From the NCBI GenBank assembly GCA_963920765.1, contig OY987249.1, forward strand, positions 4,311,230 through 4,375,229: DNA of 64,000 nucleotides. Reading direction: 5' to 3'. The stretch comes from Ulota crispa. Lineage: Eukaryota > Streptophyta > Bryopsida > Orthotrichales > Orthotrichaceae. The notes beneath the pieces were generated by a model that had not been told where the DNA came from, did not search any database, and worked only from the letters and a program-made list of their open reading frames with translations. Shown in pieces: positions 1 to 64,000 of this stretch; positions within the stretch are counted from its first letter, which is position 1; every line of letters starts with the position of its first letter. The translations under genes and the position numbers were made by a program.

Positions 1-123
1 AGTTTAAATTTGTACCATTACAATTCAAAAGAACTTGATGGAATTTAAGAAAAGGTTGGTTGGTTGTTTAGTTTCATGAAAATTCCAAGAAGCGCATATA
101 AGCCTTGGGCATTTAGGGGTTAA
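1..123 (+). repeat. Right end of a TTAA-type element, family B
   Basis: The window opens inside a repeat that ends in GCATTTAGGGGTTAA. The last ~110 bases match the right ends of the full copies at 22367-23005 and 57842-58492, including a shared stretch reading AAAATTCCAAGAAGC before the terminus. The left part lies outside the window. No coding capacity is seen. Confidence 0.7.
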
Positions 124-1151
124 TACAAAAATGTACACACAAGAAACATCAAATTCATATTTTCACATGAAGCACATGTGGCAAATTTTTTTATATATGT
201 AACCTAAATTTTGTTATTTTTACAGTTTACACATTTTATATGCAAGGTAGAAGTTAAGAATCTTACACCTTAGTTGGAACTTTTGTAACCAGTTTTTTTA
301 TTAGTATTATTGTGATTTGTTCTTAAAATAAAGTGAAATATCCCAACAATTCTACAAAAAGAACAAAATCAAATTATTGAATGCAATATGAGTTGTATTG
401 AACATGTCATTTATTAATGCTTTTTTACCACTCTTTTGAAATCACTCTTTTTATGTAATTTTTCAAAACAATCAACAATAAATATTTACATAATCAGTTG
501 TGTTTCACAACAAAATGAAATGACTCACCAATCCTCCAAAAAAATAGCAATCAAACTTGTTTTTTAGAAAGAATAAAGAGAAACATTATAACTATGCATC
601 TGAAAGAAATTCCTCCATCTTGATTCTTTACGATATTGCAAAACAACATACAAAAACAAAGTCTTGAAAAGTAAAAACAAATACAACTTTTTCTTCATTA
701 ATTAAAAATCAAAACTCACTGGTAGACTTGAAATCCAATTCATTTGATTTGAAAAAAACAGCTTTATATTCCCTAAACTCTTGTAGGAGTACTTGAAACA
801 AAATGAGCTAAACTGTGACTCTCACATGTGTAAAAATGGGTCATGTAGGAGAAAATTGAGAGACTGCCATTTGGCACTCTATCCATGACAGACATGCCTA
901 AATAAGAAACTTGGGTGAAAACAGCCGGTTTGAAGGCTGCTCAAACTGACGTTTTGAGCTAGAGTCTCAAACCCAGAAAGCGTCCCCAAAAGTGACAAAT
1001 CTCAGTTGGAAAACCCAACTGGCCGGAAATTGCCAGTTTCAAAACCCTGTGTGGCCCGGCCTTGAACCACCACTTAGAATATAGTGTGAAGCACTGAAAA
1101 CACCATGTTAGGTAAATTGGGAAAATTTGAGGCACCATTTTGTACTTCACC
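124..1151. other. Gene-free AT-rich stretch
   Basis: I see no gene here. The last ~70 bases (about 1080-1151) resemble, in inverted orientation, the sequence at 2620-2695, sharing a block around CAATTTA and another around ACAAAATGGTRCC. The TTAA element at 1152 may therefore have landed in an older inverted-repeat element that spans about 1080-2700. Confidence 0.4.
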
Positions 1152-2113
1152 TTAACCCCTAAAGGCCCATTGTCCCCTTCAAGGACAAATGGGATTTTGG
1201 GTAGGTACCTATGGCTAAACTACTTTGTGTGATTTTCTGAAACTTTTATTGAAGATGGGGAATTATAAGATCTATGTGGGAATCTAATTTTTCCTTCATT
1301 TTGACAATAATTGAAAAGATTATGCATGAATAACTGAAAAACAGGGGAGAATAAAGCAGCAAAAAAAAAGAAAAAAAGAATTGCAACTTTTTTAAATAAA
1401 ATTTTGAAATTGGTTCTTTAATTTTTTATGTATTTGGAAAGCTTTGAATCATTCAATTTTGATAAATGAGATGAAAGTTATGAGAAGTTTTTGTTTGCGG
1501 GTAGGTATGGGACTCCCAAACCTCCATTCCTTTTCCCCCTTGTAAAACTTGTTGCTTTACTTTTTTGAGCTCTTTGTGTTTTTGTTTTTTGACTTTTTTT
1601 TTGCAAGTTGTAGTAGACTAAGATTCCTTGGTTTTCACCATTTGGATCAAAGTATTTTGTTTTTTTGAATTTTACATAAATCCTCCAATTTTGCCTATAA
1701 TATATGCAAATTTCATAACTTTACGGCATTGCAAGATTTTACAAAGTATGATCCACACCTCCGTTTCATTTGAAAATTCTCCCACATTTACCTAACTTGG
1801 TCTTCTACATGGAAAAAAAAACCTCATTTTTGCTTAGAGCAATTTTTTTGATATAGAAGCCATCAAAGGCTTCTGAAATTTTTGGGCAGTAGGGAAAAAA
1901 CTTTTGTTTTCACTTCAGATGTCAATATTTCACTCCTCTACAATTAGAATGAGCTAATTTTTTTCCCACAAGTACCTCCCATAGTCTAGGGCAAGATCTT
2001 CCAGTTGGATTTCCAAAAGAAAGAAAGAAAAATACAGTTCTCCTCACTCCCCCAAAAGTGGCAAATTTGAGTGATTTTCACAAAAAAAAAAGGCTTGGGC
2101 CTTTAGGGATTAA
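1152..2113 (+). mobile_element. TTAA-type element, family A1
   Basis: Starts TTAACCCCTAAAGG and ends CCTTTAGGGATTAA, so both ends carry TTAA and an inverted CCCCTAAAGG-like terminus. Just inside the left end is a palindrome (TTGTCC ... GGACAA) followed by TTTTGGG. The body matches the copies at 11078, 40383, 59217 and 60767 over its full length. There is no open frame of note. TTAA duplication with a CCC-start terminus is the hallmark of piggyBac-like elements, but assigning this family to that superfamily is inference because no transposase is present. Confidence 0.8.
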
Positions 2114-2426
2114 TCTTACATACAATAAATGTAGGCATAGCTATAGCTCAAAGTAGAATATTGTTTGAAATTCTTGTAGTGAATCACATAGACTTCAATA
2201 TTGTACAAGAAACTGCATGTTTTTTCTTTTGTAATATGCCGACCTTTACATAATGACAAAAATAGTGAAAGTCCCAAAATGTATTCATTTTCCTGATTTA
2301 CCTAATATGGCTTTAGAAGCCACAAATCCCATTATTCAAAAGGAAATTGCTAAATTTTCATCAAAATTTACAAATGCCACACTACAAGGTGTGCTTTGAG
2401 CAAGATATGTGTGAGGTTAACATTGA

Positions 2427-2692
2427 TTTTAACGCGTTGCTTGTTAAATTGGGAAAAACATTACATTTTGGGACTTCTCAAGGGTTTCAGGTGACCACTT
2501 GAAACTAAGTTCACAACGTTTTTTTTGGTACACGTGCTCTCACCCGAGAGGAGGACTTTGCAAGGGAAAAAATCTTAGTGGCTCGGACTGAATTTGATAC
2601 CTTTGAATTTGGTTTAAGGTGACTTTTTGGGTTTAAGGTGGAGTACAAAATGGTACCTCCGTTTTTCCCAATTTAACAAATAACGCGTTTTT
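2427..2692. repeat. Imperfect inverted repeat
   Basis: About 30 bases at 2431-2459 (AACGCGTT ... TTAAATTGGGAAAAAC) recur as the reverse complement at 2661-2689. The arms are short and the roughly 200-base loop is unrelated. It could be a small foldback element or the remains of the larger inverted structure that begins near 1080. Confidence 0.5.
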
Positions 2693-2713
2693 TATGATTT
2701 GGATCAAAGATTT

Positions 2714-2813
2714 CACTAGTAGAAATTTATGTTGAAGTCAACATAAACTACATGATGTTTTCATGCTTCTAATGCAAAGTTTATGTTGACTTCAACACAG
2801 ATTTCTACTAGTG
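2714..2813. mobile_element. 100-bp CACTA-type miniature element
   Basis: Begins CACTAGTAGAAA and ends TTTCTACTAGTG, perfect 12-base terminal inverted repeats of CACTA (En/Spm) type. It is flanked by a 3-bp duplication TTT (2711-2713 and 2814-2816), as expected for this superfamily. The interior is also inverted, with TTATGTTGAAGTCAACATAA near the left end answered by TTATGTTGACTTCAACA near the right, so the whole element can fold back on itself. Confidence 0.85.
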
Positions 2814-3130
2814 TTTGTTTCACCTCTATCATTCTAAGGCTATATTTTAAAAAAATGGAGATGCTTGAATTTGAAGTTAAAAATATAGGACTTTTGAGTT
2901 GTTGAAAGCAAAAATACATCAAATTAATAATAATGGTGCAATAACAATTGGACGTAAATTCGTATTCATTCTTCTATCTTTCATGAAGGTGGTTATGCTA
3001 AAATTTAATGAATGATGGACTACTTGAATATTAAAAATAGCATTAAATTCTCAAACTACATGCTCACATGGGTATGGCCTTAGCAATTGTGGGGGTGGCT
3101 TTAGCAATTCCCTATTCAAAATGTCAATGA
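2814..3130. other. Gene-free AT-rich stretch
   Basis: No gene or recognisable repeat is seen between the CACTA miniature and the next TTAA element. Confidence 0.4.
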
Positions 3131-4338
3131 ACCTGTAAAGAGCCATGGCCTTTATTTTGTCAAAAGACACTCAAAATTGTCACCTCTATGGCAAAGAGTA
3201 TGTGATGGGCTTGGTGCCTAGAGTTATGTTCTCTCGGTGGAACCTTTGATCATCTTGTGGAACCTCATGGAACCTTTATAGCTTCCAACTTTCAATTGAA
3301 GTAGCAGTTAGAACTTAGAAGAGATAGTAGACAAAGCTTAACTATCTAGAACTGCCCCTTCGAACTGCACCTTAACATCTAGTCTCCTTATGCATTAGTA
3401 CAGTCTCTTAGGATTATTACCCAAGGCCGAACCCTAGCTCCTTGTCAAATTCTCTTGTATCCCTAGCATCAGCGCTCTCAGAGCTAGCCCACCACAGAGT
3501 AAAAAAGTTTGAAATCAGTCATTCTGCATATCTAACAATAGGATCTTGTACTAGACTACAATAAGAATGTGTCATACAAAACTCAAGAACTTTGACCGCA
3601 CAAATTGGAAGATATATGCATTTAAAGTGTATAAAACAACCTTTTTTACACCTTGCCTGACTAGATTAATTAACTTTGAACTTCTTTAACTTAAAATTTT
3701 GCACCATAGAGTTTGGAATTCTATTTTTGTGTGGTGGGAAGTTGAGTTGGGAATCTTGGGAAAAAATCAAAACAAAAAGAAATTAATTTTTGTTCTTTAA
3801 AAAAAATTAAGTAGAAGAAGATATGAGATTGAAGAAAATTTTAAATTGCTAATACCCGGCAATGGAATTGAAACGCAAAAATCCCAACGGTGAGATTGTT
3901 GTTGAAAGCAAACTTCACCTTCTCCAACAATTTTTTTTGAAAATGTTAAACTTGCATTCAAAAATGAAGTTTATAGATTATTTTTTCAAGAAGATGCTTG
4001 AATTGCCCAAAAAACAAGATTGTCCATAACTTTCTCATAACTAGTCCAAATGGAGTGAATCAAAGCTTTTGATGTAGAAAAAGATATAATCTATGAGAAA
4101 AAAAATTGGGTTTTTATAAGAATTTTTTTTGCTGCTTGGAGTTCCCAAATTTGTACTAATTTGGGCATAACTTTTGCTCCCTTGCATCAGTTGGAATGAA
4201 AATTGTATTCCCCAAAAGCTAATGTGTTTTTCTATTTTCAAAAAAAGTTTCAAAAAATTAGAACAAAAATTGAGGCCATAGGTACCTGCTCAAAATCCCA
4301 TTTGTCCCCCATAGAGACAATGGTCCTTAAGGGATTAA
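3131..4338 (-). mobile_element. TTAA-type element, family A2, reverse, with a solo LTR inside
   Basis: Read on the minus strand it begins TTAATCCCTTAAGGACC, followed by the palindromic block (TTGTCTC ... GGGGACAA) and TTTTGAGC, and continues as the same sequence as the plus-strand copy at 4371-5294. Its far end near 3131 has lost a clear TTAA. It is ~290 bp longer than its sibling because a solo LTR has inserted at 3201-3496. The two A2 copies lie head to head, 32 bp apart, forming a long imperfect inverted repeat. Confidence 0.75.
3201..3496. mobile_element. Solo LTR fossil
   Basis: A 296-bp segment absent from the sibling A2 copy, starting TGTGATGGGCT and ending AGCCCACCACA. It is flanked by a perfect 5-bp duplication GAGTA (3196-3200 and 3497-3501). 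TG...CA ends, near-inverted termini and a 5-bp duplication are the marks of an LTR retrotransposon LTR; with no internal region this is a solo LTR left by LTR-LTR recombination. It does not resemble the LTRs of the chromovirus at 42906. The intact duplication suggests moderate age, younger than the A2 copy it sits in. Confidence 0.8.
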
Positions 4339-4370
4339 TCAGATTTACGGAATTAAACAAGACTAGGGAC

Positions 4371-5294
4371 TTAACCCCTAAAGGACCATTGTCCCTACGG
4401 GGGACAAATGGGATTTTGGGCAGGTACCTACGGCCTCAATTTTTGTCCTAATTTTTTGAAATTTTTTTTTGAAAATAGAAAAACACATTAGCTTTTGGGG
4501 AATATAATTTTTATTCCAATTGATGCCAAGGAGCAAAAGTTATGCCCAAATAAGTACAAATTAGGGACTAGGGGCAGCAAAAAATTCTTATAAAAATTGA
4601 AAAAAAAAAGAGTTTTGTTTTCTTATAGATTATATCTTTTTCTACATTTGGAGCTTTGATTCATTCCATTTGGATTAGTCATGAGAAAGTTATGGACAAT
4701 CTTGTTTTTTGGGCAATTCAAGCATCTTCTTCAAAAAATAATCTATAAACTTCATTTTTGAATGCAGTTTTAACATTTTTTCAAAAAAATTGTTGGAGAG
4801 GGTGAAGTTTGCTTTCTAGAACAATCTCACCATGGCAATTATTGCATTTCAATTCCATTGCAGGGTTATTAGCAAATTAAATTTTTATTCAATCTCGTAC
4901 CTTCTTCTGCCTAATGTTTTTTTTAAAGAATGAAAATTAATTAACTTTTCTTTTTCTTTTTCCCAAGATTCCCAACTCAACTTCCCACCATGCAAAAATA
5001 GAATTCCAAACTTTGTGGTGCAAAAATTCTAAGTTAAAAATGTTCAAAGTTAAAAAGTCTAATCAAGCAAGGTGCAAAAAAGCTTGTTTTTATACTTTAA
5101 ATGCATATATCTTCCAATCTGTGTGGTCACAGTTCTTGAGTTTTGTATGACACATTCTTATAGTAGTCTAGCACAAGATCCTACGGTCAGATATGCAAAA
5201 TGTCTAATTTTCAAACTTTTTTACTCTTTGCCATAGAGATGACAGTTTTGAGTTTCTTTTGACAAAATAAAGGCCGTGATCCTTTAGGGGTTGG
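4371..5294 (+). mobile_element. TTAA-type element, family A2
   Basis: Starts TTAACCCCTAAAGGACC with the palindromic block TTGTCCC ... GGGGGACAA. It ends CCTTTAGGGGTTGG, where the final TTAA has decayed to TTGG. The body matches the copies at 3131-4338 (reverse) and 52230-53161. There is no coding capacity. Confidence 0.75.
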
Positions 5295-6266
5295 AGTGTG
5301 AAGTATGAACCATCCACAAGTGCGGAATTAGTTCTTTGAAGAGAAGAAGATTTCCTAATTTTCTCAAGGGTCGAAAACACACGCCCTAGAGAACATGCAG
5401 CTATACAGACGTAGGCAACGAAAAACATGCTTAGGAGCATCCAAACGCCATATGTACCGAGAATGGACTTTGCAAAGTTTATAAACAAAAAATCAAAATA
5501 GATTTGGAGATATATGCAAAATATTGGAAGATCTCATTTTGTTTTGTTTACACATTGAGAGATCTTCTTGATATTTAGCCTAAAAATATTGGGAGATTTT
5601 TGGGTGCTTTGCCTAAACATTGGAAGATCTTTAAGTATTTGGCGTGGTTTGTGAATTGTTCATATTTAGTCAAAGATGGCATCCAAGGGAGCACATTCAG
5701 TCAAAATCAGCTATTGATACGAAATTTCAACCAAATATTGGCAAAACTGCGCTGCATTCCTTTTACAGGAATGTGATGATTTTTCATCCATATATTCAAC
5801 GTTAAGGAAGTCTGTGTCAATATGAGGTTAGATTCTAGCAAAAAAATATCTCCATAAAAATAGCCGGTGAGGTAAGTTTCTAAGCTAAAAGTAGTAAACT
5901 AAGGAGTCACGGTTTGAAATTTTGAATAGTTATTACTACGAGATCAGTGGAAACAGCTAATTAGAGCGAGTGTGTGATAGAACAGCCATGGCTGAGCAAG
6001 CTGAGCAGCCTGAGCTGGCTGGGCCACAGTTTTCTCTCCTTTTTTTTCCCAAATTAGCAATATTGCAACAGCCTTTAACTAGTGGTTGCTATTTTAAGGG
6101 AAAGTTTTACATATTTGGAAATTTCCAAAGAAACTAAAATACTTTTGGGATATTTACGTCGCATTTTATAATTACTTTGTGCAGCAAATTCCTAAATTAT
6201 TGAACTCAGATAATTCGAGAATGAAGTTTGCCAAGATTTTTTTTACAAAGTGACGTCTTTTTAAGT
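5295..6266. other. Gene-free stretch with a possible coding relic
   Basis: A minus-strand open frame at about 5290-5488 encodes a hydrophobic, membrane-like stretch (GTYGVWMLLSMFFVAYVCIA) followed by a basic part. It could be a fragment of a host gene, but I recognise no family. At 5500-5640 a degenerate tandem pattern around TTGGAAGATCTT recurs about three times. Nothing else is seen. Confidence 0.25.
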
Positions 6267-7188
6267 TTAAACCCTAAAGGACCGAGCCATTTTTGTAGTG
6301 AAAATCACTCAAAACTATCATTTTTGGGGGGTCAATAAAAAGGTTTTTTTTTTTTTTTTTTTTTTTAATTTAGGAAATCCAACCGTAAGATCTTGCCCTA
6401 GATTGAATTAGGTACTTGTGGAAAAAAAAATCAGGTCATTCCAAATGGATATAAGTGAGATATTTACATCTAAAGTGAAAAGAAAAGTTTTTTTTCATGT
6501 TGTCCCAAAATTTCAGAAGCCTTTGGCCACTCTTATAACAAAAAAGTTGCTTTATGCAACTTTGCACTTTTTTTTTCCCATGTAGGAGATCAAGTTAGCT
6601 ATGTGTCGGAGAATTTTCAAATCAATTGGAACTATACAACACATGGGAAAAAATAGTAAGTAAAAAGAAGTAGATAATGAGTCAAAACACTAAATTGTTA
6701 ATAAATTAATTATGGAAATGAAAAATGCTAATCTCAACAGCGATAATGTTGTGATAAACAATTATTTTTCCAAAATATTGAAAATTGAGTAAAATAAAGG
6801 ACTTCAAAGTTTATTTTAGAGTAGAGAATCCATAATTGCATGCAAACAAAAACTCATAACTTTCATCTCATTGATTGAAATTGAATGATTCAAAGCTTCT
6901 CACCTATTAAAAAAAATCTAAAGAACCAATTTCAAATTTTAAAATTAAAGAAAAAAATTAAAGGAGTTTTTGGACTGCCCGGGCGGGCAGTCCTTCCCAA
7001 ATTTTCATAAATTCTTGCGTATCTTCTTCAATAATTGTTAGAATGAGGAAAAATTTAGATGCCCACTTAGATTTTTAAATTCCCCACCTTCAATAAAAGT
7101 TTCAGAAAATCACGCAAAGTAGCTTATCCAAAGACACATGCCCGAACTCCCACCTATCCCTCAAGGATAACGGTCGTTTAGGGGTTAA
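6267..7188 (-). mobile_element. TTAA-type element, family A1b, reverse
   Basis: On the minus strand it begins TTAACCCCTAAACGACC, followed by a palindrome with stem TATCC ... GGATA in place of the usual TGTCC ... GGACA, a compensatory pair change. It ends TTTAGGGTTTAA. The ends match family A1, but the middle (about 6640-6850) is a different module, shared with 49621-50558 and 56240-57464. Confidence 0.75.
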
Positions 7189-8821
7189 GGAAGGTTGATC
7201 ACAATATGTGACAAAAGTGAAATACATTATGGTTTATGAAGGATACTATTATTGAATGTTGAAACTATGTGTTGGTGTTGTAACACGAGTTATGTGAAAT
7301 TTGATAATTGAACACAAAGACACATTCTCTGTATGGTCAAATTCGACTAATCTAAAAACACATGTTACACTTAAATATGATGTTTACACAAATATAATAT
7401 AATTTAGCTAAAATCTTGAGGATTTTTTTTACTAGACATAATTCACCCCTAAAATTCCTCCTTGTTTACATGCTCAAATGGCTTGAAATTGACCTCTCTC
7501 AATAAAATGGATCAAAACTCTAAAGCTATTTCAGTAATTTAACAGTGAGATCTATTTTCCCACTTGCTTATGTACACAATACACCCCTTCAAATTTTCAA
7601 ATTTTGTAAGGGCATACTTTGTTAAATCATAACACTCAAAGTAGGGTCATTTTTTTTGGAAACTTCTCTAAGGTGTCCATTTGTTTTGGGTCATCCAAAA
7701 TGATATCTTCAACTTTATGAATTTCTTGTGCAGTTTGAACTTTGAAGTTCTTGTAGAGCATGAAGTTGGCAAACTTGGCGATATGCCACACAAATTTCAT
7801 GATGACCCAATGCTTAGAACACAGTTGAAAAGAAACTGGAACGGGAACTACTTTGTTGAAATTGTCATTACACTAAGAAAATTTCATGGGAGAGATTCTT
7901 ATAATAATAAATCTCAATTACAAATTCTTTATTGTATAAACCTAGAACATCATGTGGAGTACTTACTAAAACATTTTTTTCTAAAAATAAAAAGTGAAAG
8001 AGAAGTTATTACATACTCAAGGAGAGTTGGTTGCAAATTTTGCCCAATCATTCACTTAGCCATTGTAACTAAGTGCTTTTGAACAGTTTGTGGGCAACAC
8101 CCTTCTTCAATCCCTTTATTTCTAATTTTTTTAAGGATATCTATGTTGGTACCTAAGTCACATATGATACCATATTCCACTCAAAAATTATTCAATTCTA
8201 AATTCTTTTGAGAGCAAAGCAAACGTTTCAATATGAGCACATACGTCCTTATTTTCACAATCTTCTTTCATGTATTTACACAAAAATTGCTTGATCAAAT
8301 ATCCAGAAAGCCCAAAATGGGCTCCTTGGTGCTTTTGGGGTTAAGTATTGGAAGAATGAGATGCATCAAATATTTTAGGGTATGAGTATGCACAATTAAG
8401 TATGAAAATATGTGAATTTTTTTATATGCACATGAATATATGTGTATATTCACATACCTTTGTATGTACGTAATTATGAAAGTTACTATTAGTAAATGAT
8501 TCTTTATATAAATTGTAGGCAAAGGGAAATCACTGTTGGGACTTGGGAGTGCGAATTTGTACACTAAAACACCATATTCATTGAAATGGGAGATTGGGCA
8601 CCTCTCAAAATGATCAGGTTGATTTTGACCTGAATCGGCAATTTTCATTAAAAGTACATTTCTCAAATGAATTGTCATAAAACCTTCTAATTTTAAGTCA
8701 ATTTTGAAAAGTTTTATTGCAATTTAGCTCAACTTGAGCTAAATTACAATAAAACCTTTCACCAAATTTCCTTTTAATTATCTCTCAATTCAGTGGAAGT
8801 CTCCCATTTTAATGAATATGG
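7189..8821. other. Gene-free stretch with a possible TTAA element end at 8341-8344
   Basis: At 8285-8344, read on the minus strand, TTAACCCCAAAAGCACC is followed by the palindrome AGCCCATTTTGGGCT, the same end design as the TTAA elements. A weak matching end (CACCCCTAAAATTCC) lies near 7446, so one decayed element of ~900 bp may span 7441-8344. A 133-codon AT-rich frame at 7681-8082 lacks an ATG start and any recognisable domain, and I do not call it a gene. Confidence 0.35.
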
Positions 8822-9149
8822 TGTTCTAAATGTTGTGCTTAGGTTGTCCCACATCAATTTCTTGACGTTTTGCATTGTACAAGTACTTGCTGATATTACA
8901 AAACATTTCAGTAATAATTACTGCAATTAATAACTTTTAAAGGGCTTGACAACGAGCTTGACAACAACACATATACAAAAAACAATCTAAAAGCATCAAG
9001 GTATAAACTATGTAAAATTCTAGTATTTAGAGAGTTGCATGCACCTAGCTCCAAATGATCAAGTGATGAGTCAAGAGGTAACTATCCATGGTAAGGCAAC
9101 ATAATTATTAAGACAATCTAAATACAATATATAGTGTAGATACTATTGA
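8822..9149 (+). repeat. Repeat family I, copy 1
   Basis: Shares long stretches, including ATAATTACTGCAATTAATAAC and GATGAGTCAAGAGGTAACT, with 30360-30577 and, inverted, with 58669-58978. The inferred termini are of the form CTACACTAAATATTG, clearest in the 58669 copy; here the right end reads CAATATATAGTGTAG. It is probably a small non-autonomous DNA element of ~310-330 bp. Confidence 0.6.
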
Positions 9150-9243
9150 AAAGAACATATTTTTTTACTTTTGTGGATGAAGTTACTACTTACAAGAGTC
9201 TCCTTATGATGAGGAAAGGTGGTTGGCATGCAAGTAGAAAGAA

Positions 9244-9520
9244 GGGAAAGTTTTAGGGATACTCCTAAAGTTTGTCATATTTGTATAGATATCCTTTGTT
9301 TTTTAGAAATTGCACAAATATTCTTGGACCATAATGTTCAAGCATTTGTTCTATTGTGCATGCAAATTCTTACTCCCTCATGCACACACTACTTCTTTTT
9401 AGTTCTATTGCACTCCTTGCTTCAACATTGGTCATAAAAAAGTAGCGTACATAACAAAACTAAAGGTTCAAAATTATGGTCCAAAGGTATTTGTGCAATT
9501 TTTGAGAAACCACATTTGCA
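9244..9520 (+). mobile_element. Degenerate Mutator-like foldback element, family D
   Basis: The left part clearly follows the family D copies at 20110, 27417 and 35423 (GGGATACTCCTAAAGTTTG ... GCACAAATATTCTTGGACC ... ACATTGGTCAT). The right arm is eroded. It is the only clear family D copy outside an intron. Confidence 0.5.
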
Positions 9521-9645
9521 AAATTTTGAACCCTCTACAAGGCCCTTAAGAATTGACACTCTTAACATTTATTGAGCCTAGGCTGGGTACATTAGAAGCA
9601 TGTGAGAACTTGTGTGAAGTATCTCTACCTCGTATGACTTTCCTA

Positions 9646-10538
9646 TTGTACAGTACCCTCAAGAAAGTCTTGCAACCCCTTTGTGAAGCCTTGCAAGTTT
9701 TCTCCTTTATTTCCATACTAAAAGTGATTCTATCAAAACTATCTTATTAAATATATTGCTTAATAGAACCTTCACCAACTTATGAAGTTTCAATGTCTAA
9801 ATATAAAAACTCTATTTTTGGAGAATTATTTTATTTTATTTTCTTGGCTTCACATAAAAATTAATTGAAAAATATATGTGATGATTTTTTAACATTTGGT
9901 GCACAAATATATAGCAAATGTCATTGTTCACATCTTTTGTATTGCAAATATGCACACTATGTAGGTAGAATTTTCCTCTAGGTGGCTATAAAGGTTATAA
10001 TGTGTTTTTCAATTTTCTTCCATAAAAATTTAAGGCTAAAGAAGTCAAACTCATGTTATAGTAGGCTTCTACATTTGTATAGCTTTCTAATGATACCTTA
10101 TTTGACTATGTTTGTTCAAGTTTTAACCTACTTGTAACATGATTTTGATTTCCATATCCTCAAATTTGTATGAAAGAAAATTAGAAAACACATTTTTGCC
10201 TCATAGAGGAAAATTCTACCTACATAGTGTACATATTTGCAATACAAAAGATGTGAACAATGACATTTGCTATATATTTGTGCACCAAATGTTAAAAAAT
10301 CATCACATATATTTTTCAATTAATTTTTATGTGAAGCCAAGAAAATAAAATAAAATAATTCTCCAAAAATAGAGTTTTTATATTTAGATATTGAAACTTC
10401 ATAAGTTGGTGAAGGTTCTATTAAGCAATGTATTTAATAAGATAGTTTTGATAGAATCACTTTTAGTATGGAAATAAAGGAGAAAACTTGCAAGGCTTCA
10501 CAAAGGGGTTGCAAGACTTTCTTGAGGGTATTGTACAT
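9646..10538. repeat. Long near-perfect inverted repeat (foldback)
   Basis: The left arm 9646-9980 recurs as the reverse complement at 10200-10538 with only a handful of differences over ~335 bp, roughly 99% identity by eye. Nearer the centre (9980-10060 against 10130-10200) the arms still pair but are visibly more diverged, and the loop is ~70 bp. The arms contain no gene. Transcription through it would give a long hairpin RNA. Confidence 0.85.
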
Positions 10539-10833
10539 CACAAAAACTATGAATAGAAAATGGCAATCTAGTACTATGTCACAGTTTCTTGATTATTATC
10601 CTATTATTATACACAATCATAACTAAATGCTACCCTCACAAGTACTAGGTTGAAGATTTTTATATACATAAAAAGGACCATGATGATATGTACATGTAAT
10701 TGTGACACCCAATGAAAATTGGACATGCCAATGTGAGCCATGATTGTACTCAAAAGCATAGTAGGGTGTAAGGAATTTTTGTTGTCCCAAAGTACAAATT
10801 AAAACAATTAAGGATACCCCTTGAAAGTGGTTC

Positions 10834-11081
10834 TTAACCCCTAAGCGCCGAGGCCATATTCACTCAAATCCATATCCTTGTGTATTTAGTCCAATAAAAG
10901 TATTACCTAAGTAGAGTCAAATAGCTTGATTTTTTTTGAGTGGTAGTAGACACATGCCTAGAGATACATGAAAAAGTACAAGTCCTTTGACTATACCATT
11001 AAGAAGAGGATAAGAGTCAAACATGGACATTTTTCAAAACTAAGCGGCCACATAGTGGTTGCTGGGGCGCTCTAGGATTAA
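10834..11081 (-). mobile_element. Short TTAA-type element, family P
   Basis: Termini are TTAACCCCTAAGCGCC on the left and, read inward from the right, TTAATCCTAGAGCGCCCC. Just inside the right end is a palindrome CCAC-TAT-GTGG, so I set its orientation as minus. Its right TTAA (11078-11081) is at the same time the first TTAA of the family A1 copy that follows. Confidence 0.65.
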
Positions 11082-12031
11082 CCCCTATGGACCAAGCCCT
11101 TTTTTCTTTGGAAATCACTGAAAATTGCCACTTTTGGAGGAATGAATAGAAAGTTAGGAAAAAAAGTCTTTTTGGAAGTTCAACAATAAGATCTTGCCCT
11201 AAACTATGGGAGGTACTTGTGGGAAAATTTTCAGCTCATTCTAGAAGTAGTTGAATGAGATATTGACATTTGAAGTGAGAACAAAAGTTTTTTTCCTTGC
11301 TGCCCAAATATTTCAAAAGCCTTTGACGGCTCCTATATCAAAAAAAGTTGCTCTACGCAAAGTTGTGGTTTATTTTTTCCATGAAGAAGAGCAAGTTAGG
11401 TAATAGTGGGAGAATTTTCAAATGAATTGGAGGTGTGGATCATACTTTGTAAAATCCTACAATGCCAAAAGGCCATGAAATTTGCATATACACTAGGCAA
11501 AATTGGAGAATTGATGTAAAATTTAGAAATCTAAATTACTATGATCCAAATGGTGAAAACCAAGGAATCTTAGTCTACTACAACTTGGAAAAAAAAATTC
11601 AAAATAATAAACACAAAGAGCTCAAAAAAAGAAAGCAACATATTTTGTAAGAGGCAAAAAGAATGGAGGTTTGGGAGTCTCATACCTACCCGCAAACTAA
11701 AACTTCTCATAACTTTCATCTTGTCAATCAAAGTTGAATGATTTAAAGATTCCCACATGTATACAAATATAAAGAATCAATTTCAAATTTTTTAATTAAA
11801 AAAATGCAATTTTGAATTTTTTGGGGTTGCTTGTCCTCCCCTTTTTCAGAAATTCATGCATAACTTCTTCAGTGAATGTCGGAATGAAGAAAAAATTAGA
11901 TGCCCAAATAGATCTTTGAATCCCCCACCTCCAATAAAAGTTTAAAAAAATCCCAAAAAGTAGATTAGCTGTAGGTACATGCCCAAAATCCATTTGTCCC
12001 CCAAGGAGACAATTGGTCCTTTAGGGTTTAA
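11078..12031 (-). mobile_element. TTAA-type element, family A1, reverse
   Basis: On the minus strand it begins TTAAACCCTAAAGGACC with the palindromic block TTGTC ... GACAA. On the plus strand its other end starts TTAACCCCTATGGACC. It matches the other A1 copies over its full length. It abuts family P, sharing one TTAA. Confidence 0.8.
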
Positions 12032-12039
12032 GGGCCTTG

Positions 12040-12120
12040 TGGAGGGCTCATATTTTTTCTACCATGGGTATCTATACCATTATGGCAAACTTCAAGGTTA
12101 TCCTTAAAATTTTCACTAGG
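12040..12120 (+). repeat. Right-end fragment of family D
   Basis: GGGTATCTATACCATTATGG and CAAACTTCAAGGTTATCC correspond to the right terminal ~55 bases of the family D elements. No left part is adjacent. It may be the displaced right end of the degenerate copy that begins at 9244. Confidence 0.4.
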
Positions 12121-12183
12121 ATAAATGGGGATCATAGACTTATAATATGTCGTAAAATTAGGATCATAGAGTCATGGCTTCTC

Positions 12184-13330
12184 TTAACCCTTTGACCATT
12201 CACATTTTCACAAAATCCACAAGAAGCTAGGGTAGTAAACTTGGATTTGTAGTTGAATCAAATTTGGACCTAATTTGCATAATCCAACCTTACAAATGGG
12301 AACAACAACTTATTTACTATACATTGTCAAAATTTCAACTCCAGCCAAGACTCTCTTATTGCATATTCCCTATTGGCATAACTACTTGGAGTTCTTAAAT
12401 TGCATACTCTCTATGTGCATAAAGTCTGGTCCAATAATCATGAATGGAGTTATTTTTGTCAGAGTGGGACCACTAAAGTACAATGTCACCAATAAAAAAT
12501 GTGCTTGAACCCTTCGTATGTATACTACTAAAAAAAACTCCCCACCGTTCCCATGCAATAAGAGAGGTTTGACTATAGATCTACTGTTGGAGATGAAATA
12601 TTATAATGATTAAGTGAGATGTAGGTGGAAAATCTTTAGTTTTTCATGCTTGTATGGTTTTGGATCTTATTGCTTCATACAAGCTTTTCTTGAGAAGAGC
12701 CTTATATTTCTAAAAAGTAGGGTTTTCCACCTTTCCAATAAGACTACTTTCACACAAATTGGATCAAAAAAGCAGTCACAAGGTGTAGCTAAGTGGACAA
12801 AAAGGGTCAAAAACCCCACTTTATTTGCTACCCTAAAACAATTCTACAAAAAATTTGATAAATGCTATGGAAAATCCAATTGGTAAAAACGATCAAAAAT
12901 TGGCCTTAAATGTGGGATGACAAATTTCAAAAATGAAATGATAGCACAAGTTCAATAGATTTTCAAATACTATAATTATACTAGTACTATATAGAGAAAC
13001 AATATAAGCGTATTTCTTAAGCAATTTGATATATTTTAAGATTGCACAATTGAAATGCAGCATTCTTGTTGGATGTTTGACGTATTGTGTTGTTGCTTTG
13101 ATCCATCTTTGACCAAATATGGATACGTATTTGAGGCCATGATGTATAAACATCATTATTCATCAACTCATATACCTAATTCCAATGTTGTTTTTTTGAT
13201 TAGATGCAAAATTCTTGTGACCACAAACATTCTTCAAAAACAATATCCAAATTGTTGAGCAATTTTATGCTACATGCCAAAAACTAATCTGCTGAACCAA
13301 AATATGGTTCGGTGGTCACTAAAGGGTCAA
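12184..13330 (-). mobile_element. Probable TTAA-type element, family M
   Basis: The left end is TTAACCCTTTGACC. The right end, read inward, is TTGACCCTTTAGTGACCACC followed by the palindrome GAACCA-TATT-TTGGTTC, the same asymmetric design as the other TTAA families. There is no second copy in the window to confirm the boundaries. Short open frames inside show no domain. Confidence 0.45.
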
Positions 13331-13782
13331 TGTGGATCTTGGTGTGCTTTACTTCTAGGAGGTTTGATTAACTAATAGGTTATCTAGAGCCTACTAAAAA
13401 AATTTACAAAGTTTCAAATTTGGAAATCTCAATCCACTTTTCCTTCAACTCTTCAAACATTAAAGAAAAATTCTAGAAAACTCCATACCTACTGTAGGAC
13501 ATGTGAATACGCTTAAAAATCGAAATCATGAATAATAAAGACCAACATTTCTAATCGAAAACTCAATCATTCACAAAGAGTGGTAAAGTAGAGACTACAA
13601 TGATAAATTTTGAAGATCGAGTATATGAGCATGCACGAAGTCCATATAGAATTGAAATGGAATTGCACGCTTGTAGTTCCCTTAGGGCATGCACATCATT
13701 GCACGCTAGACAAATTCAAAATACCAATTTAAAGGGCCAACTGCAAATTTGTCCTCTCCAGTGCTTCCAAATTCAAAATTGT

Positions 13783-14238
13783 TTAACCCCTAAGGTAGTA
13801 CGTTCGAAGACCGCCCATCTAAGGGCTTATCCCTCTTTTTCATGGTCTTCCGTGGATGGAAGGATTTTTAGTTCATTTTTCAGACAAAGAGAAATAGATG
13901 TTGAATTCAACACAAGTCGTTTCATATTTTTTGAAATATTTTTGAGTTACTTATGAATTCTTAAAGTGCATGTGTCATAGGTATCTATTATCTCAAAGTG
14001 CATGTGTCATAGGTATCTATTATTAACCTTAGACTTTCCAAGAACTGTTCATTTGCAAGTTGTGAAGAGATTTGAGGAAGCAAGGAGAATGATTGGCTCT
14101 TGCAATTAAAAACAAACTTTTTTCCATGCAATCAATGAGTTATAAGAGGCTAATGTAAGGACCACCAGTACACCATTTCACAACAAGCTACTGGATGGTT
14201 CAAAATGAGCAAACGGTTTTCAAGCGTACTACCTTAAA
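13783..14238 (+). mobile_element. Probable TTAA-type element, family L
   Basis: The left end TTAACCCCTAAGGTAGTACG continues through TTCGAAGACCG. The same ~22 bases appear inverted at 14212-14236 with about three mismatches, ending CCTTAAACG where CCTTAGGGG would be expected. The interior holds a 32-bp direct duplication (AAAGTGCATGTGTCATAGG...) near 13963-14022. Confidence 0.5.
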
Positions 14239-15117
14239 CGCCAAAGGGTGTTTTTCTTGTGTTAAGAAGGTAGTTTTGGAGTTTTTGAATTATTCTTTTA
14301 TGATCATTATTAAAAATCAAAATAAAATTGTATCTTCAACTTCAAGGCATTTTAATGGTGCTACCAAAAAAAACCTTCAACAAGGCCACGTGGATTTTAA
14401 GATATTTGTGTTTGAATGTGAGTATGGAATTCTTTGGTTTTGTAGTTGCCTTAAACTTCTTATATAAAAATGGCATTTTTTGTGTACAAAAATGGGAAAC
14501 AACCACTTAGGATGCTTTAGTATTTCTTGTTGTTATTTCAAAACTAATGATTTCCTTTCCAAATTCATGATCACAATTTCATAAATGAGCCCACAATGCA
14601 ATTGTCAAAGAGCTTTTGCCTAATACAAAAAAAAAAAAAAAAAAAAAAAAACCTCAAATTATAGACCAAAAATCTCTATGAATGAAAATGAATTTAATGG
14701 GAAATGAATTCTAATTTGCATAACAAAAACATTCCAAGTGAAATTAGCACAAAAACACATTTAGATTTTGTTGAATGACAAAACTTTAGTAAAAGAGCCC
14801 TAGCTGCTTAGGAAAGTGCCTAAGAGAAATTTTCAATTTATTCTCAACTTAATGCACATCTTTTCAATGTGGCAATTTGTCATAGGCTCTATGACACTAT
14901 TTGATCCACAAGAGGTATGCTTGCAATTTAACTTCCACAAAAAACAATTGGAATAAGGTATAGAGGACATTAAAATTGAATCTTGAAGTGAACTTTAGCT
15001 AACTTCTCCAAAAAAAAAATTTGAAACAATTAAATCTCATTACCTTCAACATGCTTTCAAAATTTCCTAAAACTTCCTAAACACCAAAATATGGTACCAT
15101 GGACACTTAGGGGTTAA
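14239..15117. other. Gene-free stretch ending in a TTAA element terminus
   Basis: The right boundary, read on the minus strand, is TTAACCCCTAAGTGTCC followed by the palindrome ATGGTACCAT, again the TTAA-family end design. The matching far end was not found with confidence; TTAACCTTAGAC at 14023 is a candidate. A run of A lies at about 14627-14651. No gene is seen. Confidence 0.35.
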
Positions 15118-15266
15118 TTTGACTATGCTAGAAAATCGGCCAGAAAGTTGTCTTGAAAGAAGAGACTTCCATGGCAAAGCAAATCCTTCTTGTGTCAAAG
15201 TGTCTGATTTTCATGTTTAACAAATCCCATGTCAGACCGTCTTCACGTTTTCTCAAAGAGCACTTA

Positions 15267-15704
15267 TCAGAAATAAATAAAAAATTTAGATTTATACACA
15301 TGGAGAACTGAGGTCTTTTTAATCGTCAAATGGAGGAATATTTGTAATTGAACACTAGCATGATGTGGTTGTAAGTTACAAAACCTGCATGGAAGACCTT
15401 GGTGCAACACCTCAAAGTTATGCTCCGAATTTGGAATCACAAGCACTTCATCTCTCACGTGACAAACCAGATTGGAAGCAACTTTTGCATGCCAAACCAA
15501 ATTTAAAGCAGGAGGGTGCAGATGCCAGGGCTTACTAAAGGAACCTAACCTCCCAACATTTGGAATATGAATTCCTATATCTTGAACATTGCTTGAACAA
15601 ACCCCCTCGCCTTTTTGGTTGCCCTTATTATACTTGTGAACATAATAACAAAAATTGCAAAGTAGTGTCACACTGCGTAACATCAATTTTGTTAACAAGG
15701 ACAC
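15267..15704 (-). other. Unrecognised 145-codon open frame
   Basis: The frame is open for 145 codons from an ATG, unusually long for this AT-rich DNA, and locally less AT-rich. The product would contain several Cys and His residues but no motif I can assign. It lies just upstream of the CACTA element at 15824. It could be one exon or a relic of a host or transposon gene, or chance. I do not assign a function. Confidence 0.2.
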
Positions 15705-15956
15705 ATGATGATATTTTGTTCAAGCAACTTATACGCAAGCTAAGAGCCTTAAGCACAAGCAATTTCAAGTTTGAAACATCAGTTACTTGAGCTATGAGTG
15801 GCTTAAATGTGAGAATTCCCTTACACTAGTAGAAAACTCCATCCAAAACAACAGAAAACCAACAGTTTCTTGTTGATTTGGGCACTTGCCCAGGCTAATT
15901 GACTAATTTAACAGAGTTTTGTAAAAACTAAATACGTTCTATTGATTTGGATACCA

Positions 15957-16830
15957 TTATCTAAATCAACAGAAATTTTGGAATCTTTTGGGAATCTTTT
16001 GGGAATTTTTTGTGAATCTTTAAGAATCTTTTGGGAATCTTTGAGAATCTTGTCAAGATTTTTAAGAATATTTAAGAATCTTTTCAAGATCTTAGAATCT
16101 TTGAGAATCTTCTTGGAATCTTTGAGAATCTTTTAAGAATCTTTGAGAATCTTTTAAGAATCTTTGAGAATCTTTAGAAATCTTTGGGAATCTTTTCAAG
16201 TTTTTTTGGAATCTTTGAGAATGTTTGAGGACAATTGAGAATCTTTGAGAATCTTTTAGGAATCTTTGATAATCTTTGAGAATCTTTTTGGAATCTTTGA
16301 GAATCTTTTAGGAATATTTGAGAATCCTTGAGAATCTTTCAGGAATATTTGAGAATCCTTGAGAATCTTTCAGGAATACTTGAGAATTCTTGAGAATCTT
16401 TGAGAAAAGTTTGGAATATTTGAGAATCTTTGGAAATGTTCTAGGAATTTTGAATTTTTTTGAGAATTTTTGAAAATCTTTAAGAATCTTTTTGGAATCT
16501 TCCTGGAAGCTTTGAGAAGCTTTGAGAATCTTTAAGAATCTTTGGGAATCTTTGGAAATATTTTGAGAATCTTTTTGGAAATTTTAAAAATCTTTGAGAA
16601 TCTTTGAGAATTTTCAAGAACCTTTTTGGAATCTTTGAGAATCTTTTTAAAATCTTTATGAAATTTGTTAAAGTACTTCAAAATATTTATAGAAATAGAA
16701 TCTCTTAGACTGAATTAGAGTTCTTCAAGAATCTTTTTGTAATTCATCAAAATACTTTAAAACATTTTTAATAAAAAAACTATCACAATAGTTTAGGTTT
16801 GTTTTTGAAATCTTTCTAGAATCTTTTTGG
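15957..16830. repeat. GAATCTTT(GA) array inside the CACTA element
   Basis: About 870 bp made almost entirely of irregularly spaced copies of GAATCTTTGA and close variants (GAATCTTTTA, GGAATCTTTT), several dozen in all. Spacing is about 10-20 bases and the motif keeps one orientation. It occupies the subterminal region on the left, where CACTA elements carry transposase-binding repeats, but it is much longer than usual. Confidence 0.85.
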
Positions 16831-17603
16831 ACCTCATTAAATTGTTTTGAGGTTTTAAAAAATGAAAGAAGTTAAAAAAAAAATAGAATCTTTTAGAAGT
16901 TTGAGTGTACATTGATTGGTTTTATTTTCTTTACTTATCACAATTTGGTTAGATTTAAAATTAGCAGCCTTTAAAGTCAAATAAAAACATGACCATAATA
17001 ATAAAAAAATCAACAATTTTTTGTTGATCTGGACACTTTTGGACACAACTTCACTAATTCAACAAAATTTTATGTAAAAAATACAACATTTTGTTGTTTT
17101 AAATACAAAAATTTCCTTACAAACAAATATAAAAGATGCTCCTCAATTCTTTGAAAAAATCATATATGTCCCTCAAGGATTAAAAGTGCCTCTTTCCTTT
17201 TTGTATAAATATCAACAATGCTTCTAATATATTGGAAAAATATTAAAAATGCTCCTCAACTATTTTAAATTATTTATATCTTTGTGTTATATGATAACCA
17301 AGTGTATAGTTTAATGCAAATTCTTATAAGAAACCAAAGGTGATTTTTACATTTCAAATAACACAAGGATATATTTAACATTTCAAAATAGAAGAGCAGT
17401 TTTATTATTTTTCCAAAATAATAAGAGTATAATTGATATTCCTACAAAAAATAAGGAATATATTTTATGTTTCAAATATTTTTGGCGTAAACTTGATATT
17501 TTGAAAGACTTAAAGGGTACTTTTAGTATTTTTCCTTCTATTACTAACCAAATGAATTAAAAAAAAACAATCTTACAAAATATTTTTATAAGCTTTAAAA
17601 GAT

Positions 17604-18015
17604 GGAAATTGATATGTGTACCACACCCTTCCCAGTATTATACTACACCACGGGGTAATTTTTAGATTTCTACCATCAAAAAGCTGAATTTGAAAATTTT
17701 GAATTCAAATTTGGACATAGAGACCATGGTATTGTCTAGAACCATAAAAAAAGTTGCAATTCAACAACACCCAATGAAAAAGTTTAGTTAGGGAGAAAAT
17801 TGTTAATTTTACTTTTGTTTGTAAAAAAAGATAAGCTTTTTCATTGGGTGTTGTTGAATTGCAACTTTTTTTATGGTCCCAGCCAATATCATGGTCTCTA
17901 AGTCCAAATTTGAATTCAAAATTCTCAAACTCAAATTTTTGATAGTAGAAATCTAAAATTTACTTTGGGGGTGTGGTACAGTAGTTCAAAGGGTGTGGTT
18001 TACATATTAATACCC
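17604..18015. mobile_element. Foldback element, family E, copy 1
   Basis: Arms of ~180 bp fold back: ATAAAAAAAGTTGCAATTC and AACAACACCCAATGAAAAAG on the left return inverted on the right, around a ~70-bp centre. The termini GGAAATTGATATGTGTACC and (read inward) GGGTATTAATATGTAAACC resemble those of 41458-41874. It is nested in the CACTA element. Confidence 0.7.
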
Positions 18016-18520
18016 TTAAAAAACATCCAAAACTAATCAAAAGTTTATAGAATTTTGATTTTATAATTGCAAGGTTTTAATTCCGTAACTTTTCACAATT
18101 TCATGTTATTTAAAGCTATCAAACTATGGAGGCTATTTTAATAGAATAAGGTTCTTTTTACAAAAAAACTAGTACTAAATAATAATTATTAATGAATCCA
18201 ACCTTTGCCTGCAACAATCCTTTTGAGATTTGTGAATTCCAATAAAAATTTATAAACAAAATCAAAAGGATGGAAATAAACAATTTATTTAAAATTTCTA
18301 AACACCTTCTCTGATTTTAGCTCATAACTTTTGATGAAAAGATTGGAATCCAAAAAAAATTGTTGGAGGTGAAAGTGAAATACATTTACCAACTTTTCTT
18401 AGTTCTAAGTTTTTTGAAAAAAAGTCCTTTAATGGGCGGAAATAGCCTCCAAAGTCTACTAGCTTACTAAAAACATGAACATTTAAAGTACAAATAGGAT
18501 CATGGTTCTATCGTGCACAT

Positions 18521-18720
18521 GTGTGTGGGCACGTGCTCTAGTGGTTGTGAGTAATGCGGAAGAGTTGTGGAGTGTGAACCTGGTGGTAGGAGGTTCAAAC
18601 TCCACTGCCATCAGCCTTATCGGGTGATGCGGGTAGCTGTCCGGAGGTTCGGGCAGGTATTCGGAGGTGCGGGCAGCTGTCCGGCCCTTAAAAAAACTCA
18701 CAGTTTTATAATAAATAAAA
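18521..18720 (+). mobile_element. tRNA-derived SINE
   Basis: A GC-richer insert with RNA polymerase III promoter boxes in tRNA spacing: box A-like TGCTCTAGTGG at 18534-18544 and box B GGTTCAAACTCC at 18592-18603. A non-tRNA body with a repeated CGGAGGTxCGGGCAG motif follows, and the tail is A-rich (from ~18690). This is the structure of a tRNA-derived SINE. Exact ends and target duplication are not clear. It lies within the CACTA element. Confidence 0.7.
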
Positions 18721-18955
18721 AAATCTATGAAAAAAAAATTTTAAATTGAAAAAAAAAAGAGATTTGAACAACATAAAATACATGAAAAGTAACAGAAAAT
18801 CAATAGAAAATTAACAAAAAACAGTAAATAATCAACAAAAAATCAACAAAAAATCAACAAAAAAGTACCCAAATCAACTTGACCAAATCCACAGAAAAAA
18901 ATCAACAGTTTTTGGTTGAAATTTTGTTGATTTTGTGTTGAATTTTCTACTAGTG

Positions 18956-19623
18956 TTACTTGAGGCCCTTAGAGCATTGCCACCATAGACGGAAAGGCAT
19001 AGTTAACCTATACATTTGCAAGAGGACCCGGAGTTTGGGCCTCCACCGCATAGTTGCTACCGATTTCTAGAGAACATGAAGAGCTAGTACAAACTTCCAT
19101 TCTCATCATTGTAGAGGTCTTTCCAGTTCACTCCAGAGCTCACAATAGGACTCAAGTTCTCTAATTATAATTGCAAGGTACTAGAGAGAAAAAGTTGAAA
19201 GGTTTTGACAACAACAAGGGACGAGAAATTAACATGAGTGCAATGGGAATGTTTCAAAAAAAATTGGAACCACTAATACAATTGATCCACTTTGTGGCTC
19301 TCCAAAACACTTGTCGCATTCTCTTTCCAGTGAAAGGGGTGGAGCTGCTCTTACCCCCACACTTTTTTGCCATCAGATAAACTACTGCACTCTTTCAGTT
19401 TGTGGTCTGCTGTGCAGAAGCTGCGGTCAGAGTTGCTCGGACCCATCATCGTTCCACACCAGTCACACCACGCAATGCACGCAACGCTGTCTGTAGGTGT
19501 TACGAGAATCTCAAACATTCAGAAGAAATCACAAGCTCTGACTACTTCAGTCGGTGACACGCCGGAGGTAGCCAGTCCTGTTCTGTTCAGTTCTGTTCTG
19601 TTCTGAACTGTACTAACTTAGCG
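18956..19623. other. Upstream region of the cupin gene
   Basis: No separate gene is seen. The last part (about 19570-19610) has a TTCTG/TTCTGTTCAG short tandem pattern just before the cupin start codon and is probably 5' UTR or promoter. I cannot place a TATA box or start site with confidence. Confidence 0.4.
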
Positions 19624-20778
19624 ATGGCGTTCACAGGATGTCTAGCTGCCTCCGTGCCGCACTGTGCCCCTTCTGCTCCGCTACTCCCTCCGCATTTCTC
19701 TTCACGTCTTTGTTGTTCCCTTGTTGGAGTGCCTGGTGTGCGCACCCAGCAACCGGAGCGTCGTCGTCGTCGTCGTCGAGTGTGTTCCTACAGGAGAGGG
19801 GTGACGACAGTGGTAGCCATGGCGAACGCCAACACAACGTCGTCAGGGTCGCGGGTGGTGGAGAAGCTGGGCGTTCGCATCGAGCGCGGTCCTTCGGAAG
19901 CGCGTCTGCAGGAGCTCGGCATCCGCTCCTGGCCCAAGTAACTTACTACCATGTCCCCGTCCTTCACTAGTTGTCCAGTTTCCAATCACTTGCTCATGAT
20001 TCTAGCCTGTTGTTGTTCATTCAAGTGTAGGCTGTTTGTTATTTTGCATATTTTGCACCAGCTGAATTGTACAGTACAGTAGTACCCAATTTCATCCCTT
20101 AAGTTTTTAGGGATAATTTCATGGATACCCCTGAAGTTTGCAATATTTTCATAGGTATCCCTGCTTAAAATCAGAAATTTCACAAATACCCTAGGACCAT
20201 AATATTTAGGCATTTATTTGTTGTGTTTGTACTTCTTTCATGACCAATGTTGAAGAAGGGAATGTAACAAAACAAAAAAGAAGCAACGTGTGCACAAAGT
20301 AAGAAGGGAAGTGGCATGCACTACAAAACAAACGCGTAATTTTTTTTGGGTACAAGGGTATTTGTGAATTTTCTGAAAAAGCAAGGGTATCTATGATAAT
20401 ATTGCAAACTTCAGGGCTATCCATGAAATTTTCCCAAGTTTATAATACTCAGAAAGTCAGCTTAGGTTTTGCATTGCATTTTCTTCTCATCTTTCGGGGA
20501 CCTAGGGAAGAGTTCTTTCTTTGTGTTTCGCACCTGAAACCCTAAATTTTACCATGGTTGCTCTACGTAGGTGGGGATGCCCGGCGAGCAAGTTTCCATG
20601 GATCTACGACGGCAAGGAAACATGCTACCTCTTGCAAGGCAAGGTGAAGGTGTACCCGGAAGAGTCTTCGGATTTCGTGGAGTTCGGAGCTGGCGACTTG
20701 GTGGTGTTTCCGAAAGGCATGAGCTGCACGTGGGACGTTTCGGAGGCTGTCGACAAACACTACCAGTTTGAGTACTGA
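19624..20778 (+). CDS. RmlC-like cupin (DUF861 type), plastid-targeted, two exons
   Basis: Exons 19624-19937 and 20571-20778 with a GT-AG intron splitting a Lys codon; the product is 173 residues. The start (context GCGATGG) opens a Ser/Arg/Ala-rich segment of about 65 residues with an RRRRRRR run, which looks like a chloroplast transit peptide. The remainder, from about residue 75, reads LGVRIERGPSEARLQELGIR...SWPKWGCPASKFPW, then KETCYLLQGKVKVYP, FGAGDLVVFPKGMSCTWDV and VDKHYQFEY at the end. This is the plant RmlC-like single-domain cupin family (cupin_3, DUF861); the usual plant lengths of about 100-170 fit. The fold is a small beta barrel, and the biochemical role of the plant members is not established. 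The intron junction falls inside the conserved SWPKWGCP block, which supports the splice model. The intron carries a Mutator-like foldback element at 20110-20435. No frameshifts or missing motifs are seen. Confidence 0.9.
20110..20435. mobile_element. Mutator-like foldback element, family D, in the cupin intron
   Basis: Begins GGGATAATTTCATGGATACC and ends with its complement (GGATAGCCC-like arm). Flanked by 9-bp duplications AAGTTTTTA and AAGTTTATA (one mismatch), the size typical of Mutator-like elements. The arms pair for well over 100 bp around a short centre. It lies wholly within the intron. Confidence 0.85.
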
Positions 20779-20988
20779 TGGAACAAGAATTACTACTATG
20801 ATAACAAACAATTTCTGTACAAATCTCTCTCCTTCGACACAATCTCTTCTCGAAAATGTTAACGAAATCACGAGCTTCTAGCTTAGATACCCTAGCATTG
20901 TTGCTTTTTGTGTGTGCTAGGGTTTTGCTATGTTTGAACGAATGCATTCCTAGCTGCTGCTGTGACACCCCATTTCTCTTCCTGAGTA

Positions 20989-21417
20989 CTTCCTCTATCC
21001 CTCTAAAAAAACGTTCAAATCACACACATTTTTTGTACCACTAAAAATCTCCCTTTTGCTGATTTCAAATGCTGAGAAAGCGTTTGTCATGTTCAATGAT
21101 CTCATAGGGGCAAGTTAAGCGATTAGGGAGCATTCCTCTCTTAGCAAGCTTGATCTTGCCCATATGAAGTACCGTTGTTGTTACTAATCTTTAAATCATC
21201 AATAATGAGGAACTAACAACATGCACAAATATGGTATTTTTTGCATGAAATTTGGGTGCCCAAACAGCAATATCAGAGTTGAAGATTTTATATACATTTA
21301 GTAGAATGATGGTATATTGATTCTAGAATGCATGTGTCACTAGCACAAGGACTGACTAAAAACGTAGTTAATCCTTTGCAAGAAAACTTTTGGATGTTTT
21401 TAGAGGGACATAGGGAG
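20989..21417. mobile_element. Stowaway-like (Tc1/mariner) MITE, family K, copy 2
   Basis: Termini CTTCCTCTATCCCTCTAAAAA and (read inward) CTCCCTATGTCCCTCTAAAAAC, each preceded by TA; CTCCCTCYRTCCC is the classic Stowaway end. 429 bp, 210 bp downstream of the cupin stop codon. Its body matches, inverted, the copy at 51548-53369 and lacks the TTAA element inserted there, so it serves as an approximate empty site. Confidence 0.8.
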
Positions 21418-22227
21418 TACATTGTTTATGACTATGTAAGTATTGCTTTTGGTGTCCTTCCTTTGAAGGCATGTTTTTCAAGTAATTCTACAATTCGAAG
21501 GAATGGTGGGTATGGTTAGATTTTGTTGAACTCGTGTGTTTCTTAGAGCTCCTAAGGGGGCGGTTCTCACTATGTCTCACCTCCCAGCTAATAATACAAG
21601 ATCCCAGGTTTCTTGATTTGTTGAAGAGGACAAGAAGAGAAGGTAAGGAAAGTTTTGAATATTTCAAATAAGCAAAAAAATTGGTGGAACTTGGGCTTGA
21701 AGGTGGGTCTTGATCCAACTCTAGAACAGAGTCCTTCCTCCCTTGACATCAGAACTTCCAAAGAGTAGTATCATGTAATCATTTTGAAATGAATTGGGAT
21801 GTGGGACTTGGGACAAAATAAAATGTGAATTGTCAAGGCTTAATTTTCAACTCTCAACCAATCAGATTTTGGAATTTATTGGGACCTTGAAACATTGTGA
21901 ATACTACCGCTGGGAGTTTTGAAAAGGAGGATTGGTTCAGGTTTGAGGTTTCAGTTGGGTGGCTGAAACTATACACCAGTTTCTGCAGTATTAATGAAAT
22001 CTGCAACATTCATGAAATGGAGGAGCCTCGGACAAAAACACAGAATTAGCTAGAATGTATGTATTTCGCAATTCTTTTGAAGTTGGCAACAAAAAAGATG
22101 CGAAGAGACACTTGTTGGTCTTTGTGAAAACCGATCTTGGAACACGTGTGTTGCAATTTATATTAAAGATAAATTATATTCTCATTTCAGTATTTTGAAT
22201 ATTTACAAAATTGGGCAATGATTTTAG
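21418..22227. other. Gene-free stretch
   Basis: Slightly less AT-rich than the flanks. Short open frames show no recognisable domain and I call no gene or repeat. Confidence 0.4.
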
Positions 22228-22366
22228 GGGAAAGTATAAATAGGGGCATGAAAACGTAAAATATTACAGATAGGGGAGCAGTTTCAAAATAAATTTTACA
22301 AATAGGGGCACAATTTCAAAAACATTGTAAAATTTTGTAAAATTTTTTGGTTTGGATTTTTGTTGA

Positions 22367-23005
22367 TTAACCCCTAAATGTTTGCAAGCACCAAATTTTG
22401 GTGTTGTCAATACTTTGAATTTCAATAAACGTAACTAAATTGCTATTTTAGTAGTTTATTTGTTTGAGCTATTCTTTTCGAAGTCTAGTTTTAGCATCAA
22501 AAACCCAATTTTGAAAATGATTGATTATGATTTTTCTATTGAAGATTTTGGGCAAGGGTCTTGGCTTTTTGTAGTGTTGAGAGCTCTTGGAAATGAGCCT
22601 CAAATACACTAAAATTTGGAGAAATTTTTCCACTAGATATTCATTTTAAAATTTTCTAAAAGAGAATTGAAAGAGCCGTAAAATGATTGGAGTTACATAT
22701 GCTATTTCCTTTAACCTTATATTTTTTTGGTGACCAACTTTTTAGATTCAACATGTGAAAAGAAGATTGAAAGTCTTCAAGTCATTTTTGCAATTTTAAC
22801 ACCTCATGGTCAAACATTATAATCTTTTAATCCATAGGTTATATTGTTGTGTTTTCTTTTCATGTGTGATCTCTAACATATCTAGTTTGAATTCATACGG
22901 TTACAATTCTAAAAAATTGATGCAACTTATAAAAATGTTGACTTTTTGTTCAATTTAGAGAAAGTTCCTAACAACTCAAAAAAGCCTTAGGCATTTAGGG
23001 GTTAA
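22367..23005 (+). mobile_element. TTAA-type element, family B
   Basis: Begins TTAACCCCTAAATG and ends GCATTTAGGGGTTAA. A palindrome CACCAAATTTTGGTG lies just inside the left end. It matches 57842-58492 over its full length. The opposite arm of the foldback host gives the empty site: GATTTA-GATACATC there against GAT-TTAA ... TTAA-GACACATC here, supporting duplication of TTA or TTAA on insertion. Confidence 0.85.
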
Positions 23006-23291
23006 GACACATCATATTAAATGTTAGCTAACTTCCAAAACAATTAAAGTTCTCTCCAAATCAAGCCTATAAACAAAAAAATTAGTAAAGGGAATGGCAA
23101 TTTTTGAAGACTTTTGAATTTTTTGGAAGTTAGCTATAGCATTTAATGTGATGTATCTAAATCAACCAATGTCCAAACCAAAAAAAAATCAAAAATTTAC
23201 AATTTTTTTGAAATTGTGCCCCTATTTGTAATTATTTTGAAATTGCACTCCTATTTGTAATATTTTATGTTTTCATGCCCCTATTTGTAAT

Positions 23292-23714
23292 GGGACCAAC
23301 TAGGTGGACACCCACCAATTGCTACGTGGACACCCCATAGCTGAGTTTATTAAATTTGAGATTATTATTATGTTGAAATATGAAATAATCAAAGCAATAC
23401 TTTAGCATACATCTGTGTCTACAAGCGTTATAAACACACAACAAATTTGCCTCATTTGTGACATGGTTAGGAGTTAAACCAGTTGTTCCCTTCATTTATT
23501 GACTTGACTCTTGACCATGTCACAAATGAGGCAAATTTGTTGTATGTTTGGAGCAATTGTAAACACAGATGTATGCTAAACTATTGCATTGATTTTATTT
23601 CATATTTTAGCGTAATAATAATCTCTAATTTTGTAAATTTAGCTATGGGGGTGTCCGCGTAGCAGTTGGGGGGTGTCCGCGTAGCAATTGAGGGGTGTCC
23701 ACCTAGTCAGTCCC
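23292..23714. mobile_element. Foldback element C with an 8-bp target duplication
   Basis: Termini GGGACCAACTAGGTGGACACC and, read inward from the right, GGGACTGACTAGGTGGACACC. The arms of ~190 bp continue (CAAATTTGCCTCATTTGTGAC and its complement). Flanked by a perfect 8-bp duplication TTTGTAAT (23284-23291 and 23715-23722). That size fits hAT, or a Mutator-like element with a short duplication. Near the right end GGGGTGTCC(G/A)C(G/C)TAG repeats three times. Confidence 0.85.
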
Positions 23715-23727
23715 TTTGTAATTTCCC

Positions 23728-24989
23728 TGCAATTTTATTGTAGTTGATTAATGAACATAAGGGATTTTCAAGTTAGAAGTTTTTATCACCTAAGACATGT
23801 GAAGATTGGTTCAAATTGTTGTTATGGTGAAGCAAATTTCTTGTGAAAGTAGAATTTTGTAGTTAATTTACTGTTTAAAACCATGGAGCAATAATGTGTT
23901 GTCATCATTTGGTAGGTTTAAGGTGACTCACTTTCAAAGATTTGATTTTGGCAAGTAATTCTGTTGAGGAAAAGTGGATAATAAAATTTGGTCCCTGAGG
24001 TCAGTTATCAAACCATTTGATAAGCAAAATCATTTTTTCCTTGATAAATTTTTCAAAGATACATGGTGATTTTATCGTTACTTTGCAACCCCTTATTGAG
24101 TGGAGAATGCCAAATATTTTGCTTGAACATATGTTTATTGGAATGCTAGCGATTCTTCAACAAGGTTTTGAAGAAAGATTGGGACCAATTTTGTGAAATG
24201 GGCATGCACAACATTAGATCAGGCAGCAATTTTTTTTGTGCGCTAAAAAGCTACTTATTTTCAGTGAGGTTGTGTTTAACAAATTCTTATCCGTGAAAGC
24301 AAATCTATCTTTGCTCTATGTGGTCATGGTGGTTTAGAGGTTCTAGTGTCACATATCCTATAAAACTAAATTTGCTCAAAATGGATTGATCCCATTTCAA
24401 TTGATTTCTTGATACAGTATACAAGGGCCAAAGATTAGTAAATAAAATCCAAACTTTCTTCATCTTATGAAATAATTTTATTTCTAGACTTTGAATTATC
24501 TAGAATTAGTCAAATATGGTATAATGCAAGTGCCAATCAAAATGCATGGGGTTGTGTGAAACAGATGAAGTACATCCAAGTATGCTATGAAGAAGTTTCT
24601 ATCTATTCTTCAATATCGTGACTAGTTTGATCATTTGAATGTTTCATGATTTTGTGCAAGGCTATGAAATATTTTGTGCCTAAACAAAAGAAGGAAAAAG
24701 CTTGCAAAAATGAACATATTGTTTTCACTTTCTATAATCTTTTTAGTCCATATGAATTATTTTGCCTTTCAATGCTTAAAACCTTCTTGCTACCCATCTT
24801 TGCACAAATAGGAGCTCACATCAAAAAAAAAGGTGGGATGTTGACACTTGAAACTATCTAAACGTTCCTTTTACAAAGGTTGACCATATCCAAGCATCAT
24901 TGTATTAAGAACTATACCTAGAATCTCATAAAGGGAATCTAGAATCTATTTTACACTTGTCAATTTTGTGACAAAACCACATGTGATAT
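23728..24989. other. Gene-free AT-rich stretch
   Basis: No gene, RNA or clear repeat is seen. A 71-codon frame at 24646-24861 is Lys/Phe-rich, of the kind chance frames show in AT-rich DNA. Confidence 0.4.
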
Positions 24990-25310
24990 TATAGAATGCG
25001 TTTTGATCTAATCTAATCACAACCAATCAAACAATCTAAGGTAGTTTTTTTTTTTTCTTAGTAAATTTTACCTAAATCTTACCTCAAAATCCCTCTGGCT
25101 ACCACTACACTAAGAAATTCAGCTCAAAAAGTGGATGAAATCACTAGATGTCTTCTTGAGCAAATACACATTTTATTAGATTTTGAATGAAAGTAGCTTA
25201 TATTAGTAAACATGCACATATCATTCATTCATTCCAATATTAGCCAATTTTCTTTATCTACGCGCATTCTGGGGTGCGAGTCGTTCTACCTTGACAAAAA
25301 CAAAAACAAA
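24990..25310 (+). repeat. Repeat family H, copy 1
   Basis: Shares, in inverted orientation, several blocks with 51160-51440: ACCTTGACAAAAACAAAAAC against GTTTTTGTTTTTGTCAAGGT, the Ser/Thr-codon-like AATGAATGAT block, and TTTTGAATGAAAGTAG against CTACTTTCATCCAAAA. The boundaries and class are unresolved. Confidence 0.5.
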
Positions 25311-25376
25311 ACACTGATCTAAGGGGCCAGGGGGCTTGTTGAGAGGCCGAGGATGTGAATAAGAGAATTCGAGACA

Positions 25377-25710
25377 AAGTAAGCTTACTGAAGAACTCGC
25401 GGTACATCTGGCCACAGATCGTCTGCGGAGTCTTTGAAACTTGCATTGACGATGACCAAAAAAGCAACAGTGTTTCCTCAAAAAGACGGAGTAGCCAAAC
25501 AGCTTTCTGGTCAGACTTGGCTTCTTCACTCAATTCAATATGCAATCAAGTCTTCAATGCCTCATTTCCATTCCAATACGGCTTCAGTCTTCCCTCAAAA
25601 CTCTCCTGATCTGCCATATATTCTTTGGGCTTACGATCTCTGATATATTCCAAGGCCAAAGCTTCCATAGCCTGCATGATTAGATTAGATGCAACATGAC
25701 CAAGTCATCG
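25377..25710 (-). pseudogene. Unrecognised coding relic or exon with one in-frame stop
   Basis: On the minus strand one frame reads smoothly for ~110 codons (MQAMEALALEYIRDRKPKEY, FEGRLKPYWNGNEALKT, then one TGA, then LHIELSEEAKSDQKAVW, VSKTPQTICGQMYREFF). It ends at a good splice-donor sequence (GTAAGC). Composition is GC-richer than the flanks. The balance of charged and aromatic residues is that of real protein, but I do not recognise the family; a transposase-like origin is possible and unproven. A second TGA lies further upstream (about 25711-25713). It sits 260 bp upstream of the divergently oriented acyl-activating enzyme gene and next to repeat H. Confidence 0.4.
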
Positions 25711-25970
25711 GACGATTTGCTAATCCCACTTTGATAAGAATTCCTACATTATCTGAAAAAAAAGTATCTTAGAGAGACGCCTGGGTTGAATATTGTGACG
25801 GAGATGTCAAGTCAAAGAGGCGACCTCAAAATGCTGGTGACCAAGAGTTGGGCGTTGCGTTTTGTGGTTGCAAAACTACAGGTGTTTGCAGATCAGCTTC
25901 GATCCCATGCAGCGATGGTCGACTTTGAGTTGTAGCGTATCCCGTGTCCAGGATCGAGGGGTTGCAGATC

Positions 25971-28900
25971 ATGGAGATGGCCAAAGTTGCAGCCAATTAC
26001 GCGCCGCTCACGCCGCTCACGTTTCTGGAGCGGACGGCGGCACTGCATCCCGACCGAACGTCCATCGTCTATGGCGAGCTGCGCTTCACGTGGGCGCAGA
26101 CCCTGGCGCGATGCCGTCGCCTCGCGTCCCAAATCTCGCATCTCGTCTCCGTCGGGCAGACGGTAATTAACAACTCCAAACCCCATTTGGCTAATTCTTT
26201 GACTTGACTATACAATGTGCATCACTACAATAATTCTTGTTGCTTTCAGTGAATTCTGTAATAATGAATATCCTCACTTTCTTTCTCAAACTCTTTATTC
26301 AAACTCTATCAAATACCTTTCAGATGATGTGATGCTGTCAATTGTAAAGATATTGCACCACTACGATAATTCTTGTTTTTTTCGGTGAATTCTGCAACAA
26401 TGAATATCCTCACCTTCTTTCTCTCAAAGTTTTCATTCAAACTCTACCAAATACATTTCAGGTAATGTTGTCAATTGTAAAGGTATTGTACCACTACGAT
26501 AATTCTTGTTGTTTTCGGTGAATTCTGCAACAATGAATATCCTCACCTTCTTTCTCTCAAAGTCTTGATTCAAACTCTATCAAAAATATACCTTTCATGT
26601 GATGCTGTCAATTGTAAAGGTATTGAAAATCTTCATCCAAACTCTATCAAATACTTTTCAAGTGATGATGATGCTGTCAATTGTAAAGGTACTGAAAATC
26701 TCTAAAATTGCCTGTTTAAGGTGCTCTTCCTTAAAAATTCTTGGTGGGTTATCTGAATTAGGTTTCCATCCTGTCGCCCAACTGCCCTGCAACCTACGAG
26801 GTGAACTTCGGCATCCCCATGGCGAGGGCGGTCCTGAACTCGATCAACTCCCGTCTCGACGCGCGCACCATCTCCGTGCTGCTCAGTCACAGCGAAACCA
26901 AGGTCTTGTTCGCGGACTCGCAGTACCTCCCCATCGTCCAAGAGGCGCTTCGGCTCTGGTCGTCCCCATTGGAAAGACCTCACACCATCGTCGTCGTCGA
27001 TGACAGCTTGAACCCCGGAAAGGTGGACTTCCGGCGATTACTTCCTGGATATGGCGAGCTTGTGGAGTACGAGGAGTTCCTTCAACGAGGCGACCCAGCA
27101 TTTCCCATTCAGTGGCCTCTCGATGACTGGGAGACCATCGCTTTGAATTACACTTCGGGCACCACGGCGAGACCCAAGGGCGTGCTCTACCACCACAGGT
27201 ACTAACTTACTACAACGCCATCGCTAGCTAGGATCTGCAATTTCTAACTCGCCATGACCTTTTAGGGTTTTTGCAAATTTAGGGTTTGACCATGTGGTTC
27301 TCATAACATTCTTTAGAGGCACCCAACAGTCTCAATCCTTCATTCTGATTCTATCAAAATGTTGAGCTATACTGTAGTTGGTGTGCTGCTGGCTTTCTAC
27401 CTTATCATAAATTTTAGGGTAAATTTCATGGATACCGCTGAAGTTTGCATTACTTACATAGATATCCTTGCTTTTCAGAAATTATACAAATACCCTTGGA
27501 CCATAATATTTAGGCATTTATCTGCTGTGCTTGTACTTCCTACATGACCAATGTTGAGAAAGGGAATGTAATGAAACAAAGAAGAAGCAATGTGTGCACA
27601 AAAGAAGAAGGGAAGTGGCATGCACAACAAAACAAATGCTTGAAAATTTTGGTCCAAGGGTATTTGTGTAATTTCTGAAAAAGAAGGGGTATCTGTGTAA
27701 AATATTGCAAACTTCAGGGGTATCCATAGAATCTTCCCTAAATTTTATGTCAAAGATTTAGGTCTATTCCATGATTATTGCGGATCTCCTGAAGTGTGAA
27801 GAGTGTCTAGGACATTTACTTGGCAGCGTCTGCGAGAATGCATGTGTTGTCCCTGAGAATCGGTCTATCTGTTTCGTAAGAGTCAAAGGGGGCTGTATGG
27901 GAGTAAGAGAATGCTGGATGAAATTCAAGACTTTAGAAAGCCAGCTAGCCATGTCAAGCCTGATTCCAATTCTCAAGATGAAAGGGAGCATGTACGCATC
28001 ATCAAAGGGGCTAGAGGATGAATGATTATGATGTATTTCAGGGGCGCGTATCTGACGTCGCTGATCCAAGCGCAGTTCTGGGGCGTGGGAGACGATGCGA
28101 TATACCTGTGGACGCTGCCGATGTTCCACTGTAACGGCTGGGGCTTCATATGGGGAATGGCATTAGTAGGCGGCACGAACATCATCATGCGCAACGTGGA
28201 AACGAAGGCGATCTACAACGCAATCGTGGAGCATCGCGTGACGCATCTCTGCGGCGCGCCGGTGGTGCTCAACATGATCGCGAACGCGTCACCCCAGGAG
28301 AAGCAGCCGCTGCCGCACGTCGTGGCCACGTACACCGGCGGCGCGCCGCCACCGCCGTCAGTGCTGGCCAGCATGGAGGCGCAGGGATTCACCGTGCTGC
28401 ACTCGTACGGGCTCACGGAAACGTACGGCCCGGCGCTGGTGTGCACGTGGAAACCCGAATGGGACCAGCTGGATCCCGAGCTCCGAGCCAGAATCAAAGC
28501 GAGGCAAGGAGTGCAGCACGTAGGGCTTCAATCCGTGGACGTCTTGGACCCCGCCACTATGCAGCCCGTTCCGCGAGACGGTAAAACTTTGGGCGAGATC
28601 ATGGCCCGCGGAAGCACGATCATGAAGGGGTATTTTAAAGACGAGGACGCCACCCGGAAAGCCTTCGAGGGCGGCTGGTTCCACACGGGTGACCTCGGCG
28701 TCATCCACCCGGATGGCTACATAGAAGTGAAGGACCGGTCGAAAGACATCATCATATCCGGCGGTGAAAACATCAGCTCCATCGAGATCGAATCCGTGCT
28801 CTTCCAGCACCCGGATGTGCTCGAAGCCGCCGTCGTGGCTCGCCCGGACGCCCAGTGGGGCGAGTCGCCGTGCGCGTTCGTGACATTGCGAGATGGTGCG

Positions 28901-29080
28901 AACGTGAGCGACACCGACATTGTTGCGTATTGCCGACAGTGCCTTCCCAGATTCTTTGTGCCCAAAACTGTGGTGTTCGGTGTCCTGCCCAAGACGTCCA
29001 CTGGGAAGGTGCAGAAATTCAAACTTCGGGAGACTGCCAGGGGGTTGGTCACTACTACGACGCCAGTGAGCAAGCTGTAG
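25971..29080 (+). CDS. Acyl-activating enzyme (AMP-forming acyl-CoA synthetase), peroxisomal, three exons
   Basis: Exons 25971-26162, 26762-27198 and 28042-29080, all GT-AG; the product is 555 residues, the usual length of plant AAE enzymes. The reaction of the family is a carboxylic acid plus ATP to an acyl-adenylate, then the CoA thioester. Visible motifs in order: NYAPLTPLTFLERTA at the N-terminus; the P-loop-like YTSGTTARPKG (about residue 200); SYGLTETYGP; GGWFHTGDLGVIHPDGYI; DRSKDIIISGGENIS; and TSTGKVQKFKLRE with the catalytic Lys near the C-terminus. The last three residues are SKL, a canonical peroxisomal targeting signal 1. The substrate cannot be read from sequence; plant relatives act on acetate, butyrate, benzoate/cinnamate or longer acids. 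I chose the first ATG in frame (MEMAKV); a second ATG two codons on is equally good. Intron 1 holds a tandem repeat, intron 2 a Mutator-like foldback element. All exons are open with no damage seen. Confidence 0.95.
26221..26697 (+). repeat. Tandem repeat, ~134 bp x 3.5, in intron 1 of the acyl-activating enzyme
   Basis: Three units of ~134 bp (starting near 26222, 26356 and 26490) and a half unit share blocks such as CACTACGATAATTCTTGTT, GAATATCCTCACCTTCTTTC and CTGTCAATTGTAAAGGTA. Units 2 and 3 are the most alike. The array fills most of the intron. Confidence 0.85.
27417..27738. mobile_element. Mutator-like foldback element, family D, in intron 2 of the acyl-activating enzyme
   Basis: GGGTAAATTTCATGGATACC ... 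(inverted) ... GGGTATCCATAGAATCTTCCC, flanked by a perfect 9-bp duplication TAAATTTTA (27408-27416 and 27739-27747). The long arms and centre are as in the other family D copies. The perfect duplication points to a fairly recent insertion. Confidence 0.9.
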
Positions 29081-30359
29081 TAAGTTGTGCTCGTTGCAGG
29101 TTTGTAAGTTCTTCTTCTTGTATAAATGGGAGTTTCAATCACTCAACCCTGCAGATTTTTTTCCTGAATTTTCCGAGACCTTGTGGTACCCTACTAAACC
29201 CTCAAACTACTAAACCCTTAAACGCTCGGGAATGGATATGTCTACCTTACTCAGTTTATGTAATATTTTCGAGGACCCTGCCTCGGAAAACCGTACACCG
29301 ATTTCTCTTGCGCAGTGCCAGAAGCTTGTGGAACAAAACACAGGTTCAGAAGATGGTGGATGTCAAACCTTAGAAGCAGTGAGGATAATTGCAAAAACAT
29401 TACCAGGTTTCCACAAAGTGCTTGATCCTTTGCTAAGAATATTTTGGAAGGATTGACACCTCTTTCTTGTGGATTGCACAAATATTCTAGAATCTTAGGA
29501 AAGTGAAGTTGGAGATAGTTGAGCGTCATTACGAGTTCGTGGATTATGTTGCAACTAATTTACAGGTAGAAAGACAAGGGGGGGAAGCAGCTTGCATCCA
29601 ATGTTGTTCACCTGAATCCCTCTGCCTTCATCTCAACTCCAAAATCTAGGACTCCATTTCATTTTTCACACTTGGGGGCCAAAGAGAAGATTACGTGAAG
29701 GCATGGGGTTCATTTGGATTACATGAAGTGTAGGATTGGAATAAGGTGTTTCCATCTTTTATCAGGATTGTTGCAACTACTAATGAGAACCTTTACTTGT
29801 TCATGTTTCTCCTTTTCTTAATTTTAAACCGTCCAAAGCTTGATTTTTGTGAGCAATGGTCAACTCTTTTCAAAAGCATTCAACCTGAACTCCCAATTAT
29901 GCACAAAATACGCATGTTTCTAAATGCATAAGTTGCATCTTCCTCAAGAGAGCTGCCTCCGTTATCAACACGAACAGCGGCATGCAGCCAGCTGCTCCTT
30001 CTGTTAACCAGTCTCAAGCAAAATTACAAAGGTGTGCGTGCAGGCCTTGCTTGCACACACATGCAGCAGCTCCAGAGCAAGCATCTAGTGTCTACTCTCA
30101 TTACATGTTCTGCTTCCGAGATGCAAAGATTCGCCCTGGGAGCCAAAGCCTCCCGTCTGGTTGCTCTCATTCTAGCTTCCTGAGAAGATAGCACTGGTAC
30201 CTTCAAATTCAGTCACCATCTTCAACACATCAAGTTCGGTCATGCTTCGAAAACACCAAATGATACACTAAAGTCCTGTCTGGATTTTGGGACCATCCTA
30301 GAACTCACACTATCAGAAACTCTCCACACGAAAATTTAGCTTCGCTTTAAGTCTACTTA

Positions 30360-30577
30360 CCGCTGCTACAGTAAATTTCAGCAATAATTACTGCAATAAG
30401 CAACTTTTAAAGGCTTTGGCAACAACAACAGCTCCAGAAAGACAAATTTATGGTATCCATGTCGTAAATCATGTGAAATCCTAATATCTAAAGAGTTACA
30501 TGAGCCTACAAGCCATGAGTCATGAGGTAACTTTGCATGGTAAGGCAACCTACATGCACTATTTGGTGTAGTTACCT
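30360..30577 (+). repeat. Repeat family I, copy 2
   Basis: Matches 8900-9149 (CAGCAATAATTACTGCAATAA, CATGGTAAGGCAACCTA, TTTGGTGTAG at the right end). The left end is less certain and may reach ~30250. Confidence 0.55.
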
Positions 30578-30777
30578 TATTCGTAGCAGTGCCAACTTCT
30601 GCCGGAATCCTTGTCAGTTGAAATAAAGATAGGATTTCTAGGATACCTCCGAGGAGCTGGGCGATGGTCAGAGAATTCGGTGGAGCCCTTTTCGAATGGC
30701 AGAGAAAACGTCACCAACGAGGTGAGCTGGTCGGTGATCTGGGTAACGTTGCAGCAGTAGAAGCCGTCAGCAATCTC

Positions 30778-30798
30778 TTTAGGGTTTAGGGTTTAGGG
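30778..30798 (+). promoter_or_regulatory. Telomere-like TTTAGGG motif
   Basis: Three TTTAGGG units in a row, followed by GG. Short telomere-like motifs (telo-boxes) are common near plant gene starts. Here it lies ~150 bp beyond the 3' end of the small minus-strand gene, so its role is unclear. Confidence 0.4.
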
Positions 30799-30948
30799 GT
30801 GCACAAGGGGGGGTGTGAGAGTAGGAGACTCTAGCGAGACCCCCAAGTCGCAAGACTTTCAGCAAAGTGCACAGTGCAACTTCAGCTTAAGAATGGCGAG
30901 ATTGTCAACATCATGAGGGCACAGAAATGGGGCCACGTTGTTTCTTTA

Positions 30949-31227
30949 TCAGCATCTGGAATCCTGGCTAGTTAACCCACTCTCGCCATCCTCGTCCTGC
31001 AGCAACAGGGAGTCGAAATAGGAGCCACCCAGCTCGTTCTGGATGTCGCCCAGGAGCTCCCGCACGTTGATTCTCTCGCTGGGGTGGTCGCGGTCCAACG
31101 AGTCTTCAATCTGCTCGCGCAACTCTTTCCCGAGCTGCTCCTCGATGGCTTCCAGCAGCTCCCGCAGATTGGTCCACTCTGGAAGATGGGCCAGCGACAA
31201 ATCCTCGAAAGCTCCGCTGTCTCCCAT
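30949..31227 (-). CDS. Small acidic protein with a duplicated RELL motif, unrecognised
   Basis: A 92-codon uninterrupted frame with GC-rich, gene-like codon use in an otherwise AT-rich region. The product is acidic and probably helical, and contains an internal near-duplication: NLRELLEAIEEQLGKELREQ and, ~30 residues later, NVRELLGDIQNELGGSYFDS. The C-terminus is LLLQDEDGESGLTSQDSRC. No signal peptide or membrane segment. I do not recognise the family. It is divergent from the PLAC8 gene, about 2 kb apart. An upstream exon cannot be excluded. It could be a whole small protein or the last exon of a longer one. Confidence 0.55.
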   Translation of the reverse strand: MGDSGAFEDLSLAHLPEWTNLRELLEAIEEQLGKELREQIEDSLDRDHPSERINVRELLGDIQNELGGSYFDSLLLQDEDGESGLTSQDSRC

Positions 31228-33253
31228 TATTTCGGCTTAATTTGAAACGTTTCAAAGTAGCCGGTCCCCGGTGGAATGAATCACTGATTGTCTTTCTCTC
31301 TTTTATCTGCACAGAATATGCGCAATTCATCACCACTCTGCTCTGCAAAATAAAAATCTCTAAAACAGGGATCTCCAGGACTCATGAAGAAGCAATTGCA
31401 AACCTAACTTGGATTCAGAACGAACGCCTTTGCTGTCAACAACAGACACGATGGAACCACAGAACGAGACACCACAAATCTTTACCTGCAACACAAACTT
31501 ACCATCAACTTTCTTGGTGAAAACAACAAAGGAAACTTGAGAATTTCAAAGAAAACAAAGTGCTCACACTGATTCAAACCCCGCTGACTCATTAGTTGAT
31601 GTTTGTGAACATACCAGCAGCTCAAATAAGGCGACAACAACAAGCTCATCTCAGTTGATAGTTGTAGAATTTCTCTAAGTACTCTAAGATGTCAGTGAAA
31701 TCTACATACAAAATTATAGTTCGTGAGCCAAACGGGTAGCCACCCACCCACATCTCGCTGATTTCTCAAACAAAAAAATAAAAACCCTATTCTTGCTCGA
31801 AGCAATCACAACGAACAAACCTGCTACAGCTGAAAGGATTCATAACCAGGATAACTTGATACAACATCATAAAAAGGGGTATAACTTAAAAGTCCTCTGC
31901 AGCAATCAATGATATCGCAACAAGTCCTAGAAATTGGTCAAAACTACTACAAACCAGCCACACCCATGGCCAAATTTAGCGCAATATGCACCTTCTTTGA
32001 GTCCTAAACCCTAAACCTCAAATCCTAAACCCTCTGTCCGACATTAGAGGCATAGCTCGACACGTTGGCTGATATCAAAGAACGAGGTGGCAGTGTGGCA
32101 CGCTTTATATGACTTGCGTACTCGAAGTGCCGGCATTGCTACGACATCGTCATGCAAACCCTAACTAATTTAGATGTGGCTGACCTGACAGACGGGAAAC
32201 CTTGCACGAACAAACCTGTGGCGCACTTTCAGCAGCATTCAGAATATTCCCTGCCCTAGATCCTCATCCAGCGGTCATAGGGGTCGGCGTGATTCCGTTA
32301 CTGACGTCCTACTCTACGAGGATGACGTTGTGATTGGTGAAGTATGTGAGGAAACAACCAACATCGTCCAGCGTGAGTGCAGAGTGCGGTCACACAACAC
32401 ACAACTGAGCTTTATCGAGTATTTACTTGGCTTGCAGGGATGTCAGGAAATTCGCACCCCAATTTCCTGAGTTGAGTGCGTCCTAGACTCCTAGTCATCC
32501 GGCAGAATCTGTCACACGGTCACTGTAGCACACGGATCTTGTCAAGTTACATCCTAACCGCTCGTGAGTGATGGGCTCGTGCCTGAGGAGGTTCAGGATT
32601 GCACTATTTTAGTCTGGAAAAGGGGGAATCGTTCGCAATTGACGGAGAAGCAGGATGGCAGTGGGGTCGTTACTTCCTCTGAACTGGAGGCCCCGTGCAG
32701 CCGCTTTGTTTTGCTGCAGTCCCCCACGAAAGGTCGAAAAGTGAATTCTGTGTGGAAGCATAAGGCGCATCTTACTAAGCTTACAAACCAGTGCAAGTCC
32801 GACGCGGTGGAGTATGCCGATTGTTGCAAGAAGGTGCGCAAGTCGTGTCTGCATCGCTTTTTTTTGAACTTGAATGCTCTGCTTAGGCCCAGTTTATGCA
32901 GTAGTTTGAGTTAAAATTATGTGGCAAAATTTGAGGTTCGACTGACTATATTAGGGCGTTGTTGTCTAATAAAACAACAGTTATGGGTTTTAGCTCCGGA
33001 TTACTTACGTCGCAGCAATTGGCAGGGCGTTTTGAATTTCCCAAGCGCGGGACACCGACTGATTGTTGACAGGATGTCCAAATTTGGACTCGAGCGAGTG
33101 TCTGCGTTTGCTTTTAGAGTTGATGATAATTATCAGTAGCGGAGGCAGTTGTTTCGGGCTTGCTGTTGTCAGCAGCTATGGTGTGAGAATCCTTAGCAAG
33201 CAGGTTTCTTTAGGAGGGTTTTGTTAGGAAAGGCGAGTGACCCTCTTTTTGCA
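31228..33253. other. Divergent intergenic region between the small acidic gene and the PLAC8 gene
   Basis: The region should hold the promoters of both genes. A telomere-like block (CCTAAACCCTAAACC ... CCTAAACCC) lies at 32003-32033. A frame at 32564-32914 has no ATG and is more likely leader sequence. A plausible 5' UTR intron runs from a donor near 32836 (AAG|GTGCGC) to an acceptor near 33213, inferred from splice signals only. Confidence 0.35.
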
Positions 33254-36200
33254 ATGACAGTAGACAATAGGTTCCCGAATGCCTCGTCCTCATGGTCTCC
33301 TTCGGGAGAATTGGCAGGAATTGGAGAGGATGAAATTAGCAGACCTCCCGGGTTAAGAGGGAATGGTTATAGCAACATGGAAACAGCCAAACCTGGCGTC
33401 GAAGCTGAATTGATTGACGGTTCGTTTTCGCTGCGAGACCTGTTGCATGACAGTCCGAAGAAAAGCTCGGACCTTGAGCTCACACAAGGTAAACCCTTGG
33501 AAAAAGAGAAAGCGAAAGTTACCAAGGCAGAACCCGGGTTTGGTACCCAACCTGCTGACCCTCGTACATGGTCAGGGTCATGGTCTGTGCGCAACTTATT
33601 AGGAAGTTCTAGGGCACGAGATAATGAAGATACCGACGATGTGGTGCCGAATGCAAGCTCATCATCTCCAGGCAGGAAAACGAAAGGACCAGAGAGCAAC
33701 AACATTGGTTCCCCTTTTCAGCAAGCAGGGACTCCGTTACGACCCGGCGTTCGAAAGCTCGTCGCCCCACAACTTTCCTTCGCTCGAATTCGCGAGACGA
33801 AGGACGAGAAGTCTCGAATGGTGAAGACCCCGGAGGAATTGGCGCTTCGAGATGGCATCACGCTGCCGTTGATTGGCAAAGTGAAGTGGGAGGATCTCAA
33901 GCAGCATGCCATCCAGTGGCTCAAGAACCCCAAGAATTTGGTGCTGCTGGTGTGGATCATTGCGGTTGCGGTGGCAGGAGCCATCTTGTTCATGGTCATG
34001 GTGGGGATGTTGAATGGCGTGCTTCCCAAAAAGAGTGAGCGAGATCAGTGGTTTGAGATCTCCAACCAGATTCTGAATGCGCTGTTCACACTCATGGCGC
34101 TTTACAATCACCCCACTCGGATCCTGCACTTGATTTACCTCATTCGGTACCGGCCTGCGGATATCATCAAGCTCCGGGAGCGGTATTGCAAGGATGGACT
34201 GCGCAAGCCTCACGAGTGGGCGCACATTCTGGTGGTGGTGCTGCTCTTGCAATTGAACTGTATTGCTCAGTATGCGTTGTGCGGTCTGAACTGGGGCTAC
34301 AGACGATCTGACCGTCCTGCCATTGGTGTGGCCATCACTCTTACGTTGTCGTTCGGAGCTGCGGCAGCTGCAGGAATTTATAACACGTTGAGTCCTTTGG
34401 GCAAAGATTATTTCGCTGAGGGAGATGATGGTGCGCATGAGGGTGAGGAGCTTATTGACAGAGCGGAGAAGGGTGGCTCTGTTGGCCACTCCTCCTCCAA
34501 CCATCCCTCCGTGTTCAAGCTTCACAACCCCAAGTTCAAGCTGCTGGAGAAGCGCAAGTCGTTTGCGTGTCGGCAAGGGCAACCTGTGCCGGATCCGCAA
34601 TGGGAAGGAGGCCTGTTTCGGTGCCATGAGGAGCCCACCATTAGTATTCTCTCGGTGCTTTGCTTTCCTTGCGTGATGGGATTTAATTACGAGCGACTAG
34701 GGTTCGGGAACCGCTATGTGCACATCGTCACATTCCTCCTGCTCGTGGGTGCCCCCTTTCTCGTATTTAATCTGGCAGCTATCAACATCGACAACCAGTA
34801 CGTTTCCCTTCCCCCCCACTTTTTCTGCTTCATGAATGTTTCAGCACTTTTTAGTGGTTTCCTTTCCATGGCTACTCTTATTTGTTCAATTTTTAATAAC
34901 ACAGGCAGTGTTCTTTGCTCTTGGGGTTTGCATGTGTACGTTGTATTCGTAAACCTCAAAGATTTACTTTGCTGCTTGCTTATGTCATCACTCACTGCTG
35001 GGTTTTTAGTTTTGATTATTTATTTGGAAGAGAGGGTGAGCGTTCTTGTTTGTAAGTTGTTTGTTTCCAGTGCCGCGGTCATTAGTGCATAGCAGCAAAC
35101 CCCTACTGGGCAAAGAACTCCAGCACGAACCTAATTAGGTCATACAGGGAACTTCCTTTGTCCAAGTTGTCTTACTTTTTCAACCAAAGCTTGCAATGTT
35201 CTTCAGTGATATCTCGTGATAGAAAGTTTGGCCTCATCTGAAATATCAATTTTCTTACAGTAATATTATTTCGAAACCACGAGATTTCCATCCTGTAGGG
35301 GTTAACCCATGCCCACAATATTCACAAAACTCTACGAATGGATTGCTTGCTGCCTGTGTATGTCACCAGCAATCAGTTATCAGCGGGATTTGGATATAAT
35401 AGAGGGTTAGGACTATTTTCTTGGGAAAGTTTCATGGATACCGCTGAAGTTTGCAATAATTTCATGGATACCCCTGCTTTTTCAGAAATTTCACAGATAC
35501 CCTTGGACCAAAATTTTCAGGCGTTTTTTTTGGTTGTGCATGCCACTTCCCTTCTTCCTTTGTGCGCACACATAACAAGAAATAAGGTGTGCGCACAAAG
35601 GAAGAAGGGAAGTGGCATGCACAACAAAAAAGTCGCCTGGAAATTTTGGTCCAAGGGTATCTGTGAAATTTCTGAAAAGCAGGGGTATCCATGAAATTAT
35701 TGCAAACTTCAGGGTATTCATGAAATTCTCCCTATTTTTTTTGTCGGCAGCCATTCCCTTAGTGTTTCCCAATTTTGGTGATTGATTTTTCTTTTGCCTT
35801 TGACAACTCGTCAATGCTTGATTACATCTGCTGGATCTTTCAAAATCCTTGAGAGCGGCTCTCGAGTCAAGGCATGGTCTCTGTCTGTCTGTCTGTCTCA
35901 CACGCGAGTGGGTGGATGGTGTTTTTGTAGGTACGTGAGGACGTCCTTGGGCGTAACTGGATACGTGCTGTGCATCTTCAGCTTACTCTACGGAGGATTC
36001 TGGCGAATCAAAATCCGGGAGCGGTACAAGCTGCCCGCACACGCATGGTGCTGCAGGCAACCCAACACAAGCGACTGCTTCCAATGGCTCTTCTGTTCCT
36101 TCTGCTCGCTCTGCCAGGAGGTGCGCACAGCCGAGGCTTACGATGTTCGCAACGACCGGTTCTTCGTCAGGTCCATGCACAACGTCCCCACACCACTGGG

Positions 36201-36429
36201 AGCCAGTTCCCCTGACTCGGGAACCCTCGAGGACCGAGGACCTGCTCCAGCCGCGTACCATATCCAACCTTTGCCGAGCTCCCCCATGGTGCACATCAAC
36301 GACAAAGAGTCGTCCATATTGCAAGAGAAACCTGTTGATTTAACCCTCCTGTTCCCCCCACCTGAGCAAACTGTGGTCCCTCTATCAAGTCCTCCCCCTC
36401 CACGTTCCCATTTATCCCATAACGCTTGA
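33254..36429 (+). CDS. PLAC8-type membrane protein with a DUF2985-like region, two exons
   Basis: Exons 33254-34797 and 35931-36429, GT-AG, splitting a Gln codon; the product is 680 residues. I start at the first ATG (AATGACAG); the frame extends upstream without an ATG. Residues 1-200 are polar and Ser-rich, with two similar motifs, GSFSLRDLLHDS and GSWSVRNLLGSS. Then come a membrane segment (VLLVWIIAVAVAGAILFMVM) and a conserved block (KKSERDQWFEISNQILNALF, ALYNHPTRI, RYRPADIIKLR) with further membrane helices, the part I equate with DUF2985. The Cys-rich PLAC8 part follows: WEGGLFRCHEEPTISILSVL, CFPCVMGFNYERLGFGN, a hydrophobic helix, then, across the intron, WCCRQPNTSDCFQWLFCSFC and SLCQEVRTAEAYDV. 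The tail is Pro-rich. Plant PLAC8 proteins are plasma-membrane or endomembrane proteins linked to cell size, calcium or metal handling; the role of this subgroup is not settled. The intron carries a family D element. Confidence 0.9.
35423..35732. mobile_element. Mutator-like foldback element, family D, in the PLAC8 intron
   Basis: 310 bp from GGGAAAGTTTCATGGATACC to its complement, flanked by TATTTTCTT and TATTTTTTT (9 bp, one mismatch). The arms are nearly perfect to the centre (GTGTGCGCACAAAGGAAG on both sides of a ~15-base loop), making this the best hairpin of the family. Confidence 0.88.
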
Positions 36430-38836
36430 CGAGGTAGAACTGACAACACATTCGTAACAGACACTACAGGACAGGAGAATCTAGGCTTACTAGGAGAGGT
36501 GCGTTGGCGTCCCTTTCTTCCTCGTCTCTTTTCCTTTTGTACATTGAGATCCTCGTAAGGTTTAGTGTGTTTGCATCTAGGTTTATGGACCGTAGCTGGT
36601 CCAGCAATTTGTGTATTGTTTTCTTCCAGAGCGAATGTTTCGATACCGACACACCGAGAGTCGTGCTGAGGATGCTTGAGCTTGGTGGAGATGGATCGTT
36701 GAAACAGATCATGATGGTCTTCACAGAGAATTTCTGGTGTACTGTACTATAATTATCACTCTGTAATTTTTCTTCACATTCAGTGGAAGTTGTGCAAGTA
36801 GTGTTCTGTTTGCCGTGCGGTGCTTGAGTGGGATTTTCCCTACTTGAGTTTGGTTTAGATTCTATTGCATGGTTCTGAGAAAGGAGATCATTCGTTGCTG
36901 CCATGAGTGTGCCTAATGGAAATGCTTGAGCTGCCTTGCGGCATCCAACCTACTAGAAGCTGATTTCATCCATGCACAGCACAGACTGGGGCTGTTTCTG
37001 AGGTACGGCTATTCGAAGATTTGAGGACAGAATGTCACCTTGTACGCTTGGATCAAAAAAGCCTAAGAGTGTAAGCTTATTTGGTTTTGGTTTATCAATG
37101 GGCTTATCATGAAGACACCGTTTTGCTACATTCGCACAATTTGGTTGGTTGGGTATAAGAAGCTCTAGGGTTATGCGCCATAATCCTCCGCAAATATTGC
37201 AAGCTGTTTGTATCAATGAATCACATAACCTCATGGATGAGGATAAAACCACATGCATGTGGTTTCTGTTTGATGACTAACTTGCTATTATGAGACTTTG
37301 TCCAATTTTTTTGTTTATGATTATTTTCTTCTTTACTGAAAACAACTAGCATAGCTAGGAGAGGCTATGTCTTATATAGTGCAAGACATCATAAAGCAAC
37401 AAAGACTTGACATTCATATGAGCTTCTCATAACATTCCTCAATAACTTGGAACTCTTTGCAACTATAAGCATAAAGGTCTTAGGAAGAAAGTTATGAAAA
37501 CAAATTAGAGCTTTTGTTTCCTAAAAAAAAGTTATTGGCATTCAAAGTTAGCCACTATTTGACACTTTTGGCTAGATTATTGTTTATTCATGGTGTCTTG
37601 CACTATAACTATAGCTTGATTTTTTATTGATTTTTAAGTAAAGTACCTACTCAAACTTCATCTTTGATGTAGCTTCTCTCAATGCAAAATCTCCTCCTTT
37701 GCATTCTAGAGCTAATAAATTTGGACTTACTTGTATTTGACAAATCTTCAACTTTTGTTGCCTTACCTTGTGGATGCTAAAAATCATGGTGGTTTATTTT
37801 GTGTAAAGAATTCAGAAAATTGCACGCACTGATGCTTAAGTTGTGGCTAACAATAATCTAAATTGCATGCAACAACTTTTGCTCTCTAAATTGTGTTTTT
37901 TTTATTTTTATGAACATGCATGGCTATGCTTGATGAATGTCAAATTTCTGACTCTCGTAGGGTTATTGTCACGACATACAAAATGGCTTAGCGCAACGTT
38001 CAAATCACATCAATAAATATGAGAATTTGAAACCAACAATGAAACTTAAATTACACAGATCCTCATTAATTCCTTAAAGATTAGGGATACCCTAAATTCC
38101 ACTAAACACAAGATGAATAATAAAACACAAACTAAACAAATAATAAAATGTAATTCAGACCAATAATGTAATGAAGACTTTCAAACATAATGTATGACCT
38201 TTGCTTCATAGATTTTACCAAACAATTGTATCTATCATTGCATTCACTATCATAAGTATGTTACTTATCATGCACAACCACTTACCTTGCTAAGGTTCAT
38301 ATTACGCATAGCCACTTACTATACATTTTCAATCTTGGCCATCAAAACAACTCACATGCAATCTCACGAGTTCCATGTTTCTCAAACTCTATCGTATCAA
38401 TGATCCAAAACATTACAATCAATTGGTGACAAGTCACATGGCAAAACCTCATCAATTTCATATGTTTACAAAGAAGAGGACAACATTTGTAGCTCCTATA
38501 GTGAAACCTATCATGCGCGGTTAATGGATGGCACATTGGTCACACATTAGTGTGTGTACTTGTGAATTTGATTGTAGAAAGATTTCAACTTTTCAAATAA
38601 ATTTGTCATTTCATTTTATCACAATCCTTTCATCTCATTTACCAATTACAATAAAAATAAAAATTAGTAAAAAAGTGGTACCCACCTTGTGAAAAATTGT
38701 TTAAAACCCAAATGTGTAGAGTGAGTAGCATGTCTACAATAATATTTACATAGAAACTTGAAAATAACCTTCTTAAAAGCAATCATAGAATAAAGGTGAA
38801 TATTTTTTCAAGAGCTTTTTTACCTTATACACTTAT
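36430..38836. other. 3' flank of the PLAC8 gene and gene-free AT-rich DNA
   Basis: 36430 to ~36780 is probably the PLAC8 3' UTR. An antisense 146-codon frame at 36464-36904 overlaps it and has no recognisable domain. From 37260 on I see neither gene nor clear repeat. Confidence 0.4.
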
Positions 38837-39416
38837 GATATTCTCGGGGGGTCACTTAGTGTATCTATAGTACACCAAGTGTGATCAAGTGATCTTTTGA
38901 CCCCTACTTACTTTTTAATAAACTATGATTTCAACTTATAGTTTTGAGCATTATTTAATCAAGACTATAGGATTCTATTGCCAAAATTTTCAATCCAATT
39001 AACATAAAGATGATTTCTAGAGAAGGTTGAAAAATGATCTAAAATGGTATGTTTTTCAACTCAAATATTTATAGAGAATATATTTAGATGACCGTTGCAT
39101 CAATATTCAAGAAATATAAACTTTCAATAGAGTCTCATTCTTTAGATTTTTTTTTTGTATTTCTTCCAAAAAAAATCTTATATAAAATAGGGGTGTGAAA
39201 GTTATTTTCAACTCTGCAGTGTATCATTTTATTTCAAAAATTTGTAACTAATAATTAACAAATGAAATTATCATTAATGAACATAAACTTTTAAAGTAGA
39301 AAAATCTACTCATATTTTTTTCTTTTCCTTTTATTTAATTTTTAGAACATAAAATAGGGGGTCAAAATTTGATGGCACTTGGTTTGTATGAACTAAGTGA
39401 CCCTTCGAGACGATAT
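38837..39416. mobile_element. Foldback element O
   Basis: The left end ATATTCTCGGGGGGTCACTTAG and the right end, read inward, ATATCGTCTCGAAGGGTCACTTAG are inverted copies. The arms continue with CACCAAGTG against CACTTGGT and GACCCC against GGGGTC, and are diverged in the middle. About 580 bp; one copy only in the window. Confidence 0.6.
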
Positions 39417-40058
39417 TTAATTTTGATTGTAGTGATTTTAAAGAAATTTTGTTGAAATTGGTTTTGAAATTGGGAGGCTCCTTTTTATATTGGAAACCTT
39501 ATTTTTCAAAATGAAGTAAATTACATAAGCTATTTCAGTTTGAGTAATACAAGACCCCACCACCCTAATTTGGATGAATTTCAAATTAATTCCAAATAAT
39601 TAATGTAAAAATTTGACATGCATGTCTCCTACCTTAATTTCCTCTAATTTCCTAAGTAAGGTTTTGGTTACAACCTTTCTTTGCCCTCCAAATAGCGATT
39701 AGGTGGAGCCTCTTAATTGTAGCATAATTTATTCAATGCACAAACCCAAAGTCCCAAATAATACAAAAGATTGCTCATAATTATGATAACAATCAAAATA
39801 TTTGATATAGTATTTAAGTATTATAGTCTATAGTACCCAAAATTCACCTAAATTGTTGTGAATCACTTTATTAGTGCACCTTGCAAATTCATTTCTTTTC
39901 TAGATTAGTGTGAGACACCATTACTTGTGTTGGGCAGAGTACCTAAAATTGCTTGTGTAGTATTCTTTGAAACATAGAAAAATTGGGGAGAGAAGTATTG
40001 AATGCTTATTATATTGAGCAAATGCTAGAAATTCAACACAAGAGGCTAGTAGCATGTA
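39417..40058. other. Gene-free AT-rich stretch
   Basis: No gene or repeat recognised. Confidence 0.4.
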
Positions 40059-40232
40059 CACTAGAAGAAATCTTGTCCTAAACGACTGGTTCTCGATGAC
40101 TGCAAATGTCCTAAACAACTGTAATTGAGTCACTTTATAGTCGTTTAGGACATTTGAGTCATCATGAACCAGTCGTTTAGGACATTTGAGTCATCATGAA
40201 CCAGTCGTATAGGACAATTTTTTCTTCTAGTG
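40059..40232. mobile_element. 174-bp CACTA-type miniature element
   Basis: Begins CACTAGAAGAAA and ends TTTCTTCTAGTG, flanked by a perfect 3-bp duplication GTA (40056-40058 and 40233-40235). Inside, GTCCTAAACGACTGG is answered by its complement, which occurs in two tandem units (TCGTTTAGGACATTTGAGTC) on the right. The termini differ from those of the other CACTA elements here (AGAAG against AGTAG), so it is a separate family. Confidence 0.85.
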
Positions 40233-40382
40233 GTAGATGGATGAAAAAATAAGTCATTGTGTGCACGGGGCTTGTTCACATGCACCGCTTGTTCAAAAGT
40301 GGAACATTTTATTAGAACAAGTTAAATTTTATTATTTGACTAAAAATAAAATAAAGACCCTAGAAAATCTTGAATGAAAAGC

Positions 40383-41115
40383 TTAACTCCTAAAGGCCCA
40401 AGTGGCCCTTGAGGGCCAAGTGGGGTTTTGGGCATGTACCTATAGCTAAACTACTTCATGTGATTATTCAAAACTTTTATGGAAGATGGGGAATTCAAAG
40501 ATCTAAGTGGGTATTTAATTTTTTCTTCATTTTGACATTTATTGAAGAAGTTTTGCAATAACTGAAAAACAAGGGAGAATCAGGCATCCAAAAAAAATTG
40601 CTTTTTTTCTAAAATAAAAATTTGGAATTTGCTCTTTAGATTTTTATATATAAAGAAAGCTTTGAATCATTTACTTTTGATTTATGAGATGGAATTATGG
40701 GAAGTTTTAATTTGCGAGTAGGTATGGGATTCCCAAACCTCCATTCCTTTTGCCCCTTGTAGAATTTGGTGCTCCACTTTTTTGAGCACTTTGTGTTTTT
40801 TTTTTTTTTTTTTTACTTCTTTTTTTCCAAGTTGTAGTAGACTAAGATTCCTTGGTTTTCACCATTTGAATCAAAGCAGTTCAGATTTTTGAATTTTACA
40901 TAAATCCTCCAATTTTGCCAAGTGTATATGCAAATGTCATGGCCTTATGGCATTGCAAGATTTTACAAAGTATGATTCACACCTCCAATTATTTGAAATT
41001 TCTCCCACACATACCTAACTTGGTCTTCTACATGGTAAAAAAAACCTCAGTTTTGCATAGAGCAATTTTTTTGATATAGGAGTGGTCAAAGGCTTCTGAA
41101 ATTTTTGGGCTGCAA

Positions 41116-41149
<34 letters not shown>

Positions 41150-41350
41150 CACTTTAGATGTCAACATCTCACTTGCGTACATCTGGAATGAGCTGATTTT
41201 TTTCCCACAAGTACCTCCCATAGTCTATGTCAAGATCTTACAGCCAAATTTCCAAAAAAACAAAAAATCTTGCCTTTCTACTCATTCCCCCAAAAGTGAC
41301 AATTTTCAGTGACTTTCACACAAAAAAGGGCTTGGGTCTTTAGGGGTTAA
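40383..41350 (+). mobile_element. TTAA-type element, family A1
   Basis: Starts TTAACTCCTAAAGGCCC and ends CTTTAGGGGTTAA. The subterminal palindrome here is TGGCCC-TTGA-GGGCCA, a compensatory change from the usual TGTCC ... GGACA. The body matches the other A1 copies. It contains two long T runs (about 40797-40815 and 41120-41149). Confidence 0.82.
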
Positions 41351-41457
41351 AACACAATTTGGATAGATTAGGCAAATAGGATATTGTTAGTTGGTAAAAA
41401 TGCATGATTCTTGATTGAATTTCAAAACCACTCAAAAAAATCTAGCTATTTTTTTTT

Positions 41458-41874
41458 GGAATTGATAGATGTACCACCCCTTCTTCACTCTTCTACCATA
41501 CCCTTTTGTATATGGTCAATATTTACAATATTAAAATAAGTATGTACCATTAGAAAAACACCACTAAATAGAAAATACAACTTGACATAGAAGTTGCATT
41601 TTTAATTTTGTTTTTTAGCTTCAAATCTAGCTCACAGCATCAATTTAAATAAATCTAAATTATGTTTTGTTTTATTTAGATTTTATAAAATTGATGCTAT
41701 GAGCAAAATGAAGAGCTCAAAAACAAAATTAAAATTGTAACTTCTATGTCAAGTTGTATTTCCAAATTGGTGATGTATTTACAATGGTCTTCACCTATTT
41801 TAATATTGTAAATATTAACCATATATAGTAAGGTGTTGTAGAATAGTCAAGAAGGGGTGGTACATGTATCAATC
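41458..41874. mobile_element. Foldback element, family E, copy 2
   Basis: The ends GGAATTGATAGATGTACCACC and, read inward, GGGATTGATACATGTACCACC extend into arms of ~190 bp (AATATTTACAATATTAAAATA and its complement; GAAGTTGCATTTTTAATTTTG and its complement). The outer ends resemble 17604-18015 but the interior differs. Confidence 0.75.
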
Positions 41875-42147
41875 CCCTTTTTTAAAATTTCCTATTGTAG
41901 TATAAATCCACTTTATATCCATGTAAAAAATATTAAAATTTGAGAAATGACTAACATTAACAGGGGTGAAGCTTTAAAATCTCCCCAAATACCAGCTTTA
42001 AACATCAAAGCAAAGATATTAAACTGCTTTTGCCATACCTATTCTAACTACAGTGGTGCTTGGTTAGCGCCAACCTTTGTAACATCAACAATTGGGTAAG
42101 ATCAAAGTCCACTCCCCTTTTGCCCAAAGCATGTATTATGAGCTTGG

Positions 42148-42389
42148 TTAACCCCTAAACGACAAAGAAGCCCTTTGCGGCCAGTATGATACAATGTATT
42201 TTTCTTGTATTTGGAGTGCATCCACACTTTTATTACTTTTGAGATCAACAAAGAAGTTAGAATATAAATCAATGCTATTCTAGTGAGGTAGTCAAGATCC
42301 CAAATTAAAACTTTTTGTTGGTAGCAAATGTCAATTACACAGCAGCATATGTACTATGTATTATAGTAGCTCCGTCTTTTAAGGATTAA
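42148..42389 (+). mobile_element. TTAA-type element, family J, copy 1
   Basis: TTAACCCCTAAACGA ... GTCTTTTAAGGATTAA, 242 bp, with a small palindrome CAAAG-AAGCC-CTTTG just inside the left end. The interior matches 50579-50830 (GATCAACAAAGAAGTTRGAAT, GATCCCAAATTAAAACTT). Confidence 0.7.
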
Positions 42390-42905
42390 GGTCAAGTGCT
42401 TGCATGTGGTCAACATTTTCTTTTCATCAATGTCTATTTTGACTCACCAGTTAAAAAAGCGTTTGGTCAGTGTATCAAAAATATGGGTGAGAAAACACCT
42501 CCAAAAATGCAACCACTAAACCTAGGGAAAGTAATACAAATAGAATGTTTGTTTCATGATGAATGCTTGAATAAAATCGCCACTTTTTTTGAGCCCAAAG
42601 TATTGATGCTAACCAAGCACTACTGTATCACAAAAGAAATGATAATGATTTTCTTTTAAGTGCCACATGTCAACCCACTACAATAATGCCTAGCTAAGAT
42701 GAAGGTATTCGGACACAATATTCATTTCATTTTAAGAGAGCATTTATTGAAGCCAAATATCCCTTGCAACTCCCCAATATTGAACTTGTTGGGCTAAGGT
42801 AGTTGGCTCTAATTGCGACCCTCAGATTTAAAGGGTTCCATAGCCAGTCCAAGAATGAATATGAGATGGTTCTTGAATGGACCCTTCTTAATCTTAAAAG
42901 AAAAG
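42390..42905 (+). repeat. Repeat family G, left part, interrupted by the chromovirus
   Basis: The last ~60 bases, taken with 48559-48730, correspond to one uninterrupted copy at about 62100-62345 (GAATGGACCCCTTC, AGAAGAAAAGGTG, GAGCCAATCATACTC, CAATTCAATAATGCTTC). This is the sequence into which the retrotransposon inserted. An 87-codon frame at 42396-42659 has no recognisable domain. Confidence 0.55.
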
Positions 42906-43241
42906 TGTTATGACTCCGTCATACATCTGGACTACATAGTAGCAATTATGGTGGTTAGCTTTTAGGACTCTTGTCATTCCTTATAAATGCTAGTGAGAGG
43001 GTTGTGTCTCTCACCTTGCATTCTGTTAATATCATGAATTGTTGTAGACTCTAATTCTTCTCGCTTGTAATGTGATTCTTGAGTGAACTATTGAGGTTTT
43101 ATAATCTATTAACGTCACTCCTGGTATGGAAGGGGAACATTGGAAAAGTAGAATCTTGCAAGTAGGATCATAGAGCAGTGATGCAGAAAGCTAGAAGGTG
43201 AGATCAGAGCGTCAACATGCAATTCACGGCAGGTTCTGACA
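42906..43241 (+). repeat. 5' LTR of the chromovirus
   Basis: 336 bp, TG...CA. Contains a TATA-like TTATAAATGC motif. Preceded by AAAAG, one half of the target duplication. Pairs with the LTR at 48222-48558 with about 26 differences by eye. Confidence 0.85.
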
Positions 43242-46200
43242 TAATGCAGGGTCCTGAATGTCCACACTCCCAAACCAAGGAGCAGACCCAATGCTATAGT
43301 CGCTTTTTGGAGTATCACTGCATCGAGTATTTTATTTAGGGTTGCTGACCGGATATTAAATTTGACATGGATTAAGAAAGGCCAACTGAAGATGTGAGTT
43401 TGCAAGCGCAGGAAGGTTCAAAAGTTGCAATATTTATTCAGTAGCAAGTCTAGGCTGTTTTCCAAGTCGCACTTCCACATCTCATTCGACAAATTTTGGA
43501 GAAGGTGGTGGTGTCTCCATCGATGGGGTCTCCCTCAACGGCTGCAAGGGCTTTTGATTGGACCCACAAGCAAAGCAGGGAGCATGATTGTAAAGTGGCG
43601 ACACCTGAGAAGTTTTTCGGGATGAAAGGTGGGGAAGTATACAAGTGGCTTGCTCAATTGCGGTTAGTATTTTGAGGCAAATCCCAAGCTTATCAAACAA
43701 ATGTGGATAAAATTACTTACGCGCTTTTGTATTTAACGGGTGCGGCTCAAAATTGGGCAATGTCAGCCTTACATGCATTAGACGAGGGATGTCACCACAA
43801 ATTGTTGGTCAATTACAATGTATTTCGAGACGCGTTGATTTTAGTGTATGGTGACATTGATCAACGGAGCAACGCTGAGGACAAATTGGGAAAGCTCCAA
43901 TAGACAAGATCTATGGCGACTTATATTTCTATGTCTAATAAGCATTCAGCACAAGTAGATTGGAATGAAGCAAGTTTGATTGCACAATATTGAAGTAGAT
44001 TCAAAGATGAGGTCTTGGATTCAATTGCAACCGTGGAAACACAACCACAGAGGCTTCAAGAATGGATGGCAATGTCTTCCCAAATTGATGAGCGCTTGTG
44101 GGCGTGGCGCCAAAATCAACCTCCCGCAACTTATAGTTCAATCCCAAAGGATCATGTTGGTCGATTTCAAACAACTTCGGGAAGTTTGGGACCAACTCCA
44201 ATGGAACTAGATGCAATTGGTGTAACAACTACATTGGCAAAAACAGCAGCTGAGCGGTTGGAATTTCAGAAATAGGAAAGATGCTAGGGTTGTGGTCAAT
44301 TAGGTCACATCAGTGCAAGATGCTCAATTAATCCTTCCAAACCGTTATCTCTGGCGGCTTTCGGGAGAGATGATGAAAGAATTGAAGAATTGGGAAAAGG
44401 ACGCACCCAGGACTAAGGATAACACTTTGATATTCGGGCAAACCGCAAAGCATGGTGATTGATGGTTTGCAGTTTGAGTCCAAATCATTTTATTCTTTAG
44501 CTCCATTGTACTTGCGTGCAATTATGGATCCGGGAGTGCATCTCACATTAGATGCAACTATTTATTCGCTGCCAGTTAATACTTTAGTTGACTCTGGGGC
44601 GACTGGAGTATTCATGTATCCATTGTTTGCTCGTAAGTGTCATGCAAAGATTAAATCCAAGGTAGTTCCATGAGAAGTTCAAGTGATTGATGGTAGAATC
44701 ATCAACTCCGGATTAATCACCCATGAGGCTGTAGTGGAGCTACAAGTAGGGAGCCACCAAGAGAGTTTGACGGCGGACATCACCAACACTGGGCGCTATC
44801 TTTGTATCTTGGGAATACCTTGGTTGGTACGTCACGATCCAACAATCCGATGGTCTAAAGGCGAGGTACCGTTTGATTCTACATATTGCTACAAAAATTG
44901 TTCGCAGCTTTTGAAGAATAGGCAGGAGACAACCGGCAAGAAGGCCAATTTTAGACATGCAAAGAGCCTTGTCATAGCATCAACTTAGGCAGAAGTGGTA
45001 GCATCTGTCCCAAGCAATCCAAAGGCAAAAGAAGAAGTTTTTGTGGTGTCAGTCCACTCGACTTCTTGGACTCCACCTCGTATTATGGCTTCTCCAAGCT
45101 CTAATATATTGAGGCAAAAAGAAATGCAAGACCCAGTGGCGCCCAAGCATGCGCTAGTTTCTTTAGCATCATTTTGGTTATCAACTAAAGGAGCTGAATT
45201 ATATACATTAGAAGTATGGGAGTTGTTTGGCATGGATGAAAATAACAAAGTTGCTGAAAAGTTAATTCCTATGGAATATCAAGATATGGAGGGAGCTTTT
45301 AGTGAGGAAGCCTCCAACAAACTACCCGGTCATGGAGTGTTCGACATGAAAATTGAATTCAAAGAGGAGCAAGAGCAGCAAAACACAAGCCTAAGACCCA
45401 TGTCTTTGGTGGAACTAGAAGAACTTTGGCGATATTTGGAGGAGAATTTAGGAAAGGGGTAGATTAGGCGGTCCAAGTCCTTGGTCTCTGCCCCCATTGT
45501 ATTTGCTAAAAAGAAAGATGGGTCAATTCAAATGTACATGGATTATCAAAATCTAAATAGTGTCACAATAAAAAATAGATATCCGTTATCGTTAATCCTT
45601 GAGCTCATTGATCGCTTATTGGGAGCCAAAATTTTACAAAATTAGATATCCGACAAGCATACCATCAAGTAAGAATGGCCGTTGATCACAAACTTGAAAC
45701 AACTTTTAAAACGCGCTATGGCCTTTTTGAGTATTTGATGATGCCGTTTGGCTTGACAAATGCTCCCACTCAATTTCAATCATATATACAGCATATTTTC
45801 AATGATCTTTTGAACATCTCAATAGTGATTTATCTTAACGACATATTTATTTTCTCAAAAAAATTGAAGGAACACCAAGTGGTAGTAAAAGAAATTCTTC
45901 AACGCTTACAACAACACGGCCTATATGCTAAAGCTTCAAAGTATCAGTTTCATTATACCTTTGTGGAGTTTCTAGGAATAATCGTCTCAAGAATAGAAAT
46001 GGAAATGTGTCTTGACAAAGTTAAAGCAATACAAGAATGGCCCCCTCCCAAAATAATAAAGGAAGTCTAATCATTCATAGGCTTTGCAAACTTTTATTGA
46101 AGATTTATTTGGAATTATTTGAAAATTACAGTACCTCTTACAAAATTGACACAAAATAACCAACAATTTGAATGGACACCTTTGGCGCAAAGGGCGTTCG

Positions 46201-48221
46201 AAGAGCTCCGATCTTGTTTCATCCAAGCCCCAATATTATTACATCCCAACTTTGACCAACCTTTTATTATGGAAACGGATGCGTCTAACACTGCAACAGG
46301 GGCCATACTCTTCTAACATGAAGAGGATGGGCATATCCATCCCTGCGCTTATTGTAGCTCAAAGATGACAATAGCTAAACAAAATTATGATATATATGAT
46401 GAAGAATTACTTAGCATTGATCTAGCTTTCCAAGATTGACGGGTGTATCTTGAAGGATCTCTACACCAAATTTGAGTAATTTCAGATCATAAAAACCTTG
46501 AGCAATTCCTTACTACAAAGCAATTTAACCGCCGACAAGCCCGATGGTTAGAGTTACTTTCAGCTTTTGATTTTGTTATTCAACATAGACCAGGATCACC
46601 AAATGGAAGAATAGATATGCTCTCTAGGCGCACTGACATCCAAAAAGACATAGACAACAATTCTAAACCTTTATCACAACTAGCAATGTTGGAAACATGC
46701 AATATTGTTTGGAATGATGCAAAGATTCTTTAGTACGTAAGAGAAATAACTACAGAGGATAAAGATCTTCAATCACTATTAGCAATTTTGAACAAGGAGC
46801 CTGCATGGGTCCTAATAAACATTCGACGACGATTCTAAGACTACAAGTTCAAGGACAAAATACTCTATTACATGGATAAAATTATGGTTCCCAAAAATGA
46901 AAAAATACAACTCTAAATATTGAGGTCACGACATGATGGTCCTCTTGCAGGTCATTTAGGCCAAGCTAAAACACTAGATTTGGTAACATGAACTTTTTAT
47001 TGGCCGACATTACGTTGATATGTTCATCGGTACGTAGATGGCTGTGATTTATGCCAGAGATCAAAATCCACACGACACAGTTGATATGGTCTTCTACAAC
47101 CAATTCTGGCAATGGAAGCACCATGGAAACAAGTCACAACGGACTTTATTGTCAAATTGCCCAAGAGTGCAGGTTTTGACGCCATTATGGTAGTAGTAGA
47201 TAAAAACACAAAATTAGCCCACTTTATACCAACAAATGAAACAATTGATTATAAGGGCATGGCCACCCTATATCTTCATCATGTGTGGAAACACCACAAA
47301 ACGCCAAACGAAATATTTTCAGATCGAGGCTCGGTGTTTGTGTCAAAATTTATGCGAAGGTTATATGACCTCCTTTGGATTTGCCTTGCTCCTTCAATAG
47401 CATTTCACCCGCAATTGGATGGACAAACGGAGTGGGTCAATTAAACTTTGGAGCAAATTCTCCAAATTTTCACCATCCAACAACAAGATGACTGGTCAGA
47501 CCTCCTACCCATAACTGAATTTGCGTATAACAATTCTCTCCATTTAGCCATAGGGTGTCTGCCTTTTTACGCCATGTATGGGTACCACCCATCCTTATCT
47601 TTCACATCACCTACAAATTCTATAGTACCAGCAACTAAAAAAAGGATTTGTATTTTACAAGAAGTTCACGAAGAAATAAAGACTATCATTAAAATTGCAG
47701 AAGAGCAAGCAAAGAGACACTATGATCGGCATGTTCAACAACAACCTCATTTTCAAGTCGGTGACAAAGTACTTTTCAAACATGATCACATTTCTACAAC
47801 TGCACCTTCTAAAAAAATGGAGTCAAAGTTTTTGGGACCCTTTTCCATTACAAGTAAATTATTGGAGTTAGTATATCAACTACAACTCCCCAAAATGCTC
47901 CAAATTCACAATGTGTTTCATGTATCACTACTGGAATCATATCGTCAAAATACCATTTCCGCTTGTAAGCAGCTGCCTCCACCACCAATGGTGACGCTAG
48001 CAGGGGATATTGAATGGGGAGTTTGCAATATATTAGACTCTTGATTTAGTGGTCAAGGGAGAAAGCTTCAATACCTAGTTTCATGGCAAAGATATGGACA
48101 AGACCAGAAATCTTGGGAACCTGCAAAACATTTGTAGAACGCTCCCAAATCTGTCAAGAAGTTTCATCATCGACACCCTGATGCACCGGGACCACATAAT
48201 AGAACCACAAAGAGGGGGTAA

Positions 48222-48558
48222 TGTTATGACTCCGTCATACATCTGCACTACATAGTAGCAGTTACGGTGGTTAGCTTTTAGGACTCTTGTCATTCCTTAT
48301 AAATACTAGTGAGAGGGTTGTGTCTCTCACCTTGCATTCTGTTAATATCATGAACTATTGTAGACTCTTATTTTTCTTGCTTGCAATGTGATTCTTGAGT
48401 GAACTATTGAGGCTTCGTAATCTATTAACGTCACTCTTGGTATGGAAGGGGAACATTTGGAAAGAGGGAATTTTGCAGGTAGGATCATAGAGCAGTGATG
48501 CAAAAAGCTGGAAGGTGAGATCAAAGCATCGACATGCAATTCATGGCAAGTTCTGACA
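48222..48558 (+). repeat. 3' LTR of the chromovirus
   Basis: 337 bp, directly preceded by a purine-rich tract (AGAGGGGGTAA) and followed by AAATG, the diverged half of the target duplication. The flank then resumes repeat family G. Confidence 0.85.
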
Positions 48559-49620
48559 AAATGGTGTATTTTATGGCAAAAGCCAATCATACTCCTCTAT
48601 TCACTTGATCTCTTTACAAGTTGCAAGGGGACGCTTTATGGGAGACCTAGGATCACAGATAGGTGCCTACTACAAAAACTTTGAAAATTCATCAACAATT
48701 CAATAATGCTTCAAAAAATATGAAAAAAATTGGGTTACATTTAGCATCTATTTCTCTTTGACGGAAAATTAGGCAAAAAATCTTTCTGTCTTGAAAAGCC
48801 TACAAAAATCCGGAACAGCCCTTAAAATGACAGTTTTAGAGCGACTACATTACTTCCATGTCAAGGACATGATCTTATCCAAGCATTGTTCTTATGCAGG
48901 TTCATCTTAGCCAAGTACTAGTGTACTAGAAACAATATGGGGTGAGCTTTTATATTAATCACGGATCTACTCCATCTTTCTAAAATCCTTTTTTACCTTC
49001 AAATGGACTTCTAGGTGAAAAAATTCAAAACTTTCATTTGTGGAAAAGTTAGAATTTAGAACTTTAGATTTAAACGTCTTCAATTACTCTACCGGGATAA
49101 AAGTAGGTAAAAATTGGGACATGCACGGACTATGAGCACATTTTTTCCTATTTTCCTTAGATAGCATTTCCACTCTCAGAAGGAAAAGAGGAGAGTTGGA
49201 GAAAGATGGGGGTTGGTTGGATGTTTACCAAAAAAACTCACTTCCTAACTGTTTCCAACGTTTAACCAATACATGGCCACATGTCATATCGTAATGGGAT
49301 AGAACCAAGAAATAGACATTGTTAACTTTATATTATACAAATGCTAAGCAAGTAAAATGCATGGGGCAAAAGTGAAAAAGTTCGTATTCTCTTACAAATA
49401 AGGATAAAATTAAAAATCTATCCCTATTTTTGTGAATGGTCAATTCTATCTTCTTCCTTCCGCTAGACTAAATTGGGGTCTCTCAATCCAAATGTAAATT
49501 CAAAGTTCACAAATTCAATATGGCTGTGGTAAATTTCTAAACTCTTACATGTTTGCGTAGTGAAAAAGTCAAGTGCTTTTTCATTGTGGCCCACAAACAC
49601 TTATGGGTAATACACCAAGC
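48559..49620 (+). other. Repeat family G, right part, then gene-free DNA
   Basis: 48570-48730 continues family G (GCAAGGGGACGCTTTATGGG, GAAAATTCATCAACAATTC) as in 62205-62345. Beyond ~48780 I see no gene and no repeat I can name. Confidence 0.5.
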
Positions 49621-50558
49621 TTAGCCTCTAAAGGACCGTTGTCCCTTCAAGGGACAGGTTGGACTTTGGGCATGTACTTATGGCTAAATTACTTTGTGTG
49701 ATTTTTTGAAACTTTTATTGGAGGTGGGGATTCAAAGATTTACATGGGCATCTAATTTCTTCTTCATTCTGACATTTGATGAAGAAGATATGCATGAATT
49801 TCAAAAAATTTGGGGAGGATTGCCCGTCCAGGCAACCCAAAAACTTCTTTAAAAATTACTTTTTTTAAAATTAAAATTTGAAATTGGTTCTTTAGATTTT
49901 TTTATAGGTGAGAAGCTTTGAATCATTCAATTTCAATCAATGAGATGAAAGTTATGAGGAGTTTTTGTTTGCTGGCAGTTATGGATTCTCTACTCTAAAA
50001 TAAATTTTGAAGTCCTTTATTTTACTCAATTTTCAATATTTTGGAAAAAAAATTAAATAAAAGGAAGTATTTTGTTTATCAAAACACTACCACCATTGGG
50101 ATTTGCATTTTTCATTTTTGTATTTAAATTCTTAACAATTTAGTGTTTTGACTCATTCTCTACTTCTTTTTACTTACAATTTTTTCCCATGTGTTGTATA
50201 GTTCCAATTGATTTGAAAATTCTCCCACACATACCTAACTTGATCTCCTATAGGGAAAAAATAAAGCACAATTTTGGATAGAGCAATAGTTTTGATTTAG
50301 GGGCAATCAAAGGCTTCTAAAATTTTTGGGCAGCATGGAAAACAACTTTTTTTTCACTTTAGATGTAAATATCTCACTCCTCATCATTTGGAATGAGCTA
50401 GTTTTTTTCCCTCAAGTACCTCTTCTAGTCTAGGGCAAGATCCTGTGGTTGGATTTCCCAAAAACAAATCATAAAATCCCTTTTTTAAAAACCTTCTAGA
50501 AGTGGCAAATTTTTGTGATTTTGGCAAAAAAAAAGGAGCTTGGTCCTTTAGGAGTTAA
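49621..50558 (+). mobile_element. TTAA-type element, family A1b
   Basis: The left end TTAGCCTCTAAAGGACC (decayed TTAA) is followed by the palindrome TGTCCCT-TCA-AGGGACA; the right end is CCTTTAGGAGTTAA. The middle module (about 49980-50220) is shared with 6267-7188 and 56380-56620. Confidence 0.78.
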
Positions 50559-50578
50559 AGTGTATATCCTCGTGTGTT

Positions 50579-50830
50579 CTTCAACCCCTACATGTCTAAA
50601 AGTGCCTTTGCAATCAATACAATAGTTTGTACAAGTTATATTTTTGTGTTTCATATGGATGTACACCTTTACTACATTTGAGATTATGAGATCAACAAAG
50701 AAGTTGGAATATGGATCAATACAATTCTAGTGAGGTATTTGATGAGATCCCAAATTAAAACTTCATGGTGGTAGCAAAGACCAATTATATGGTAAAGTAT
50801 CTATCATCCCCATGGGATGTTTAGGGGTGT
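50579..50830 (+). mobile_element. TTAA-type element, family J, copy 2
   Basis: The decayed ends TTCAACCCCTACATG and CATGGGATGTTTAGGGG surround an interior that matches 42148-42389. It lies 20 bp after the A1b element. Confidence 0.6.
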
Positions 50831-51547
50831 TTTTCTTTCTTCTTTTTTATGAAGAATAGTGCCTCAAGTGAATTTCATCTTGATGCTTTCTCTAGAAACT
50901 TGGTGTTTTTAAGGCGTCCTTCCATGTGAGGGGGGTGTCTGGTGGAGCTCACTGATAATTGGTTGAATGGGATTCCAAAATAACCAGGATTCTCATTAGA
51001 CCAATTATCGGTGAGCTTCAATGAGCTTCATTGGCCACCAGTTCCACATGAAAATTACTTCAATGACACAATGGCTTGGTAGCTTACCATGGTCTATGGT
51101 TTGCTTTGGAATACTACCCTTTATCAAAGTCCGGGAAGAACCGGTATTTAGTGTACTATTAGGCAAGGTTTTGTTTTTGTTTTTGTCAAGGTAGACCAAC
51201 TGGCATCTTAGAATGCATGCAAGTAAAGAAAATTTGACTAAAATTAGAATAAATGAATGATTTGTGCTCGTTCATCCAATAAGCTTACTTGCATAAACTA
51301 CTTTCATCCAAAATCTGACAAACATGGTGTTGGAGTAAGGAGGAATGTGGCAATTTCATCTACTTTTCTACACAAATTTCTTTAGTGTATTGATCGCCTG
51401 AGCCGATCTGAGGTAAGATTTGGGCAAATATTCTCCAGAAAAAAGAACCCTGTGAGAGACAGTGTTAACCGGCTGAAATTTTAAAATAACCACTTGATGG
51501 TTGAAACCACCGGACAAAAGTCAGCTCTGATCTTTCAAAAATCAATA
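50831..51547. other. Gene-free stretch with repeat family H copy 2
   Basis: 51160-51440 matches 24990-25310 in inverted orientation (see that entry). Nothing else is recognised. Confidence 0.45.
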
Positions 51548-51647
51548 CTCCCTCTGTCCCATTGTAAAGCTCCAAGAAACTTCTTAATGAGGGATTAACA
51601 GTCTTTTTAATCATTATGCTAGTGACAAATGTATTCTAGAATCAATA

Positions 51648-51959
51648 GGTATGTACACCCATAAGCGTCAAATTAAGGGTTTTGAACATGATGAGTATCA
51701 ATAAACAGTTAGCAAATTATAAGATCCTGTTAGGAACAAAAAAATAATGATTTTGCACTTTTGAATGTATTATTTTGATATTGTGAGAATAAGTTGTGAA
51801 TTTTTAAAGAGCAAACTGCAATTGCACCCATAACTACTTTCAAGATTTCATCTTGACATGTTGTACATCCTTGTCATTACATCTATTCACTTCAACATAT
51901 TTTCCAAGATTTCAGAGGTGGCAGTAATGGGGACAGTGGTGCTTATGGGTGTACATACC
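51648..51959. mobile_element. 312-bp element with perfect 19-bp terminal inverted repeats
   Basis: Begins GGTATGTACACCCATAAGC and ends with the exact complement. It is absent from the sibling MITE at 20989-21417, so it is an insertion. The target duplication is ambiguous, perhaps TA or TTA. The interior is not inverted and encodes nothing. Confidence 0.75.
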
Positions 51960-52229
51960 TTACCACCTACCAATATTTGCAAAATTTCAAGTTTTTATGC
52001 TGCCGATTAGACACCTAAATTCCATGTAAAAAGTACCATGTTTGTGCATTGTTTGTGAAGGTTGCCGGCTCCTCATTCTTTTAGTTTTTGTACTAATGAC
52101 ACATGTGTTCTAGAATCAATATACCATCTATCAAATTTGTGCAAAATCTCTAGTTTTGATGTTGCCGTTTGGGCACCCAAAGTTCATGCAAAAAGTACCA
52201 TATTTATACATGGTGCTAGCTCCTCATTA

Positions 52230-53161
52230 TTAACCCCTAAATCCCTGAGTGTCCCCTTTGGGGACAAATGGGATTTTGGGCAAGTACCTACAACCTCAAT
52301 TTTTGTCTTGATTTTTTGAAACGTTTTTCGAAGATAGGAAAACACATTAGCTTTTGGGGAGTATAATTTTTATTCCAATCAATGCCCAAAAGCAAAAGTT
52401 ATGCCTAGATAAGCAAAAAATTTACGCAAATTGGGCAACAAAAAAAATTACAAAACCTTGATTTTTTTTAATTTTAATTTTTTTTTTCATAGGTTATAGT
52501 TTTGTCTACAATCTGAAGCTTTGATTCATTCCATTTGAACTAGTAATGAGAAAGTTATGGACAATCTTGTTTTTTGGGCACCTCAAGCATCTGCTTGAAA
52601 AAATAACTTATAAACTTCATTTTTGAATGCAAGTTTAACAATTTTTCAAAAAAATTGTTGGAGAGGGTGAAGTTTGTTTGCTAGAACTATCTCACCATTG
52701 GGATTATTGAGTTTCAATTCTTTTGCAAGGTTATTAACAATTTAAGTTTTTGTTCAATCTCATACCTTCTTCTACCTAATGTTCTTTTTAAGAATGAAAA
52801 TTAAGTATTTTTTGTTTTGATTTTTTTCCAAAGATTCTCAACTCAATTTCCCATCATACAAAAATAAACCTCAAAACTCTGTGGTGCAAAAGTTTTAAGT
52901 TAAAAAAGTTCAAAGTCAAATAGTCTAATCACGCACGGTGCAAAAAAGTTTGTTTTTTACACTTTAAATGCAAATATCTTGCAAACTAAGCGGTCAAAGT
53001 TTTTGAATTTTTGTTTCCACATTCTTATACTAGTCTAGTATAAGATCCTACAGTTAGATATGCAAACCAACCAATTTTCAACCTTTTATACTCTTTGCAA
53101 TAGAAATGGAAATTTTGAGTGTCTTTTGACAAAATAAAGACTCCAAGGATTTAGGGGTTAA
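52230..53161 (+). mobile_element. TTAA-type element, family A2, nested in a Stowaway MITE
   Basis: Starts TTAACCCCTAAATCCC and ends GGATTTAGGGGTTAA, with the palindrome TGTCCCC-TTT-GGGGACA inside the left end. It matches 4371-5294 over its full length. The sibling MITE at 21200 shows the near-empty site TCATTATTGATG where this copy has TCATTA-TTAA ... TTAA-TGATG. Confidence 0.82.
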
Positions 53162-53371
53162 TGATGTAAAGATAAGTAGCAACAATAGTACCTCATATGG
53201 GCAAGGCCAAGCTTGTTAGGAGAGAAATGTTCTTTAATTGCTTAACTTGCCTCAATAAAATCATTGAACATGACAAACACTTTCTCAACAATTGAAATTA
53301 ACAAAAGGGAGCTTTTTAGTGGGACAAGAACTATGCCTAATTTGGAGCTCTATATTGGGACAGAGGGAGTA

Positions 53372-54529
53372 ATTATTATTTACTACACTATAGAAAAGAT
53401 CCGGTGCATGCCCGTGAAAAACCGGTTGAGTATGAGAAATGCTGGATTGTAGCCGGTGACGGTAAAAGTACCTTCTCCCCGAACTGTGTCAGACTGTCCC
53501 TTATATTTCAAAATCTAATGTAGGGATCCGCAAAAGTCGCTCGCTCTGACTTTCTTCCTCAGAAGCTATGTTCGAGGACGGAGAACCAGCAATCAATAGT
53601 GGATTTTGAACAGGTGTAAATAAAATAAAACAACAAAATGGTTGCACTTTGAAATAACTGTACTCAATAAAAAAACCATTCAAAAAAAACCTAAAAAGTA
53701 TCAAACGCTAACTTACACAGAATTGTCATTTGTCAGGCGAGTCAGGCGTATTCGTTTCAGGAAAGCGATCTCGCAAAGATTCACTGGTTTGGCTGAAGAA
53801 TCGTCTGATCCTAAGATGCCATGTTCTTCGGAGGAGGAGGTGCCATCGTCATGCTCGCCTATTACTGTAGGCTGGGCTGGGGCTAAGGTGGGCATACCCA
53901 TACCCGCCTATTTAAGGGTTTTAGGGTATGTGGAGGGTTCAATGTACGTGAGATTTTTTAAAATTCGGTTAGCCTTTTGCTGAAGTGCTAGGAAATGAAA
54001 ATTTTGCAAAAAGTTGAACGGTCATTTTTTTAATATAAAATTGCAAAGTCTCAGTCCTTAGGTTCCTAAGACTGTGTGTAGGGTCACATGAACTGGGACT
54101 AAACTGTCTCTAAGGTCGTGTAAACCATAACGCATGCTGGAGCGGTATTGGACCAATGCTGGGTCACAGGTAACCCTATTCCGCTCGTTTGAGAGTTCGA
54201 GCATCGTTGGAGCATTGTTGGAGCAGTTTCTAAGGTCAATCCTCTGTGTCCCATCTCCAGGCAGTAAAAGCACTTGTCTCACATGATTCTAATCTTCTTT
54301 TCATTACTGCCCTCCGGCTCTTGCAAAGGGCGCGTGGCCAATATCCAAAATGGCCTACTCACATTGTAGAGGGTGCACAGCCAACACCCAAAACCGCCTG
54401 CTCACATTCAAAATCCAACTTCCTAAACCCATAATACCGCTTATTCTGATTGCCTCTTGTTTTGAAGTTCACATTGAGCGGTCCAAGAGCATTTTGTAGA
54501 GTGCGGGATTGGGTGGTGGGCGATTGTGG
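53372..54529. other. Gene-free stretch, locally GC-richer
   Basis: Frames on both strands at 53500-53980 are gene-like in composition (Glu/Ser-rich) but have no recognisable domain and may be a relic. I see no splice pattern that joins them into a gene. Confidence 0.3.
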
Positions 54530-54925
54530 GTATGCCCGCCATAGATGGCATGCCTTTTGGCTAGGGCCCATGTCTGACACCCTGCCTAGTCCCTGCCCAA
54601 ACCATCTTCTCTCTCCTCTTGAACTCTAAGCTTTAACCTTCACTTTTTGAAACTTGCGTTTGAGCCCCTTCACTTGCTATTGTGCTCCTTGAAACTTGGT
54701 TTGTAACTGGTTCTTTCATTGGTGTGCTCATGAACTAGTTACTAACCAAGTTTCAAGAAACACAATAGCAAGTGAAGGGGCTCAAACGCAAATTTCAAAA
54801 AGTGAAGATTAGAGTTCAGAGTTCAAGAGAGAGAAAATGGTTCGAGCAAGGGCTGGGCAGGGTGTTAGACGCGGGCCCTAGCCAAAACGGCATGCACTCT
54901 GGCTCTAGCCATTACGGTATCAAGA
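54530..54925. repeat. Foldback repeat, ~395 bp
   Basis: Left arm ~54545-54710 and right arm ~54735-54910 are inverted copies (TTTGGCTAGGGCC; GAGCCCCTTCACTTGCTATTG and its complement; GAAACTTGGTT), with about 90% pairing by eye and a ~25-base loop. Probably a MITE; no clear target duplication. Confidence 0.7.
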
Positions 54926-56239
54926 TTTTTGCATCCTCTGATTTTTCGGCACAAACTTCAGCATAAATTAGGGTTTTGTCATCTCCATTCTTTCAACTTT
55001 GTTGGTCTTTTGATAAACAAGAGTTGGTCATTGCACAAGGCTAGTTCAATACAAGGACAATAATATAAGGACATGGTTGTAAATAATCTGTCAATTGGAT
55101 GTTGATTAATTGTAACTTTTGTGCAAAATATTGTTGAATTTTCACTTGAATTTAGAAGTAAATTTTTCCATTGAAAATCCAATTTTATTAGTCATGGATG
55201 TAAAAAGAGTTTTTGTTGGTACTAGGTGGGTTTTACACTAATTTCTAACTTTTCAAAAGAATATCTTTATCATACTCTCTCTTTTTTGGGCATTGCATTA
55301 GGGTTGCCGTTCATGTTGTTTAGGAATAGAAGAGATAATATGGACATGGAAAATCAAATAATACTTCACCAACAACAAAGGTCTAAATTTGTGTAGAAAG
55401 AACATCAAACTCAAGAATTTGTTGTGTTTTCATATGCAATAGACTAGATGACTGAGCGTCTTAAATTCCTTTTATAAAGGCTAAATTTTGTTGTACTTTC
55501 CAAAAAATAATACCTCAATCCTAAAAATTGATTTGATGCAACTTCACTAGTAGTTGGAAATACTTGAACATCTACTTCATGACAGAAATGCATCGAAGCA
55601 ATATTGAAATAGAGTGTCAATGCTTTTTGTAGTGAATGAATAAAGACCCACTTCAATACATACACAACATCATTTTTCTAATGCTAGTTAGTCTAACGTT
55701 GGTCCATTGCATTTCTATCACCAATTAAATTTGATTTTGATGTTATATTTTTTTTATACAGACATGCATACAAGCTGCTTATTATCTAAATATAAACTAA
55801 TTGCAAATTCAACAAAGGTTAATATGATGTGTTGTGTGCATCTTACTCATATTTATAATCTTTGACTTACAAAAAAAAAAACCATATTGAGGTTGCAATA
55901 AGGTCACTTTATAAAGAATTCTTAAAACAAAATATTCAAGCAATTCACGTAAATCAAATGGACAAAATTAGATGTTTTTAAGAGAAGAATAACTAAAAAG
56001 ACTGTTCCTTGTTGTTCTAGGGTTAATTAACATCAACACTGTTACAAGTGGTGTTACATTTGTATTCCTCTTGAACTATGTTAAAAGCTTTTCAATCTGT
56101 GTTTGGTCATTATGATCCAATCCAAGGGATTCCTTGAGCACAATTTATGGGTTGGAGTAGTGCACCGAGAGTGGTTTCCACCCTTTTGTATCAGCTCCAC
56201 TTGTATTGCTTCTTTCACTTGGTGTGCAGTTTGGGCGGA
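54926..56239. other. Gene-free AT-rich stretch
   Basis: No gene or named repeat is seen. A 12-base A run lies near 55869. Confidence 0.4.
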
Positions 56240-57464
56240 TTAGATTTTTTTTTTTTTTTCAGAAACCAAAAACTTGAAATAAGTTCAAGAGATTTATGTG
56301 TATGTGGAAAGTTTCGGATCATTCCATTTTGGTCATTGAGGTGAAAAATATAAGGAGTTTTTGTTTGCAGGAATGTAGTTATGGATTCTCTACTCTACAA
56401 TAAATTTTGAAGTACTTTATTTTACTCAATTTTTAATATTTTGGAAAAAAAAAAATTAAAGGATAGAAATTTTTTATTACAACATTTTAACTGTTGGGAT
56501 TGTCATTTTTCGTTTCCATAATTAAATTCTTGTCAATTTAGTGTTTTGAATCATTCTCCACTTCTATTCACTTACTATTTTTTCCCCATGTGTCTTACAA
56601 TTCCAAATGATTTGAAACTTTTTAAGATGTATCTTACTTAGGTGGAATAAGGAGTCTAAAGGAGCACCACCCACACGACCTTTTTTCCTTAGGAATTTTG
56701 CTTTCAAAAGGGTAGATTCCCAATTTTTCACATGACCCAAAACAACGTTTCTAAATATTCAAACCATTTTGTCTTTCAATCCGGGCAGTGGCAAATTTTG
56801 AAAAAATTCCACATCTTCCAAAACTATTCTATGCTATGGTTACATATGCATAAAAATAGGGTCTTGATATTGCCACCTCCCTTTTTGATACTGCCACCCC
56901 CTTTATTTACAACATTATTCAATTCTTAATTGTTTTGGGGACAATTTTTTTACATTTAGAATTAAATATGTATCAAACCAAGTGATTTTTTGTTGGTGTT
57001 TTTCAAAATGATAAACTACAATTAAAGTTTTTGATAAAGAAAAACAAGATTCTATCATCTTTTCTTATCAAAAAATTTGATTGCAATTTATCATTTTGAT
57101 AAACACCAACAAAAAATCACTTAGTTTGATACACATTTAATTCTCAATTTTAAAAAAATGTCCCCAAAAACCACCAAAAATTGAACAATGATGTAAAAGA
57201 GGGGGGTTAGTAGTATCAAAAAGGGGGGTGACAGTATCAAAAAGGGAGGTGGCAGTATCAAAAAAGGGGGTGACAATATCAAAAAGAGGGGTGACAGTAT
57301 CAAAAAGTGGGATGATAGTATCAAGAACCTAAAATTATGCATAAAAATGTTTTTGTTTTCAAATTTGGTCGATTCTCTAATAAAAATTTAAAATAAAATT
57401 AAAAAAAAACAGTTTTGGAGAGTTTTTGGTGAAATCGCAGCTTTGATCCTCTAGAGGTTAATAC
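56240..57464 (+). mobile_element. Interrupted TTAA-type element, family A1b
   Basis: 56260-56640 matches the A1b copies (GGATTCTCTACTCTA, TTTATTTTACTCAATTTT, TTTAGTGTTTTGA). The sequence resumes after 57330 and ends TCCTCTAGAGGTTAA at 57464. The left end is not clear. A foldback element interrupts it, and a 52-bp triplication covers its right terminus. Confidence 0.55.
56859..57330. mobile_element. Foldback element with a GATACTGCCACCCCC tandem array
   Basis: The termini TCTTGATATTGCC and GGGATGATAGTATCAAGA are inverted. The arms pair around AAGTGATTTTTTGTTGGTG and its complement. On the right arm the unit AGTATCAAAAAGGGGGGTGAC recurs about six times, and about twice inverted on the left, so the end itself has been tandemly multiplied. 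Inserted in the A1b element. Confidence 0.7.
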
Positions 57465-57599
57465 TATACTACACCCAAGGTTGTAGATGCAGCTTTGATC
57501 CTCTAGAGGTTAATACTATACTACACCCAAGGTTGTAGATGCAGCTTTGATCCTCTAGAGGTTAATACTATACTACACCCAAGGTTGTAGATGCAGCTT
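57437..57599 (+). repeat. Exact 52-bp minisatellite, three copies, across a transposon end
   Basis: Units at 57437-57488, 57489-57540 and 57541-57592 are identical, and a fourth begins (GCAGCTT). Each unit contains the element terminus CCTCTAGAGGTTAA plus ~27 bases of flank, so transposon end and flank were multiplied together. Confidence 0.95.
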
Positions 57600-57841
57600 A
57601 TGCTGTGTTCTATAGGATTTTTGTTCTGTTGCAAGGTTAGGATTGAAGGTTAGGAGTTGTTTTGGCTGCAGTTATGATTTGGAGCTCCCTTTCACAAATA
57701 AGAACAAAAGCTTGACAAGAGGGTAATTAGACTAATTTGCATAAACACTCCAAATCCAATTATAACTTATTTATTTGAAGACTTTGCAAACTGGATTGTG
57801 AACATTTGTTATCCAAAAGGCCGGTGACTTCAAAGATCAGC

Positions 57842-58492
57842 TTAACCTCTAAATGCCCAAGCGACCTGATTTGGGTCGCAACATAACTTTGAAGATGAAT
57901 AAAACCTTATCAAATCACTATTTTCAATATTTTTTTTTCCCAATATAAGTTGGTTTGAAGTCTACTCAATATCAAAAATCTGATTTTGAAAATGAAAATT
58001 GATGATTTTTCTATTCAAGAATTTGTACAAGGGTATCCACTGCAATCTTGAGTTTTCTAGTGTTGGAAGATCTTGAAAATGAGCCTCAAGTACATTAGAG
58101 CTTGGAGAAAAAATCACATTAGAAATCCATTTAAAAAATATATAAGTGTAGATTTTGAAAACCGTAAATTGATTATAAATAAACATATAATGACCTTAAA
58201 CCTCATACATTTTTGGTAACCAACTTTTTAGATTTGACATGTGAAACGAGGATTTAAAACTTCAAGTCACTTTTGCAATTTTAACACCCTCATGTTCAAA
58301 CATTATAATCTTTCAAACTATAAGTGATATTGTTGTGTTTTCTTTTCCCATGTAATTTCTAACATGTTCAATCTTAATTTGTACGGTTACAATTGAAAAA
58401 AACTTAATGAATTTTTTGAAAAGATTGGTTGATTGTTCTATTTTATGAAAATTCCAAGAAGCTCAGATAGGGCTTGGGCATTTAGAGGTTAA
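57842..58492 (+). mobile_element. TTAA-type element, family B
   Basis: TTAACCTCTAAATGCCC ... GGGCATTTAGAGGTTAA, 651 bp, with the palindrome GCGACC-TGATTT-GGGTCGC inside the left end. It matches 22367-23005 over its full length and 1-123 at its right end. The mirrored C-to-T change in both termini (CCTCT, AGAGG) is noteworthy. Confidence 0.82.
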
Positions 58493-58668
58493 GTGGAGGG
58501 TGGGAGCCAAGTTCAAGACTAGGCACGCCAAGAACCAGGCAGCCCTTTGTCATGCACATCAATGACAAATGTCTAACTTTGACTGTGAACAAATCCAATG
58601 AAAATTAGATAAAACAATAACATTGAAACAAACAGGACAAAAAGTACATCTTGGATGTCTCTAAAAAA
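58493..58668. other. Short gene-free spacer
   Basis: Nothing recognised. Confidence 0.4.
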
Positions 58669-58978
58669 CTACACTAAATATTGCATTTAGGTTGCTTTGA
58701 CAATTAGGTTGCCTTACCTTGGTAAATTACCTCATGACTCATCACTTGGTCACTTGGAGGTGCATGCAACTCACTAAATATTTAGATTTTATATGATTAT
58801 GACTTGGAAGCTACTAGCTTATCTTTGTGAAGCTTCATTGTTGTTGATAGGCCCTCTACAAATAGTTTGTTGCAGTAATTTTTGATGTAAAACACTATAG
58901 CAGGAGTAAGTATTTATATAGTATGAAATGTCAAGAAATTAGTGTGGGGCAACATAAACGCAATATTCAGTGTAGATA
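58669..58978 (-). repeat. Repeat family I, copy 3
   Basis: Short inverted ends CTACACTAAATATTG and CAATATTCAGTGTAG. The interior matches 8822-9149 and 30360-30577 in inverted orientation (TTGCCTTACCTTGGTAA, GACTCATCACTTGGTCA). A small non-autonomous DNA element is likely. Confidence 0.65.
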
Positions 58979-59216
58979 GTTAAAATTCACAGCAAGATCC
59001 CTACATTAATTTATTTTCCAACTTTCTAAAGACGGCAGCAACAAATCATGAATGATGTTACACTTGATAGTTGGCATAGCTGTGCAAGTGCATGTGTACC
59101 GGTGCTCTTGGTAATGGGTCTTTTTAGGCGAAATAGTGCCAGATAGCACCATTTATGTAGGATCTGGTTACAAATGGGCCAACAACTATCAATGGAACTT
59201 TAGATGAACCCCTAAC

Positions 59217-60155
59217 TTAACCCCTAAAGGACTAACTGTCCCCTCGAGGGACAGTTGGGATTTTGGGCATGTATCTATGGCTATATTACTTTGTATGATT
59301 TTTTGAAATTTTTATGGAAAATGAGAAATTCAAAGATCTACATGGGCATTTAACTTTTTGTCATTCCAACATTTATTGAAAAAGTTATGCATTAATTTCT
59401 GAAAAATAGGGGAGATTGGGCAGACAATTTTTTTTCTAAAAACAATATTTTTTCAAAATAAAAATTTGAAATTGGTTCTTTAGATTTATACACATGTGGG
59501 GAGCTTTGAATCATTCAATTTCAATTTATGAGTGAAAAGTTTTAGTTTGCGAGCAAGTACAAAACTCCCATACCTCCATTCCTTTTGCCTTTGGTGCTTT
59601 ATTTTTTTATGCTCTTTGTGAATTTTTTTTTGACTCTTTTTTTGCAAGTTGTAGTAGATTAAGATTCCTTGGTTTTCACTATTTGGATCAAAGTAATTCA
59701 AATTTTTGAATTTTACATAAATCCTCCAATTTTGCCTAGTGTAATTGTAAATTTCATGAACTTATGGCATTGCAAGATTATACAAAGTATGATTCACACC
59801 TCCAATTCATTTGAAAATTCTCCCACACTTACGTAACTTGGTCTTCTACATGGAAACAATAAACCTCAACTTTGCGTTGAGCAATTTTTTTAATTTAGGG
59901 GCAATCAAAGGCTTCTAATTTTTTTGGACAGTAGGGAAAAAAACTTTTTTTTTCACTTCAAATGTCAATATCTCACTCTTCTACTTCTAGAATGAGCTGA
60001 TTTTTTTTTTTCACAAGTACCTCCCATAGTCTAGGGCAAGATCATATGGCCAGATTTTCAAAGATAATTGTTTTTCCTATCTTTCTACTCATTCCCTCAA
60101 AAGTGGCAATTTTCAATAACTTTCACTAAAAAGGGCTTGGTCCATTAGGGGTTAA
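59217..60155 (+). mobile_element. TTAA-type element, family A1
   Basis: Starts TTAACCCCTAAAGGACT and ends CCATTAGGGGTTAA. The palindrome is extended here: AACTGTCCC ... GGGACAGTT. The body is as in the other A1 copies. Confidence 0.82.
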
Positions 60156-60399
60156 CCATGATAAATTACTGGATAGAATTGCCACGTTTGATTGAAAAGA
60201 ATATTGGAAATCGATGAGCTGATATTTCTATCTACACTGCATATTGCAGTTCAGTTGCCCTATACTAGTTTATTTACAGTTTATACGACACAAATACTTA
60301 CTGACGCTATAATTGTAATTTTCATCAATGATTATTATGGCACGGGCTTAACAATAACAAGGCAGCAAATAAGGTAAGGTGTTCCAATTGCGACTCTCA

Positions 60400-60723
60400 G
60401 GCCCGGTTCAGACTAGCGTCCGGCGGAGGCACAAAAATCGGCACTCCATCTAGTGTTTCGCTCGATAGAAATTTTTCCGTGTAATTGTGTGTCATCCAAG
60501 AGTGTGTTTCTGTCAAACAAGTTTGGTACCACCATTGGAGCATGCTCCAAATCTTCACTATCTTGGCCGCTGACGTGGCTATATATGGTAATCCCCGCGG
60601 TGGTGAAGATGTATGTAAAAGTGTCGGACAAACTTGCAGTCTGAACCCAACAGCGGAGAAAAACCAAATTTCAACCAATCACGTTTGAGAAATTTTCGGC
60701 CGGACGCTAGTTTGAACCGGGCC
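60400..60723. mobile_element. PIF/Harbinger-like MITE
   Basis: 324 bp, GC-richer than its surroundings. Terminal inverted repeats GGCCCGGTTCAGACTAGCGT and, read inward, GGCCCGGTTCAAACTAGCGT. Flanked by a 3-bp duplication TCA (60397-60399 and 60724-60726). GGCCC-type ends with a 3-bp duplication suggest PIF/Harbinger, although that group prefers TTA/TAA. Confidence 0.8.
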
Positions 60724-60766
60724 TCAGCCTATGGTAAACAGTTCCAAAGCATCCCCAATGCAGCCG

Positions 60767-61720
60767 TTAACCTCTAAAGGCCCATTGTCCCCTTAGGGGA
60801 CAAATGGGATTTTGGGCAGGTACCTATGGCTAAACTACCTTGCGTGATTTTTTGAAACTTTTATGCAAGGTGAGGAATGTGAAGACCTATGTGGGGGTAC
60901 AATTTTTTCTCCATTTTGACAATTATTGAAGAAGTTATGCATGAATAACTAAAAAAGAGGGAAGAATTGGGCAAAAAAAAAAAAATTTGCAACTTTTTTA
61001 AATAAAATTTTGAAATTGGTTCTTTAGATTTTTATGTACTTGTGAAGCTTTGAATCATTCTATTTTGATAGATGAGATGAAAGTTATGAGAAGTTTTAGT
61101 TTGCGGGTAGGTATGGGACTCCCAAACCTCCATTCTTTTTCCCCCTTGTAAAACTTGTTGCTTTACTTTTTTGAGCTCTTTGTGTATTTGTTTTTTGACT
61201 TTTTTTTTTGTGAGTGGCAGTAGACTAAGATTCCTTGGTTTTCACCATTTGGATCAAAGTAACTTGGGTTTTTGAATTTTACATAAATCCTCTAATTTTG
61301 CCTAGTGTATATGCAAATTTCATGGCCTTACAACATTGCAAGATTTTACAAAGTATGATTCACACCTCCAATTTATATGAAATTTCTCCCACACATACGT
61401 AACTTGGTCTTCTACATGTGAAAAATAAACCTCAACTTTGCGTAGAGCAATTTTTTTGATATAGGAGCCGTTAAAGGCTTTTGAAATTACTGGGCAGCAA
61501 TGAAAAGAACTTTTTTTTTCACTTTAGATGTGAATATCTCACTCCTCACCATCTAGAATGAGTTAAGTTTTTTGCATAAGTCCCTCCCATTGTCTAGGGC
61601 AAGATCTTATGGTTGGATTTCCAAAAGAAAGAAAGAAAAAAACATTTCTCCTCACTCCCCCAAAAGTGGCAGTTTTGAGTGATTTTCACAAAAAAATGGG
61701 CTTGGGCCTTTAGGAGTTAA
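60767..61720 (+). mobile_element. TTAA-type element, family A1
   Basis: TTAACCTCTAAAGGCCC ... CCTTTAGGAGTTAA, with the palindrome TTGTCCCC-TTA-GGGGACAA. Close in sequence to 1152-2113. Confidence 0.83.
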
Positions 61721-62860
61721 TAGGCCCAAGAAATGGGGCATACAAGATTGTAAAAAAACTTAGTCCCAATACAATTGGTTTGTGCAACGGGAAGTTGTAG
61801 GCCTCGCCAAACAAAAGTCCCACTTCTTGATATTTGCATTCATTGGAGAGTACTAAATACCACTCCATAGTATCTGATTCTCTAACCCTGACGCAATTTC
61901 AAATGTTTTTGACATGAATCTCCTCACATAAACACTTAAAAAAGTTATAAACAATAAATAATTGTGTTTACATAGTGTCAAAAGTTAGTGTGCAATGGAG
62001 AATGGCAAGATGGAAAGAGCCCTTGCCCTCTAACTGTCTTGCAGTCAAGCACTAACTGACAACCTTTCTAGAGCTTGGGTTACAACTGGATTGGGGATGC
62101 TATGAAGAATGGTTATGAAATGGTTTGTGAATGGACCCCTTCAAGTCATAGAAGAAAAGGTGAATTCAATTGTAAGAGCCAATCATACTCTTCAACTTCA
62201 TTTATCTCTTCACATCTTGCAAGGGGATGCTTTATGAGAGACCTAGAGTCACAAATAGGTGTGTACTACAAATAACTTTGAAAATTCATTAACAATTCAA
62301 TAATGCTTCAAAAAATATGAAAATAATCATTTCTCTTTGATTCAAAATTGGGCAAACACTACAAAGGAAGAGTGGTTTAATTGATTGGAACTTGATAGAG
62401 ATTTCTCTGAACTAACAGGAATGTTAGATTGACTGTCTCCCTTGTCAATTTTTCCTAGGAATTCTACTTTTTCAGATGTCGGGCTCCTCATGTTCTAAAA
62501 GGATGACAGATATTCCAAAAAGAGAATTCAGCGCTTAAAGCGGCACAAAAAAGAATAAAACAAATAGTGAAGTGTGCTTCCTTCATATTTACAATTCGGC
62601 CTCTTTATAGAAAATCATGACCACCTACTAAAAGCTGTCTCTATTCACGGCAGTCACACTCCCTTCACACGGTGAAAACGCGGAATAAATGGAAACAATA
62701 CATTCAAAATTTTGTCCTTCACACAAAATAATCATAAGTTGTGGTAGATTCCATGTATTTTCAGCACAATTCCATGAGGTAATCCGTAGATATTACACGC
62801 AGTAAATTTCTTGAAACATATATGACAATCTTTAGGTGCTTCCTTACACTGAAACTACTG
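61721..62860. other. Repeat family G copy and gene-free DNA
   Basis: 62100-62345 is an uninterrupted stretch of repeat family G (compare 42840-42905 plus 48559-48730). The remainder to 62860 shows no gene. Confidence 0.45.
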
Positions 62861-64000
62861 CTACTTCTCCTTCAATGAACAGTCAGAGGTACCACCAAAA
62901 TTCAGCAATGTTCCATCCTCACTATTGCTGTCTTCATCGACTAACACATTTTTGTGCATATTAGTGCCTCCACCTACACTAGATCGTGATTGCCTTCATA
63001 GTTGCTCGAACTAAACACCCCCCGTTTGCTCACTGCCAATGCTGTCGTCTTTTTTATCTCCGCTCCCTTCCCTATAGTTTAATCCTTCTTCTCTTGAAGG
63101 TTGCTACTCAACACACCCTTCGTGAAGATGGCGGGATGCGGCTGCATGTCAACCTCCTCGACCCTGTCGTACATTGGTCAAATGTTCACCACTCCTACAT
63201 ACGTTTCGTCTAGCAGCATTTCTGCTTTGATTTTCTGAAGTCCAGTCTGACCTACCTTGTCTTTGAATTAATACTTTTTTCATTACTACATTCCTCCCTG
63301 ACAATGGTGCTGAAGTTTGATTCTCTCCTAGCTCTTCAAGCTGCTGTAAGCCAGTATAATCATCAGTTTGTCCCATGCCACATAATGTGGTGTCAAAACT
63401 CTCCTCAATGCTTGGCAAGATACGCCTTTCCTAAACCTCCTTCTTCAGCACTACTTTCTATCCAAGTGCACTCTCATCATCAAAATAAAACAATGGTTCA
63501 ATATGGGTTGGAAATGCAAAGCTATCACAATCAAATCTATATCTTTGTTTATAATTTGCCAAGGTGAAGCCCCACTTGTTTTTTTTTATAGTTGCATTTA
63601 CTTCCACGTAGTTCGCCTTCAAAAAATCGCAAATTAATAGAACCAAAGAATGCCTTCGATAATCTAGCTTTAAAATTTCCTCAATGTGTCCAACGTACTG
63701 CACATCTGCATTAACTATATTACCGTCACGTTGCCCATTCTTGCAAGCTTGTATAAAAATTGCAGCCATGCCGCTGTCTGCAGCTTTTAGTTTCTATTCT
63801 ACACTAATCACTCAATAGTGATGACCAAAAGAGTTCATGGACTTATAAGAAGTAGCAATTGTTTCTGGTCCTCCCACCATATCTACAACTTTAGAAGATA
63901 TGACAATTCCAGATTTTTCATGTTGCCTTCTTTTGTCAAGCGTCTATTTCCCAAATTTAGGTAGAATTTCCAAGCTATCAGGAAAAGAGAAATGTGTTCT
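62861..64000 (-). pseudogene. Decayed CACTA-element protein: DUF4216 domain and acidic tail
   Basis: On the minus strand one frame runs in from outside the window. It has SSKVVDMVGGPETIATSYKS, then the DUF4216 core (NIVNADVQYVGHIEEILKLD, KKNKWGFTLANYKQRYRFD), then PSIEESFDTTLCGMGQTDDY, and after a gap with frame disturbance a Ser/Glu-rich end (DEDSNSEDGTLLNFGGTSDC) closing with a stop at 62861-62863. DUF4216 is typical of the C-terminal part of proteins encoded by plant En/Spm (CACTA) elements. Stops interrupt the frame at several points, for example shortly before AADSGMAAIF and twice between DDESALG and PSIEES, and the region from about 63150 to 63000 is damaged. The transposase domain (TNP2-like) would lie beyond 64000. 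No CACTA terminus is seen downstream in the window. Confidence 0.75.

Follow-up and report, generated by a model that had tools for sequence, protein, structure and literature searches.

The closest described relatives of the elements reported here belong to the piggyBac superfamily. The T. ni piggyBac carries at bp 17-33 a palindrome that is bound by a dimer of its cysteine-rich domain (CRD), and in the cited passages of the structural paper the asymmetry of its two ends is called enigmatic (PMC7351741). The piggyBat element of Myotis lucifugus has a palindrome starting at about bp 19-20 by our arithmetic, with a sequence unrelated to that of piggyBac; its left end holds one motif three times and its right end, according to the cited part of that paper, has no palindrome (PMC11707139). 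Coral piggyBac MITEs are described with TTAA duplications and CCC-start TIRs, and their host genome also contains piggyBac transposons related to them; the stated terminal motif of piggyBac TIRs is CC[C/T]T, one coral family starts CCCCT, and the words palindrome and hairpin are absent from the main text of the paper (PMC2872659). The PiggyBac superfamily is named for angiosperm MITEs (PMC10004981), and 1,230 PiggyBac repeats with a share of 0.00% are given for the fern Ceratopteris (PMC6890710), in both cases in a passage without end structure. A search of the literature found no paper on moss piggyBac ends.

The window analyzed here, a whole stretch of 64,000 nucleotides from the moss Ulota crispa, contains many elements that have a TTAA target and asymmetric ends in common with T. 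ni piggyBac. By analogy with that element, their first 16 bp would be contacted with two-fold symmetry and their palindrome bound by a CRD dimer (PMC7351741). The right end of T. ni piggyBac has the same 19-bp palindrome in a different arrangement (PMC7351741), unlike the moss right ends, in which a copy of the left arm was sought and on average not found above chance, with a mean of 5.94 of 8 letters matched versus 5.86 for the null (n = 34; best case 8). The piggyBat palindrome starts at much the same place as the moss palindromes, and its lack on the right end and its unrelatedness in sequence to that of piggyBac are further points in common, whereas no threefold motif was noticed by eye in moss left ends. 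Coral MITEs resemble the moss elements in the three traits named above and differ in being ~100 bp long with far fewer copies. The moss palindrome, where strong, lies mostly at the position at which piggyBac DNA is held at one end by the CRD dimer, and close to that of the piggyBat palindrome. Systems of this kind have been described before; the moss one stands out by its abundance and variety.

Elements of the window and their ends

The window holds 11 exact occurrences of TTAACCCCTAAA/TTTAGGGGTTAA, against ~0.014 expected given its base composition, and most of them form inverted pairs with a spacing of 240-970 bp, which bears out the claim of the preliminary description that TTAA-bounded inverted ends unite many repeats of this region. 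Paired elements (14 pairs, one uncertain) cover 12,263 of the 64,000 bp (~19%). The features are as follows, with the left end being the palindromic one and dyads given in bp from the TTAA.

112-123, minus strand: family B-type right end, recognized by its letters; its element extends beyond the window start
1152-2113, plus strand: family A MITE; left end 1152, TTGTCC..GGACAA, dyad 24
4371-5294, plus strand: family A MITE; left end 4371, dyad 24; TTGG in place of the TTAA at the right
6267-7188, minus strand: family A MITE; left end 7188, TATCC..GGATA, dyad 23
7442-8344, minus strand: MITE; left end 8344, AGCCCATTTTGGGCT at ~8309-8323, dyad 25; far end TTCA
10834-11081, minus strand: 248-bp element (P of the preliminary description) with a different TIR; left end 11081, CCAC..GTGG, dyad 25.0, pairing read from the letters
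11078-12031, minus strand: family A MITE; left end 12031, dyad 25
13783-15117, minus strand: uncertain pair; the 15117 end is like a decayed left end
22367-23005, plus strand: family B MITE; CACCAAATTTTGGTG at ~22389-22403, dyad 26
40383-41350, plus strand: family A MITE; variant palindrome TGGCCC..GGGCCA, dyad 24.5
42148-42389, no strand: 242-bp element (J of the preliminary description), related to L038 301-540
49621-50558, plus strand: MITE classed as family A-like from its letters; TTAG in place of the TTAA at the left
52230-53161, plus strand: family A MITE; TGTCCCCTTTGGGGACA, dyad 25; inside a dispersed repeat, element-free copies of which align across the site
57842-58492, plus strand: family B MITE; GCGACC..GGGTCGC at ~57861-57879, dyad 25
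59217-60155, plus strand: family A MITE; AACTGTCCC..GGGACAGTT at ~59234-59256, dyad 25
60767-61720, plus strand: family A MITE; TTGTCCCC..GGGGACAA at ~60785-60803, dyad 24

We read 10834-12031 as two back-to-back elements (10834-11081 and 11078-12031) with a common TTAA at 11078-11081.

The genome-wide search for these ends that had been proposed returned 30,972 occurrences of TTAACCCCTAAA (15,477 forward, 15,495 reverse) in the 275-Mb genome, versus 77 (41 and 36) for the reversed control pattern. An exact partner is present for 22 of 48 seeds, and a rough extrapolation from these two results gives ~34,000 such elements in the genome. The two ends of an element are alike over 14 bp, with an identity of 0.72-0.98 per position, and diverge after that (0.43 at bp 15); over bp 9-14 agreement is higher within elements than between them. 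The ends begin CCCCTAAA, so that CCCT sits one base inward and the CC[C/T]T terminal motif is matched loosely only. Ends starting CCCT occur in the same genome at the piggyBac locus L032. A left-type end is found at both sides of L045, L029 430-1155 and L077 9202-9746.

Single-linkage clustering of 56 elements gave groups of 32, 8, 3, 2, 2 and 2 plus seven singletons. With 32 of the 56 in one linked cluster, the earlier view that the bodies are unrelated is mostly wrong, and the accompanying idea of one machinery mobilizing many bodies holds at the superfamily level only, as many bodies are related, bp 9-14 agree within elements and the transposases are diverse.

Position and one-sidedness of the palindrome

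Strong palindromes mostly have their dyad at bp 24-25 from the TTAA (range 23-26), independent of the palindrome sequence. Enrichment over shuffled controls, for which a test had been suggested, is seen: a strong palindrome with its dyad at bp 23.5-26 is present at 34 of 130 distinct ends, while 12 dinucleotide shuffles yielded 1.7 on average and never more than 3. When dyads are binned, 29 of 110 ends lie above the 99% level of the null in the 23-26 bin, compared with seven at 26.5-29.5 and 0-2 in each of six other bins. In the dyad spectrum of all ends, pairing at 25.0 is 0.390 versus 0.267 (z 8.5), while 24.0 and 24.5 stay below |z| 4; positions 27.5-29.5 form a second peak of nearly equal height (z 4.0-8.1), and a further one lies at 52.5 (z 5.2). 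The source of the second peak is the T-run/A-run of right ends, a weak A/T quasi-palindrome. The same position recurs in piggyBac copies with other TIRs, namely L029 (GGACGAAATCCGTCC, dyad 25.0) and the 810-end of L033 (dyad 25.0).

Counting an end when it exceeds the 95% null threshold, the 36 paired elements in the C1 sample comprise 24 with the palindrome at one end, one with it at both and 11 with it at neither; the corresponding numbers are 9, 0 and 2 for 11 paired elements of the window, and 3, 1 and 4 for eight in piggyBac neighbourhoods. The right ends produce a peak that almost equals the one at 25.0, so the one-sidedness may not be strict. The family-specific palindrome of the preliminary description is real and usually one-sided, with several details in error. 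The CAAAG..CTTTG of J is centred on bp 19, and the opposite end of J scores higher; at 15117, ATGGTACCAT has its dyad at 18.5 and, by our reading, overlies a decayed CACC..GGTG-type site; the GAACCA..TTGGTTC attributed to family M was not found adjoining a TTAA-CC end with the pattern searched. The CCAC..GTGG of P is present at 11081 (dyad 25.0). An extra CCAC..GTGG at 36340 is taken for chance.

Arm matching and compensatory change

When arms are swapped between elements, the complementarity score falls from 5.53 to 4.24 (0 of 1000 permutations, N = 46); the effect is weaker within core A alone (16 of 1000), and both statistics ignore relatedness among elements. Among 20 close B copies, six retain GCGACC/GGTCGC, four are changed on both arms yet paired and in the other 10 one or more of five pairs is gone. 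Compensatory change was sought in these copies, and the double changes (4/20) show no excess (Fisher p 0.37). The changed letters fall within a CpG on each arm; together with the lack of an excess of double changes, this means that decay can explain the arm changes. In 20 close A copies the palindrome is mostly retained. Overall, arms fit their own partners better than swapped ones; among close copies no such advantage is detectable.

These results bear on two alternatives. The first, in which the palindrome would be maintained for its folding into a hairpin, single-stranded or cruciform, instead of as a protein-dimer site, agrees with the families having self-complementarity rather than sequence in common and with several long stems, such as CAAGTGGTTGTTCAACAACCACTTG of L065; it is improbable given that the dyad lies near bp 24-25, which matches CRD-bound piggyBac and roughly matches piggyBat, and given no significant compensation among close copies. 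The second supposes one old family and divergence, with palindromes inherited without selection. The large linked cluster and the decay of close B copies without significant compensation speak for it, yet differing palindromes lie near the same dyad, also in the L029 and L033 copies with other TIRs, and complementarity drops when arms are swapped, so that we consider it unlikely as well.

Insertion sites and piggyBac transposases

Relatives without the insert have a gap-free 4-bp slot for nine elements in all, with a nested insertion found at L071 among the evidence, and the letters of the slot are TTAA in four of the nine. TTAA is thus duplicated on insertion, as for the piggyBac superfamily.

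The piggyBac transposase domain PF13843 (DDE_Tnp_1_7) gave 120 scored matches (best 1.3e-73) among 528 candidates in the genome, and 150 scored matches to one moss transposase are 29-70% identical to it, excluding itself. For a DDE transposase bounded by the same ends, which the preliminary description proposed looking for, the domain is found in L079 (1230-9484) and L078 (1383-9405), where PF13843 matches are flanked by family A left and right ends ~8 kb apart. The first ~180 and last 502-534 bp of the window MITE at 60767-61720 match the termini of these two copies. Family A of the window corresponds to such copies with their interior deleted. Only L079 among the transposase copies has the exact 12-mer at both ends, and the fetched family A transposase copies have stops within the PF13843 match, some possibly introns. 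Searches for full-length candidates found a right end beside the transposase but no certain left end in L074, L075, L076 and L030, and neither end in L077. The searches, none of them aimed at family B, brought up no transposase for that family.

The L030 ORF matches PF13843 at 3.2e-44 and T. ni piggyBac 6x67 at 1.8e-17. D268, D346 and D447, named as the catalytic residues of piggyBac (PMC7351741), face Asp in L030, the one copy for which we read this alignment. C-termini rich in Cys and His are discernible by eye in L030, L026 and L076, and with E values of up to 10 allowed, Pfam CRD models still gave no match in three C-terminal ORFs.

The piggyBac-like reading of the preliminary description is upheld by the 4-bp slot and by PF13843 domains between such ends in the same genome. 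Helitron2/helentron-like elements, whose terminating hairpin would be the one-sided palindrome, would account for the palindrome lying near just one of the ends and for a short common terminal motif. Helitron2 insertion is not known to make a 4-bp duplication. Given the 4-bp slot in relatives, the 14-bp inverted ends and the transposase domain between such ends in L079 and L078, this explanation is highly improbable and was dropped on account of the slot and the transposase linkage. The earlier likening of the hairpin to Helitron2 is needless, because a palindrome at one end is already described for piggyBac-superfamily ends. PIF/Harbinger MITEs, whose 3-bp TWA duplication would have been mistaken for TTAA, are the least credible source and were likewise rejected, since the slot is 4 bp and PF13843 lies between the ends, although TTA and TAA are contained within TTAA and plant Harbinger MITEs with such duplications are described (PMC10004981).

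Discussion

The elements are very probably non-autonomous MITEs of the piggyBac superfamily, mobilized in trans by transposases of ~8-kb elements and carrying palindromes that are putative sites for a CRD dimer. In the proposed mechanism, the piggyBac transposases that mobilize the MITEs in trans would be encoded by the ~8-kb elements, whose ends are of the same type. The putative CRD of each lineage would have its own half-site, so that the palindrome sequence would differ by lineage while its symmetry and position would be retained. More tentatively, the palindrome could be a swappable specificity code that joins a common tip for the chemistry to a lineage's own CRD half-site, and MITEs with related bodies could switch helper by a symmetric palindrome change with the dyad near bp 25. 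The lack of a Pfam CRD match and of an excess of paired changes lowers confidence in both the CRD explanation and the code, and slightly raises the odds of the hairpin and inheritance alternatives.

Many natural palindromes at nearly one place offer a ready data set on the evolution of CRD sites and on the role of a one-sided site. The share of this window (~19%) suggests that piggyBac makes up a large part of a land-plant genome.

Abundance and sampling of the shared end

The 12-mer end TTAACCCCTAAA occurs in 11 exact copies on the two strands of the window (base composition predicts about 0.014), and most of these copies pair up as inverted-end elements. The preliminary description had supposed that one machinery uses this end for many bodies, and a search of the whole genome (274.8 Mb in 157 contigs) recovered 15,477 and 15,495 copies by strand, or 30,972 exact ends, compared to 41 and 36 (77) for a control pattern read backwards. 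Provided that ends are independent, this gives a rough figure of ~34,000 elements. An exact partner end was present for 22 of 48 seeds on contig C1, and nine had no partner within the stretch covered (up to about 1.2-1.5 kb).

The C1 sample comprises eight surroundings and 40 further stretches at listed 12-mer sites and is therefore conditioned on the exact 12-mer. The window was added to this, as were the 10-kb neighbourhoods of piggyBac transposases; five neighbourhoods (L029-L033) entered the spectrum described below and six more (L074-L079) the later counts; L031 is without any such end. Allowing one mismatch in the end motif, the pool contains 130 distinct ends.

Position and one-sidedness of the palindrome

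Positions are numbered from the first base past TTAA, and the left end is the one with the palindrome. Across the 130 ends, pairing about an axis (dyad) at bp 25.0 is 0.390 versus 0.267 in dinucleotide shuffles (z 8.5), while dyads 24.0 and 24.5 are below |z| 4. A second peak lies at 27.5-29.5 (z 4.0 to 8.1) and a third at 52.5 (z 5.2), with dips at 21.5, 22 and 54. By our reading the second peak reflects right ends, which often have a T-run and then an A-run at approximately bp 20-35 (e.g. in stretches L004, L047 and L065); this quasi-palindrome is possibly a site of its own. Left ends of family A, a window family of MITEs, contain a second short palindrome, AGGTACCT, at about bp 48-57 with its dyad at 52.5 (L002, L039).

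Strong palindromes with a dyad of 23.5-26 are found in 34 of the 130 ends, while none of 12 shuffles yielded more than 3 (mean 1.7). The 110 ends of 55 paired elements include 29 above the 99% null at dyad 23-26, where 1.1 would be expected, compared to seven at 26.5-29.5 and zero to two in each of six other bins. At the 95% threshold the palindrome is present at one end, both ends or neither end in 24, 1 and 11 of 36 C1 elements, in 9, 0 and 2 of 11 window elements, and in 3, 1 and 4 of eight elements from piggyBac neighbourhoods; the corresponding counts at 99% are 15/1/20, 6/0/5 and 3/0/5. At the 95% threshold the one-sidedness first noticed in the window describes most C1 and window elements, but 11 of the 36 C1 elements have the palindrome at neither end. 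The 8-letter left arm, sought in the right ends of moss elements, did not exceed chance there, with a mean best match of 5.94 versus 5.86 when shuffled (n=34) and 8 in the best single case.

Families differ in palindrome sequence, and the dyad is nearly constant, with outliers at 23 (window 7188) and 26 (window 22367).

Table. Palindromes and their dyads (bp from TTAA)
TTGTCCCC..GGGGACAA: dyad 24
CAAGTGGTTGTTCAACAACCACTTG: dyad 25
AGCCCACTTTGGGCT: dyad 25
CACCCAATTTGGGTG: dyad 25
GCGACC..GGGTCGC: dyad 25
AAAGTTCCCTTCGGGGACTTT: dyad 24
GGACGAAATCCGTCC: dyad 25 (L029, piggyBac copy with another TIR)
GGGCCAAAATATGGCCC: dyad 25 (L033, piggyBac copy with another TIR)

Covariation of the palindrome arms

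In a scripted arm-swap test, left arms were joined to the right arms of other copies, with relatedness among copies ignored throughout. For 46 left ends of the A superfamily, selected with an internal motif that does not overlap the arms, the mean score was 5.53 for own arms and 4.24 for swapped arms (0/1000 permutations reached the observed value). The same comparison gave 5.24 versus 4.83 for 30 core A ends (16/1000) and 5.50 versus 4.54 for eight ends of family B, a second window MITE family (3/1000). Among 20 close B copies drawn from 40 scored matches, six have the consensus on both arms, four have both arms changed but still paired, and 10 lack one or more of the five pairs; these 20 display no excess of double arm changes (Fisher p 0.37). 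The palindrome is mostly kept in 20 close A copies, likewise from 40 scored. Given the swap test and the close-copy results, the covariation is therefore placed between subfamilies. Differences among active lineages, with drift in dead copies, would leave such a pattern, but in this sample it is indistinguishable from plain inheritance.

Insertion sites

In stretch L071 one element is nested in the right end of another (...GTCACTC-TTAA-element-TTAA-TTGCCAC...), and its relative L064 reads ...GTCATTG-TTAA-CTACCAC... at the same site. The joined flanks of 60 elements, minus those with short flanks, were compared with all sequences fetched, and 75 matches span the junction. Thirteen junction alignments from 10 elements were inspected, and that of L034 with itself was dropped for its inverted flank. 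The remaining 12, from nine elements including L071, contain a 4-bp slot and are gap-free there and in the four bases on each side, with small gaps farther away in some. The slot is TTAA for four of the nine elements; relatives of the other five have TTGA, TTTA, TAAA, GTAA or CTTG. Neighbouring elements share a single TTAA at window 11078-11081, in L106 and at L033 807-810, as if a TTAA at an element edge were reused as a target.

Transposase machinery

Out of 528 candidates for the piggyBac domain PF13843, 120 matches were scored, the best at 1.3e-73, and none of 14 control genomes had a match. An ORF in L030 matches PF13843 at 3.2e-44 and PDB 6x67 at 1.8e-17, and by reading of the latter alignment has Asp opposite D268, D346 and D447, the active site of T. 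ni piggyBac (PMC7351741). Assignment to the piggyBac superfamily is firm. A long ACAT-type tetranucleotide repeat adjoins the L030 transposase (~5870-6500).

Ends at transposase loci
L029, 1863-6889: domain flanked on each side by a TTAACCC-type end, another TIR
L033, 129 or 807 to 7802: domain flanked on each side by a TTAACCC-type end, another TIR
L030, transposase locus: only the right end certain
L032, transposase locus: ends ambiguous
L079, 1230-9484 (8,255 bp): family A left and right ends around a PF13843 match, exact 12-mer at both ends
L078, 1383-9405 (8,023 bp): family A left and right ends around a PF13843 match, 12-mer variants

A transposase domain bounded by such ends, which the preliminary description had suggested looking for, is found within the family A ends of L079 and L078. 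The window MITE at 60767-61720 matches these two loci at 76-78% over its first ~180 bp and at 70-77% over its last 502-534 bp; between these parts lie some 240-275 bp, including a 42-bp piece that also matches L079. The right end of family A also lies beside the transposase in L074, L075 and L076. Family A copies examined have stops within the domain match, perhaps introns for some, and we read these copies as old. C-termini rich in Cys and His occur in L030, L026 and L076, and Pfam models of the cysteine-rich domain (CRD) had no match at E up to 10 in L030, L076 or L012; the moss CRD is a prediction from the Cys/His pattern.

Unusual end arrangements and other loci

Three 79-bp foldbacks (101-179 in each of L036, L038 and L054) are near self-complementary over their whole length and apparently consist of two palindromic ends in head-to-head arrangement. 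Both sides have a left-type end (LE/LE) in the elements at L045 101-848, L029 430-1155, L066 101-752 and L077 9202-9746, although in T. ni piggyBac this LE/LE configuration is reported (PMC7351741) to show only some detectable activity in cells, with a hyperactive transposase.

In the window, copies of TCTAGAGGTTAA lie every 52 bp, at 57450, 57502 and 57554 (span 57450-57565), shortly before the B element at 57842. ORFs at 44989-48044 resemble, by reading, Ty3/Gypsy reverse transcriptase and integrase, and ORFs at 26762-29080 and 33197-35092 encode an AMP-binding (acyl-activating) enzyme and a DUF2985 protein. Elsewhere, a LEAFY C-terminal exon on contig C4 is identical at 101 of 103 residues to PDB 4bhk, which we take to be the FLORICAULA/LEAFY homolog of the moss Physcomitrium (237 bits versus at most 170 for other LEAFY chains), and on this basis the genome is taken to be that of a moss; five weaker SAM_LFY matches lie on C1, C2, C3, C5 and C10.

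Comparison with piggyBac and piggyBat

In 46 elements longer than 500 bp, per-position agreement between the two ends of an element is 0.72-0.98 throughout bp 1-14 and drops to 0.43 at bp 15. For bp 9 and bp 11 it is 0.78 and 0.76 within an element, compared to 0.49 and 0.42 for ends of different elements. The ends thus have a 14-bp common tip with family-specific bases and then diverge, parting where the one-sided palindrome starts. According to PMC7351741, T. ni piggyBac has two-fold symmetry over the first 16 bp, and its CRD dimer binds bp 17-33 at one end only, with the minor groove centre near bp 25. In piggyBat, PMC11707139 places the CRD dimer on an imperfect palindrome that starts three bp past a bp 11-16 motif and whose sequence has no relation to the piggyBac one, and describes the right end as having no such region. 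By analogy of position and architecture, the moss left-end palindrome is a putative CRD-dimer site. No paper on moss piggyBac ends was found in the literature searched, from which most subscription journals are absent. The moss end system is of an ordinary kind; what is remarkable is how abundant it is and how varied its natural palindromes are.
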